A stretch of 42,374 nucleotides of DNA from a virus: positions 1 through 42,374 of IMG/VR virus record IMGVR_UViG_3300046529_001220; one strand, written 5' to 3'. The notes under the pieces were generated by a model. The model was not told the DNA's origin. It worked only from the letters and a program-made list of their open reading frames with translations, and made no database searches. The translations under genes were made by a program, and so were the position numbers. This document shows, piece after piece, positions 1 to 42,374 of the stretch. Numbering within the stretch: position 1 is the stretch's first letter; every line of letters starts with the position of its first letter.

Positions 1-1
1 A

Positions 2-151
2 GCTGGCTGCCCTCAAGGCGGACAAAGGCGGTGGCGACCCAAAAGGAATTGCCCAGCCTGCCTCGGGCTCGGGCGGACCTACACCTTCGTCTTCGGCGAG
101 TTCGGCGGCAAGCACGAATGGGACCCCTGCGAAAGGTGTGCCGGTCCCTGA
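2..151 (+). CDS. Partial zinc-ribbon-like protein (C-terminal 49 residues)
   Basis: The reading frame enters from the left edge and stops at TGA 149-151. The visible end contains CPAC followed by GLG, and after about 20 residues CERCAG, a pair of CxxC knuckles resembling the CxxCxGxG repeats of DnaJ-type zinc fingers. No catalytic domain is visible. The frame was preferred over the overlapping one because the paired cysteines are the hallmark of this gene neighbourhood. It overlaps the next gene by a few bases. The function is unknown and the N-terminus lies outside the window. Confidence 0.6.
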   Translation, partial: AGCPQGGQRRWRPKRNCPACLGLGRTYTFVFGEFGGKHEWDPCERCAGP

Positions 152-458
152 TGTGGGCCCGTTCTACCAGGCCGCCTACATTCCCGAGCCCGAGTGCCGT
201 GACTGCAACGGCGGCTGTAACGGGTGGCACGATTATTTGCGGACGTTCGCCGAGGCGACCGCGACCGACACCCTGGTGACTCCCGAGCCCGACGAGACAC
301 GGCAGCCCTGGCAAACATGCACCCTGCCAGGCCCCGACCCGCTGCCCAACTGGGGCGTGGGTCCGTATAGGCCGCTGAGCCCCCATTTCCGTCCGACTGG
401 GAGTGATGAGGTTCCAGCCTACTGTCAGGACCCAACCTGCTACTGCGCCCTCACATGA
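138..458 (+). CDS. Cys-rich small protein, unknown function
   Basis: About 106 residues with a GTG start at 138; a second in-frame GTG at 153 is equally possible and would fit better directly after the upstream stop. Near the N-terminus is CRDCNGGC, and the C-terminus has CQDPTCYC, so two cysteine clusters could bind zinc. The middle is rich in proline and acidic residues. The stop overlaps the next ATG (ATGA at 455-458), indicating translational coupling. No family is recognised. Confidence 0.6.
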   Translation: MPVPDVGPFYQAAYIPEPECRDCNGGCNGWHDYLRTFAEATATDTLVTPEPDETRQPWQTCTLPGPDPLPNWGVGPYRPLSPHFRPTGSDEVPAYCQDPTCYCALT

Positions 459-673
459 CCGAAGTCCAGCTGGTCCCGAATCCGTTCGTGGCACCATTCA
501 AAATTCGACACCCGAGCGTCCAGAAGTGGTATAATCCGGTTCTGCGATATATCGGGGAGGACGTCCGCGGGGAGGTCGCCGTGTGGCAGGTCGGTGGAAC
601 CTTCTTCTGCCATCCCATGGTTTTCAAGGAACTCTTGATTGAACAGATTCGCTATAAATCCCTCGGAGGATGA
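455..673 (+). CDS. Small hypothetical protein
   Basis: 72 residues, starting at an ATG that overlaps the previous stop. The sequence is mixed alpha/beta without cysteines clusters or membrane segments, and no family is recognised. Its last codons (IRYKSLGG) are encoded by the class A promoter at 646-659 and the ribosome-binding site of the next gene, so its 3' end doubles as a regulatory region. It overlaps the GGAGG that serves gene 675-1100. Confidence 0.55.
   Translation: MTEVQLVPNPFVAPFKIRHPSVQKWYNPVLRYIGEDVRGEVAVWQVGGTFFCHPMVFKELLIEQIRYKSLGG
646..659 (+). promoter_or_regulatory. Class A promoter (GATTCGCTATAAAT)
   Basis: One of nine copies of the motif GATTC[G/A]CTATAAAT. TATAAA at 653-658 as a -10 hexamer predicts +1 at 665. 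Here, unlike the other copies, the start codon is not at +1: the transcript would begin at the GGAGG that serves ATG 675. Confidence 0.7.
665..669 (+). promoter_or_regulatory. Ribosome-binding site GGAGG deciding start 675
   Basis: GGAGG lies 5 bases before ATG 675 and would be at the very 5' end of a transcript from the class A promoter. An ATG at 670 reads only two codons before a stop, so 675 is the gene start. Confidence 0.7.
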
Positions 674-674
674 G

Positions 675-1100
675 ATGAGAAGCTACAGCGACAATTCGAA
701 GTTTTCAGACCTGGTCGGGAAGACCCTGACCGACGTCAAGGGTGGCAAGGGCGACGAGACGTTGACCTTCGTCTGCGACGACGGCACCAAGTACACCATG
801 CAGTATTTCGATGACTGCTGCGCGAGATGCAACATCGAGGACATCTGCGGGGACCTGGGGGACCTGGTGGGCACGCCCATCGTCCGTGCGGAGGACCCCT
901 CCTCGCTCGACAATTTCGACGATGCCGCGGAAGCGAAGCGGGCCGAGGGTGGCAGCTGGTCGCCCGAGTCGTACACCTGGACGTTCTACATCATCGGGAC
1001 GGCCAAGGGCACCGTCACCATCCGCTGGTACGGGTCGAGCAACGGCTACTACTCCGAGTCGCCGACCTTCTACCGGGACTTCCCGCAGGACCCGAACTAA
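675..1100 (+). CDS. DUF7448-like phage protein
   Basis: 141 residues from the ATG that follows GGAGG. Visible signatures are GKTLTDVKG at the N-terminus, a DDCC motif near residue 37, IEDICGDLGDLVGTP, AEDPSS, YTWTFYIIGTAKG and RWYGSSNGYYSES. That ordered set is typical of the family annotated as DUF7448 in phages and bacteria, as I recall it; the function of the family is not known to me. It is the first gene behind a class A promoter and has a strong Shine-Dalgarno site, which is unusual in this window. Its stop TAA overlaps the next ATG (TAATG). Confidence 0.8.
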   Translation: MRSYSDNSKFSDLVGKTLTDVKGGKGDETLTFVCDDGTKYTMQYFDDCCARCNIEDICGDLGDLVGTPIVRAEDPSSLDNFDDAAEAKRAEGGSWSPESYTWTFYIIGTAKGTVTIRWYGSSNGYYSESPTFYRDFPQDPN

Positions 1101-1423
1101 TGAAACTCGACCTGCGCTTCAATCAAATCATCAAAACGGCAGACAATGGATTCCTGGGGCTGACCAGAGACGGGAAGCTCGTGGGCCTGATACTGGTCGA
1201 GGCCACGGGCAGCCCGGCGGTCATCAAGGGCTCGGTCGTGGAGGTCGTCCTGGAGGACCAGCGCATCGAGGGCCACCTGCCCGGCGATTCGTGCAAGTGC
1301 ACCCCGTGTCCCGCCAACAGCGACCATCGCCACGCGCCCAACCTCAACATCCCCGACGACCTCCCCGACACCTGCCAGGACTGCAAGGCTCGGTGGAATG
1401 GGTACCACTGGGAACCTCTGTGA
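1100..1423 (+). CDS. Cys-rich small protein
   Basis: 107 residues, ATG overlapping the previous stop. The N-terminal 60 residues form a compact beta-rich segment (KLDLRFNQII, FLGLTRDGKLVGLIL). The C-terminal half carries CKCTPC and then CQDC followed by KARWNGYHW, four cysteine positions suited to a zinc knuckle. The stop TGA overlaps the GTG of the next gene. The function is unknown. Confidence 0.6.
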   Translation: MKLDLRFNQIIKTADNGFLGLTRDGKLVGLILVEATGSPAVIKGSVVEVVLEDQRIEGHLPGDSCKCTPCPANSDHRHAPNLNIPDDLPDTCQDCKARWNGYHWEPL

Positions 1424-1794
1424 GCAAGCCTGACTACTACTCGAAGGAACACTTCTCGGAAGCGCTGACCTGGATTGAGAGAAATACGCCGGGTGGTATT
1501 CGCCTCGTAGCGCAGGCGCTCTCCGAGACCGGCGACGTTCCTCCCCCAAGCAACTGCGACGGCTGCGCACGCGGCGTTCCCATCAGCCAGAACATTCACC
1601 GGGGTCCCGGTGGCCCCTGGGACATTCAATTCTGTACGCGCGACCGCTACGTCCCCGAGGGTGTGACCCCCGAGGAAGCGGCTCGGCACCCCTACAAGCC
1701 CGGCCAGGCCTGCGACCTTTTCGTCAAGCCGAACAAGCCCGATGGCGACTGTCTCTGGTGTCAACGTCCGAAGAAGTGGCACAATGGGGTGTAG
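1420..1794 (+). CDS. Cys-rich small protein
   Basis: 124 residues from a GTG that overlaps the preceding TGA (GTGA). Cysteines occur as CDGC near residue 47, single cysteines near 72 and 99, and CLWC near the C-terminus, followed by RPKKWHNG. The spacing suggests one or two metal sites. No catalytic motif or family is recognised. It belongs to the 675-2095 run of coupled genes behind the first class A promoter. Confidence 0.6.
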   Translation: MSKPDYYSKEHFSEALTWIERNTPGGIRLVAQALSETGDVPPPSNCDGCARGVPISQNIHRGPGGPWDIQFCTRDRYVPEGVTPEEAARHPYKPGQACDLFVKPNKPDGDCLWCQRPKKWHNGV

Positions 1795-2095
1795 TCCGTT
1801 CGCGAATTGCAGCACGAATTATTCGGCCATCGCCCCGGCTCCCAACCCGGACCCTGAGCATTGGACGTTGATGTGGGTCGTGCGTTACAAGAACGCCTAC
1901 GTGCTGAAGGTTAAGTACCATGATTGCACCAACTTCGAGGGCATGAAAATCATGGTGTACCGTGGGCAATACACCGCGGTCCCCAAGACTCTCGACCCGC
2001 ATTTCACCAAGGGCAAGAAATCCCCCATCGCCCGCTTCCCGCCGACCGTCGAGGGGATTGCGATGGCGAAGGCGCTCGCGAAGAGCCTCAGGTAG
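1784..2095 (+). CDS. Small hypothetical protein
   Basis: 103 residues from ATG 1784, which lies inside the end of the preceding gene (11-base overlap). The N-terminus MGCSPFANCS is Cys-containing. The body is beta-rich (WVVRYKNAYVLKVKY), with a basic C-terminal helix ending KALAKSLR. A longer in-frame start at 1742 would overlap more deeply and is not supported. Its stop TAG directly precedes the next class A promoter. The function is unknown. Confidence 0.6.
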   Translation: MGCSPFANCSTNYSAIAPAPNPDPEHWTLMWVVRYKNAYVLKVKYHDCTNFEGMKIMVYRGQYTAVPKTLDPHFTKGKKSPIARFPPTVEGIAMAKALAKSLR

Positions 2096-2108
2096 ATTCG
2101 CTATAAAT
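2095..2108 (+). promoter_or_regulatory. Class A promoter for 2115-2249
   Basis: GATTCGCTATAAAT starts right after the stop codon of the upstream gene. TATAAA at 2102-2107 predicts +1 at 2114, one base before ATG 2115, so the mRNA would have a one-base leader. Confidence 0.75.
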
Positions 2109-2114
2109 ACTCCG

Positions 2115-2249
2115 ATGGACGAGTATTCGAGAGAGTGCCCGCATTGCAAACAGATGAAGGACTGGGCGTGGGAAGATTTCAAGTGGTGTGAGGACTGTGA
2201 CCCGACGGGCGCGACCGAGTACAAATTTCTGAACATTGACAACGAATAG
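2115..2249 (+). CDS. 44-residue zinc-ribbon mini-protein
   Basis: The start ATG 2115 is fixed by the class A promoter, whose predicted +1 is one base upstream; there is no Shine-Dalgarno site. The protein has CPHC near residue 8 and CEDC near residue 25, a classical four-cysteine zinc ribbon, separated by an aromatic and charged stretch (DWAWEDFKW). It lies upstream of a Lys-rich small protein. A DNA- or RNA-binding role is possible from the fold type, but nothing in the sequence identifies a target. Confidence 0.7.
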   Translation: MDEYSRECPHCKQMKDWAWEDFKWCEDCDPTGATEYKFLNIDNE

Positions 2250-2258
2250 GAGATTCCG

Positions 2259-2510
2259 ATGAGCACGCCACACAAGCACGCATTCAGGGTTTGCAGCAAA
2301 GAGAACTTCATGGGCGGTTGGGTTTGCACCGACCCGTTCAACAAGAACGAAGGCCATTGCGGCAAGGAAGCCTTCAAGGGCTGCGAGAACGACGGCGACG
2401 CGTACTGCAAGGACCACGGCCCGGTGCGGCTCAAGCCGGCCAAGAAGGTCGTGAAGAAGGTGGCCCCGAAGAAGGCGACCAAGAAGGTCGTAAAGGCCAA
2501 GCGCAAGTGA
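2259..2510 (+). CDS. Cys-rich protein with histone-like Lys-rich tail
   Basis: 83 residues with an AGGAG site (2249-2253) five bases before ATG 2259. The first 60 residues hold five cysteines with spaced His residues (HKHAFRVC, CGKEAFKGC, AYCKDHG), suggesting one or two metal sites. The last 25 residues are an AKKVVKK/KKATKK repeat very like the tails of histone H1 and bacterial HU/HctB-type proteins. This suggests nucleic-acid binding by the tail, with the Cys-rich head giving specificity. The stop TGA overlaps the next GTG. Confidence 0.65.
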   Translation: MSTPHKHAFRVCSKENFMGGWVCTDPFNKNEGHCGKEAFKGCENDGDAYCKDHGPVRLKPAKKVVKKVAPKKATKKVVKAKRK

Positions 2511-2788
2511 ACGCCTCACGGGAGGCCCGATTCTGGATTTGGGTCGTCGGCCTCCTGGGCTGCGCCGCCGTCTCGATGAGTGGCTGCGCTTCCGAGGCCT
2601 CTGGGCCCGAAATCGCCAGGTGCGTGGAGCGCTGCGAAAAAGTCAAGGCCGAGTTTCACGCAGCCAGCACCAGTTGGCAGGACCTTCACCCGACCTGCTA
2701 CTGCAAGTACTCGATGCCGTTTTCTGGCGACCTGGAAACCCACGTCATCCAGCCGCCGAACGCTCCGCATACGGTCGAGTGCAAGTGA
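2507..2788 (+). CDS. Small predicted lipoprotein
   Basis: 93 residues from GTG 2507 (GTGA overlap). A short charged N-terminus is followed by a hydrophobic segment (WIWVVGLLGCAAVSMSGC). The MSGC at its end fits a lipobox with the cysteine near residue 27, so the mature protein would be lipid-anchored. The mature part contains four more cysteines (CVERC, CYC). Size and topology would fit an outer-membrane-type spanin or an exclusion lipoprotein, but it has no proline-rich stretch and sits in the accessory region, so neither role is assigned. Confidence 0.55.
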   Translation: MNASREARFWIWVVGLLGCAAVSMSGCASEASGPEIARCVERCEKVKAEFHAASTSWQDLHPTCYCKYSMPFSGDLETHVIQPPNAPHTVECK

Positions 2789-2892
2789 ACCCGCCTCAGA
2801 CAGTCAAGTGCCCTGACTGCGGCTGCGAAATCAAAATCGTGGTCAGGCCCGACGGCACCATCGCCATCATCGACTGGAAGCACGCGAGCTGA
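2785..2892 (+). CDS. 35-residue zinc-knuckle mini-protein
   Basis: Starts at a GTG overlapping the preceding TGA and ends in TGATG with the next gene. The whole protein is one CPDCGC knuckle followed by two beta strands (EIKIVV, IAIIDW). It is too short for an enzyme. Both junctions are stop/start overlaps, which supports it being translated by coupling. The function is unknown. Confidence 0.6.
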   Translation: MNPPQTVKCPDCGCEIKIVVRPDGTIAIIDWKHAS

Positions 2893-3194
2893 TGCGCAAG
2901 CACTTCTGCGACTACTGCAAGGGTGACCAGAAACGGCACCTGCTCGTTGTCGAGGACCTCTCCGTCCACCTGAGTGTGGTGACCTTCACCGATTCCAAAA
3001 TCGTGTTCCGCAAGCTCATCAAACCGCTGAAACACCTGAAGGTGAGAGATTTGCCGACCGAAGAAGCAACGGTCGACATCCTCATCGGGAACGTGCGCCA
3101 GATGATGAGGAATTGCGGGCAGCACTCCGACTGCGACACCTGCAAACACTACATCGCCATGGGCATGTGGCAAACGTACTGGGCAAACCGATAA
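2892..3194 (+). CDS. Cys-rich small protein
   Basis: 100 residues with CDYC at the N-terminus and C-x5-CDTC with HY near the C-terminus. Between them are beta strands (HLLVVEDLSVHLSVVTF) and a basic helix. ATG overlaps the upstream TGA, and the stop TAA overlaps the next ATG. Two separate cysteine pairs could pack into one zinc site. No family is recognised. Confidence 0.6.
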   Translation: MRKHFCDYCKGDQKRHLLVVEDLSVHLSVVTFTDSKIVFRKLIKPLKHLKVRDLPTEEATVDILIGNVRQMMRNCGQHSDCDTCKHYIAMGMWQTYWANR

Positions 3195-3424
3195 TGGAAA
3201 CTCTCTTCATCGTTTTCCTGCTGCTCGTTTGGGCTGCCTTTGGAGTCGCCATGATTCGAGGGGTTGTCATTGACTGCAGACTCCTCAAAAAAGCGCACGC
3301 AGAAATCGAAGCGCAGCGCGACGAGGCCATGGCCGACTACCTCGAACGGGCCGCCGAGCGCAAGCGCTGGGCTCAGCCGCAGGTTGACGACAAGCTCCGG
3401 CGCGCGTGGGGAGAAATCGAGTGA
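3194..3424 (+). CDS. Small membrane protein with coiled-coil tail
   Basis: 76 residues from ATG 3194 (TAATG overlap). Residues 3-25 form one hydrophobic helix (LFIVFLLLVWAAFGVAMI), followed by a charged helical segment (LKKAHAEIEAQRDEAMADYLERAAERKRW) able to form a coiled coil. This topology is seen in inner-membrane spanins and in many phage membrane proteins. A lipoprotein is encoded 400 bases upstream (2507-2788), but the two are not embedded or adjacent as spanin pairs usually are. Confidence 0.6.
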   Translation: METLFIVFLLLVWAAFGVAMIRGVVIDCRLLKKAHAEIEAQRDEAMADYLERAAERKRWAQPQVDDKLRRAWGEIE

Positions 3425-3459
3425 ACCGTCTCAAGTTCGCGTCCGACGTGAAGCCATGA
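3421..3459 (+). CDS. 12-codon micro-ORF locked between two genes
   Basis: GTG 3421 overlaps the stop of the upstream gene (GTGA), and its own TGA overlaps the ATG of the downstream gene (ATGA at 3456-3459). The product would be MNRLKFASDVKP. It is too short for a fold. It may simply serve translational re-initiation, or be the remnant of a longer gene. It is listed because the same double-overlap arrangement occurs elsewhere in the window. Confidence 0.3.
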   Translation: MNRLKFASDVKP

Positions 3460-3743
3460 TTCTCCCCGAGGTCATCATCGTCGACAAGGCATCGTACGAG
3501 GCGCTGCGGGCTGACCGCGACCGCCTGCAGGCCGAGGTCTGGGAGATGGTCCGCGACGACATGGTCAAGGAAGAGGGTTTCCGGGACCGGATGTTGCGCA
3601 TCTACACTGAGGCCCACGGCCTGTTGGGCGAGTGGTACCACAATATCGGCAAGAACCCTTGGATGAAGCCGAGCTTGATGGAGGCTTCGTTGGCCAGCAA
3701 GAGTGTCGCCTTCCTCTACGACAACAAACCGGATTCACTATAA
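3456..3743 (+). CDS. Small hypothetical helical protein
   Basis: 95 residues from ATG 3456. It has a short beta strand (VIIVDKASYEAL) and then a mostly helical, acidic body (RADRDRLQAEVWEMVRDD). The last three codons and stop (DSL, TAA) are supplied by the class A promoter that drives the next gene, so coding end and promoter are the same DNA. No family is recognised. Confidence 0.6.
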   Translation: MILPEVIIVDKASYEALRADRDRLQAEVWEMVRDDMVKEEGFRDRMLRIYTEAHGLLGEWYHNIGKNPWMKPSLMEASLASKSVAFLYDNKPDSL

Positions 3744-3745
3744 AT
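3732..3745 (+). promoter_or_regulatory. Class A promoter for 3751-4104
   Basis: GATTCACTATAAAT. TATAAA at 3739-3744 predicts +1 at 3751, exactly the A of the start codon. The TAA inside the motif is the stop codon of the upstream gene. Confidence 0.75.
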
Positions 3746-3750
3746 CGGTC

Positions 3751-4104
3751 ATGAGGACGAAGAAGGACGACATCAAAGAGAAGCTGGAATCCCTGAAGCA
3801 GAAGCTCTTCGCAACCCAGGACAAAATCCACGAGGTCGAGAAAGAGCTGGCCGCCTGGGATAGGGACCAGAAATGGGCGAACGAGACTGGCGCCGCCGCG
3901 CTCAAATTCTGCGACCTCGACCACACCCACGTCTGGAACGTCGTCACTCTCAGGCGCGACATCGAGCATGACCCGCCCGTTTTCAGCTGGCAGGAGGACC
4001 GTTCGTTCCACCGCGGGTACTCACCTGGTCGGGTCAGTACCAATGTCGAGTACGAGTGCACCAAGTGTTACGCCAAGCTGACGCTCGCGGGGTCGAAGTA
4101 CTGA
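3751..4104 (+). CDS. Coiled-coil protein with C-terminal CxxC
   Basis: 117 residues. The start ATG coincides with the predicted +1 of a class A promoter, so the mRNA should be leaderless; a longer in-frame start at 3703 would lie upstream of that promoter. Residues 5-32 are a charged heptad-like helix (KEKLESLKQKLF, KIHEVEKEL). The C-terminus carries CTKC in a short beta hairpin (EYECTKCYAKLTL), plus an isolated CDLDHTH. The function is unknown. Its stop TGA overlaps ATG 4104. Confidence 0.65.
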   Translation: MRTKKDDIKEKLESLKQKLFATQDKIHEVEKELAAWDRDQKWANETGAAALKFCDLDHTHVWNVVTLRRDIEHDPPVFSWQEDRSFHRGYSPGRVSTNVEYECTKCYAKLTLAGSKY

Positions 4105-4148
4105 TGGGCTGGTGTTCCGGCGCCGAGATTGCTGACGACCTCGGATGA
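4104..4148 (+). CDS. 14-codon micro-ORF (MGWCSG-type remnant)
   Basis: ATG overlaps the upstream TGA, and the ORF's TGA overlaps ATG 4145 of the Thg1-like gene (ATGA). The product MGWCSGAEIADDLG resembles the N-terminus of a family of small phage proteins that begin MGWxSGsEiAdd(V/L)W and continue for about 50 residues; that resemblance is from memory. Here it ends where the tryptophan would be expected. It is probably a truncated relative kept as a translational link to the polymerase gene. Confidence 0.4.
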   Translation: MGWCSGAEIADDLG

Positions 4149-4858
4149 ACGACTCCCTCGGCGACCGGATGAAGACGTATGAGGGGGTGACCCGCACCCA
4201 CCTCGTCCGCCGGATGCCGGTCATCATTCGTCTCGACGGGAAGGCGTTCCACACGCTGACCCGGAACCTGAACAAGCCGTTCGACCTGGACTTCACCTAC
4301 TGTATGTGGGACGCTGCTCGCGAACTTTGTGCTCAGGTCCAGGGCACCAAGATTGGCTACGCCCAGTCGGATGAGATTTCTCTCCTGCTGACCGACTACG
4401 AGACACTGGATACGCAGCCTTGGTTCGACAACAACATCCAGAAGATGGTGTCCGTGTCGGCCTCGATTGCGACACTGGCCTTCAACCGAGCATACGAGGA
4501 CATCTTCCGTCTCAATGCCAACGCCCTCTTCGACTCGCGAGTGTTCAACGTCCCCAAAGAGGACGTGGTCAACTACTTCGTCTGGCGCCAGAAGGACGCC
4601 ATTCGCAACTCAGTCCAGGCCCTCGGCCAAGCTCACTTCAGCCAGAAGCAGCTGCAGGGCCAGAGCTGCACCGACATCAAGCTGATGCTCCTGCAGGAGA
4701 AGAACATCAAGTGGGAAGACCTTCCCTCCTACAATCGCCACGGCGCTTGCGCCAACAGAAAAATGAGCGGCTGGGCAGTTGACGGGACGACCCCCGTCTT
4801 CACCGAAGACCGCGAGTACATCAACCCCTACGTCTACCCTCCGGAGGAAATCGAATGA
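4145..4858 (+). CDS. thg1: tRNA-His guanylyltransferase-like protein (Thg1/TLP, 3'-5' polymerase)
   Basis: 237 residues, the normal length of the catalytic core. Thg1-family enzymes add nucleotides in the 3'-5' direction, to the 5' end of tRNA-His or to repair truncated tRNA 5' ends. Visible motifs are RLDGKAFHTLTR (first metal Asp, D31), GYAQSDEISLLL (D76 and E77, the second metal carboxylates) and FDSRVFNVP..DVVNYFVWRQKDAIRNSVQ, typical of bacterial TLPs. All catalytic carboxylates are present, so it should be active. No tRNA-His gene is visible in the window; the nearest tRNAs are two tRNA-Ser. ATG 4145 overlaps the micro-ORF stop, and its own end overlaps the next ATG. Confidence 0.92.
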   Translation: MNDSLGDRMKTYEGVTRTHLVRRMPVIIRLDGKAFHTLTRNLNKPFDLDFTYCMWDAARELCAQVQGTKIGYAQSDEISLLLTDYETLDTQPWFDNNIQKMVSVSASIATLAFNRAYEDIFRLNANALFDSRVFNVPKEDVVNYFVWRQKDAIRNSVQALGQAHFSQKQLQGQSCTDIKLMLLQEKNIKWEDLPSYNRHGACANRKMSGWAVDGTTPVFTEDREYINPYVYPPEEIE

Positions 4859-5241
4859 AGCTCACCAAGAGAAACGCCCGTGCCCGTGCCGAGAAACTGG
4901 TCCAGGAAATCCAGGGCCTCATCGAGAGGGGCGAGTTCGTCCCCGAGTACGGCTACCTCAACTTCGACGAGGATGGGGTCAGCCCCTGTGGCTGCGCTCT
5001 AGGAGCTGCAGCCGTCACCGCGGGCGTTGACAAACGAGCCCTCCAGGCGGTCCCCAGTATTCTCAGCAAGAGCGCCTTCCTTCGCAGCTTCGTTCAGAAG
5101 GCAAGCATTGCGACCAAGCAAGAGCTGCTCGATTTCGAGGACGGCTACGAAAGAAACGACCCCGACAGGAAGGACGGGTCCGTCTTCTTCGAAGCTGGCA
5201 AGTCGCTTCATCCGTACCACCCCTACTTTCTTTCTCGATGA
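4855..5241 (+). CDS. Hypothetical protein with C-x-LGAA motif
   Basis: 128 residues coupled to the Thg1-like gene by an ATGA overlap. A basic N-terminal helix is followed by DGVSPCGCALGAAAVTAG near residues 41-58. A Cys-x-LGA motif of this kind occurs in several uncharacterised phage and plasmid proteins, but I cannot assign a family with confidence. The C-terminal part is charged and aromatic (GKSLHPYHPYF). Cotranscription with the polymerase suggests, but does not show, a shared role in RNA repair. Confidence 0.6.
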   Translation: MKLTKRNARARAEKLVQEIQGLIERGEFVPEYGYLNFDEDGVSPCGCALGAAAVTAGVDKRALQAVPSILSKSAFLRSFVQKASIATKQELLDFEDGYERNDPDRKDGSVFFEAGKSLHPYHPYFLSR

Positions 5242-5372
5242 GCGCCGTTCTGCGCTGGGCATTCTTCGTCCTCTGCCTACCGTTCTGGCTGATGGCTTTC
5301 ATCGCCTACGCGGCGGGGCTGGCCATCTTCTTGGCGCTGGACCGCGCCGGCAACTACCTCTTCGACCGTTAG
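5238..5372 (+). CDS. 44-residue membrane protein
   Basis: ATG 5238 overlaps the stop of the upstream gene (ATGA). The product is almost entirely hydrophobic: residues 5-40 form one long or two short membrane helices (WAFFVLCLPFWLMAFIAYAA, GLAIFLALD), ending in a charged tail. It is followed three bases later by an endonuclease gene. The function is unknown; a small holin-like or membrane-regulatory role is possible. Confidence 0.6.
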   Translation: MSAVLRWAFFVLCLPFWLMAFIAYAAGLAIFLALDRAGNYLFDR

Positions 5373-5375
5373 GCA

Positions 5376-5843
5376 ATGGAAGACCTAGAACGGAAAACTA
5401 AAAGACTGCGGGATTGGAAACAAAAGAATCCTGACCGCGTCAAAGCTGGTCAGGCCGCGTGGAAGAAGCGATATCCAGCTCGGGTGCTAGAGATGGCCAA
5501 GGAATATCGAGAAAGAAACGGTTCCGCCATTCGCGAACGTCACTTATTGAGAACCTTCCGAATTTCGCTGGTCGAATACAACGAAATACTTGAAGACCAA
5601 GGAGGGCATTGTGCGCTATGTGAACGCACAACTCCCGGGGGATGCAAGAAATTTTTGTTCGTCGACCACGACCGCCTGTGTTGTCCGGGGGAAAAGTCTT
5701 GCGGTAACTGTATCCGCGGACTACTTTGCATGCCTTGTAATATCGCTATAGGCAACTTCAAAGAAGACCCAGAGCGGATGCGGCAAGCCGCTGACTATGT
5801 TGTTAGAGGTCGTCGGCTCGACGAATGCCGTCGGCGACCGTAA
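5376..5843 (+). CDS. Endonuclease VII-type homing endonuclease
   Basis: 155 residues. A basic, helical N-terminal part (WKKRYPARVLEMAKEYRERNG) precedes the zinc/catalytic domain: CALC, FVDHDRLC, then GLLCMPCNIAIGNFKEDPERM, matching recombination endonuclease VII (ENase VII, a beta-beta-alpha-metal nuclease) used by many free-standing phage homing enzymes. The gene is visibly more AT-rich than its neighbours and sits cleanly between genes, both signs of recent insertion. Its 3' end overlaps the convergent gene at 5803. Confidence 0.88.
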   Translation: MEDLERKTKRLRDWKQKNPDRVKAGQAAWKKRYPARVLEMAKEYRERNGSAIRERHLLRTFRISLVEYNEILEDQGGHCALCERTTPGGCKKFLFVDHDRLCCPGEKSCGNCIRGLLCMPCNIAIGNFKEDPERMRQAADYVVRGRRLDECRRRP

Positions 5844-6186
5844 GCGGAAAGAACGTCACGACGCCGGCCGAGACGAATCGAAGCTCGCCGAGCTTGATGA
5901 GTCGGAATGGCAGAGGTTTGAACGATGAGCGGAAGCTCGACGGGATGACCTGACCGGGGTTGGCGGGGAAGAAATCGGGGATGTCCGTGACGCCGTTGGT
6001 GTCGATGAGCGAATCGAAGTTCTCGCTTCCGAGCGCTCGGCCGGGGCGAATCAGGACCACGCCCCAGGCGGTGTCGTCCACCAGCAAAAGGGCCGTCTGG
6101 CCAGCCGCAATCGCCTCGCCCACGGTGGGGAAGGAACCCACACGCTGTTGAAGCTTGGTATCCACGCAGGTGAAGCTGTCGGCCAT
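5803..6186 (-). CDS. Hypothetical protein on isolated minus strand
   Basis: 127 residues. ATG at 6186 lies exactly at the predicted +1 of a class B motif (TAATCTT at 6193-6199 on the minus strand), so it is expected to be leaderless and, like the structural genes, late. The protein is beta-rich with alternating hydrophobics (TALLLVDDTAWGVVLIRPG, ELRFVSAGVVTFFPLTV) and no cysteines clusters. No family is recognised. It is the only minus-strand gene between 1 and 10.5 kb, and its class B motif makes a virion or lysis-time role more likely than an early one. Confidence 0.65.
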   Translation of the reverse strand: MADSFTCVDTKLQQRVGSFPTVGEAIAAGQTALLLVDDTAWGVVLIRPGRALGSENFDSLIDTNGVTDIPDFFPANPGQVIPSSFRSSFKPLPFRLIKLGELRFVSAGVVTFFPLTVADGIRRADDL

Positions 6187-6192
6187 GCACCT

Positions 6193-6199
6193 AAGATTA
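6193..6199 (-). promoter_or_regulatory. Class B promoter for 5803-6186
   Basis: Minus-strand TAATCTT followed by exactly six bases and ATG 6186. AATCTT would occupy -12 to -7. It lies back to back with the class A promoter at 6220-6233, forming a divergent pair. Confidence 0.7.
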
Positions 6200-6219
6200 C
6201 CCCTTGACTGGGCGACCTG

Positions 6220-6233
6220 GATTCGCTATAAAT
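6220..6233 (+). promoter_or_regulatory. Class A promoter for 6239-6508
   Basis: GATTCGCTATAAAT. TATAAA at 6227-6232 predicts +1 at 6239, the G of the GTG start codon. Confidence 0.75.
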
Positions 6234-6238
6234 AATAC

Positions 6239-6508
6239 GTGGAAAAAACTCTGACATCGACCCAGCAGGTTGCCGAGCTGGTGAAGGCCCTCTCGGGGCT
6301 CAAGATTCCTCCGGGCAAGCTCCGCCAGGGATGCGTTTCGGCGGCCAGGAACGACGGCAAGCCCATGACGGAAGAGGACTGGGACCTGGCCTACACTAGC
6401 CTGAAGGGCCCGCTGCCACTCCCCCAGGAACCCCTGGGCGTCTGCACCTGCAAGGCCGAGAAGAGCCACGCCCCCGGCTGCCCGCGGCAGGGAGTCAAGT
6501 GCCTGTGA
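6239..6508 (+). CDS. Small protein with C-terminal Cys motif
   Basis: 89 residues. The GTG start is placed at the predicted +1 of a class A promoter. The N-terminal half looks like a small helical domain (TQQVAELVKALSGLKIPPGKLRQG, then a TEEDWDLAYTSLKG segment). The C-terminus has CTCKAEKSHAPGC and ends VKCL, a possible metal site. The function is unknown. The stop overlaps the next GTG. Confidence 0.6.
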   Translation: MEKTLTSTQQVAELVKALSGLKIPPGKLRQGCVSAARNDGKPMTEEDWDLAYTSLKGPLPLPQEPLGVCTCKAEKSHAPGCPRQGVKCL

Positions 6509-6696
6509 CGTACGCGCGCAAGTTGGCCCAACTCGTGCTGCCCGATGACTCGGACCACTGGGACGAAGCTGAGGCTATCATCCTCGAAGCCCTACGCCAC
6601 GAGCGCGAGCGGTGCCGTCTGGCAGTTGCATCGGCCCCCGACCTCGCAGCCGCGTACAGACGTATCCGCGCTATGACCGACGAGGAAATAGAATGA
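6505..6696 (+). CDS. Small helical hypothetical protein
   Basis: 63 residues from GTG 6505, chosen over GTG 6499 because it gives the GTGA overlap used throughout this region. The protein is helical and charged (DEAEAIILEALRHERERCRLAVA), ending in an acidic DEEIE. No family is recognised. The stop overlaps the next ATG at 6693. Confidence 0.55.
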   Translation: MTYARKLAQLVLPDDSDHWDEAEAIILEALRHERERCRLAVASAPDLAAAYRRIRAMTDEEIE

Positions 6697-6923
6697 CCGA
6701 CTTGGAGGCCTTTGCCATCTTCGCTGCCAAAGGGCCAGTCCGCATCGAGTCGGTCCAGGTGAAGGCCAACCAGGCCTACGCCCAGATTCGCCGCCTTTTC
6801 ACCACCGCCGAGCGCGACGCCATCGGCACCGCCCGCATCCACGCCAACGAGGTCGGCGAGGGGCGCGGGGAGTTCGACCGCGTTCTGACCGCAGCTCGGC
6901 AGCGCATCTTTCCCGGCACCTAA
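6693..6923 (+). CDS. Small hypothetical protein
   Basis: 76 residues, ATGA-coupled to the previous gene. It is helical, with KANQAYAQIRRLFTTAERDAIG and ARIHANEVGEGRGEFDRV segments. No cysteines, membrane segment or family is recognised. The HNH endonuclease gene starts at the base after its stop codon, which marks a clean insertion boundary. Confidence 0.55.
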   Translation: MTDLEAFAIFAAKGPVRIESVQVKANQAYAQIRRLFTTAERDAIGTARIHANEVGEGRGEFDRVLTAARQRIFPGT

Positions 6924-7229
6924 ATGCCTTTTCGGGACCGAACAAAACAACTTGAATACGTCAGGGTGTACAACACCAAACGGCGCCTGGAGATGCGGGC
7001 CATCATCGACAAAGCAAAGGACTGTCCGTGCCTGGATTGTAACATCAAATATCCGACGTACGTCATGCAATTCGACCATGTTAGGGGCGTCAAAACGATA
7101 GCGATTGGGTCGGCGACTGCACGTCTGAAAGACATCGCTCGCCTGAATGAGGAAATTGCGAAATGCGAGGTGGTTTGTGCCAACTGCCACGCAGAGCGAA
7201 CTTTTAAAAGAAAACAAATTCAGACCTAA
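6924..7229 (+). CDS. HNH endonuclease (homing type)
   Basis: 101 residues. Visible: CLDCNIKYPTYVMQFDHVRG (first zinc Cys pair and the catalytic DH), then EEIAKCEVVCANCHAERT (second Cys pair and the closing HNH histidine). This is the compact HNH form common as free-standing homing endonucleases in phages. It is close in sequence pattern to the enzyme at 30859-31332. The gene is AT-richer than its surroundings. The stop TAA forms the first bases of a class B motif that precedes the tRNA-Ser genes. Confidence 0.88.
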   Translation: MPFRDRTKQLEYVRVYNTKRRLEMRAIIDKAKDCPCLDCNIKYPTYVMQFDHVRGVKTIAIGSATARLKDIARLNEEIAKCEVVCANCHAERTFKRKQIQT

Positions 7230-7233
7230 TCTT
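7227..7233 (+). promoter_or_regulatory. Class B promoter for leader ORF and tRNA-Ser pair
   Basis: TAATCTT overlapping the HNH stop codon. It predicts +1 at 7240. It resembles the copy at 34887 in also having TACGATG downstream with a nine-base gap to ATG. Confidence 0.5.
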
Positions 7234-7242
7234 GGTTCTACG

Positions 7243-7290
7243 ATGCACCACCTGTCGTCATCTAGTTGCTTCTCCCCGTCGAGTCGATAG
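7243..7290 (+). CDS. Ser-codon-rich 15-residue leader peptide candidate
   Basis: ATG 7243 lies three bases after the predicted +1 of a class B promoter. Codons 5-8 are four consecutive, all different, serine codons (TCG, TCA, TCT, AGT), and three more follow (TCC, TCG, AGT), giving MHHLSSSSCFSPSSR. The stop TAG lies inside a GAGTC/GACTC hairpin, and the first of two tRNA-Ser genes starts eight bases later. The arrangement recalls amino-acid-biosynthesis leader peptides, where ribosome stalling on a run of cognate codons controls downstream RNA. Function is inferred only; a chance ORF cannot be excluded. Confidence 0.35.
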   Translation: MHHLSSSSCFSPSSR

Positions 7291-7294
7291 ACTC
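7281..7294 (+). other. Stem-loop at the end of the leader ORF
   Basis: GAGTC (7281-7285) pairs with GACTC (7290-7294) around a GATA loop, enclosing the TAG stop of the leader ORF, three bases before the 5' end of tRNA-Ser(CGA). It could be an attenuator element or a processing signal. Confidence 0.4.
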
Positions 7295-7297
7295 CAG

Positions 7298-7384
7298 GGA
7301 GGGTGCTGCCAGATGGTCGGCAACCGGCTTCGAAACCCGGGGTAGTCGTTAGTAGCGCTAGGGGTTCGATTCCTCCACCCTCCT
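7298..7384 (+). tRNA. tRNA-Ser (anticodon CGA)
   Basis: The acceptor stem GGAGGGT (7298-7304) pairs perfectly with ACCCTCC (7377-7383). The D arm is TGCC/GGCA with GG in the loop. The anticodon loop TTCGAAA gives CGA, reading UCG. There is a long variable arm (class II) and a T loop TTCGATT. The anticodon stem has one C-C mismatch at its loop end. No CCA is encoded; the discriminator is T. It forms a tandem with tRNA-Ser(GCT) five bases downstream. Confidence 0.88.
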
Positions 7385-7389
7385 CTCCT

Positions 7390-7475
7390 GGAAACGACAC
7401 GCATGTCGGTTTTGCGTATCCGCCCGCTAAGCGGACGCCCCCAAAGGGCCGAGAGTTCAACTCCCTCCGTTTCCT
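7390..7475 (+). tRNA. tRNA-Ser (anticodon GCT)
   Basis: The acceptor GGAAACG (7390-7396) pairs perfectly with CGTTTCC (7468-7474). The D arm is ACGC/GCGT, the anticodon stem TCCGC/GCGGA is perfect, and the loop is CCGCTAA, giving GCT, which reads AGC and AGU. It has a long class II variable arm with a CCC/GGG stem and a T loop TTCAACT. Position 33, almost always U, is C here. The T stem has one mismatch and CCA is not encoded. A class A promoter begins four bases after it. Confidence 0.85.
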
Positions 7476-7478
7476 CCA

Positions 7479-7492
7479 GATTCACTATAAAT
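7479..7492 (+). promoter_or_regulatory. Class A promoter for 7498-7716
   Basis: GATTCACTATAAAT. TATAAA at 7486-7491 predicts +1 at 7498, the A of the start codon. Confidence 0.75.
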
Positions 7493-7497
7493 AATTC

Positions 7498-7716
7498 ATG
7501 AGCAAGAAAGCGCTGTTCGTGATTCGCCCTTCTCGCGCCCGCGGGGGCAAGTTGTCCATCCGTGTCCTCGGTGACGAAGAGGGCTCGGTCCGCGACGCCA
7601 TCTCCGATGCAGACTTCAGGGAGGGCGACGTCGTCGAGCTGGTTCTGGTCGCCCAGACCCGCGTCGAGGAGACAACCCGCAACGGCATCACCACGGTCCG
7701 CGAACGGAACGAGTAA
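7498..7716 (+). CDS. Small basic beta-rich protein
   Basis: 72 residues. ATG is at the predicted +1 of the class A promoter. It is beta-rich with alternating charge (KKALFVIRPSRARGGKLSIRVLGDEEGSVRDAIS, DVVELVLVAQTRVEETT). No family is recognised. First of a coupled run (7498-8889) whose junctions are TAATG, ATGA and TGATG. Confidence 0.6.
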   Translation: MSKKALFVIRPSRARGGKLSIRVLGDEEGSVRDAISDADFREGDVVELVLVAQTRVEETTRNGITTVRERNE

Positions 7717-7901
7717 TGCCCCGCGTACCGGCGTTCGCGCGCTATGCCGCCAAGCACGCACGTGAGATTTGGTTCTCTCGCATGGACACCAGCTCCGAGC
7801 ACGACCTGAAGGAGCTGACCGAGGCCTTGAGAGAAGCCTTCCTGGCCGGCGAGCGACACGGCAGAAAACAAGAAGCACTTCGTGAAAGGAACAAGCAATG
7901 A
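7716..7901 (+). CDS. Small helical hypothetical protein
   Basis: 61 residues; ATG overlaps the upstream TAA. It is basic at both ends and helical in the middle (HDLKELTEALREAFLAGERHGRKQEALRERNKQ). No family is recognised. The stop overlaps the next ATG. Confidence 0.55.
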   Translation: MPRVPAFARYAAKHAREIWFSRMDTSSEHDLKELTEALREAFLAGERHGRKQEALRERNKQ

Positions 7902-8083
7902 CCGGCAACGAGCACGACCTGGTGGTGTCTGCGACGGATTTCGTCGCCCTCCGCACGCTCACCGAGAAGATGTCCATGTACCCGACGGACGAACAGAGCC
8001 GGCAGTACGATGACGACGTTCGCGCCATCCTCGGCCACATTCCCGACGGCAACTACCTGCTCATGATTGACCCCTGGGCCTGA
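7898..8083 (+). CDS. Small hypothetical protein
   Basis: 61 residues with an ATGA start overlap and a TGATG end overlap. It is an acidic helical protein ending in a hydrophobic stretch (GNYLLMIDPWA). No family is recognised; its place in the coupled run is the only functional hint. Confidence 0.55.
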   Translation: MTGNEHDLVVSATDFVALRTLTEKMSMYPTDEQSRQYDDDVRAILGHIPDGNYLLMIDPWA

Positions 8084-8889
8084 TGCTCGGCTATCTGGCA
8101 CTGATTCTGATGGGCGCGGTGTGGGGGTGGTGGGAGTATCGTCTCTTCAATCCGAAGCCCCCGAAGTCTCTCGACTGCGCCACCGGCTGCGGCGCCCAGC
8201 TCCTGCCGGGCATCCACTTCAACGCGAAGGTCGAAGGTCATCCGCTGCCGAACGGCGAGATGGCGTGCACGACCTGCTACCTGAAAATCTGGGATGAGGT
8301 CGACGAGGCCATCGGCATCCCAGCGCCCAAGCGCGAAGAAGAGGAACCGCCCTGTATTCAGGCAACTCCCGAGACACGGAAGATGGTCGCGAAGATGACA
8401 TCAAAGTGGCCGGTGGAAGACAAGACACCTCATCGCATTCGCGACTTGGTCGACCGATTCCTTGACCCGAGTGAGGGGGCGGGTGACGACCTCTCGAACC
8501 TCAACGCTGAGTTCGAGGCGAACCTGGCTGCGGAGAAGGCCGAAGCGGTCGCTCGCGAGGAGGGCCGGCGCTACACCGTGCCCCCGTTGTATTGCAAGAA
8601 GTGCGTGGCTCTGAACTCCCAGCAGTGCTGCTGCAGCAAGGCACCCCAGGAGCGAACCGTCCCCGAGCTGATTCGGACACTGGAAGCTGGCTCTTACCCG
8701 AAGACCCGCTGCGCTTGGTGCAATGGCGAAAGTTTGGGGAACCTGTGCAATGCCTGCATTCTCTATGGTCAGGACGGCCTGGCTGATAGGCTGCTTAAGA
8801 ACGCTCCTTATCGGCCCTCTCACGACATGAGCGACGAAGAATTCATACGCTACTTCGCGCACTCAAACGCCAAAACAGATTCGCTATAA
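8083..8889 (+). CDS. Membrane-anchored protein with three Cys clusters
   Basis: 268 residues. Residues 3-18 (GYLALILMGAVWGWWEY) form an N-terminal membrane anchor, so the body is probably held at the cytoplasmic membrane. Three cysteine clusters follow: C-x3-C with CTTC around residues 28-66, CKKC plus CCC near 172-185, and CAWC with CNAC near 209-227, suggesting several zinc ribbons. The middle is acidic and helical. The last residues DSL and the stop are encoded by the next class A promoter. No family is recognised. Confidence 0.65.
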   Translation: MLGYLALILMGAVWGWWEYRLFNPKPPKSLDCATGCGAQLLPGIHFNAKVEGHPLPNGEMACTTCYLKIWDEVDEAIGIPAPKREEEEPPCIQATPETRKMVAKMTSKWPVEDKTPHRIRDLVDRFLDPSEGAGDDLSNLNAEFEANLAAEKAEAVAREEGRRYTVPPLYCKKCVALNSQQCCCSKAPQERTVPELIRTLEAGSYPKTRCAWCNGESLGNLCNACILYGQDGLADRLLKNAPYRPSHDMSDEEFIRYFAHSNAKTDSL

Positions 8890-8891
8890 AT
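8878..8891 (+). promoter_or_regulatory. Class A promoter for 8897-9508
   Basis: GATTCGCTATAAAT, also encoding the D-S-L-stop of the upstream gene. TATAAA at 8885-8890 predicts +1 at 8897, the A of the start codon. Confidence 0.75.
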
Positions 8892-8896
8892 ACACC

Positions 8897-9508
8897 ATGA
8901 GCAAGCTGACCAAGCGCGAACACAACTTCATCGCTCTCCGCATCACCAACGCCCTCTCCGAGGCGGCAACGATGGCGGCCAACTGGGGTGTGACCCGCGA
9001 GAATTTCGTCCGAGAGTGCGGCGTCGCTTGGGACCAGACGTCAGCGATGCTGAACCACGGAGTCGAGGACGAGAGTGCGACCCTGGAGGAAGCGCTACCT
9101 TCGAATCCCGCAGTGAAGGTCGGCCAGGTCTGGGCATGCAAGGACTACGGCGATTGCGTCATCACATACGTCAGCGACCGGCGCCTCCGGATGCGCTGGA
9201 TTACGGGCAAGTACCTGGATGAGAACCGCGGGTTTGATTCCACGGGAGTCGGCTTCTTCTCCTCCACCGACTTCGCCACGCTGGCACACGAGCAGCCCGT
9301 GCCCGCAGTCGGTCAGATTTGGGACTACGAGGGGATGCGATTCACGAATCGACGCCCCCACTACAGCGACCGGGGGTCTCCCGACCAGAAACAGAACGGT
9401 TGGTCCTACGCCGTCAACGCCAACAGGGACGAGGTCGAGTGGTTCCTGCTCGACAGCTTCAAGTACTGCACCTTCATCGGCTACGAGAACGACCCCGACC
9501 AGGAGTAG
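8897..9508 (+). CDS. Protein with two SH3-like repeats
   Basis: 203 residues; ATG is at the predicted +1 (leaderless). After a helical N-terminus come two related segments: KVGQVWACKDYGDCVITYVS near residue 74 and AVGQIWDYEGMRF near 135. The VGQxW start followed by short beta strands resembles small SH3-like barrels frequent in phage accessory proteins. The C-terminus is aromatic (WFLLDSFKYCTFIGYEND). The function is unknown; an internal duplication is likely. Confidence 0.6.
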   Translation: MSKLTKREHNFIALRITNALSEAATMAANWGVTRENFVRECGVAWDQTSAMLNHGVEDESATLEEALPSNPAVKVGQVWACKDYGDCVITYVSDRRLRMRWITGKYLDENRGFDSTGVGFFSSTDFATLAHEQPVPAVGQIWDYEGMRFTNRRPHYSDRGSPDQKQNGWSYAVNANRDEVEWFLLDSFKYCTFIGYENDPDQE

Positions 9509-9511
9509 AGC

Positions 9512-9766
9512 ATGAACGCACTGAAACGAGCACGCATCACCGCCGCCCACACCCTGCCCTTCTCTGGAGAAGCCGCCTTATGCCCCGGACTGGCAGATGG
9601 TGGGATGGACGAGTTCATCAGCGACACCGCCTATTTCGACGCCGATGTCATTGACGAAGACAACCGCTGGGCCATCGCTCACGTGCTGATGGCCAGCATG
9701 CTTCTCGACGGGTTCCCCGCGAGGGCACGCAAGGGCGCCCGGCTGCAGACCTGCAAGCTGGTCTAG
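9512..9766 (+). CDS. Small hypothetical protein
   Basis: 84 residues, starting three bases after the upstream stop, with GGAG overlapping that stop as a weak ribosome site. It has a central acidic stretch (DEFISDTAYFDADVIDEDN) and a helical segment (AIAHVLMASMLLDGF). The stop TAG overlaps the next GTG. No family is recognised. Confidence 0.55.
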   Translation: MNALKRARITAAHTLPFSGEAALCPGLADGGMDEFISDTAYFDADVIDEDNRWAIAHVLMASMLLDGFPARARKGARLQTCKLV

Positions 9767-9987
9767 TGGTCTGTCCGAATTGCCACGACCCTGACGCCTA
9801 CGTCAGCGCCTTCTCCATCGAGTGCTTCTGGCCGGGCTGCTACCACTACGTTGGCTGGTACAAGGACCCGAAGGTCACCAGCTGCTTCACGAAGGCCACC
9901 AACCCTTCGGTCGAGCTTGCTCGCGCGGCCGGCTGGAACGTGAAGGATGAAGGCGATGGGTTCGTCACCGTCACCCCGCCGGTCTAA
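9766..9987 (+). CDS. Zinc-ribbon mini-protein
   Basis: 73 residues from a GTG overlapping TAG. CPNC at residues 3-6 and C-x4-C-x2-H near residues 19-27 form a probable zinc ribbon, followed by a short beta-rich tail (DGFVTVTPP). It is similar in style to the other CxxC proteins here. The endonuclease gene that follows has its best start inside this gene. Confidence 0.6.
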   Translation: MVCPNCHDPDAYVSAFSIECFWPGCYHYVGWYKDPKVTSCFTKATNPSVELARAAGWNVKDEGDGFVTVTPPV

Positions 9988-10564
9988 GAGCCTGCGCCTG
10001 GCGGTCCTGCCGAACAAGCGGGTCGCCTGCTGCTGCACGCCTGTCACCTGCATCTGCAGGAAGCCTACGACGATAGAGATTCCTCTGACTCAAGGCCATA
10101 TAGCCATCGTCGATGAGGTCGATGGTGACCTGATTGCTTCTAGTTGGCGTGTTCTAAAAGCGCCGAAAACCCATTACGGCGTTCGCAACGCTTACGGGTT
10201 AGATGGAAGGCGAACTACCCAGAAGCTTCACCGCGCCATCGGCGCTCGGATGGGCATCGACGGAGAAGTAGACCACAGAGACAGAAATGGGCTCAACTGT
10301 CGAAGGGAAAACCTCCGAGCAGCTACTTCGTCCCAAAATAAAGCCAATCGCGGACTTCAGTCAAGCAATACCAGTGGATTCATTGGCGTCTCTTGGCACA
10401 AACGTGCCTCTAAGTGGAAGGCCCAAATTCGCATTGATGGCAGGGTTACCTACATAGGGTACTACGTCGACCCAGTGGAAGCAGCCAGGGCATACGACCA
10501 AGCCGCACTAGACAGCTTCGGAGAGTTTGCAGTCCTGAATTTCCCGCTACTCCCTAATTGCTAA
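9947..10564 (+). CDS. HNH-AP2 homing endonuclease with Cys-rich leader
   Basis: 205 residues if it starts at ATG 9947; ATG 9956 is an alternative. The N-terminal 40 residues contain CCCTPVTCIC and match the cysteine-rich style of the resident genes. From about residue 41 (IEIPLTQGHIAIVDEVDGD) it is a typical HNH-AP2 enzyme: EVDHRDRNGLNCRRENLR is the HNH core and SGFIGVSWHKRASKWKAQI begins the AP2 DNA-binding domain. Base composition turns AT-rich at the same point. It may have inserted into a small resident gene and now be translated as a fusion. Confidence 0.85.
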   Translation: MKAMGSSPSPRRSKSLRLAVLPNKRVACCCTPVTCICRKPTTIEIPLTQGHIAIVDEVDGDLIASSWRVLKAPKTHYGVRNAYGLDGRRTTQKLHRAIGARMGIDGEVDHRDRNGLNCRRENLRAATSSQNKANRGLQSSNTSGFIGVSWHKRASKWKAQIRIDGRVTYIGYYVDPVEAARAYDQAALDSFGEFAVLNFPLLPNC

Positions 10565-10804
10565 ACGGGCTTCGTAGTCGGCCCTGAGGTCGCTTAGCTC
10601 TCTTGCGTGCTCTTTCTCCAGCTTCGCCTTCATGCCCTTGGCCCCGTTGTCGTGGCCACGCCACCAGCAGATATGGGCGCCGTCTGTTGTGTCCCACTCT
10701 TCTTTGGTGGACTCCAGCTCGCGCCTCTGGACCTTGATTTCGGCCTGCAGGCCTTTGATGATGTCGCGGAGAATTCCGTTCTCCCAGAACAGACTCATTT
10801 TCAT
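10547..10804 (-). CDS. Small coiled-coil protein
   Basis: 85 residues from ATG 10804 (ATGA overlap with the gene above it in the operon). It is helical throughout with heptad character (IIKGLQAEIKVQRRELESTKEEW, KAKLEKEHARELSDLRADYEA), interrupted by HICWWRGHD. It is the last gene of the minus-strand operon that starts at 12936, and its end overlaps the convergent endonuclease gene by 18 bases. The function is unknown. Confidence 0.6.
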   Translation of the reverse strand: MKMSLFWENGILRDIIKGLQAEIKVQRRELESTKEEWDTTDGAHICWWRGHDNGAKGMKAKLEKEHARELSDLRADYEARLAIRE

Positions 10805-11334
10805 GGCCAGAGCCCAAGGTCCTTCCCGGCGTTCGTGTTCGCCCACGCGGCTGCTTGAGCCTGCGGGAGGCGTACGTACACGTCTTCCAGCGTCCACTCG
10901 ACGAGCCGCACCTCACCGAAGGGGGCGAAGTGGCGAACGTACTCCCACTCGGGTGGCGTCGCTGGCGGCCCTTCGGGGTTGTGAATGTCGTACACCATGC
11001 GGAGGACGGTGCCAACGCGCGGATAGTACTCGCCGCCTTGGAATTTGTGGGGCGCGTGCTTCTCGTCGTGGGCGATGAGGTTCATCTCCCAGATGGTCCG
11101 GCAGCCGGCGAGGTCGAGCTTGCGCTTGATTTCGAGACCGAGCGGGCCCTTCATGGCCGCCTCCATCGTCTCGTAGCGGATGCCATCGGTCTTGGGCATC
11201 GTCTGGTAGTCCTGGACCTTCGCCCAGCGGTCTTCATCCATCCAGCCGTAGTCGGTGGTGTACCAGGTGTCGACCTCGCAGCCCCAGCGGTCTGTGGCCT
11301 GGTAGACACTGAGCGGAGGACCGACGCGAATCAT
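10801..11334 (-). CDS. Hypothetical protein, 177 residues
   Basis: ATG 11334 overlaps the upstream TGA and its own TGA overlaps ATG 10804. It is rich in aromatics (DTWYTTDYGWMDEDRW, PPEWEYVRHFAPFGEVRLVEW), with conserved-looking HDEKHAPHKF. No membrane segment, zinc motif or known family is recognised. The operon context (IMP dehydrogenase/GMP reductase family gene upstream) is the only hint of function. Confidence 0.6.
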   Translation of the reverse strand: MIRVGPPLSVYQATDRWGCEVDTWYTTDYGWMDEDRWAKVQDYQTMPKTDGIRYETMEAAMKGPLGLEIKRKLDLAGCRTIWEMNLIAHDEKHAPHKFQGGEYYPRVGTVLRMVYDIHNPEGPPATPPEWEYVRHFAPFGEVRLVEWTLEDVYVRLPQAQAAAWANTNAGKDLGLWP

Positions 11335-11627
11335 GAGAGCTTCCTGAACTCGTCGAGGAGTTCTCGCTCGGCTTTGTCGAGCGCCTTGAGGCAGTCACAC
11401 CCCTGGCTCTTGCAGTGCTTCTCGCAGAATCCAGACCGGCAGGCATTGTGAATCCGGAGGCAGGTGTAGTTGCTCCACTCATCCCAAGGACTATCCTTTT
11501 TCCTCTCGGTCCATTCGTGGGAGCAGTAGTTGGGCTTCGGCTTGGTGCACTTGGGCTTCCGCATGCCCTTGACGAAGTAGCCAGTGGCCACTCCCGTCAG
11601 CCAGAGAGCGATGGAAATCGAAATCAT
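11331..11627 (-). CDS. Single-pass membrane protein with Cys-rich domain
   Basis: 98 residues from ATG 11627, chosen because it overlaps the stop of the 25-codon ORF (ATGA); a longer frame exists but has no coupling. Residues 2-19 (ISISIALWLTGVATGYFV) are a membrane helix. The soluble part has eight cysteines including CEKHC and CDC, and an acidic C-terminal helix. It is probably a membrane-tethered zinc-binding protein. The function is unknown. Confidence 0.6.
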   Translation of the reverse strand: MISISIALWLTGVATGYFVKGMRKPKCTKPKPNYCSHEWTERKKDSPWDEWSNYTCLRIHNACRSGFCEKHCKSQGCDCLKALDKAERELLDEFRKLS

Positions 11628-11701
11628 GTCTGGGCATCCTGAAGGTATTGAATAGCTCTTTCCAGAAACTTCGGAACTTTGCAGATGGGGCAAATTTTCA
11701 T
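11624..11701 (-). CDS. 25-residue CPIC mini-protein
   Basis: The ATG overlaps the stop of the IMPDH/GMPR-family gene (ATGA), and its TGA overlaps the ATG of the next gene (ATGA). The product begins MKICPICKVPKF and continues as a short helix ending LQDAQT. One CxxC knuckle cannot close a zinc site alone, so a dimer, or pairing with a neighbour's cysteines, would be needed. The two perfect overlaps and the CxxC shared with neighbouring genes argue that it is translated. Confidence 0.5.
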   Translation of the reverse strand: MKICPICKVPKFLERAIQYLQDAQT

Positions 11702-12699
11702 GACTTGATGTGAGGAAGAGACTCTCTCCATCCAGCGCTGGTGATTTTCACGAACTCGGGAGGGCTCTCGTGCAGCCCTTCGAGGGAGTGCGCCCCCTGG
11801 TACGAGAGACCGCTGGCGATGCCGCCGAGGAGCTTGCGGAGCACGGTCACAAACGGCTCTTTGCATTCGACGAGCGCCTCGACCCCCTCGATATGGTTTG
11901 CTTTATGGGTCGAACTGCCGACGTACTTCTTGTACTTCTTGCCTTCAATTTCAAAAATTTCGCCGGGGGCTTCCGGACAGCCAGCGAACAGGCTACCACA
12001 CATGACGAAGTCCGCGAAGCAGAGAGCTTTCACGCAGTCCCCGGCACTTCTGATTCCACCGTCGGCGATGATTTGCCGGTTCGGGTACAGCCCGTTCCTG
12101 ATTTCGTTCACGTCCATCAGCGCGGTGAGCTGGGGGACCCCGTTGCCGGTTTCGATGCGGGTCGTGCAGAGGCTGCCGGGCCCGACGCCGACCTTGACCG
12201 CGTCTGCGCCCGCCTCGAACAGTCGCCGTGCCCCGAACCCCGTGGCCACGTTGCCGGCGATGATGAAGAGGTCCTTGTTGAAGTCGCGCAACCACTTGAC
12301 CGTCATGATGGCCAGCTCGTGGTCTCCATGGGCGACGTCGACACAGAAGATGCGGGCGCCCACGTCGAAGAGTTGCTTGACGTCGGGCGCGACCTTGCGC
12401 AGGTTGACGCCCACCGAGACGGCTACCCCCCAGAAATTGCGTAGCTCTTCCAGGATTTCGACCTGGTCGAGCGGCGACATGAACCGGTGAAGGATGGCGA
12501 GACCGCCCATCGACGCCGCCGCCCTGGCCATCTCGGCGCCTGTCACCGACTTCATGTTCGCCGGGATGACAGGATGCTGAAACGTCAGGGTCACTAGACC
12601 GTGTTTCAGCTGCGTCTTCAGCTCGATGTCGTCGCGGGACGGAACCTGGGAGTGCTGCGGGACGAGCAGCACATCATCAAAGCAGAGCGCTTCACGCAT
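11698..12699 (-). CDS. IMP dehydrogenase / GMP reductase family enzyme without CBS domains
   Basis: 333 residues, a single TIM barrel. Visible: FDDVLLVPQHS at the N-terminus, PVIPANMKSVTG, IIAGNVATG, GVGPGSLCTTRIETGNGVPQLTA with catalytic Cys178, IIADGGIRSAGD for phosphate binding, VMCGSLFAG and a C-terminal LLGGIASGLSYQGA. The CBS pair of bacterial GuaB is absent, and the usual IMPDH flap is shortened (KKYVGSSTHKANHIEGVEAL), closer to GMP reductase in length; some C-terminal features (ITSAGWRES) look more like IMPDH. The reaction (IMP to XMP, or GMP to IMP) cannot be fixed. It lies directly after the first gene of the operon. Confidence 0.88.
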   Translation of the reverse strand: MREALCFDDVLLVPQHSQVPSRDDIELKTQLKHGLVTLTFQHPVIPANMKSVTGAEMARAAASMGGLAILHRFMSPLDQVEILEELRNFWGVAVSVGVNLRKVAPDVKQLFDVGARIFCVDVAHGDHELAIMTVKWLRDFNKDLFIIAGNVATGFGARRLFEAGADAVKVGVGPGSLCTTRIETGNGVPQLTALMDVNEIRNGLYPNRQIIADGGIRSAGDCVKALCFADFVMCGSLFAGCPEAPGEIFEIEGKKYKKYVGSSTHKANHIEGVEALVECKEPFVTVLRKLLGGIASGLSYQGAHSLEGLHESPPEFVKITSAGWRESLPHIKS

Positions 12700-12936
12700 C
12701 TAGTTGTCTTCGGTGGTGATGTCGGCGTTGTCCCAGTCGAGGTCGGCCGTGTGCTTGTCGCCCAGCTCTTCCTTGACGAGACGCTTGGCGAACTCCAACG
12801 GAGCTTCTCCGTAGGGGTGGCTGAAAGCGAAATCATGGTCGAGGAGCTTGCCGGCCTCGTCGTGAATCTCGACGGTGTGACCGCAGCAGCCGGTCTCGCA
12901 CCCATAGTGGGAATGGTACACGGTCACACGCTTCAT
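12700..12936 (-). CDS. Small hypothetical protein, first gene of minus operon
   Basis: 78 residues. ATG 12936 is one base after the predicted +1 of the minus-strand class A promoter. The N-terminus has YHSHYGCETGCCGHTVEIHD, a Cys/His-rich stretch able to bind metal, with beta strands, then an acidic C-terminus (DLDWDNADITTEDN). Its TAG is immediately followed by the ATG of the IMPDH/GMPR-family gene. The function is unknown. Confidence 0.6.
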   Translation of the reverse strand: MKRVTVYHSHYGCETGCCGHTVEIHDEAGKLLDHDFAFSHPYGEAPLEFAKRLVKEELGDKHTADLDWDNADITTEDN

Positions 12937-12942
12937 AGTGTA

Positions 12943-12956
12943 TTCTATAGCGAATC
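12943..12956 (-). promoter_or_regulatory. Class A promoter of the minus-strand operon
   Basis: GATTCGCTATAGAA, one or two changes from consensus. TATAGA at 12944-12949 predicts +1 at 12937, next to ATG 12936. It is divergent from the + strand copy at 12972 and should drive 12936 down to 10547. Confidence 0.65.
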
Positions 12957-12971
12957 TGCCCTGCCGACCCA

Positions 12972-12985
12972 GATTCACTATAAAT
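12972..12985 (+). promoter_or_regulatory. Class A promoter for 12991-13167
   Basis: GATTCACTATAAAT. TATAAA at 12979-12984 predicts +1 at 12991, the A of the start codon. Confidence 0.75.
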
Positions 12986-12990
12986 ATTTC

Positions 12991-13167
12991 ATGTGCATCG
13001 AATGCCTCGTCTCCGACAAAGAGGAGGAAGAAGACCCCCAGGTCGCAAGGGACCGCGAGAAGAAGGCCATCGAAGCGATAGCCGCCTACCTCTGCGGGCC
13101 AGGGAAGACATGCCCCCACCACCTCAAAGAGGGCGCCAAGATTTACGACATGGCACACGCCAAATGA
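12991..13167 (+). CDS. Small Cys-rich acidic protein
   Basis: 58 residues starting at the predicted +1 of a class A promoter. CIEC at residues 2-5 is followed by a very acidic stretch (DKEEEEDP) and a helical part ending CGPGKTCPHHLKEG, giving four cysteines and two histidines. A zinc site joining both ends is plausible. The stop overlaps the next ATG. The function is unknown. Confidence 0.6.
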   Translation: MCIECLVSDKEEEEDPQVARDREKKAIEAIAAYLCGPGKTCPHHLKEGAKIYDMAHAK

Positions 13168-13766
13168 CCTGCTCGGTTCTCGACCACTCGGACTACAAGC
13201 CGACCAACATGTACTGGAACTCGCTGGAGCGCTTGCCCCAGAACCGGGAGCAGTGCGAGAAGTGCGGGCTCCCCAGTTTCAGAGCCTGGGTCAATGCTAT
13301 AAACTGGAAGTGGAACCACAAGGACTACTGGAAGAATCTCTTTCGGCAAGCCTTGGAGGGCAACGCCTTCTGGTACAAGAACGAGCCTCGCATCTCCTCC
13401 CACATTCTGCGTGGCGACTACAGCGAGCACGAGCCTCCCATCACCAACCAGCTGCAGCCCAAGGGGCTGAGCGGGGACGGCCTCATCCGATTTCTCAAGG
13501 GGCGCCGGTACCAGGAACGTCTGCCCAAGCGGAAAGAGAATTTCTATCCCGCCCACCAGGACAGCATTCTCTCCTACCTGCACAGCCTGACCGAGAACGA
13601 GTCATGCGTGGACAATCTCCGGTGGGCCCTGGTCAGCTCGCGCAAGGACATGAAGCGATTCCGCGACCAGCGCGAGAGCGGCTGCTGCGGGTCGCACGAC
13701 GAGTACATCACCCTCGGATTCTTCCCTCCAAGGAAGTTCATCGTCGGCTACAACTACGGACACTAG
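13164..13766 (+). CDS. Hypothetical protein, 200 residues
   Basis: ATGA-coupled start at 13164. It has a CEKCG knuckle near residue 31, aromatic-rich segments (AWVNAINWKWNHKDYWKNLF) and a CCGSHDEY motif near the C-terminus. No membrane segment or known family is recognised. It is larger than most genes of this region and shares its operon with a short CxxC protein on each side. The stop TAG overlaps GTG 13766. Confidence 0.6.
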   Translation: MTCSVLDHSDYKPTNMYWNSLERLPQNREQCEKCGLPSFRAWVNAINWKWNHKDYWKNLFRQALEGNAFWYKNEPRISSHILRGDYSEHEPPITNQLQPKGLSGDGLIRFLKGRRYQERLPKRKENFYPAHQDSILSYLHSLTENESCVDNLRWALVSSRKDMKRFRDQRESGCCGSHDEYITLGFFPPRKFIVGYNYGH

Positions 13767-13936
13767 TGGCCCGGAAGGATTTCGAGCGAGTCGAATACTG
13801 CTACTGTGGGGTCATGATTCCCCAGGGCAAGGACTGCTGCGAAACTTGTTACGTGGAGATGACTTCTGGCTGGCCAAATGACGATTTGCCTGATATAATC
13901 ACCGCATGTCCCGAAGACCCGACCTCCAAGCTCTAG
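13766..13936 (+). CDS. Zinc-ribbon mini-protein overlapping the recombinase gene
   Basis: 56 residues from a GTG that overlaps the preceding TAG. CYCG at residues 11-14 and CCETC at 24-28 make a compact zinc ribbon, followed by an acidic tail. Its last 31 bases overlap the start of the recombinase gene in another frame, and the recombinase promoter lies inside it. The function is unknown. Confidence 0.6.
   Translation: MARKDFERVEYCYCGVMIPQGKDCCETCYVEMTSGWPNDDLPDIITACPEDPTSKL
13891..13899 (+). promoter_or_regulatory. Extended -10 promoter of the recombinase gene
   Basis: TGaTATAAT is a perfect extended -10 of the host primary-sigma type. TATAAT at 13894-13899 places +1 at 13906, the A of the recombinase ATG. 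A weak TGGCCA lies 17 bases upstream as a possible -35. The motif differs from classes A and B, so this gene may be read by unmodified host polymerase. Confidence 0.6.
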
Positions 13937-14841
13937 CCTCCCGCTGGCTCGATTCCCGCGTGGACATGGCGAGCAACTACCACGAGCGCCTGCGCTGGAG
14001 GAACCACCTCGCGCCCTTGGTCGGTAGGCTGCAGCCGAACGACATCGACGTGGCCACCCTCAAGACGGTGATTTCCTCGCTCCGCGTCAAAGGACTCTCG
14101 AAGGGCTCCGTCGGCCTCTGCATCCGGCTCCTGTCCTCGCTCTACGGGGACCTGGTCGAGGACGGCAGCGCCAAGCTCAATCCGGTCAAGATGCTCTCCC
14201 GCAAGACCCACCAGCGGGACCTGCGCTCAGGATACGACTCCAAGCTCACACCCTTCGTCAGGGACGCGTTCGACATCGGGCGCATCTACCGGGGCCTGAA
14301 CGCCATGAACGCCTCTCTGGGCGTCGCTTATGCGGTCGGAGCGCTCGCCGGCCCACGGACCAACGAGCTGCGGGCGATTCGGGTCGAGGACGTGAACCTG
14401 GCGGCCCGAACCATCACCATCCGCGGGCAGGTTCGCCGGAGCACCGACGGGTCGTCCGACCAGGACATCAAGGTCACCAAGGGCAAGACCGCCCGGGTGG
14501 TCCCCATCCTGGATGCCCTTTTCCCGATTTTGGAGAATCACCTGAAATCGGTCCCGCCCGAGGGATTTCTGTGCGCCTCGCTCCGCGGGGGCCGGCGCAT
14601 CGATGACGCCACCCTGCGCGGTGCGCTTAAGAAGGTCTTGGCCGAGCTGCAGATTCCGGACATGACTTGGGGGCAGGCCACCCGGCACACCTTCGGTAGC
14701 CAGTACGTCATGGCGGGCGGGTCTCTGACCGAGGTCAAGGAAGTCCTTGGCCACACCCAGGTCGCCCTGACCGAAAAGCATTACGTGCACCTGGTCCCCG
14801 GCCGGTTCAACGATATTCAGCGCGGCCGAATTAGCATTTAG
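13906..14841 (+). CDS. Tyrosine recombinase (integrase family)
   Basis: 311 residues: an N-terminal SAM-like core-binding domain (about 1-105) and a C-terminal catalytic domain. Catalytic positions seen are R151 in GPRTNELR, a beta-hairpin lysine (KVTKGKTARVVP, K192 or K194), R260 in QATRHTFGS, H283 in LGHTQ and the nucleophile Y293 in KHYVH. The HxxR histidine is replaced by Gln257. The enzyme would cut and rejoin DNA at attachment sites; no attP core could be identified. The gene starts at the predicted +1 of an extended -10 promoter, inside the previous gene. It separates the accessory region from the structural block. Confidence 0.92.
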   Translation: MSRRPDLQALASRWLDSRVDMASNYHERLRWRNHLAPLVGRLQPNDIDVATLKTVISSLRVKGLSKGSVGLCIRLLSSLYGDLVEDGSAKLNPVKMLSRKTHQRDLRSGYDSKLTPFVRDAFDIGRIYRGLNAMNASLGVAYAVGALAGPRTNELRAIRVEDVNLAARTITIRGQVRRSTDGSSDQDIKVTKGKTARVVPILDALFPILENHLKSVPPEGFLCASLRGGRRIDDATLRGALKKVLAELQIPDMTWGQATRHTFGSQYVMAGGSLTEVKEVLGHTQVALTEKHYVHLVPGRFNDIQRGRISI

Positions 14842-14859
14842 TTGTCGCGGACTCAGACT

Positions 14860-14866
14860 CAATCTT
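14860..14866 (+). promoter_or_regulatory. Class B promoter for 14933-15637 (with leader)
   Basis: CAATCTT. Predicted +1 is about 14873, leaving a 60-base leader before ATG 14933. This is one of two class B copies not placed against a start codon, and in both cases the gene has a strong Shine-Dalgarno site. Confidence 0.6.
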
Positions 14867-14883
14867 CTAGAGGTCAAAAGTCG

Positions 14884-14913
14884 CCCCAGTCCTTGGGGTA
14901 ACCTGATAACCCC
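14884..14913 (+). promoter_or_regulatory. Two mutually exclusive hairpins in the 5' leader
   Basis: CCCCA (14884-14888) can pair with TGGGG (14894-14898), or GGGGT (14895-14899) can pair with ACCCC (14909-14913). The same G run serves both, and TTT follows the second. The RNA may stabilise the transcript or switch structure ahead of the ribosome site at about 14916-14923. Confidence 0.45.
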
Positions 14914-14915
14914 TT

Positions 14916-14923
14916 TAGAGGAG
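14916..14923 (+). promoter_or_regulatory. Strong ribosome-binding site (TAGAGGAG)
   Basis: AGAGGAG lies nine bases before ATG 14933. A clear Shine-Dalgarno site is rare in this window and suggests high expression. Confidence 0.7.
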
Positions 14924-14932
14924 CAGTTCAAC

Positions 14933-15637
14933 ATGAGTCGTGAAATCGTAAGTTCTGGTGCAGGATTTTCCATTGCCTATTTGGACCGCGCCTTCGGTGG
15001 CCGGGCAAAGGACATCTTCGTCGTTGATGATGCCACGGGCAACATCACCATCAATACCGCCGTCACCCTGAATGGTACTGCCCTTGTCGGCAGTCAGTCG
15101 ATTGTCGGCGACGTCGTTGCCACGGGAAACGCCGACTTCGGCGGGACCCTCGGCGTTGATGGCGCAGTCACCCTCGACAGCACCCTCGCTGTTGGTGGCG
15201 CTTCGACCTTCACGGGCGCGGTCACGCTCCCGTCGCTCACCGTGACGGCAGCCCAGTTGGCTGCAGCCCTCGGCGCACTCGTTCCTGCAACTGCCACGCT
15301 CACGCTCGGTGGTTCGGCCGGCGCACCGACGGTTACCATCCAGCTGAAGGATGCTCGCGGCACCAACATCGCTCTCCCCACGCGCGTCAGTGTTTGGGTC
15401 AGCGCGACCGCCAAGGGAACCCCCATTGGTACCAGCACCACGGGCCTGACGACCACGTTCACCACGGGCGTTCTTGCGCTCACCAAGCTGGCGAACCTGG
15501 ACTTCGACCTCATCAGCGACACCTCGGGTGTCGTGGTTGCCGTCCTCACGGACGCGGCTGGTGCAGAAACTCGCTTCGTCAACGTAGCGGTCAATGGCAC
15601 CGTGTTCGCATCCGCAGCAGTCATCTCTCCCGCCTAA
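14933..15637 (+). CDS. Predicted abundant virion protein (fibre repeats plus Ig-like domain)
   Basis: 234 residues. The N-terminal half has short repeated strands typical of trimeric fibre shafts (NTAVTLNGTALVG, GTLGVDGAVTLDSTLAVGGASTFTG). From about residue 135 a beta-sandwich follows (VTIQLKDARGTNIALPTRVSVWVSA ending FASAAVISPA), like the Ig-like head-fibre or decoration proteins of many phages. It forms its own transcription unit: class B promoter, structured leader, strong ribosome site and a strong terminator. That isolation suggests a protein needed in many copies, such as a decoration or head-fibre protein. The exact virion position is not known. Confidence 0.65.
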   Translation: MSREIVSSGAGFSIAYLDRAFGGRAKDIFVVDDATGNITINTAVTLNGTALVGSQSIVGDVVATGNADFGGTLGVDGAVTLDSTLAVGGASTFTGAVTLPSLTVTAAQLAAALGALVPATATLTLGGSAGAPTVTIQLKDARGTNIALPTRVSVWVSATAKGTPIGTSTTGLTTTFTTGVLALTKLANLDFDLISDTSGVVVAVLTDAAGAETRFVNVAVNGTVFASAAVISPA

Positions 15638-15667
15638 GCCCTAAACCCTTCGGGGTAATAGTGCCTG

Positions 15668-15700
15668 CCCCGCCAACCTCAGGTTGGCGGGGTTTTCTTT
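15668..15700 (+). terminator. Rho-independent terminator
   Basis: An 11-base-pair GC-rich stem (15668-15678 with 15682-15692), a three-base loop and a TTTTCTTT tract (15693-15700). It ends the 14933 unit just before the next class B promoter. Confidence 0.92.
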
Positions 15701-15710
15701 ATTGTGACGG

Positions 15711-15717
15711 CAATCTT
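15711..15717 (+). promoter_or_regulatory. Class B promoter for 15725-18253
   Basis: CAATCTT ten bases after the terminator. +1 is predicted at 15724, one base before ATG 15725. Confidence 0.75.
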
Positions 15718-15724
15718 GGTGTAG

Positions 15725-18253
15725 ATGGCTTCCGCGCCCGCGCCCCTCATCCCCAAGTCGCTTCTGCAGCTGGTCAATGAAAATGACCTTCCTCCGGCGC
15801 AACTGACGGATAAGCTATTCCCCCAGCAGGGGCCCATTTCCGGGCACAACTGGGCCAAGGCATTTCCGTTCCAGCTGATGGTCGTCGAGCCCAAGGGCGA
15901 CGGCACCTACACCCTTTTGCGTCCTTCCTCAGGGACAACCCAGACGGGCACCTGGCAGTTTACCCTGCCCATCCCTCCCGAGTCGATGAGCACCAACATG
16001 CCTTTCGCGGTGTCTACGTCCATTACCCAGGGCGGCTTCATCGAAGAGTGGAATGGTGCCCCCATTCGTATGATTAATCTCGCAGGCACGACTGGCGTTC
16101 TCTTTGGTCGCGACCTGGCCCCGCCCCTGCCTCCCATTTCTTTCGCTGAGTCAATTCTCGGTGGCACCATCAATGCCGCCAACAACACGGCCAACGCCTT
16201 CGGCGAACTCAGGAATGGCCGCACCTTCGACGTCCATACCGTCGACGAGGGCGACTTCGCCCCCAGCGGCGACCTGGAGAAGATGACCGGCTATTTCCAG
16301 TTTCGTTTGCTGCAGGCGTTTTTCGAAGCCTACGCAGAATTGAAGAAGACCCGCGAGGGGCGTCAAGCCCGTCTCGTTTTCTGCGCCTGGAAGTCGGAGT
16401 CTGTCTATCTCGTCACGCCGATGATGTTCGACGTCCGCCAGTCTGTGCCTGAGTCGATGGAATATCGGTACAACCTTTCCTTCAAAGCCCTTAAACGCGT
16501 CAGGCTCTCTCAAGGGCGCGCCGACATCGCGCTGACTTACACCCCTGTCCAGAGGGACCCGGGCAAACTGGCGAAGCTCCTGGACAAGGCAGAGAAGGCC
16601 AGGGCGGTGCTCCAGAACGCCAAGAAGACCATCCAGGCCATCGGAGGCGACGTTCAGCACACCCTATTTGACCCCCTGCGCGAGCTGACCTTGTTCGCTA
16701 AGGACGCTCTGGCCATCCCCCTCAGTGTCGCTGACCTCGCCGATAGCATCATCCAGGACTGCAAAGACGCTATTCTCGACCTGAAGTCCACCAAGAGTGA
16801 TGCAGCCGATTTCCCGACCAACATGCGAAACCGGCTGCATCAAGTCACCCAGAGCGTGCGCGATACCGACAACGACATCACCTCGCTTTCTGCAGAAATC
16901 AGCGATGACCCAGGGAACGGGCTGGTCCCCTCTTTTGACCCCAATAGTCGCGATGCACATCCCGCCAATAATCCTTTCAACAATCCCTCTGATGCGCAGG
17001 ACTTCTTCTCGAACATCAAGGTTGGCGACCTCAAGCTTTCTCCTCAGGTGACTGGGAAAATCGCTCAGGAGCGTGACCGGGTTCGCAAGCTGAACCGAAA
17101 CGACTTCCGCCAACGCCGCGATTCCATCGCTGCGACAGCAACTAACTACGCCAACGCCCTCGGAGTTGGTTCGGCTACGTTCAACCGCACCTACAATATC
17201 ACCCCTCCGACCTCGGTCCCTGTGGACCCTCCGACTGATGATGATTTCTCGGTCATGTATGCGCTCAATAACGTCATCATCGAGATGAATCGTCTCGTGG
17301 TGACCACCGACAATGAGCCGAATACCAAGCTCGACGCTATCGCGGCCATCGCCGGCATGGCAAGCCGCAGCGGCATCGCTTTCAGGATGCCTCGCTCGAA
17401 GTTCGCCGTTCCCTTCCAGTACGGCAACACCCTGGAAATGATGTCGGCCAAGTACCTCGGAACTCCGGACCGCTGGCATGAGATTGCTGCGTTGAACGGC
17501 CTGCAGTCGCCTTACGTCGATGAGCAGGGCTTCGCCCTCGCGCTTTTGACCAATGGTGGTGACAACGAAATCCTCGTGTCGGACGCGCTCCACCTGTTCG
17601 TGGGACAGCCTGTATTCCTCAGCTCGGACATCGTCACTCGCGAGCAGCGTAGAATCACCAAAATCGACCACCTAGCAATCGACCAGCATCTCATCACGGT
17701 GGACGGGGACCTTGACCTTGACCGATTCACGACGGCGGCGCACGCGCTGCTGGAGGCATTTTTGCCGAATACCGTGAATTCGCAGCAGGTAATTTATATC
17801 CCGAGCGACACGGAACCCAAGGACACCCACGACTTCAAGTCGTCCTCGGTCCCGGGCGTCAACTATTACGACACTCTCATCGCGGTCGGCGGCATCGACC
17901 TCCTGCTCACCCAAACGAACGACCTCATCATCACCCCCGACGGTGACACGAAATGGGCCGTGGGCCTGCAGAACATCGTGCAAAAAGTTCGCCTCGCACT
18001 AACGGTCCGCCAGGGCACGCTGCTGCATCACCCCGAGTACGGTCTCCCGCTCGCCGTTGGAACGTCCATTGCCGACCTTAGCGCCAGCGATATTGTGAAG
18101 GCTGCGACCGCCATGTTTGCTGGCGACCCGACGTTCAACGGGGTCACCGCAGCAAGCCTCAATATTACTGGTCCGACCGCCGCCCTTGGTTTGGCCGTCT
18201 CCGTCTCAGGTACCAGTCAGGTAATTCCAATCAGTGTATCAGTCCCTCACTAA
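15725..18253 (+). CDS. Baseplate wedge protein: LysM (gp53-like) fused to gp25-like domain
   Basis: 842 residues. The first 260 residues (AFPFQLMVVEP, WQFTLPIPPESM, GGFIEEWNGAPIRMINLAGTTG) look like the N-terminal domain of large-phage baseplate proteins. A long helical, acidic middle follows. A LysM-like module lies near residues 560-590 (GNTLEMMSAKYLGTPDRWHEIAALNGL), and a C-terminal gp25/GPW-like domain from about 720 (KWAVGLQNIVQKVRLALTVRQGTLLHHPEYGLPL). In T4, gp53 carries LysM and gp25 is separate; here both appear in one chain. It assembles the baseplate wedge around the tail hub. It is the first gene of the baseplate set and is leaderless by motif geometry. Confidence 0.8.
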   Translation: MASAPAPLIPKSLLQLVNENDLPPAQLTDKLFPQQGPISGHNWAKAFPFQLMVVEPKGDGTYTLLRPSSGTTQTGTWQFTLPIPPESMSTNMPFAVSTSITQGGFIEEWNGAPIRMINLAGTTGVLFGRDLAPPLPPISFAESILGGTINAANNTANAFGELRNGRTFDVHTVDEGDFAPSGDLEKMTGYFQFRLLQAFFEAYAELKKTREGRQARLVFCAWKSESVYLVTPMMFDVRQSVPESMEYRYNLSFKALKRVRLSQGRADIALTYTPVQRDPGKLAKLLDKAEKARAVLQNAKKTIQAIGGDVQHTLFDPLRELTLFAKDALAIPLSVADLADSIIQDCKDAILDLKSTKSDAADFPTNMRNRLHQVTQSVRDTDNDITSLSAEISDDPGNGLVPSFDPNSRDAHPANNPFNNPSDAQDFFSNIKVGDLKLSPQVTGKIAQERDRVRKLNRNDFRQRRDSIAATATNYANALGVGSATFNRTYNITPPTSVPVDPPTDDDFSVMYALNNVIIEMNRLVVTTDNEPNTKLDAIAAIAGMASRSGIAFRMPRSKFAVPFQYGNTLEMMSAKYLGTPDRWHEIAALNGLQSPYVDEQGFALALLTNGGDNEILVSDALHLFVGQPVFLSSDIVTREQRRITKIDHLAIDQHLITVDGDLDLDRFTTAAHALLEAFLPNTVNSQQVIYIPSDTEPKDTHDFKSSSVPGVNYYDTLIAVGGIDLLLTQTNDLIITPDGDTKWAVGLQNIVQKVRLALTVRQGTLLHHPEYGLPLAVGTSIADLSASDIVKAATAMFAGDPTFNGVTAASLNITGPTAALGLAVSVSGTSQVIPISVSVPH

Positions 18254-18262
18254 GTCGGCCAG

Positions 18263-18269
18263 CAATCTT
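18263..18269 (+). promoter_or_regulatory. Class B promoter for 18276-25004
   Basis: CAATCTT followed by exactly six bases and GTG 18276, the predicted +1. Confidence 0.78.
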
Positions 18270-18275
18270 GGGTAG

Positions 18276-21200
18276 GTGAGCGATACTCCTGCGCCCCGCA
18301 GCTTCCAGCAAATCCTTGGCGACCTAGTTGACGCCTTTCTGGCGGCCCAGGGGATTTCGAATATTCGGGTGGGTTCGCCCATCCTGAGCATTCTCGAAGC
18401 GACCGCACAGAGCGACCTCCGAAGCTCGCAGGATATTTTCGAGCTGCTGAACAGTATCTCCCTCGACCTGGCCGAAGGCCTGGCCCTGGAGCGCATCGGT
18501 AACGACGAGAATATCTCCAAGATTGAGGCCTCGGCCGCTACCGGCACGGTCACAATTTCGGACAGCAGCTTCACCAAGATTTTCAGCAAGCTGTCGGCCA
18601 CCACCCCCGCACCCATCGTCGGCTCGGTAGCCATCAACGTGGTTGACGCTTCGACCTGGCCGGCATCGGGGCAGGTCTACATCGGCCGCGGAACCCCCAA
18701 CTACGAAGGTCCCCTTGCCTACAGCAGCAAGGTCAATGCGGGCACCCATTGGACCCTGAACCTCTCCTCGGGAACGGTGAGGTTCCACAATACGTCAGAA
18801 ACGGCTATCCTGGCTCAGGGCGGTAACCGAGTCATCGCAGAAAAGACTCAGGTCAACACTCCGCAGGCGAATGTCTCCTCGGCCATCGTGTTCCGCACCC
18901 GCTACGCGCGAACCATCCCCGATGGCGAGACCGAAATTTTCAATGTCCAGGTCGTGGCAGTCAAGGAGGGTATCATCGGCAACGTGCCCGTGGGCGCCAT
19001 CACCGAGTTCCAGACCGCTCCGTTCAACGGCGCCACAGTCACCAATCCAACTCCGTTCTCCAACGGAACGGATACCGAAACGGATGACGACTTTCGCGAG
19101 CGCATCCGTAATGTGCGTCGTTCGCGAGCCCTGGGCACCGCCCTGGCCATCACGACCGCAACCATTGGTATTGTTGCCACGGACGAAAACAAACGCATCA
19201 GCTCGTCTACCTTGGTCAAGCGATTCGGCATTCCCAGCATTCTCTACATCGATGACGGTACCGGCTATGAAGAGCGCACCCAAGGGGTTGCAATTGAAAC
19301 CCTGACGGCTTCGGCTCTGGGTGGCGAGCCCTACTTCGAGACCGACCAGCGTCCCATCGCTCGCGCTTTTGCAATCACCTCAAACGTTGCCCCTTTCACC
19401 CTTGGGGTTGGCGCTCAACTTGCTGTGAGGACAGGCGGCGTGGACTACGTTCACCTGTTCGACCCGGCGGAGTTTCATTCCATCGTCAACGCCTCGGCTT
19501 TCGAAATTGTTGCTTCAATCAACAAAAACCCAGCCCTTGGGTTTCTGGCCCGCACCGCCAACGGCGGCGCCAATGTGGTCATCTTCTCGAAGTCTGAGAC
19601 CAACGAAGACATCGGAGTGGTAGCAGTCACTGACGGCCTGGACGCAAACGTAGCCCTTGGCTTCCCCATCGGTCAGAATTTCACGATGCAGTTGTACAAG
19701 AACGACCGCCTCTTGACCAAGGACGGCCAGGTCGCTGCATATTCTAGCCTCAGCTTCTCCGAATGGAATGCGGTCACGGGCAATCAGACCTTGATTGTCG
19801 CAGTGGATGGTACCGCAGCCGCCACCTACACATTCACTGACCAGGACTTCATCGACGCAGGTACGGGCTTCAACAGTCTCGCACGCAACACCCTCGCGGC
19901 TTGGGCGCTCGTGTTCAACTTCAAGGTTCCTGGCATTACGGCAGTCGAAAATGCTGGCAAGTTGATTCTTACGTCGAACCTAGGCACATCGTCGCGAGCC
20001 CGCGCCTCCATCACTGGCGGCACCCTCGTGACAGCACATTTCTTCTCCATCGGAGAAGTGCATGGTGCGCCGAACGACTACACACTGGACCGAAATGAAG
20101 CCCAAATCCATCTCGCGACTCCCCTGGTTTTGGGTGACCGCCTGACGGTCGGTTCGACCAACACTCGCGCTTTCATTCAATCGGATACCATCGGCACAAC
20201 TACCATTGCTGGAACGGCTAGGCTTTGGTTTGTGGTAGACGGTGACGCTCAAATCGTCAAGACGGGCGTCACGACTGCAACCACCATCACCATTTCTGTC
20301 GGTGCTCTCCACAACAGCGGTGCCCACGCCCTTATCAGCTCGGCCGGCACCCCATTCGCCAACGTGTTGGCAGGCGACTGGGTCATTATCTGGGACCCGT
20401 CCGTAGACGTATCCATGCAGGGCGCGTTCAGGGTTCTAGAATCAGGCCCTTCCATCATTCTCGTTGAACGCCGTCAGAGCGTAGGAGCGCGTATCGGTCA
20501 TCGCACCGTCGCGCTTCAAGCTTCTGGTTCGGACATTTGTCGAGTCCTGACTACCGGCGGTTCCTTGTCCTCCGGATTCTCCCCCACTGACACTTGTGAA
20601 ATTTACGACCCCAACATTCAAGCATCGTTCCCTGTTGCTTCTATGACCGTGCCTCGTGCGTACCACACTTGTACGCTACTTTCTGATGGCAAGGTCTTGG
20701 TGACTGGCGGCAAGGGCATTAACGGCAACCCCCTCGACTCTATCGAAATTTACGACCCGGTGGCAAACACATGGACTGCCAAGGCGAGCACGCTCCCTGA
20801 TACGGTATTTAATCATCAAGCAATTCTACTGGTAGACAACAGCGTGCTTATCTGTGGGGGCGACGACGGCAGCGGCGGTGTCACTACCATCAGAGACTAC
20901 GTTCCAGGTTCGGACACCTTCGTTGGCTTTGGCGCCATGGTTCACCCTCGCGGTAACCACAAAATCGTTTTGCTCCCCAGCAACAACGTACTTGTGGTCG
21001 GTGGATACAACGCGGTCCATGTGGACCAGCTGACCGCAGAAATCATTGACACGACACTGTTCACTTCCGCTCCGACCGGCAGCATGACCCGTGCTCGTTC
21101 GGGTTTCGGCTTGTCTCTTGTTGAAGCGGCTCCCACCAAGGTTCTTGCCGCAGGCAATCGCCTGGGAGCGACGGGCAAGGACACGTACGAGATTTACACC

Positions 21201-24200
21201 ATTGGTGCGGCGACTTGGGGTGCTGAAACCGCGCTGCCAAGCAACTGCGTGTTCGAGGACAAGGACCTTGTTCGAGTCGCAAACGGCAACGTATTTGGAT
21301 TCCATGGCTGGGACAGCACTCTCGCGTTGACCACGGGCAAGAATTTCAAGTACGATGGCACCACGTTCACCAGTTTTATCTCTGCTTCGGCACTGGACAC
21401 TACCGCTCGCTGGCAGGGCCAGTACGTTCATGTTGCCAATGGTACTGCGACCATCAAGAACCTGGTCGTTGCAATTGGTGGCTCAGTCAACTACAACAGC
21501 ACCTGGGGGTATGTTCCTTCGGCATTCATTGAAACCTACGATGCGGTCGGAGCAACCTGGTCTGCTCCAGAACCTGCAGCCGGGTTTGGCATCAACCTGA
21601 CTGGTGCTGGAATGGCATTCGTTCGCACCGACGGTCTCGTACACGAAATGGACGTGGCTCCTGCTGCCAACTACACGGCCAGCTCGATTGTCGGCGTGCT
21701 CAACACCGAATTGGTAGGGGCAAGCGCGGCTGTCTACAAGACCAACCAGCTGCGTGTTTCGACAAATTCGTTTGCTAAGACTGGCGACATCGCTCTCGTT
21801 GCTCAGAACAGCCTCGCTGGTGGAATTGCTCTAGATTCAACCAGCGCGATTGAAAATCTTACCGGCCATATCGGCTCGGTCGAATCAGGGAATAGTGAGC
21901 TGGGAACCCCCTCCTTCCAAGACATGTCTGTGCGCTCGCTCGGACGCGTTGCTGCCGGTATCGAACAACCCGTCCTGAATATTGCCAATGCCGAGGTCGA
22001 CCGTGCCCTCGTTGGACTCAGGAATCAGTGGCTTGGTAGCAATGGCTCGAACGCATTTGGTCCTCCTGCATTTTTCTATCCCCGTGCAGGGTCGAACTAT
22101 GGGTTTCGAACTCGCATCAAGAGTGCAGTTCTTACGGATACCTTGTCGAGGTTGGACGTTCGTTTGGCTCCTGGTGAACCCTGGACCCCGCTGGACCGTG
22201 TATATCTGGCAGCTCCCTACGCAATCGGTCCCAACGATGACTTTGCGGTCACGGCTGACAATGACATCGCCAAGCGCTTCCCTATCCAAATGTGGAGGAA
22301 GCTCAATACGGTCGGTTCGACCTATGCAACCACCAACACGTTCAAGGATGGTGGGGCAGCCGGGGTATCGCTCGCAGTCACCTTCGGCCTGAATTTCAAC
22401 TTCAATGACTTCGCGGTCTACATGGCTGCTCGTGCAGTGGCCTTTACGGTCGCTAACCAGAAGATGCTGTTCCGTTACTACCGCCTCGGAGCGGATGGCA
22501 ACGGTGCCCGTGTTCGCTTCGGCCATCCGACAGGGCCAAACAAACCCTGGACGGTAGTCTCTGTACAGAGCCCCGATGACCTGGTCACGGAAATCACCAT
22601 CCAGCTCAAGAGCGGCGCCCTGCGCACCATTTCCTCCATCAACAACACGACCCGGCTCGGCCAATCCATTACGGCAGTCGACGGCGGTGGTGTCATCACG
22701 ATGCAAGAGGTTTTGAACCTGATTGCTGGTTCGGCTTCTCGTACCACAAACGTCACGACCGTCACTCCAACCCTTCCCGCGGGAGTGACCGACCACGGCT
22801 TCTCGACCAGCGACAAGCTCTGGATTGCTTCGACCGACGTGAATTTCTCGTCCGGCTTGAAGACCATTACCCGCATCAGCGGTACCCAATTCAGCTACCC
22901 GGAAACAGCGGCCGATATCGGGCCGACCGCAAACATCGGTACCGTTTCATTCGACAACCTTGGTGAAGCAAGCTTCACTGGTTCGAGCGCCACGGTCGGC
23001 GACTTCATTCGGCTCAACACTATCGGTGGATACAACAAAACTGCCCGGGTAACGGCTGTGGCCGCTGGCGGGCAAGGTGTGACTGTTTCTCCGGGCGACA
23101 CGGCAGGCGGCGGAAGCCCATCAACCGTCATCACCTGGGCCCCCATCAACGTCCCCTCCAACCTGCAGCTTTTCATCAATCCCGCTGAGACAGCAGGGCA
23201 GGCGGCTGCAGCCATCAACGCGCTTGCTGCTCTCCCCAACCCGACCTGCCCCATCACCGCCACTCTCCTGGGCAACGGTACCGGTCTCGTCGACCGTTCG
23301 ACCGTCGACCTGGTGGACAACTTCCTCTTCTGGTATACGCTTACGGATGGCGTTAACTGGGTTGCTGAAACAACGCCCCCACTTACCATCGTGGGTGATT
23401 ATACCCTGACCTTCAAGAATCCCATCACCGGCAGCTTGTCCACGACTTCTGACTGGGTTGACGAGACGGTACACATTGCTCCTACTACCGCGCAGAACGT
23501 GGTGGACTGGCTGAATGCGCCCACGGTCTCGGGGCTCTTCACGGCGTGCTCCATCCAGACCTCAAACGACGGTAGGAATGTCCAAATCTCGTCCTTGACC
23601 CCGGGCGCCAACGGCGGAGTGCAGGTTCAGGGCGGCTTGGCCAACTCGGTCACTGCTGCGGTGGTCGGTGCCTCGGTATCTATTGCCGCAACAAAGTCTG
23701 TTTCGACCATCAAAACTACCGAATCAGTCGGCATCGGCAAGGGTATGTGGTGCCGAATCGACAACACTGACTCAACCCCCTCGTTCGACATTTTCAACGC
23801 AGGTATGAGTCTCGCTTCGTGGGACGCAGACGGCCTTGTTAGGATGTCAGCCCCCGTGATTAATGCGATTGTATCGCCCATAGCTGCAAAACTGCAATTC
23901 GAACGCCAGGGTGGCTTCATTGCCATCTCAGACATGGGTATCAACTCAAGCCTGGTGCTCACGACCGTGAAGCCGGGTTCGTTTGTTCGTATCACCCCGA
24001 CTGGCTCCCCGACCTTTGGATTCCCACAAGTATCTTCGGCAAACCAGGGCGTTTTCAAGGTCCTCCGTGTCGACCTGACAACCGGCCACGCCAACTCGGG
24101 TACGATTTACATCGAGAATGCTGCAGCCTTTGACGAGCGAGTCGAATGCACCATCGCAGTCTATGGCAAAAACTCAATTATGCCGGGCGATGGGTTCATT

Positions 24201-25004
24201 GTCTCGTCTCCAGTTTTCGGAGCTGGGAACCAGGGCTCCTGGACCGTGACCTCGGTTGGTACCACCACCGCAACCTCGAACGACCCGTTCGCCACCACCG
24301 ACCGATTCACTGTTGATGTTTCCAGTCGTACCCCAGTACCTCAAGGCGCCTCAGCGCCCCTGACCGGTGTCACGGCAGCACTTGTATACGCCACTGAAGC
24401 GGTTCCCAGCTCGTTCATCATGCGAGTGGATGCTGTTGCGCCAAACCAAACCGATGGGTCCTTCACTGACATCCGCTGGGACGACGACATCCATGCATCC
24501 GCAATCGGAGCAGCAGCTGGTTCGATTATCACCGTGCTGGACAAACTCGCCTTCTCGACCAGCTTCGCTGCTGGCCTGGACGGATACTCGTTCAATACCG
24601 GTCTCATCGGCGAAGCTAATAAGGTGGTCTACGGCGACCCCGCAAATACTGCTACCTACCCTGGCGTAGCAGCCGCTGGTGCACAAATCGACATCTCGGG
24701 CCCGCTTGTAAAGCGAATCTCCATCGCCCTCCAGCTCCGTGTCCGTTCGGGGGTGAGCAACAAGGGCGTCGGAGACCGCGTGCGCAGCGCCGTGGCGACC
24801 GTCATCAACCAGTCACCGCACGGTCGGCCGATTTCCTTCAGCTCGATTATTGGAGCTGCAGAGAAAATCGTTGGAATCGGAGCGGTGACCATCGTCTCCC
24901 CCATTTACAATGCTGGGAATGACAGTATTTCGGTTCAGCCATCAGAGAAGCCGCTAATCGTTTCTCTTGAGAACGATATTTCGATAACCTTTAAAGGCGA
25001 TTGA
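18276..25004 (+). CDS. Giant baseplate J-type protein with inserted kelch propeller
   Basis: 2242 residues; the usual J/gp47/gp6 baseplate proteins are 350-650. Residues 1-320 are baseplate J-like (ISNIRVGSPILSILEATAQSDL, GTDTETDDDFRERIRNVRRSRALGTA near 265). The J-type C-terminus is at about 2138-2242 (RISIALQLRVRSGVSNKGVGDRVRSAV). Between them lie several beta-rich repeats and, at about 750-1125, a kelch-like propeller with blades such as HTCTLLSDGKVLVTGGKG, SIEIYDPVANTWTAK and HKIVLLPSNNVLVVGGYN. The core would form the wedge ring that links hub and fibres; the insert probably projects outward. GTG start is at the predicted +1. Confidence 0.85.
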   Translation: MSDTPAPRSFQQILGDLVDAFLAAQGISNIRVGSPILSILEATAQSDLRSSQDIFELLNSISLDLAEGLALERIGNDENISKIEASAATGTVTISDSSFTKIFSKLSATTPAPIVGSVAINVVDASTWPASGQVYIGRGTPNYEGPLAYSSKVNAGTHWTLNLSSGTVRFHNTSETAILAQGGNRVIAEKTQVNTPQANVSSAIVFRTRYARTIPDGETEIFNVQVVAVKEGIIGNVPVGAITEFQTAPFNGATVTNPTPFSNGTDTETDDDFRERIRNVRRSRALGTALAITTATIGIVATDENKRISSSTLVKRFGIPSILYIDDGTGYEERTQGVAIETLTASALGGEPYFETDQRPIARAFAITSNVAPFTLGVGAQLAVRTGGVDYVHLFDPAEFHSIVNASAFEIVASINKNPALGFLARTANGGANVVIFSKSETNEDIGVVAVTDGLDANVALGFPIGQNFTMQLYKNDRLLTKDGQVAAYSSLSFSEWNAVTGNQTLIVAVDGTAAATYTFTDQDFIDAGTGFNSLARNTLAAWALVFNFKVPGITAVENAGKLILTSNLGTSSRARASITGGTLVTAHFFSIGEVHGAPNDYTLDRNEAQIHLATPLVLGDRLTVGSTNTRAFIQSDTIGTTTIAGTARLWFVVDGDAQIVKTGVTTATTITISVGALHNSGAHALISSAGTPFANVLAGDWVIIWDPSVDVSMQGAFRVLESGPSIILVERRQSVGARIGHRTVALQASGSDICRVLTTGGSLSSGFSPTDTCEIYDPNIQASFPVASMTVPRAYHTCTLLSDGKVLVTGGKGINGNPLDSIEIYDPVANTWTAKASTLPDTVFNHQAILLVDNSVLICGGDDGSGGVTTIRDYVPGSDTFVGFGAMVHPRGNHKIVLLPSNNVLVVGGYNAVHVDQLTAEIIDTTLFTSAPTGSMTRARSGFGLSLVEAAPTKVLAAGNRLGATGKDTYEIYTIGAATWGAETALPSNCVFEDKDLVRVANGNVFGFHGWDSTLALTTGKNFKYDGTTFTSFISASALDTTARWQGQYVHVANGTATIKNLVVAIGGSVNYNSTWGYVPSAFIETYDAVGATWSAPEPAAGFGINLTGAGMAFVRTDGLVHEMDVAPAANYTASSIVGVLNTELVGASAAVYKTNQLRVSTNSFAKTGDIALVAQNSLAGGIALDSTSAIENLTGHIGSVESGNSELGTPSFQDMSVRSLGRVAAGIEQPVLNIANAEVDRALVGLRNQWLGSNGSNAFGPPAFFYPRAGSNYGFRTRIKSAVLTDTLSRLDVRLAPGEPWTPLDRVYLAAPYAIGPNDDFAVTADNDIAKRFPIQMWRKLNTVGSTYATTNTFKDGGAAGVSLAVTFGLNFNFNDFAVYMAARAVAFTVANQKMLFRYYRLGADGNGARVRFGHPTGPNKPWTVVSVQSPDDLVTEITIQLKSGALRTISSINNTTRLGQSITAVDGGGVITMQEVLNLIAGSASRTTNVTTVTPTLPAGVTDHGFSTSDKLWIASTDVNFSSGLKTITRISGTQFSYPETAADIGPTANIGTVSFDNLGEASFTGSSATVGDFIRLNTIGGYNKTARVTAVAAGGQGVTVSPGDTAGGGSPSTVITWAPINVPSNLQLFINPAETAGQAAAAINALAALPNPTCPITATLLGNGTGLVDRSTVDLVDNFLFWYTLTDGVNWVAETTPPLTIVGDYTLTFKNPITGSLSTTSDWVDETVHIAPTTAQNVVDWLNAPTVSGLFTACSIQTSNDGRNVQISSLTPGANGGVQVQGGLANSVTAAVVGASVSIAATKSVSTIKTTESVGIGKGMWCRIDNTDSTPSFDIFNAGMSLASWDADGLVRMSAPVINAIVSPIAAKLQFERQGGFIAISDMGINSSLVLTTVKPGSFVRITPTGSPTFGFPQVSSANQGVFKVLRVDLTTGHANSGTIYIENAAAFDERVECTIAVYGKNSIMPGDGFIVSSPVFGAGNQGSWTVTSVGTTTATSNDPFATTDRFTVDVSSRTPVPQGASAPLTGVTAALVYATEAVPSSFIMRVDAVAPNQTDGSFTDIRWDDDIHASAIGAAAGSIITVLDKLAFSTSFAAGLDGYSFNTGLIGEANKVVYGDPANTATYPGVAAAGAQIDISGPLVKRISIALQLRVRSGVSNKGVGDRVRSAVATVINQSPHGRPISFSSIIGAAEKIVGIGAVTIVSPIYNAGNDSISVQPSEKPLIVSLENDISITFKGD

Positions 25005-25010
25005 GCCTAG

Positions 25011-25017
25011 CAATCTT
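25011..25017 (+). promoter_or_regulatory. Class B promoter for 25024-27306
   Basis: CAATCTT followed by exactly six bases and GTG 25024, the predicted +1. Confidence 0.78.
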
Positions 25018-25023
25018 GAGTAG

Positions 25024-27306
25024 GTGAAAAGTCTTCTCAGTGGGGGAGCGGTAAACGACTCTCCTTTCGACGTTTTCAGAAAACACCTGAATCAGGCCCT
25101 GAAGGGGCCGGGGTGGCAGTCGATTGTCGCTGGCATTTCTGCTGGGGACGGCCCTAACTGGGAAAATGCCAGGCTCGCCTTCGACCAGCTCTTTCTCTCG
25201 ACCGCCTCTGGGGAATACCTCGTCAAGCGAGCTTCGGATGTGGGGCAGCGCAACCCGGCCGGCGTTGACCTGTCGGATGAGCTTTTCCGCAAGCTCGCAA
25301 TCGTTTCCAAAACGCGTAAGCTCACGCAGGAAGCCATTCTGGAGGTTCTGGAGGTGTTCTACGGGCGCGACGCTTGTCGAGCTTCCGTGAGTGCGGCGGG
25401 GGCCTCTCCGTATGCTTTGAGCGACCAGGATGACCTGACCGTACTCTTGGACGAAAAGCAGAGCATTACCATCGTTTTCGACCAGGTGAGTTTTCAGGAC
25501 ATCGGAAATGCCACGGCACTGGAAGTGGCTACGGTCATCAACCGGGTCTTGAAGTCATCGCGCACCCAAGCACTTGCAGTATCCATCACGGACGAAAGTA
25601 CAGGGCTTGAGCATGTACGCATCTATTCGGGTAGCCTTGGCCTCAGCTCTAGTGTTCGGGTTACGGGTGGCAAGGCACAGACCCAGCTCTTGTTTCCGAC
25701 CTCGATTTATGAAGCCTCAGGCGGTTCGCCTTTCGCCGTCTGGAACATCACCCTTTCGCCGACCACTCCCGGCAACGTCAGGTTTACCGAAACCCAGGTC
25801 AGCACTCCCTTCGACCTCTTCCTGCTTCAGCCTGGGGACCTTGCCTACATCTACGGCGCTGAGTTCGGGGCGAGCTTCAACCAAGGTACGTTCGTAGTCC
25901 AGGCAGTCGACGTCTCATACTCGGGCGTGACCAAGATTCAATGGTTCGAAATCACGAACCCCGCGGGAACGGCTGCAGCCAGCGTTCCCCAAACCCTTTT
26001 CACCGATTTGATGCTCTTTCGTCCATCTCGAAGCACAGTCTATGACCGCCCCCGTCATGTCATCGTGTCTCAGTCAGCCGACCAGGTGGATATCATCATC
26101 CCGGCGACCACCCAAATTGTGAACCGTACCCCTCCGACGGCTGCCTATCTTAAGAGCCGTGAGGCCCTGGAGGTCACTTCACTGGTTCGCACCGATAGCA
26201 CCCTCACTATCCAAACCGCGACCGCTCACGGCCTTAAGCCTGGGAATCAAATCATCATCGACGATATGATTCCCACGGAAACCGGTCCGTCAACTATCGC
26301 TGGCACACCCAGCGCCGACTACGTCGCGGGCTCTGCAGACGGGACCACTGACGCATCTATCAAGTCGACTACCAGCGAAGCGCACACCTTCGAGGGGGTC
26401 TACCACAAAACGATTCGCTTGCTTGGCGGCGAGCTGATGCTCATTGGTGGTCAGACTCAGGTTGACCTTGTGACCATTGCTCGCAGGACCGACCTCGCAA
26501 TTTTCGAAAAGGTCAGCGAATCGGTCCTTGGCAATGGCGGTCGTCAGCAGACATATCGCTGGCTCGACTTTAGAGGCGCACCGGCCCCAGGGCCCCGGTT
26601 CTGGTTCAAGGCCGATGCTGGCATCAGTCTGTCGGGGTCCGATGTGACCGCATGGGCTGACCAGAGTGGAAACGGCTTCAACGCTTCGGACGCTGGTATG
26701 CCTGGAGGCTCACGCCACCTGCAGTTCAATCCAACGTCCACCAATGGGCTGCCTGGGCTCACGGGTTCACAGGCCGCTAGCCCACAGGCCCTGATTTACA
26801 CTCCCGGCAACGTATACACGGGAGGGGCGCCACGTACGGTCTTCGCTGTGGTGAAGTTTGGAGGCACTGGGGCGTTTGGAAGTCTCGGCGGTTTTGTGTT
26901 CACGTTCCGTCGTAGCGCTCCGGAATTCGGTCTTGGTGTCTTCACGCACGGACCGCCCGACCCACCAGGGCACCAGGTGCTCTACACCGACTTCAGCGCG
27001 CCGACGACAATCGAAGCGACGACGCCAGTGGACTACAGCGGGCAAGCTATGCTACTGCGTTGGCAGACCAACGTCGGAGGCACCACCTTGAGTGTCTTCA
27101 AGAACGGTGTTGCTATCTCCACAGTCACCAATACGCTCGGGGGAGAAATCGGCGATACCGGCTTCATTATTGGCAGCCTCATTAATGACGACGGGCATGC
27201 TGTGTTTGAGGGGGATATTAACGAAATCATTGGGTACGATGGCGTTCTTTCAGGTGGAGATATCACACTCACCGAGAATTACTTGAAAGAGAAGTGGGGC
27301 CTGTAA
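25024..27306 (+). CDS. Tail/baseplate protein with C-terminal LamG-like domain
   Basis: 760 residues. The N-terminal 120 residues are helical (FDVFRKHLNQALKGPG, EYLVKRASDVGQRNPAGVDL, KLTQEAILEVLEVFYG), a pattern seen in the protein that follows baseplate J in many phages. Beta-rich domains fill 120-520. From about 520 a LamG/concanavalin-like lectin fold is clear: FWFKADAGISLSGSDVTAWADQSGNGF at its start and GDINEIIGYDGVLSGGDITLTENYLKEKWGL-type ending. The same module ends the fibre at 35666-39619. It is probably a baseplate-attached fibre or receptor-contacting protein. The stop TAA overlaps the next ATG. Confidence 0.7.
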   Translation: MKSLLSGGAVNDSPFDVFRKHLNQALKGPGWQSIVAGISAGDGPNWENARLAFDQLFLSTASGEYLVKRASDVGQRNPAGVDLSDELFRKLAIVSKTRKLTQEAILEVLEVFYGRDACRASVSAAGASPYALSDQDDLTVLLDEKQSITIVFDQVSFQDIGNATALEVATVINRVLKSSRTQALAVSITDESTGLEHVRIYSGSLGLSSSVRVTGGKAQTQLLFPTSIYEASGGSPFAVWNITLSPTTPGNVRFTETQVSTPFDLFLLQPGDLAYIYGAEFGASFNQGTFVVQAVDVSYSGVTKIQWFEITNPAGTAAASVPQTLFTDLMLFRPSRSTVYDRPRHVIVSQSADQVDIIIPATTQIVNRTPPTAAYLKSREALEVTSLVRTDSTLTIQTATAHGLKPGNQIIIDDMIPTETGPSTIAGTPSADYVAGSADGTTDASIKSTTSEAHTFEGVYHKTIRLLGGELMLIGGQTQVDLVTIARRTDLAIFEKVSESVLGNGGRQQTYRWLDFRGAPAPGPRFWFKADAGISLSGSDVTAWADQSGNGFNASDAGMPGGSRHLQFNPTSTNGLPGLTGSQAASPQALIYTPGNVYTGGAPRTVFAVVKFGGTGAFGSLGGFVFTFRRSAPEFGLGVFTHGPPDPPGHQVLYTDFSAPTTIEATTPVDYSGQAMLLRWQTNVGGTTLSVFKNGVAISTVTNTLGGEIGDTGFIIGSLINDDGHAVFEGDINEIIGYDGVLSGGDITLTENYLKEKWGL

Positions 27307-28937
27307 TGTCGTTCGTCGGATACTCAATAAATCAGCGCTCTTTCGGCGCCTGCCTCCTGTCGGATGGGCGCGTGCTCGCAACCGGGGGCTCCGATGGCGA
27401 CGACGGTACGGGTACGGCATCAAACGGCTGGGACCTGTTCTTTTTCAATGCGGGCTCCATCACCCAGAATCGGGGCACGCTTCCCGTGGCCCGCGCCGCT
27501 CATGGCCAATGTGCATCATTCAACGATGCTATCATCTCTGGTGGTTGGAACACTCCCGGCATCATGCTGGCGTCTACATCCAAATTCACCACTTCTACCA
27601 TGACCTGGTCGGCACTTGCTTCAATGAAGTATGCTCGCATGCATCATGAGTTGGTTCCCTTGTCCAGTTTGTTGAGCATTCTAGCAATCGGCGGGCAGAC
27701 CGCTGGTAAAACCCTGGCAACCTGCGAACGCTATGACCTCATCGGCGACTCATGGGCATTCACGGGCAGCATGGGCTTTGCCCGCGCCGGATTCTCAACC
27801 CAGGTTCTACCCGACGGACGCGTAATGGTTTTTGGCGGGAGGGGCTACAACCCCAGTCTGTCTTCTACCCCTGCTCCTCTGGACAGCACCGAAATTTACG
27901 ACCCCAGGTCGGGCATCTGGATTCCGGGCCCCAAGATGCGGGTGGCCCGTGACAATCCTGTCATCGGCTACCTGGCAAGCAGGAATGCAATCATCGTTTC
28001 TGGCGGAGGCCATCCCTCCATCGACCTGCTCGACCTCAAGACGTTTAAATGGAAGACAGTTAACGCTCCCCTCGCTACCGCGCATACCCAGTCTGTTGGT
28101 GGCATCGCCTCGGATGATACGTTCCTGGTATCCGGTGGCTTGAACGTCAATGCGACCGAGAAGAAAAACTACGTAACCATCCCGGGCTCAGACATCACGT
28201 ATCTGGGCGCAGGCATCAACGAAATTGTTACCGTCGACACCACTCCCAACGGCACGCATCTCACCGCGAAGACACGCAAGTACGACTACAGCGGCACATG
28301 GACCCAAGCCGCTGCGGGAGCATTGGTTACTCCAATGGGTGCCGGACCTGCTACTCCTGGAGTTCCCGGGCCCTTCACCTACGACCTGGCCGCTGGACTG
28401 CCAGTGACTTCCGTTGGTGCGATTATCGCTCAGGACCTCAACGGCGGCCAGCACTACACGTCGCTGGTCCTGGACACCGGCACCGACCCCAATCCGGCGC
28501 TCGCCTTTCCGGACGAGGTTGGCTACCTGGTGTTCGACTTCGGCTTCAAGGACCAAACGGGCCCTGTGAAGTATTTGGGACGCTTGTCTGACACGGAGCT
28601 GTTGCTCGACGTCGGATTCAAATTCCCGACCGACCTCGTCATTGGCGCGAGCGTTATTTTGCTCTCCGGTCGCGCTCCGTGGCAGCCACCACGTGGGCAC
28701 CACCCAGGCAATTTCTACGCGACTGGCTCGGCAGCAGGCCACGTGGCAGCTGAAGCAGCCCTGGACGACACCGTTGCGGCTGGTGTGAATACCAATGTTG
28801 AGGTGGTTTACCCAGGAGACCGTGGACTTGGAGGCGAGGGTTTGCCTGCTTCTGGAACCAATAAATTGTCTGACAAAATCAGTGTTTGGGGTGGCGACGA
28901 CCTGGATGTGGAACTTTCGAAGGCGCGGCAATCTTAA
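27306..28937 (+). CDS. Kelch-repeat tail protein
   Basis: 543 residues from ATG 27306, which overlaps the upstream TAA (TAATG); an in-frame GTG at 27294 is not needed. Residues 10-300 form about six kelch blades (FGACLLSDGRVLATGGSDG, GFSTQVLPDGRVMVFGGRG, STEIYDPRSGIWIPGPKM, NAIIVSGGGHPSIDLLDL), i.e. a beta-propeller. The C-terminal 240 residues differ (DLNGGQHYTSLVLDTGTD, LVFDFGFKDQTGPVKYLG) and may attach it to the baseplate. It resembles the propeller inserted in the J-type protein and may derive from it by duplication. A host-surface or protein-binding role is likely. Confidence 0.72.
   Translation: MSFVGYSINQRSFGACLLSDGRVLATGGSDGDDGTGTASNGWDLFFFNAGSITQNRGTLPVARAAHGQCASFNDAIISGGWNTPGIMLASTSKFTTSTMTWSALASMKYARMHHELVPLSSLLSILAIGGQTAGKTLATCERYDLIGDSWAFTGSMGFARAGFSTQVLPDGRVMVFGGRGYNPSLSSTPAPLDSTEIYDPRSGIWIPGPKMRVARDNPVIGYLASRNAIIVSGGGHPSIDLLDLKTFKWKTVNAPLATAHTQSVGGIASDDTFLVSGGLNVNATEKKNYVTIPGSDITYLGAGINEIVTVDTTPNGTHLTAKTRKYDYSGTWTQAAAGALVTPMGAGPATPGVPGPFTYDLAAGLPVTSVGAIIAQDLNGGQHYTSLVLDTGTDPNPALAFPDEVGYLVFDFGFKDQTGPVKYLGRLSDTELLLDVGFKFPTDLVIGASVILLSGRAPWQPPRGHHPGNFYATGSAAGHVAAEAALDDTVAAGVNTNVEVVYPGDRGLGGEGLPASGTNKLSDKISVWGGDDLDVELSKARQS
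28929..28935 (+). promoter_or_regulatory. Class B promoter for 28942-29703
   Basis: CAATCTT whose last T begins the upstream stop TAA; then exactly six bases and ATG 28942, the predicted +1. Confidence 0.78.
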
Positions 28938-28941
28938 GGTC

Positions 28942-29703
28942 ATGAGAAACCCCAAGTACGGCTGGGAACCCCAGCTCCCCGACCACAGAGACCATCGCCT
29001 CGCAATCGACCGAAACGTGACTCTGTACAAGAAGTACGACCTCCGGGTCATGTGTCCCCGCACGCTCTTCGACCAGGGCCAGCTCGGCAGTTGCACGGCT
29101 AATGCTATCTGCTCTGCCATCGAATTCGACCTGCTGAAGCAAAAGCTTACCTACCTCGTCCCCTCGCGGCTGTTCGTTTATTATAACGAGCGGGCGATGG
29201 AAGGCACGATTGCCTCCGACGCGGGTGCCAACATTCGTGACGGCATCAAGACCATCAACAGCCTCGGCGTTTGTTCTGAGGCCTCTTGGCCATATTCGGA
29301 TGCGAACCCCGGAAGGTTCACTCAGAAGCCGTCAGCAAAATGCTTCACCGCTGCTCTCAAAAACAAGTCCGTGAGCTACCAGGCGGTCGCGCAGAACCTC
29401 CAGGCCATGAAGGCCTGCATCGCCTCCAAGACTCCTTTCGTTTTCGGATTCACTGTGTACGACTCTTTCGAGAGCGATGCAGTGGCGCAAACGGGCATCG
29501 TACCGATGCCGGGACCGAACGAAAATGTCCTCGGCGGCCACGCAGTTCTTTGCGTAGGATACGACGACACGACCCAGACCTTCATCGTCCGCAACTCCTG
29601 GGGCCCCGGCTGGGGCATGGGTGGATATTTCACGATTCCATACGCCTACCTCACGAATTCGAATCTCGCCAGCGACTTCTGGGCCATCTCCGTAATGGCC
29701 TAG
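28942..29703 (+). CDS. Papain-like (C1A) cysteine peptidase
   Basis: 253 residues from ATG 28942, set by the class B motif; the frame is open further upstream but that part belongs to another gene. Catalytic set: Gln45 and Cys51 in DQGQLGSCTANA (papain spacing of six), His200 in GGHAVLCVGYDD and Asn218 in VRNSWGPGWG. All four are present, so it should be active. The N-terminal 35 residues (PDHRDHRLAIDRNVTL) resemble those of phage and bacterial C1A enzymes rather than a long propeptide. There is no signal peptide. Next to a membrane-anchored metallopeptidase in the tail block, it may cleave virion proteins or host surface proteins. Confidence 0.9.
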   Translation: MRNPKYGWEPQLPDHRDHRLAIDRNVTLYKKYDLRVMCPRTLFDQGQLGSCTANAICSAIEFDLLKQKLTYLVPSRLFVYYNERAMEGTIASDAGANIRDGIKTINSLGVCSEASWPYSDANPGRFTQKPSAKCFTAALKNKSVSYQAVAQNLQAMKACIASKTPFVFGFTVYDSFESDAVAQTGIVPMPGPNENVLGGHAVLCVGYDDTTQTFIVRNSWGPGWGMGGYFTIPYAYLTNSNLASDFWAISVMA

Positions 29704-29705
29704 CA

Positions 29706-29712
29706 CAATCTT
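29706..29712 (+). promoter_or_regulatory. Class B promoter for 29719-30381
   Basis: CAATCTT followed by exactly six bases and ATG 29719, the predicted +1. Confidence 0.78.
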
Positions 29713-29718
29713 GATGGT

Positions 29719-30381
29719 ATGAAGGCCGTCAAGAAATTCAAAATCCTCACCTGGGACTGTCTGCTCATTTATGGCGGTATCTGCGCTCTCTTTCTGATTC
29801 TTTTCGGAGCTGCAGTCAACCACAACTACATCCAGACAAACCACAGAATCCCGGTACCGGGTTGGATTGCTTTGGTGGCTGCAACCCTGGGGGCCCTGAC
29901 CACTTCAGGCATGGTCTTCAAGTCGCGCTGGGACTTCAGCAAGCAAATCACGGGCTACAGCGACTCGGGTGTGGCCATCATGGCCAGCAACCTGCCAGCG
30001 ACATCCTACGCGCAGGTCGAGGCGTGGACCGAGGCGGTCATCCGAGACGACGTCGCCTTCTTCTCCAACACGTTCCCCAATCCCACTGACGCTGCGGCCA
30101 AGATGGTCGATGGCTTCAATGGCGAATACCTGACCTTCAGTCTCAAGCCCATTCCGATGGACGCAAAGACCTCGGCCGCCAATGGGACCCTGGCCCAGTT
30201 TGCCGTCGGTATGACGACTGACGGTACAGTCTGTGTCTGGTGGGACGTGGAAAACGAGGATTTCGTGACAAAGGTTGTACCTCGACTGCGTCATGAATTC
30301 GGTCACGTCTGCCTCAACGCGATGGGTATCCCCGGCGGTGGCCAGCACCTCTACATGGCGAAGGTCGGCTTCCCCTACTAA
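29719..30381 (+). CDS. Membrane-anchored zinc metallopeptidase (HExxH)
   Basis: 220 residues. Two membrane helices (about 12-33, LLIYGGICALFLILFGAAV, and 47-66, GWIALVAATLGALTTSG) anchor the protein. The soluble part carries HEFGH at 192-196, the zincin motif with Glu193 as general base, and His210 as probable third zinc ligand (GGGQHLYM). With both termini on the same side after two passes, the catalytic domain would face the cytoplasm if the N-terminus does. Late expression and the adjacent cysteine peptidase suggest roles in lysis, membrane remodelling or virion maturation. No named family is assigned. Confidence 0.75.
   Translation: MKAVKKFKILTWDCLLIYGGICALFLILFGAAVNHNYIQTNHRIPVPGWIALVAATLGALTTSGMVFKSRWDFSKQITGYSDSGVAIMASNLPATSYAQVEAWTEAVIRDDVAFFSNTFPNPTDAAAKMVDGFNGEYLTFSLKPIPMDAKTSAANGTLAQFAVGMTTDGTVCVWWDVENEDFVTKVVPRLRHEFGHVCLNAMGIPGGGQHLYMAKVGFPY
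30373..30381 (+). repeat. CCCTACTAA, copy 1 of a short repeat at gene ends
   Basis: This nine-base string encodes the Pro-Tyr-stop end of the upstream gene, and recurs at 33108-33116 and 33125-33133. Two of the three copies lie just before a start codon (30385 and 33135) that lacks both Shine-Dalgarno site and class B motif. Confidence 0.4.
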
Positions 30382-30384
30382 TTC

Positions 30385-30801
30385 ATGCGTTCGCTAATTC
30401 TCAATGGCGCGAAGGTCCGCCTCTACGTGAACGGTCAGCCGTTCGCCCGAGTGACGGACTTTTCGTACAATATCGAAACTCCTCTCCGGGCTCTTTACGG
30501 CATTGAGAGCATGGAGGCCTTCGAGCTGGCTCCGACCATCGGTCGGGTGACCGGTTCGATGAACCTGCTCAAGCTCCAGAATGACGGCGGCACGGAAGGT
30601 GTGGGGATTACGGTGCCATTTGCGCTCTTGGCTCGCGCCCTTTATTTCTCCATAGCGCTTGTAGAAATTCAGACTGGAAACGTTATATTTGAAGCTCGCC
30701 AATGTTCAGCAACCAGCCAGAGATGGGGAGTAGCCACTAGGTCGTTTATCAGTGGTCAGGTGTCCTTCGAAGCCCTGAATTGGACAGGCGAAGTACGCTA
30801 A
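30385..30801 (+). CDS. Probable small structural protein (tail-tube-like fold)
   Basis: 138 residues. The pattern of strands and helix (AKVRLYVNGQPFARVTDFSYNIETP, LYGIESMEAFELAPT, VTGSMNLLKL, FEARQCSATSQRWGVATRSF, ISGQVSFEALNW) resembles phage tail-tube or tail-completion beta-sandwich proteins. It has no class B motif directly upstream and starts three bases after the previous stop, so it is probably read through from 29706. The precise role (tube, completion, or baseplate plug) is not determined. Confidence 0.55.
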   Translation: MRSLILNGAKVRLYVNGQPFARVTDFSYNIETPLRALYGIESMEAFELAPTIGRVTGSMNLLKLQNDGGTEGVGITVPFALLARALYFSIALVEIQTGNVIFEARQCSATSQRWGVATRSFISGQVSFEALNWTGEVR

Positions 30802-30845
30802 CGCTGTAGATAATATCCACATTAGCGGGTCGATGTCCCGAACCC

Positions 30846-30852
30846 TAATCTT
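30846..30852 (+). promoter_or_regulatory. Class B promoter for 30859-31332
   Basis: TAATCTT followed by exactly six bases and ATG 30859, the predicted +1. It may once have driven the structural gene now at 31332. Confidence 0.68.
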
Positions 30853-30858
30853 CAATGC

Positions 30859-31332
30859 ATGAACAGTTTTCTCGTTACATGCGGACTGAGGAAATGTACA
30901 AAGTGTGGTGAAGTAAAGTCTGAAGAAGATGACTTCAGTTTCAGAGACAAATCCACAAGGACCAGGGTTGCTGTTTGTCGTGCTTGTGTAAATACTGCAT
31001 CCCAAAAATGGTACCAAAACAATAAAGAACGATGTGCAGCCAGGGCGCGAATCCCTGGAAGTAGTGCGAGAAAATGGAAGACAAAAAAGAGGGACCAGAA
31101 CAAAATTCTCTTGGTCCAACTCAAATCTGTACCATGTTTCGACTGCAAGGTTTCTTATCCTCCATGGGTCATGCAGTTCGACCACCGGGATGCACAATTG
31201 AAGAAAGATAACCTAGCAACAATGGCACATAACGGAAAACCCACGGAAGCAATCTTGGAGGAAGCGAGTAAATGCGACGTGGTATGCGCTAACTGTCACA
31301 TGGAAAGAACACACCGACGGAGGAGTGAGTAA
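30859..31332 (+). CDS. HNH endonuclease (homing type)
   Basis: 157 residues. The N-terminal part has a zinc pair CTKCGEVKSEEDDF and CRAC, as in other phage HNH enzymes with a Cys4 finger. The nuclease core is PCFDCKVSYPPWVMQFDHRD with KCDVVCANCHMERTH, close to the enzyme at 6924-7229. It is strongly AT-rich beside GC-rich structural genes, indicating recent arrival. It sits between two tail genes, its stop overlaps ATG 31332, and it contains a class B motif that could serve the next gene. Confidence 0.88.
   Translation: MNSFLVTCGLRKCTKCGEVKSEEDDFSFRDKSTRTRVAVCRACVNTASQKWYQNNKERCAARARIPGSSARKWKTKKRDQNKILLVQLKSVPCFDCKVSYPPWVMQFDHRDAQLKKDNLATMAHNGKPTEAILEEASKCDVVCANCHMERTHRRRSE
31250..31256 (+). 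promoter_or_regulatory. Class B motif inside the HNH gene, possibly driving 31332
   Basis: CAATCTT predicts +1 at about 31263, giving a 69-base leader ending in GGAGGAG before ATG 31332, the same layout as 14860/14933. It could also be chance. Confidence 0.45.
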
Positions 31333-33116
31333 TGGCTATCGAACGCCAACAAAACTGGCTCGGTCAGCAGCGGTGTGATGTTCCGCACTTGCGTTCAATC
31401 GAGAGCGCGATTGCAGCAGACTTCGACCTGCTTGCCGGGTCCGTCATGGCCGGCAAGAATCCGCTGGTGGTCGAGGGTTTCTACGTGGTCAGCACCGCGG
31501 TGACCGCGGCGTCCTCGCTACAGCTCCAGGTGGCAGACAGTACCCTCATTCACTTCTTCGCTTCCGAGTCGGGCTCCGTCTTCCACGTCCCCGCAGACCG
31601 CGCCAACGAGGTCCTGAACACCACCAACCCGAAAATCACGGGTTCCTGGACCCCTTCAACGGTCAACTTCGTCGGCCTCGACCTGATTCGTTCTGCGGAT
31701 GCCAGCACGACCGACCTGGTGGAGTTCATCGACGTCAACACCGAGCTGGAAGACCCCCATGAGGTTCCCCTCGCGCGCACGCTCGACTACCGCATCATCA
31801 TCTCGACCCAGGACTTCGACTCTCGCCCCGGCGTCGCACCCCTTGCCCGCGTCCTGCTAGACTCGGTCGGCAACGTCACGGATATCCAGGACGCCCGCCA
31901 GTTCTTTTTTCGACTTGGAGAAGGTGGCACGGTCCCCAATCCAGGCGCCTCCTTCCACTGGCCAGCTGGCCGCAACGAAGTGAACAGCGGCGACCCGTTT
32001 GCTGGTGGCGACAAAGCCATCACCAACTTTAAGGGGTGGATGAATTCGGTTATGACCCGTCTCTGGGAGGTCGGCGGGGGTGAGTATTGGTACTCCTCGA
32101 CCGAGGACCGCAACGTTGCTATGGCTCGGGCGGGCTCGCCCTTCGTTTCCACTGGAGAAAATTTCGAGTTCATTTCCAGTAACCTCCACTGGAAGGGGCT
32201 TGTGATTGTCTTCTCGAACTCCACCGGATTCAAGAACGCCATTGCCGACCAGACGACCGACCTTGCAGGCCTGACTGACCTCGCCGACGGTGAGTGCATC
32301 TACGTTGACCTCGACCGAACTCAAGACCGCACCGGGGGTTTGGCAATCTCTGCTCAGAAGGCTCCGCTGACTCTGCTTGGCGACCCTTCAACTCCGGGCA
32401 CCCGCTGGGTCATCGCATGGCGCTACGGCTCTGAAATCCACGTTCGCGACCAATCCTATGCGGTTGGCGCATCTCTCAAGGATGCGACCGTTTTGGCGTC
32501 TGGCTCGGTGAAGCTCTCGGCCACTGACAGTGCGCCAATCTCGCCAGCTCATGTTGCAACCGTGGACTCCCAAACCTTTACTGCACGCGCTGCCGGCCTC
32601 TCTCGTGGCTACCTCTTTGGTCCTGCTACCCCCTCTGTCAGTGACTTCATCGGTGGTTCCGGTGACATCATCATTGGCGGCGGCTCTGATGGTGCCGACG
32701 GGTTCGGAGGCGGTAACCCCGTCGACCACAACGTCATCCTCCAGATTGGCCGCACTCAGGATGAAATCAAACTAAATGGTGTTGGTGATTGGCTCACCCA
32801 CGGTGTAGCAGGAGCGTCAATCGCCAACAACAACACCTCTCTGGGGTATGGAAACCTGATTTTGCGTCTCATCGGGAGAGAATTTCTTGGTGGGGTCTCT
32901 GACCACGTTCATGTCTTCCTGGACGGCTCGTTTGGGTTTGATAACATTCTCTTTGGTTCAGGACCTATTACTCCAGCACCCGTCGTTGGCGCACAGATTC
33001 GTTCCAAGTTTTTCTTTCGGGATAACGGCGTCGCCAGCCCGAACAAGCGAGACCAGTTTTGTGTGATGGGGTGGGACGGAGCCATCACCCCACTTTGGTC
33101 CAGTAACCCCTACTAA
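31332..33116 (+). CDS. Tail/baseplate structural protein
   Basis: 594 residues. ATG overlaps the HNH stop, and GGAGGAG precedes it by six bases. The N-terminus (RQQNWLGQQRCDVPHLRSIESAIAADFDLLAG) is typical of phage structural proteins that bind a ring. The body is beta-rich with Gly-rich turns (GGSGDIIIGGGSDGADGFGGG), and a separate C-terminal domain begins near 475 (DEIKLNGVGDWLTHG) and ends SSNPY. It has no enzymatic motif. Its place between the peptidases and the Gly-rich adhesin suggests a fibre-attachment or baseplate-peripheral role. Confidence 0.6.
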   Translation: MAIERQQNWLGQQRCDVPHLRSIESAIAADFDLLAGSVMAGKNPLVVEGFYVVSTAVTAASSLQLQVADSTLIHFFASESGSVFHVPADRANEVLNTTNPKITGSWTPSTVNFVGLDLIRSADASTTDLVEFIDVNTELEDPHEVPLARTLDYRIIISTQDFDSRPGVAPLARVLLDSVGNVTDIQDARQFFFRLGEGGTVPNPGASFHWPAGRNEVNSGDPFAGGDKAITNFKGWMNSVMTRLWEVGGGEYWYSSTEDRNVAMARAGSPFVSTGENFEFISSNLHWKGLVIVFSNSTGFKNAIADQTTDLAGLTDLADGECIYVDLDRTQDRTGGLAISAQKAPLTLLGDPSTPGTRWVIAWRYGSEIHVRDQSYAVGASLKDATVLASGSVKLSATDSAPISPAHVATVDSQTFTARAAGLSRGYLFGPATPSVSDFIGGSGDIIIGGGSDGADGFGGGNPVDHNVILQIGRTQDEIKLNGVGDWLTHGVAGASIANNNTSLGYGNLILRLIGREFLGGVSDHVHVFLDGSFGFDNILFGSGPITPAPVVGAQIRSKFFFRDNGVASPNKRDQFCVMGWDGAITPLWSSNPY

Positions 33117-33133
33117 ACGTGAATCCCTACTAA
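33108..33133 (+). repeat. Tandem CCCTACTAA repeat upstream of 33135
   Basis: CCCTACTAA occurs at 33108-33116 (end of the upstream gene) and again at 33125-33133, a 17-base period ending one base before ATG 33135. It may be a small duplication of a gene end or an initiation signal. Confidence 0.45.
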
Positions 33134-33134
33134 C

Positions 33135-34046
33135 ATGATTATCGGCGCAGGCATCGACGCATCCATCTTCGGCACCGGGCTATCGGGTGACTACACTGTC
33201 ACTAGTGGTACAAACATCATTGAGAACGGGGGCGACAAGTACGCCAAGACCATCAGCTGGGCCAAGGTCAGCGGCGGTGACCCCGACTTCACAGTATGGG
33301 GTACGGGTCAAAGGTATTTTGCAACCAGGAAGATACTGATTGGTTCGGGAGTAACTCTTTTTGGTAAGCACCATGGCAGCCCAGGACCCGACCAGAGTGT
33401 GGGTTTTGTTGGAACCACAATCGGTGGTAACACGGGCAACGGCGGTACGGGAGCGGGCGGGGCCAACAATGGGTCACCGGGATTGGGTGGTGCTGGTATG
33501 GGTGGCAACGGCGGAGCGGGTGGCGCAGCCAACCCCCACACTGGGGGCGCAGGAGGGGTTATTAACAACTCACCACTGAAAGCCGCCAATGTTTCTCTCC
33601 AAGCGTTTCTAACTGGTCACGCACTGTTGGCCGGAAGCCAGGTTGCCATTCTGGGTGGGGCTAGCGGGGGCGGGGGCGGTTCCGAAGCGGGAGGGGCCGG
33701 CGGCGATGGCGGCGCTGGAGCTGGAGCTATCATCATGGCCGCTCCCATCATCCAAATCGATGGCATCGTAGACATGCGTGGTTGGGCTGGGGGAAATGCG
33801 CCCGGTGGTGGTATCAGTGGCGGGGGCGGGGGCGGGGGCGGGGGGCTCCTAATCCTAATTTGCGGTCAACTGATTCTGAACGGCACCATCAACATGAACG
33901 GTGGCGATGGTGGGGCTGGTTTCGGAGGCGTGGACGGTCACGGTGGGGTTGGAGGAGCAGGCGGCCAATACTTCGTGTTCAGCGGTGATTGGGAGAACTT
34001 GGTTCGTGTAATTGGCAGCACAGGAGCAACAGGAGCAAGTGGATAA
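33135..34046 (+). CDS. Glycine-rich adhesin-like tail protein
   Basis: 303 residues. The first 95 residues are a beta domain. From about residue 95 there are three Gly-rich blocks (such as GGNTGNGGTGAGGANNG, GGASGGGGGSEAGGAGG and GGGGGGGGG) broken by short hydrophobic strands (AIIMAAPIIQIDGIVDMRG, LLILICGQLILNGTINMNGG), ending in collagen-like GSTGATGASG. Such Gly runs form polyglycine-II sandwiches in the gp38 adhesins of T-even-type phages. It is probably a receptor-binding tip or fibre protein. No Shine-Dalgarno or class B motif is seen; the stop overlaps the next ATG. Confidence 0.62.
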   Translation: MIIGAGIDASIFGTGLSGDYTVTSGTNIIENGGDKYAKTISWAKVSGGDPDFTVWGTGQRYFATRKILIGSGVTLFGKHHGSPGPDQSVGFVGTTIGGNTGNGGTGAGGANNGSPGLGGAGMGGNGGAGGAANPHTGGAGGVINNSPLKAANVSLQAFLTGHALLAGSQVAILGGASGGGGGSEAGGAGGDGGAGAGAIIMAAPIIQIDGIVDMRGWAGGNAPGGGISGGGGGGGGGLLILICGQLILNGTINMNGGDGGAGFGGVDGHGGVGGAGGQYFVFSGDWENLVRVIGSTGATGASG

Positions 34047-34531
34047 TGGAAGCAACTGACCTCGCCCGCAAGACCGAAGAAATCGCAGCCCGCGACGTGG
34101 GCCAGCGAGAGAACCCGTCTAATCGGGGCCCTCGCATCGACCAGTACCAAGCGTACACGTCCATCGTCCTGGGTAGCGCGTACTGCGCATCGGCATGCTC
34201 TTTGTGGGTACATGAAGCAGCCATCGAGCTGAGCATCATTCCCCAATTCCAGAAGTCCGGCTCGGCTCTACATCTCTGGGCGAACAACCCCGACCTGCAA
34301 TTCACGACTCTGACCCCGGCCGACCTGCCCTGCGTCGGCATCAACGAACATGACGACCACATTCACGGTCACGCATTTCTCATTGTCGGGATGGATGAAG
34401 CGACCGGACAGCTTCAGACTATCGACCCCAACAGTGACCCCCATGGGAGCCGCGAGGGAACCGGCGTCTGGCAGCTCAACGTTCGCAACACCGCCGACGC
34501 CCAGCGCAAAGGCTACCTGAGGATTCAGTAA
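34046..34531 (+). CDS. CHAP-like peptidoglycan endopeptidase
   Basis: 161 residues from ATG 34046 (TAATG). The layout matches small phage amidase/endopeptidases: NRGPRIDQYQAYTS, a catalytic Cys region AYCASACSLWVHEA, a catalytic His in HGHAFLIVGMDE and a closing DPHGSREGTGVWQLNVR. The usual WCAAFV around the Cys is AYCASAC here, and the usual EGN motif before the Gly-Ser-Arg-Glu-Gly is DPN. It probably cuts cell-wall peptide bonds, either as endolysin or as a tail-associated lysin, given its place among tail genes. There is no signal peptide. Confidence 0.72.
   Translation: MEATDLARKTEEIAARDVGQRENPSNRGPRIDQYQAYTSIVLGSAYCASACSLWVHEAAIELSIIPQFQKSGSALHLWANNPDLQFTTLTPADLPCVGINEHDDHIHGHAFLIVGMDEATGQLQTIDPNSDPHGSREGTGVWQLNVRNTADAQRKGYLRIQ
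34518..34523 (+). promoter_or_regulatory. Ribosome-binding site TGAGGA supporting an ATT start
   Basis: TGAGGA ends seven bases before ATT 34531, the spacing expected for an initiation codon, and no ATG, GTG or TTG lies in that position in the open frame. Confidence 0.5.
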
Positions 34532-34875
34532 TTAAAGCAAAAATCACCCGCCTGGGAGAGACCATCGAGCTGGAGGGCACGGCCGAAGAGCTGGAGCGCT
34601 TCATCAAGCCGGCTGCTCCTTCCATCAGTATCCAGACCGCACCGTACATTCCAGGGCAGACCATCGTACCCCTGCCTTGGATTCCGTGCCCCATCGACAT
34701 CCAGCCGTTCATCATCACGAACCCCGCCATCCAGCCGTGTGCCCACGAGTACCCCAGCCCTTGGTTCGGGACCGTGCCGCCGTCCTGTCAGAAATGTGGA
34801 GCGTCCGAAGGACTCTTCTTCGGTCAGAACATCACCCAGATTCTCTGCACGAACAACTCGGGGCTGCTTCAATAA
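34531..34875 (+). CDS. Small zinc-ribbon protein with ATT start codon
   Basis: 114 residues in the frame 34531-34875. The only start consistent with the local layout is ATT, overlapping the stop of the peptidase gene (TAATT, mirroring the TAATG junctions elsewhere) and preceded by TGAGGA. The first residues (KAKITRLGETIELEGTAEELERFI) look like a complete phage-protein N-terminus, so the frame does not begin later. The C-terminal half has Pro-rich strands and a Cys/His cluster (CAHEY, CQKCG). ATT initiation is known for a few auto-regulated genes such as infC. The function is unknown. Confidence 0.6.
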   Translation: MKAKITRLGETIELEGTAEELERFIKPAAPSISIQTAPYIPGQTIVPLPWIPCPIDIQPFIITNPAIQPCAHEYPSPWFGTVPPSCQKCGASEGLFFGQNITQILCTNNSGLLQ

Positions 34876-34885
34876 TTCAAGCAGC
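34863..34885 (+). terminator. Stem-loop over the stop codon (possible terminator)
   Basis: GCTGCTT (34863-34869) pairs with AAGCAGC (34879-34885) around a nine-base loop containing TAA. No T tract follows, so termination is uncertain; it lies two bases before a class B promoter. Confidence 0.4.
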
Positions 34886-34886
34886 A

Positions 34887-34893
34887 CAATCTT
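34887..34893 (+). promoter_or_regulatory. Class B promoter for 34903-35634
   Basis: CAATCTT with nine bases to ATG 34903; +1 is predicted at 34900, leaving a three-base leader. Confidence 0.7.
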
Positions 34894-34902
34894 AGGGATA
34901 CG

Positions 34903-35634
34903 ATGAGCACGATTACCGGCAGCGATGGCGATACAACTGGAGTGGGGGCAGCTGTTCCAACAGCTCCTGTTGTGAACGCGTCCTTGGAGACGATGCCGGC
35001 AAATACCGTCAAAGGCAGTTTGACGGGTTCTGGCGCTCCAGTGGACCTGACGGCCGTTCAATTTACATCAATAGTGAATCTAGCAACCACATCCCTTCAG
35101 GGGGCTATGGCCGCTACAGACAAAGTAAAATTGAACGAACTCTCCCCAACCCTCAGCACGACTATTGTAGGTACTGATGCCACTTCCATCTCGGTTGATG
35201 TATCAGCCTACGGCGACGGTCTGTACGAAGTCGAGTTTGTAGGCACAGGCCATACCAGCTCGGGACCTGAGCTTCTTTGGCAGGCCAACGGTGCGGGTCT
35301 AACTAGTCCAAATGGCGTATACCTTCAAGCTCCGGCCGGGGTTTTGTCTGATAACGTTGAGACTGTTGGGATGTTTTTCAACAACATCTTCGTCAATAAT
35401 GCCGATACCACTCTCAGGGTTTGGGGTACCTTCAGCTCGCGCAATAATAAGCTCAGCGGATATGATTCGACGGGCTTTGGTAAGGCTGGGGCAACCGTTG
35501 GTTCTGTCATGATTGGGGGATACCATACCCCCGCAGCGGTTCTCACCAGTATCGGGTTGCTTGCTACCAATTTCGATGCTACAGACCGCATCAAGGTCGG
35601 TTCAGTTCTTCGTGTCAGAAAAATCGGTTCATAA
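34903..35634 (+). CDS. Tail fibre-associated structural protein
   Basis: 243 residues. The segment ANTVKGSLTGSGAPVDLTAVQF followed by LQGAMAATDKVKLNEL near residues 33-80 is the linker motif common to tail fibres, joining an N-terminal attachment part to a beta-sandwich head (ISVDVSAYGDGLYEVEFVGTG, LRVWGTFSSRNNKLSGYDS, VGSVLRVRKIGS). It lies directly before the long fibre gene and may be its partner or cap. Exact role unknown. Confidence 0.62.
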   Translation: MSTITGSDGDTTGVGAAVPTAPVVNASLETMPANTVKGSLTGSGAPVDLTAVQFTSIVNLATTSLQGAMAATDKVKLNELSPTLSTTIVGTDATSISVDVSAYGDGLYEVEFVGTGHTSSGPELLWQANGAGLTSPNGVYLQAPAGVLSDNVETVGMFFNNIFVNNADTTLRVWGTFSSRNNKLSGYDSTGFGKAGATVGSVMIGGYHTPAAVLTSIGLLATNFDATDRIKVGSVLRVRKIGS

Positions 35635-35647
35635 CCCTCTTTAGGGT
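35634..35647 (+). other. Small stem-loop after the gene end
   Basis: ACCCT (35634-35638) pairs with AGGGT (35643-35647) around a four-base loop, just after the stop codon and before the next class B motif. It may protect or process the 3' end. Confidence 0.35.
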
Positions 35648-35652
35648 AGAAA

Positions 35653-35659
35653 CAATCTT
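35653..35659 (+). promoter_or_regulatory. Class B promoter for 35666-39619
   Basis: CAATCTT followed by exactly six bases and GTG 35666, the predicted +1. Confidence 0.78.
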
Positions 35660-35665
35660 ACAGAC

Positions 35666-38600
35666 GTGGCTACTACAAACGACATCGCTAACGCCCTTGC
35701 GCTATCGAAGCGCCTGAGTACCCAGGCCGGTGCTTATGCTGCCAAAGCACAGCAATATGCTGTCCAGGCACAAACGCTCGCCAATCAGGCCATTCGTCTT
35801 CAAACTTCTTGGAAGGGGACCTGGAATTCTGGTACACAGTATCAGACCAATGACATGGTTGCAGACGGAGGGGCAAGCTACATAGCCCTCAATCCGAGCA
35901 TCAACATTGAACCGCCAAGCCCAAGCCACTGGGGAGTAGTAGCTGAAGCCGGAAGTGGCGCGGTTCATAGTTCCGGTGGACTGGAAGGGGACGGCTCTAT
36001 TGGAGACCCGGTAGTTATTTCCACGGGAGGTGTCAGCTATAGCAGCATTCAGAATGTAAGCGCGACCGATAAGGTACTCGGTCGCTCGACCGCTGGCGCA
36101 GGAGCCATAGAAGAAATTCCAATGACGGCTGCGGGACGAGCCTTGGCTGCTGGTGCCAATGCCGCAGCTCAAAGAACGTCTTTGGGGCTTTCTTCTATCG
36201 CAGCGTCGGGCTCTGCTTCAGACCTTGCTTCTGGAACACTCAATATAGCACGCATTGCCGATGCGTCGATACCTCATACGAAATTTTCTGATTTCCCATT
36301 CCTCGGCTACGCCCTGCAATATACCTCCCCTACTGGCAACAACGCCAACAATGGGACGAAGGAGTTCCCCAAGAAAACGGCCAGCGCTGCCTACGCTGCT
36401 CTTTCCAGCTTCGGCGGAACCATCAAAGTTACCACGGGTGTCAAATGGTCCGATGGTACCGAGGGACTTGGGCTCACCGACAACCAGGGCATGCGCATCA
36501 ATGGCTGGTGGGCTCAGATTGGCCACAGCCAAGCTGGCTGGCTCGGTGCCAAGAATTTCAAGCTTGCTGGTTACGGGCTGGATGTCGCCGACGGCTTTGG
36601 TTCGTCCACTGTACGGCTGTCTTGGGGCGTGAATGACGGCAACCGGGTAGACCCCTCGTTTTGGGCCGTGGGGTTGAACGGCGGATATACGCTAGAGAAT
36701 GTCTCCTTCGAGAGCCATCTCCCCGCCCGCATCGGTTGGGACTACCGCCGAAACGACTCCAACGGTTCCATTGCACTTGCCAATATTACCCACGCTGCGC
36801 GGACCACCGCAAGCCGCTCTGTCACCCATGTCGCTGGTGACGGGGTTGTCCTGGGTACGGGTATTTGGACCTTTGAAGACGGCGCATTCACCGACGCTGA
36901 CGTAAACGGCGTTATCGTAGTGGCCGGAGCTGCCAACCCCGGGAACGATGGCACCTTCTCAATTGCTCAGGTTCTCAGCTCCACCACCATCCTGACACCA
37001 AATGTGGGGCTGGCGACGGAATCCTTCGGTAGCGGCGTTACTTGCACCGTTCGCCAGATTCCGAAGACGGTCTTCACTGTCGATTACCCCGCCGCTTGGC
37101 AGCTCATCTCCCTGCAACGTACGGGCGACGTCACCACTGCCATCGTCAACAATACCAACCGAGTTTCGGAATATCCCCAGATTCACAACGGGACCTTCCT
37201 TCACTTGGTCACGTCGGCCGTAGGCTTCACCACGGGCGATTACGTAGCCACCAACTTCGGGTTGATTGGTGATGACACCACGTGGGCCTTCAACTTCACT
37301 GACCCGGGCGTTGACACTGGCTTGGTCAGCGCGACGGGCAGCACCCTCGCGGGACACGCGGTATTGCCCCGCGACATCATCGAAATTCAATCCACAAACG
37401 ACGAATGGCAGTCGACGATGTATTTCGTCACGGCCACCACGGCCACGACCATCACGGTCGAAGACCGCACGGGCCAGTATGGGACCCGGAGCCTTAACGT
37501 TTCCGCCGACAACATCGGCCAGTATGTTTTGCAAGACCGCCAGCTCGATAAGGGCGTTTGTCTCGACTATTACGACCGTTGCACCTTCGCTTCGCTCGGA
37601 ATTGAAGGCGCGGAAAATGGTCAGTGTGGTCCGTCTATGGACCGCGGCGGTACGACCGCCGGGGGCTGGTCCTACATCAATGACGGCTCCTTCTTCGGCG
37701 GGCAAATCGACCTCTTGGTTGACCCCAACCGAACCGCTGCTATTTTCACCTCAGGCGGTGTCAGCCACGCGGGCGGATTCCAAGCCGTGAACTGTCGTAC
37801 AGGCGCCGGCAACGTTCGCTTCGACGGGAATGTGTCGGGCGGCCTCGCCCTCGAATTCGTCAACAGTGACTCCAGTCATCGCCCACTCTTGGAGCTTCTC
37901 CCCGGTCAGTCCGGAGCGCACGACCTGCGCGTCAAGAGTTGCTCTGTCGCCGACGTCACGCTAGTTCCTGCTGTCGACCTCGGCGGGGTCGCTGTCTTCG
38001 GCACCATCAAAAATACCAAGGGGATTATCAACGCGTCGGGATTTCAGAAGCCCCTCGTGCTTGGTGAGATTGGTCAGTGGTCCAGCGAGCCGAATACATT
38101 CGAGGCAACCAACAAGCTCGGATGGTATGGCCAGGACGGTACCCTTGCGGGCAAGCGGAGCGACGTACAATCCCAGTTTGGCACCGTCGCTGGGCTTGGG
38201 CTGGAGAACTGCCTCCCGCAGGACCTGACGCTTTGGACCTCCACAGGCGTCACTGTCACAGCGGGTGCTAAAGCCCCGAACGGCACCAACAACGCTTTCC
38301 GTCTCACTGGCACGGGCACACTTGCCGTAGGCCAGCAGGTTGCTTACAAAGACTTCACTTCAGACGTAGGACCCGTCTCCGCTGGAGACGCCTATGTCTT
38401 CGGGGCCTGGATTAAGGGCGTCAACGGTAGTCAGCTGTTGCCCCCCGGCGGAAACCTCGTTTCGCTTTCGTCTTACTCACTTGGCGTGCCGCTGAACCCC
38501 GGGGCGCCTCCCCCAATTGCTGGCGATGGTCAGTGGCAGTGGGTTACCTCAATCGGCATCGCGCCAGTGGCCGCCAACGGTGAACCCTCCCTCACCTTTT

Positions 38601-39619
38601 ATTTCAACGTTGGTGGGGCTGGCATGGACGTCTTCCAACCGACGCTTATTCGCCTGCTGAAGACGGAATACACCAAAAACGAAGCGTACAGGATTCACAA
38701 TATCTTCCAGGCTCAGCAGAACGATATTCCCAAGGGCGACGTTACTACCCTCCCAGGCGCCAAGCTGATTGGTACCGCTGGCCTTGGCACTGGCGCTTAC
38801 CGGACCGTGGGCGTTTCTGACGGGCAAATCACCCTCGGTTCCGCTACGGGCGAGGCTATCGAATTCTTCGGAACCGATGGGCACACGCGCGGCGTGATTG
38901 CTCTCCAAGCATACACCATCAACGGGACCTTGACGGCACCACCCAAGACGGGGCTTCAACTCTGGCTGGATGCTGCAGTAGGCGTCACGATGGTGTCCAC
39001 CAAGGTCAGCAAGTGGGCAGACCAAAGCGGTAACGGATTCGACGTCCACCAGGACACGGACGCAAACCGCCCCACGGTAACTGCCAGCTCGGTCAACAGC
39101 CTCCCCGGCATCCACTTCCCCGGAGTGAGCACTGGCATCAGTCTCGACAACTTCACCGACAATATCATGCGGCTCGGGAAAGCCAGGTCCGTCTATGCTG
39201 TCGTCAAGGCAGGGGAGGATTCAAGCTACGTAATTATCGATTTCCGTCGGTCGCCGTTCGCCCTGGCGTTGACTGCAGGCTTTGGAGCAAATGTCATCAA
39301 CTCCGACGGCGCGGCCAACATCAGCACCACTGACGGAATCCCAATCACCAATGCCACACCTACGCTGGCTGAGTGGTACTCAGCTGGTTCGCCTGGGTTC
39401 GCCTTCTCGTTCTTCACCAATGGAACAGCAAGGGCTCTCGATGCTTCAGCACTGACCAAGCCCGACAATGGTGCCACCGGATTCAGTGTTGGCAGCGACT
39501 TCTCTGCCACCTACACCTTCAAGGGCGACATCTGCGAAATCCTCGTCTATGACGCCGACCTCGGGCCCATCGAGGTCGCCCAAGTCCGGGCTTACCTCAA
39601 TAATAAGTACGGACTGTAA
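35666..39619 (+). CDS. Tail fibre/spike with CBM5/12-like, beta-helix, jelly-roll and LamG-like modules
   Basis: 1317 residues. Order seen: helical N-terminus (1-48, SKRLSTQAGAYAAKAQQYA); CBM5/12-like module at 49-97 (WKGTWNSGTQYQTNDMV ending HWGVV); fibre linker 130-205 (ATDKVLGRSTAGAG, AAQRTSLGLSSIA); right-handed beta-helix region from about 212 (YTSPTGNNANNGTKEFPKK to about 830); jelly-roll, carbohydrate-binding-type domain at about 840-1000; LamG-like domain at about 1092-1317 (LQLWLDAAVGVTMVSTKVSKW to YLNNKYGL). This is a receptor-binding protein, with the helix domain a possible polysaccharide depolymerase; no active-site residues could be fixed. The C-terminal module is shared with 25024-27306. 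Confidence 0.82.
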   Translation: MATTNDIANALALSKRLSTQAGAYAAKAQQYAVQAQTLANQAIRLQTSWKGTWNSGTQYQTNDMVADGGASYIALNPSINIEPPSPSHWGVVAEAGSGAVHSSGGLEGDGSIGDPVVISTGGVSYSSIQNVSATDKVLGRSTAGAGAIEEIPMTAAGRALAAGANAAAQRTSLGLSSIAASGSASDLASGTLNIARIADASIPHTKFSDFPFLGYALQYTSPTGNNANNGTKEFPKKTASAAYAALSSFGGTIKVTTGVKWSDGTEGLGLTDNQGMRINGWWAQIGHSQAGWLGAKNFKLAGYGLDVADGFGSSTVRLSWGVNDGNRVDPSFWAVGLNGGYTLENVSFESHLPARIGWDYRRNDSNGSIALANITHAARTTASRSVTHVAGDGVVLGTGIWTFEDGAFTDADVNGVIVVAGAANPGNDGTFSIAQVLSSTTILTPNVGLATESFGSGVTCTVRQIPKTVFTVDYPAAWQLISLQRTGDVTTAIVNNTNRVSEYPQIHNGTFLHLVTSAVGFTTGDYVATNFGLIGDDTTWAFNFTDPGVDTGLVSATGSTLAGHAVLPRDIIEIQSTNDEWQSTMYFVTATTATTITVEDRTGQYGTRSLNVSADNIGQYVLQDRQLDKGVCLDYYDRCTFASLGIEGAENGQCGPSMDRGGTTAGGWSYINDGSFFGGQIDLLVDPNRTAAIFTSGGVSHAGGFQAVNCRTGAGNVRFDGNVSGGLALEFVNSDSSHRPLLELLPGQSGAHDLRVKSCSVADVTLVPAVDLGGVAVFGTIKNTKGIINASGFQKPLVLGEIGQWSSEPNTFEATNKLGWYGQDGTLAGKRSDVQSQFGTVAGLGLENCLPQDLTLWTSTGVTVTAGAKAPNGTNNAFRLTGTGTLAVGQQVAYKDFTSDVGPVSAGDAYVFGAWIKGVNGSQLLPPGGNLVSLSSYSLGVPLNPGAPPPIAGDGQWQWVTSIGIAPVAANGEPSLTFYFNVGGAGMDVFQPTLIRLLKTEYTKNEAYRIHNIFQAQQNDIPKGDVTTLPGAKLIGTAGLGTGAYRTVGVSDGQITLGSATGEAIEFFGTDGHTRGVIALQAYTINGTLTAPPKTGLQLWLDAAVGVTMVSTKVSKWADQSGNGFDVHQDTDANRPTVTASSVNSLPGIHFPGVSTGISLDNFTDNIMRLGKARSVYAVVKAGEDSSYVIIDFRRSPFALALTAGFGANVINSDGAANISTTDGIPITNATPTLAEWYSAGSPGFAFSFFTNGTARALDASALTKPDNGATGFSVGSDFSATYTFKGDICEILVYDADLGPIEVAQVRAYLNNKYGL

Positions 39620-39626
39620 CCAGCAC

Positions 39627-39633
39627 CAATCTT
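39627..39633 (+). promoter_or_regulatory. Class B promoter for 39640-39978
   Basis: CAATCTT followed by exactly six bases and ATG 39640, the predicted +1. Confidence 0.78.
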
Positions 39634-39639
39634 ATAGCC

Positions 39640-39978
39640 ATGCCATCGATTGCCGTACAAGAAGCCTTCGTCGCCATCAGCGCTGCTACTGCAGACGGAG
39701 TACTGACTGTCGCCTCGAATGCCTACCTCTTCCCGGGTGCGCTTGCCTGGCTTTGTCTAGACACTGCTACCGAGACCTCGGCGCGCATGCGGGTGAAAAT
39801 CCTCGCTTGCATCAGTACGGACACGGTCCATGTTCGTCCCTTCGTGAACAACAACGAAAACGCACCCCCTCAGTACGGTCTCGGTGACGTGAGCGCATTC
39901 AACGGCGCTTCGCACATCTGCCAAGAGGCTCAGACGGCCCCCATCGACCCCGCCTACTCGAAGCGCGTCGTTCCCTAA
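39640..39978 (+). CDS. Small late protein, probable virion component
   Basis: 112 residues; leaderless by motif geometry. It is beta-rich (DGVLTVASNAYLFPGALAWLCLD, ARMRVKILACISTDTVHVRPFV) with an ending CQEAQTAPIDPAYSKRVVP. The fold resembles small capsid-decoration or fibre-cap proteins in general pattern only. It is the last + strand gene of the structural block and meets the convergent gene 39975-40238 at its stop codon. No family is recognised. Confidence 0.6.
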   Translation: MPSIAVQEAFVAISAATADGVLTVASNAYLFPGALAWLCLDTATETSARMRVKILACISTDTVHVRPFVNNNENAPPQYGLGDVSAFNGASHICQEAQTAPIDPAYSKRVVP

Positions 39979-40238
39979 CCCTCCCAGCCCTCGTCGTCCT
40001 TGCCCGTCCTGTAGACGGTGTAGGTGAACCGGCCCTGAGCTGTCGGCGTTCCGTCGAAGAATGGAGTCGGAATGCTCACGGGCGTGGCCTTCAGCGTGGC
40101 CTCGAATTGCTCCATGAGGTTCTGAATCTCGGAGTCCAGGGTCTCGCTGTTGAGAGACTTGCAGAGCATCCGGAACGCTTCTCGAACCTGGTCCAGCGTG
40201 AATACTTGCGGACCAACAGTGATGGTGACTGGCTCCAT
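39975..40238 (-). CDS. Small hypothetical protein
   Basis: 87 residues. ATG 40238 is at the predicted +1 of a class A promoter. The first part is beta (VTITVGPQVFTLDQVREAF), then a helix (LNSETLDSEIQNLMEQFEATL) and a basic aromatic end (RFTYTVYRTGKDDEGWEG). No cysteines clusters apart from one Cys, and no family is recognised. It is convergent with the structural block. Confidence 0.62.
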   Translation of the reverse strand: MEPVTITVGPQVFTLDQVREAFRMLCKSLNSETLDSEIQNLMEQFEATLKATPVSIPTPFFDGTPTAQGRFTYTVYRTGKDDEGWEG

Positions 40239-40243
40239 TCACT

Positions 40244-40257
40244 ATTTATAGCGAATC
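40244..40257 (-). promoter_or_regulatory. Class A promoter for 39975-40238
   Basis: Minus-strand GATTCGCTATAAAT. TATAAA at 40245-40250 predicts +1 at 40238, the A of the start codon. Its first base overlaps the stop codon of the 34-residue membrane peptide upstream. Confidence 0.75.
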
Positions 40258-40361
40258 TACTGGCCGAGGCGCTTCCACAGGAACCGAACGAGTTCCCAGG
40301 TGGCCACGACGAAGATAATCTGGCCCAGATTGAAGAGCCAGTTTATCCAAATCAGGTGCAC
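40257..40361 (-). CDS. 34-residue membrane peptide, lysis/holin candidate
   Basis: GTG 40361 lies exactly at the predicted +1 of a class B motif (GAATCTT at 40368-40374, minus strand), the late class. The product starts MHLIWINWLFNLGQ, continues as a hydrophobic helix (IIFVVATWELV) and ends in a basic RFLWKRLGQ tail. One membrane span with a positively charged C-terminus fits small holins, pinholins or membrane toxins, and late timing fits lysis. The assignment is inference from size, topology and promoter. Confidence 0.5.
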   Translation of the reverse strand: MHLIWINWLFNLGQIIFVVATWELVRFLWKRLGQ

Positions 40362-40367
40362 CTACTG

Positions 40368-40374
40368 AAGATTC
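40368..40374 (-). promoter_or_regulatory. Class B promoter for 40257-40361
   Basis: Minus-strand GAATCTT overlapping the helicase stop codon; exactly six bases to GTG 40361. The first base is G instead of the usual C or T. Confidence 0.55.
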
Positions 40375-41650
40375 ACGCCGCCCTGCCCTTGAGGTAGGTG
40401 TACCGCACGACGTTCTTGCCTCTCGTAAATACCGTGTACAGGTAGCGCCTGCGCTCGACGCCACGGAGCATTCCCATCGAGTCATCCAGGACCACCAGGA
40501 CCTCGCTGAACTCGCTGCCCTGGCTCTTGTGGCCCGTCAGGCAGTGGCCGTAGTTGCAGTGCAGGTGGGGCGGGGGACGAACCACCCCGTCCATTTCCTC
40601 TTCCAGGTGGTCCTCGCCCCAGAACCTGGATGCTTTCTTGATGGTGCTGACTCCCATCTTCTGAGCTTCGGCCTTCCCCGTGTACTCCTCGGGCGAGAGT
40701 ATTGCCTCGTAGCCGCCCACAAGGCCCACCCCGAAGGACATCCTGAGCGCGCTCTGGGTGAAGCGGTCGACGACCGCCCGAGCTTCTTCGTCGGTCGGCT
40801 CCAGGGTCCAGCCTTCGAATTTGACGACCTCGCCGTTGTAGCGGTCGAGCTTGTAATTATTCTGGGTCACCAGAATTTGCTCGCCCTCGTTCAGAGTGCC
40901 AGGCGCGTACCCCAGCGCCTCGCGCACGCGATTATTAATTTCATGGCGGCGGGCGTTGGTGTAGCAGAGCACCACGCCATCGCGCGTACGAGCGTCCAGG
41001 ATGGCCTCTATGAGCTTGGAGGCACCCACGGGCTTGAGGAGGGCGAAAGCCTCGTGCTCGGGCCTCCCCGTTCGAATGAGCATGCTTGCGCGGATGATGG
41101 GAGAGTCCAGGGCCTGCCGGTGGACTTCGGTAAGGTTGGCGGCGAAGGGAGTCTCCAAATTCAGTGTCGAAAATGGATTACCGGCCTTGTCCTTGTAGAC
41201 CGGCGGCAGCTGCCCGAGGTCTCCCATGAGCAGGATGTGAAATCCGATGGCGTTCGCCACAATCACGAGGTCCTTCCAGACATCCTCCCCCACCATCGAG
41301 GCCTCGTCGATGAGGACCCATTTCCCGGCCATGTCGGCCATGTCCTCGCTCCAGCCGTTCTTCAGCGTGAAGACCAGCTTCCCCTTCTCGTCTTCCTTGC
41401 TGTCGTAGAGGAACCGGTGGATGGTGGAGGCGGGCAGCCCGGTGGCCTCGTGCACGCGTAGGGCTGCCTTGCCCGTGGGCGTGAGGATGGTGGGCTCGGT
41501 GTAGGCCTCAGCGAAGACCGAAATCAAAGTTGTTTTTCCAGTACCAGCGTAGCCGGTAAGCTTGCCGATACGGACGTCGGTCTGCTTCAGGAACTTCCCC
41601 ACCATCTCGTGGGCGGCACTCTGACCCGGAGAGAGAATTAAATCGCTCAC
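40373..41650 (-). CDS. RecD/Dda-like superfamily 1B DNA helicase
   Basis: 425 residues from GTG 41650 (GTGA overlap with the endonuclease stop). Motifs in order: Walker A GYAGTGKTTL at 33-42, motif Ia TPTGKAALR near 57-66, motif II LIDEASMV with DE at 115-116, motif III MGDLGQLPP at 142-150, motif V CLTGHKSQGSEFSEVLVV, and motif VI RRYLYTVFTRGKN near the end. This is a 5'-3' SF1B helicase of the size of T4 Dda, which acts in replication start, recombination and fork restart. It has no exonuclease subunit nearby. Confidence 0.92.
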   Translation of the reverse strand: MSDLILSPGQSAAHEMVGKFLKQTDVRIGKLTGYAGTGKTTLISVFAEAYTEPTILTPTGKAALRVHEATGLPASTIHRFLYDSKEDEKGKLVFTLKNGWSEDMADMAGKWVLIDEASMVGEDVWKDLVIVANAIGFHILLMGDLGQLPPVYKDKAGNPFSTLNLETPFAANLTEVHRQALDSPIIRASMLIRTGRPEHEAFALLKPVGASKLIEAILDARTRDGVVLCYTNARRHEINNRVREALGYAPGTLNEGEQILVTQNNYKLDRYNGEVVKFEGWTLEPTDEEARAVVDRFTQSALRMSFGVGLVGGYEAILSPEEYTGKAEAQKMGVSTIKKASRFWGEDHLEEEMDGVVRPPPHLHCNYGHCLTGHKSQGSEFSEVLVVLDDSMGMLRGVERRRYLYTVFTRGKNVVRYTYLKGRAA

Positions 41651-42009
41651 TCTTGTCTCTCCAAATATTCAGCAGCTTTTCTTAGGTGAGCTGGACTGTC
41701 GTTGAATAATCCCAGTGCGCGATTATGACTGTTGCAGAGCAGGCCGCGAACCCTGCCAGTAGCGTGATTATGGTCTACTTTCCAGGTTCCTCTACCTCCA
41801 GGCTCTCTGGTTCCACAGATGGCACATCTCCCATTTTGGCGAGCCAAAATCTCTGAGAATTGTACTAGTGTCAACCCGTACTTGGACTTTAATTCGTATG
41901 CCTTCCATCGAAGTGGGTTTTCCTTGTAACGCAGTCGTTCCTTCGCCCTTACCTCTTCTCCGTGTTCCAGCCTGTACTGGCGACGCCGGATTCGAGTCTT
42001 CTCGGTCAT
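41647..42009 (-). CDS. Endonuclease VII-type homing endonuclease
   Basis: 120 residues from ATG 42009, which overlaps the stop of the membrane protein gene (TGATG). A basic helical N-terminus (RIRRRQYRLEHGEEVRAKERLRYKEN) precedes CAICG, VDHNHATGRVRGLLCNSHNRALGLFND, the endonuclease VII signature. The second zinc pair is degenerate: CNSH replaces the usual CxxC. The gene is AT-rich relative to its neighbours and is wedged between the membrane gene and the helicase, a typical homing insertion. Confidence 0.87.
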   Translation of the reverse strand: MTEKTRIRRRQYRLEHGEEVRAKERLRYKENPLRWKAYELKSKYGLTLVQFSEILARQNGRCAICGTREPGGRGTWKVDHNHATGRVRGLLCNSHNRALGLFNDSPAHLRKAAEYLERQE

Positions 42010-42179
42010 CACAACAGGAAGGTGACGGTCGCCGTCAGCAAACAGGCCAGGGTCCAGTAGATGCACTGACCCCACATGCCTGCGAGACCGTAGCGAAGGG
42101 CGCCGGCTGCACTGAGCAACATCGAGAGGCAGGCGAACAGCTTCGGGCTGGCGAGCGCAGTCAGGATGAGAGTTTTCAT
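42009..42179 (-). CDS. 56-residue membrane protein
   Basis: ATG 42179 overlaps the stop of the gene above it (ATGA), and its TGA overlaps the endonuclease ATG. It has two hydrophobic helices (LFACLSMLLSAAGALRY and IYWTLACLLTATVTFLL) with a short Gly-Met-Trp-Gly turn between, i.e. a hairpin with both ends on one side. This fits class II holin topology, but no lysis gene adjoins it, so the role is open. Confidence 0.6.
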   Translation of the reverse strand: MKTLILTALASPKLFACLSMLLSAAGALRYGLAGMWGQCIYWTLACLLTATVTFLL

Positions 42180-42374
42180 TCGTATTTCTTGAACTCGGTG
42201 CGGCTGCGCGCCATGCGCTCGTTCAGCCAGTCGAGGACCGTAACGCCACCGGGGAGGACCGCAGCCCAGTCCGGGATGGCAAAGTAGACGATGGAGAATT
42301 GACGAGTCTCACTGGCCAGGACCTCGTGAGGTGTGGCCTGTCCCATGCCGACAAGCGTCCCCATCTCACCGAGG
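42176..42374 (-). CDS. Hypothetical protein, possibly partial at window end
   Basis: At least 62 residues are visible from ATG 42364; the frame is open to the right edge, so the true start may lie outside. It has alternating strands (QFSIVYFAIPDWAAVLPGGVTVLDWL) and a basic C-terminal end. The stop overlaps ATG 42179. No family is recognised. Confidence 0.5.
   Translation of the reverse strand, partial: LGEMGTLVGMGQATPHEVLASETRQFSIVYFAIPDWAAVLPGGVTVLDWLNERMARSRTEFKKYE

What the first reader, a model, noticed from the sequence alone, without database searches (positions are those of the whole stretch)
15711..39640. Class B late-type promoters set so that structural mRNAs are leaderless
[C/T/G]AATCTT occurs before start codons with a fixed gap. 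Nine copies have exactly six bases between the last T and the start codon (start codons 18276, 25024, 28942, 29719, 30859, 35666, 39640 on +, 6186 and 40361 on -), one has seven (15725) and two have nine (34903, 7243). If AATCTT is a -10 hexamer, +1 is the first base of the start codon. No Shine-Dalgarno is present in the spacers. The hexamer is unlike TATAAT, so a phage-specific sigma factor or polymerase is likely. Leaderless middle/late mRNAs have been reported, as I recall, for Thermus phage phiYS40, but not with this element.
Basis: partly seen in the sequence, partly recalled or inferred. Interest (0 to 1): 0.9.

Follow-up and report, generated by a model that had tools for sequence, protein, structure and literature searches.

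The report
Phage late promoters making leaderless mRNAs
A little-studied family of phages related to Myxococcus phage Mx1 appears to switch on its structural genes with a short DNA signal (CAATCTT) that needs no second promoter element and, in this phage, sits exactly where messages would start at the first letter of the gene, probably read by a phage-made sigma factor that lacks its usual second DNA-reading domain.

Summary
A blind scan of every hexamer at every gap before RTG ranks AATCTT at gap 6 (9/22) and TATAAA at gap 6 (7/10) as the two outstanding independent signals. Shuffles give mean 0.44, maximum 3; phages lambda, Mu, Mx4 and Mx8 give 0. Relatives of 42-70% GC (Mx1 and IMG/VR contigs) keep CAATCTT ahead of homologous structural genes, but the distance to the start codon varies from 6 to 37, with a sharp floor at 6. 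When the leader is long a Shine-Dalgarno appears in it; at gap 6-7 there is usually none. That argues strongly against a ribosome-binding reading and fits a -10 element with +1 six bases downstream. No -35 is visible in 43 aligned sites. Mx1 and two relatives encode a sigma-70 homolog that ends inside region 4.1, so lacks the -35 reader. Best reading: a T4-late-like, -10-only promoter with a new hexamer, tuned here for leaderless mRNA. Transcript 5' ends are unmapped, and no sigma gene lies on this 42-kb fragment.

The parts
15712..15717 (+). class B -10 AATCTT, 7 nt before ATG 15725 (842-aa baseplate/tail-tube-initiator protein)
   Evidence: homologs in G001 and Mx1 have gap 6, G002 gap 14
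15667..15700 (+). 12-bp hairpin plus TTTTCTTT terminator ending about 12 nt before the class B element
   Evidence: argues that the 15725 mRNA is started downstream of it
18264..18269 (+). class B -10, N6 then GTG 18276 (2242-aa baseplate J-like protein)
   Evidence: homologs have gaps of 25, 36 and 37
25012..25017 (+). class B -10, N6 then GTG 25024 (760-aa structural protein)
   Evidence: Mx1 gap 10
28930..28935 (+). class B -10, N6 then ATG 28942 (papain-family peptidase)
29707..29712 (+). class B -10, N6 then ATG 29719 (220 aa)
30847..30852 (+). class B -10, N6 then ATG 30859 (157 aa); this gene sits between the promoter and gene 31332, which keeps its own GGAGGAG
   Evidence: in Mx1, G001, G002 and G004 the promoter directly heads the 31332 homolog
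34888..34893 (+). class B -10, 9 nt before ATG 34903 (243 aa)
35654..35659 (+). class B -10, N6 then GTG 35666 (1317 aa)
39628..39633 (+). class B -10, N6 then ATG 39640 (112 aa)
6193..6198 (-). class B -10, N6 then ATG 6186 on minus strand (127 aa)
40368..40373 (-). class B -10, N6 then GTG 40361 on minus strand (34-codon frame, weak)
3739..3744 (+). class A -10 TATAAA, N6 then ATG 3751 (117 aa)
6227..6232 (+). class A -10 TATAAA, N6 then GTG 6239 (89 aa), divergent from class B at 6198
7486..7491 (+). class A -10 TATAAA, N6 then ATG 7498 (72 aa)
8885..8890 (+). class A -10 TATAAA, N6 then ATG 8897 (203 aa)
12979..12984 (+). class A -10 TATAAA, N6 then ATG 12991 (58 aa)
40245..40250 (-). class A -10 TATAAA, N6 then ATG 40238 on minus strand (87 aa)

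Best explanation
CAATCTT is the -10 element of a phage late-type promoter that has no -35 element. Host RNA polymerase carrying a phage-encoded sigma-70 homolog, which keeps regions 2-3 but stops before region 4.2, melts at this element and starts so that six bases separate the hexamer from +1. In this phage +1 coincides with the first base of ATG/GTG, so the mRNAs are leaderless and are translated by 5'-terminal start-codon recognition without Shine-Dalgarno. Relatives use the same promoter with longer leaders that carry a Shine-Dalgarno. A second -10-only class (ATTCRCTATAAR) on non-structural genes is set to the same register. Shown by sequence: element, spacing, conservation, missing -35, Shine-Dalgarno switch, truncated sigma in relatives. 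Inferred: that the sigma reads this element, late timing, the actual 5' ends.
For: Blind hexamer/gap scan puts TATAAA-N6 and AATCTT-N6 first and TATAAG-N6 first in G002 (13/30, 3e-12). CAATCTT is the top upstream 7-mer in the window and in 70%-GC G001, second in G002 (8 upstream, 0 in coding), and enriched in Mx1. Gaps over relatives have a floor at 6 (2 of 50 below it) and run to 37. Homologous genes keep the element while the leader changes: 15725 homologs 7/14/6/6, 18276 homologs 6/37/25/36 (window/G002/G001/Mx1). Anti-SD pairing is strong at gap>=14 (median -6.15 kcal/mol, p 8e-6 against random) and weak at gap<=7. No -35 in 43 sites. Terminator just upstream of 15712. Sigma homologs align to SigA/RpoD (E 6e-9) and end in 4.1. 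RTG, never TTG, at the predicted +1 in window and G002. In Mx1 16 of 19 candidate sites are on the structural-gene strand (p 5e-6).
Against: No transcript 5' ends. No sigma gene is on this contig (fragment of a larger genome), so the link is by relatives. G005 encodes a 42%-identical sigma but shows no AATCTT enrichment, only a CAATCTA before one gene. The Mx1 gap-6 excess on its own is modest (7 observed, 2.3 expected, p 0.008). The purine preference at the predicted +1 in leadered sites is mild (15 of 23).
Confidence: 0.8

Rival explanations
1. AATCTT is an unorthodox ribosome-binding site at the Shine-Dalgarno position (-12 to -7).
For: Position matches a Shine-Dalgarno and the gap is rigid in this contig.
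Against: Homologous genes carry it 14-37 nt upstream, mostly with a real Shine-Dalgarno in between; cluster-internal genes (27294, 30385 and homologs) lack it; other genes here use GGAG-type sites.
Confidence: 0.04
2. A host alternative sigma factor or the main host sigma (extended -10), not a phage one, reads the element.
For: The window contig has no sigma gene; the A at position 2 and T at position 6 of a normal -10 are kept in AATCTT.
Against: Same CAATCTT in phages of 42-70% GC, hence probably different hosts; phage sigma homologs lacking region 4.2 match the missing -35.
Confidence: 0.15
3. AATCTT is an RNA-processing signal; an endonuclease cuts six bases downstream and makes leaderless ends.
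For: Would also give fixed-distance 5' ends; not excluded by sequence.
Against: Same register as the TATAAA class; terminator between the previous gene and 15712; no shared hairpin (mean z -0.2).
Confidence: 0.05
4. A phage-encoded RNA polymerase reads CAATCTT.
For: Element unlike a host -10; most Mx1 genes are unannotated.
Against: No Rpb2-type match in Mx1 or the contigs with working controls; single-subunit search also empty, though its control was silent.
Confidence: 0.05

Closest known systems
T4 late promoters read by gp55 (with gp33 and clamp gp45)
   Same: -10-like element only, no -35 conservation; phage sigma-70 homolog that reads the -10 element through region 2 (PMC2988020, PMC7892883)
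   Different: Hexamer CAATCTT instead of the T4 TATA box; the sigma here is about 335 aa and aligns through regions 2-3 into 4.1, whereas gp55 is very small; clamp or gp33 dependence not tested; T4 late mRNAs have Shine-Dalgarno leaders (own knowledge)
Leaderless -10-motif genes of Deinococcus-Thermus and Actinobacteria (TANNNT about 12 nt before the start)
   Same: -10 placed so that +1 is the start codon (PMC12340547, PMC3160421); RTG-only starts as in mycobacteria (PMC4633059)
   Different: Element is AATCTT, phage-borne, and not the housekeeping sigma consensus
Thermus phages phiYS40 and P23-45
   Same: phiYS40 middle/late mRNAs are mostly leaderless (review PMC3594737); P23-45 middle/late promoters are of the extended -10 class (review PMC7403470)
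   Different: No AATCTT element or truncated phage sigma reported for them in the sources read; the primary papers were not held
Myxococcus phage Mx1 (OR576727)
   Same: Homologous structural genes, same CAATCTT element, encodes the truncated sigma
   Different: Most Mx1 sites have leaders with Shine-Dalgarno; promoters are not described in its genome paper (PMC10720576)

Membership tests
T4-type late promoter / gp55 system | -10-only promoter, no -35 | tested here: met
   43-site logo and gapped -35 search
T4-type late promoter / gp55 system | T4 late TATA-box sequence | tested here: not met
   class B is AATCTT; class A TATAAATA resembles the T4 box but lies on non-structural genes
T4-type late promoter / gp55 system | phage sigma without the -35-reading region 4.2 | tested here: met
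   in Mx1, G005, G006; not found on this contig
T4-type late promoter / gp55 system | gp33 coactivator and sliding clamp dependence | not tested
   no search made
Leaderless genes with -10 motif | -10 element six bases before the start codon | tested here: met
Leaderless genes with -10 motif | no Shine-Dalgarno | tested here: met
   class B mean -1.5 kcal/mol against -2.5 at random positions (one site, 6186, scores -7.7)
Leaderless genes with -10 motif | TANNNT consensus | tested here: not met
   class B lacks the first T; class A TATAAA/G lacks the final T
Leaderless genes with -10 motif | mapped 5' end at the start codon | not testable with these tools
   needs RNA

The most novel reading that the evidence does not exclude
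A phage lineage outside T4 evolved its own -10-only late transcription system with a sigma cut off before region 4.2 and a new hexamer, and in some members set two promoter classes in one register so that most first genes are leaderless, while relatives keep the promoter and use leaders with Shine-Dalgarno.
Probability: 0.58. Interest if true: 0.72.

Novelty: new variant of a known kind. Interest (0 to 1): 0.63.

Why it matters
It gives a natural series of one promoter with leader lengths from 0 to about 30 nt across homologous genes, so the switch between leaderless and Shine-Dalgarno initiation can be studied gene by gene. It also offers an apparently independent sigma without a -35 reader, testable with the culturable phage Mx1, and a motif for annotating gene starts and operons in this phage group.

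Tried and rejected
Hairpins upstream of AATCTT looked common by eye, but folding z-scores average -0.2, so they are not a shared part. Single-sequence structure prediction of the G005 sigma failed (pLDDT 41) and was not used. Sigma region-4 hits in G001/G002/G003 are below cut-off, and the Mx1 one (47437-47493) falls in an annotated HNH endonuclease, so all were disregarded. A viral-contig scan with the 842-aa protein found nothing. The literature search for AATCTT gave only unrelated titles among the 20 listed of 1,693. 7243 was dropped as a gene start.

Full report
Observation. AATCTT occurs 22 times; nine copies precede ATG/GTG by exactly six bases at the coordinates given. In a blind scan of 4096 hexamers at 25 gaps before RTG, the top signals are TATAAA gap 6 (7/10, 2e-9), its overlap CTATAA gap 7, and AATCTT gap 6 (9/22, 5.6e-9). 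Shuffles average 0.44 with maximum 3. Mx4, Mx8, lambda and Mu have none. Two different -10-like hexamers in one register at -12 to -7 is what leaderless promoters predict and what a single odd ribosome site does not.

Identity. The contig is a 42-kb fragment, by its genes from a contractile-tailed phage. Its closest named relative is Myxococcus phage Mx1 (baseplate protein 38%, 31332 protein 44% identity). Five IMG/VR contigs (43-70% GC) and one MAG contig also encode relatives of 31332.

Conservation. In greedy gene calls CAATCTT is the top 7-mer upstream of genes in the window and in G001, second in G002 after CTATAAG, and enriched in Mx1. Candidate sites over all contigs have gaps from 6 upward (2 of 50 lie below 6) to 37. 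In homologous genes the element stays and the leader changes: 15725 homologs have gap 7 here, 14 in G002, 6 in G001 and 6 in Mx1; 18276 homologs have 6, 37, 25 and 36; 25024 has 6 against 10 in Mx1. Genes internal to the cluster (27294, 30385 homologs) lack it in every relative. For 31332 the homologs in Mx1, G001, G002 and G004 have the element 19-23 nt upstream; here a 157-aa gene lies between promoter and 31332, is itself in leaderless position, and 31332 keeps GGAGGAG.

Promoter against ribosome site. Anti-Shine-Dalgarno pairing is strong in leaders of 14 nt or more (median -6.15 kcal/mol, p 8e-6 against random positions) and weak at gap 6-7 (window class B mean -1.5; leadered against leaderless p 7e-4). 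The codon at gap 6 in the window and G002 is ATG or GTG, never TTG, the rule found for leaderless genes in mycobacteria (PMC4633059). A 12-bp terminator with a T tract ends about 12 nt before the 15712 element, so 15725 needs its own start.

Anatomy. Forty-three sites give clear conservation only from about -6 to the hexamer (purine at -5, C at -1); positions -60 to -7 show no motif, and a flexible -35 search equals shuffles. The hexamer itself was fixed in choosing the sites, so its own variability is not measured; CAATCTA variants occur. In Mx1, 16 candidate sites serve plus-strand (mostly structural) genes and 3 the minus strand (Fisher 5e-6; built partly on greedy gene calls, so approximate).

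Reader of the element. Mx1 encodes an annotated putative sigma factor near the terminase. Together with homologs in G005 and G006 it matches SigA/RpoD from region 2 to the start of region 4 (E 6e-9) and stops there; region 4.2, which binds -35, is missing in all three. G006 (42% GC) also has AATCTT-N6-ATG before a 442-codon frame. G005 does not show the element, apart from one CAATCTA. No Rpb2-type polymerase was found. The window carries no match to this sigma, which a fragment can easily lack.

Comparison. T4 late promoters are -10-only and read by the small sigma gp55 (PMC2988020, PMC7892883); this works like that but with another hexamer and a longer sigma, and clamp or gp33 dependence is untested. 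Leaderless -10 motifs are known in Deinococcus-Thermus (PMC12340547) and leaderless middle/late mRNA in phiYS40 (review PMC3594737). I found no report of this element; the library lacks most subscription journals.

Status. Shown: element, register, conservation, absent -35, Shine-Dalgarno switch, truncated sigma in relatives. Inferred: +1 position, late timing, sigma-element pairing, translation by 5'-terminal codon recognition.

Noticed in passing
window 3739, 6227, 7486, 8885, 12979 (+), 40250 (-): Second promoter class GATTCRCTATAAATA with TATAAA six bases before RTG, on non-structural genes; G002 has CGCTATAAG-N6-RTG 13 times, also without a visible -35.
   Followed up: partly
Mx1 (L018, L019, L020, L006), mostly minus-strand genes: AGATCA about 16-18 nt before RTG is the top fixed-gap signal in Mx1 (12 of 54), often in the context AGATCAACGC-N-GTA; possibly its early promoter or leader signal.
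   Followed up: no
L018:13002-13025: The annotated Mx1 prohead protease start contains AATCTT-N6-ATG just inside; the true start may be the leaderless ATG at 13023.
   Followed up: no
window 30859-31332: 157-aa gene between a conserved promoter and gene 31332; its relatives sit elsewhere in Mx1 (by tRNAs) and G002, so it looks mobile.
   Followed up: partly
window 4145-4858: Thg1-like tRNA-His guanylyltransferase gene in a phage (PF04446, 4e-31).
   Followed up: no
window 13906-14841: Tyrosine integrase-family gene (PF00589) just before the structural cluster.
   Followed up: no
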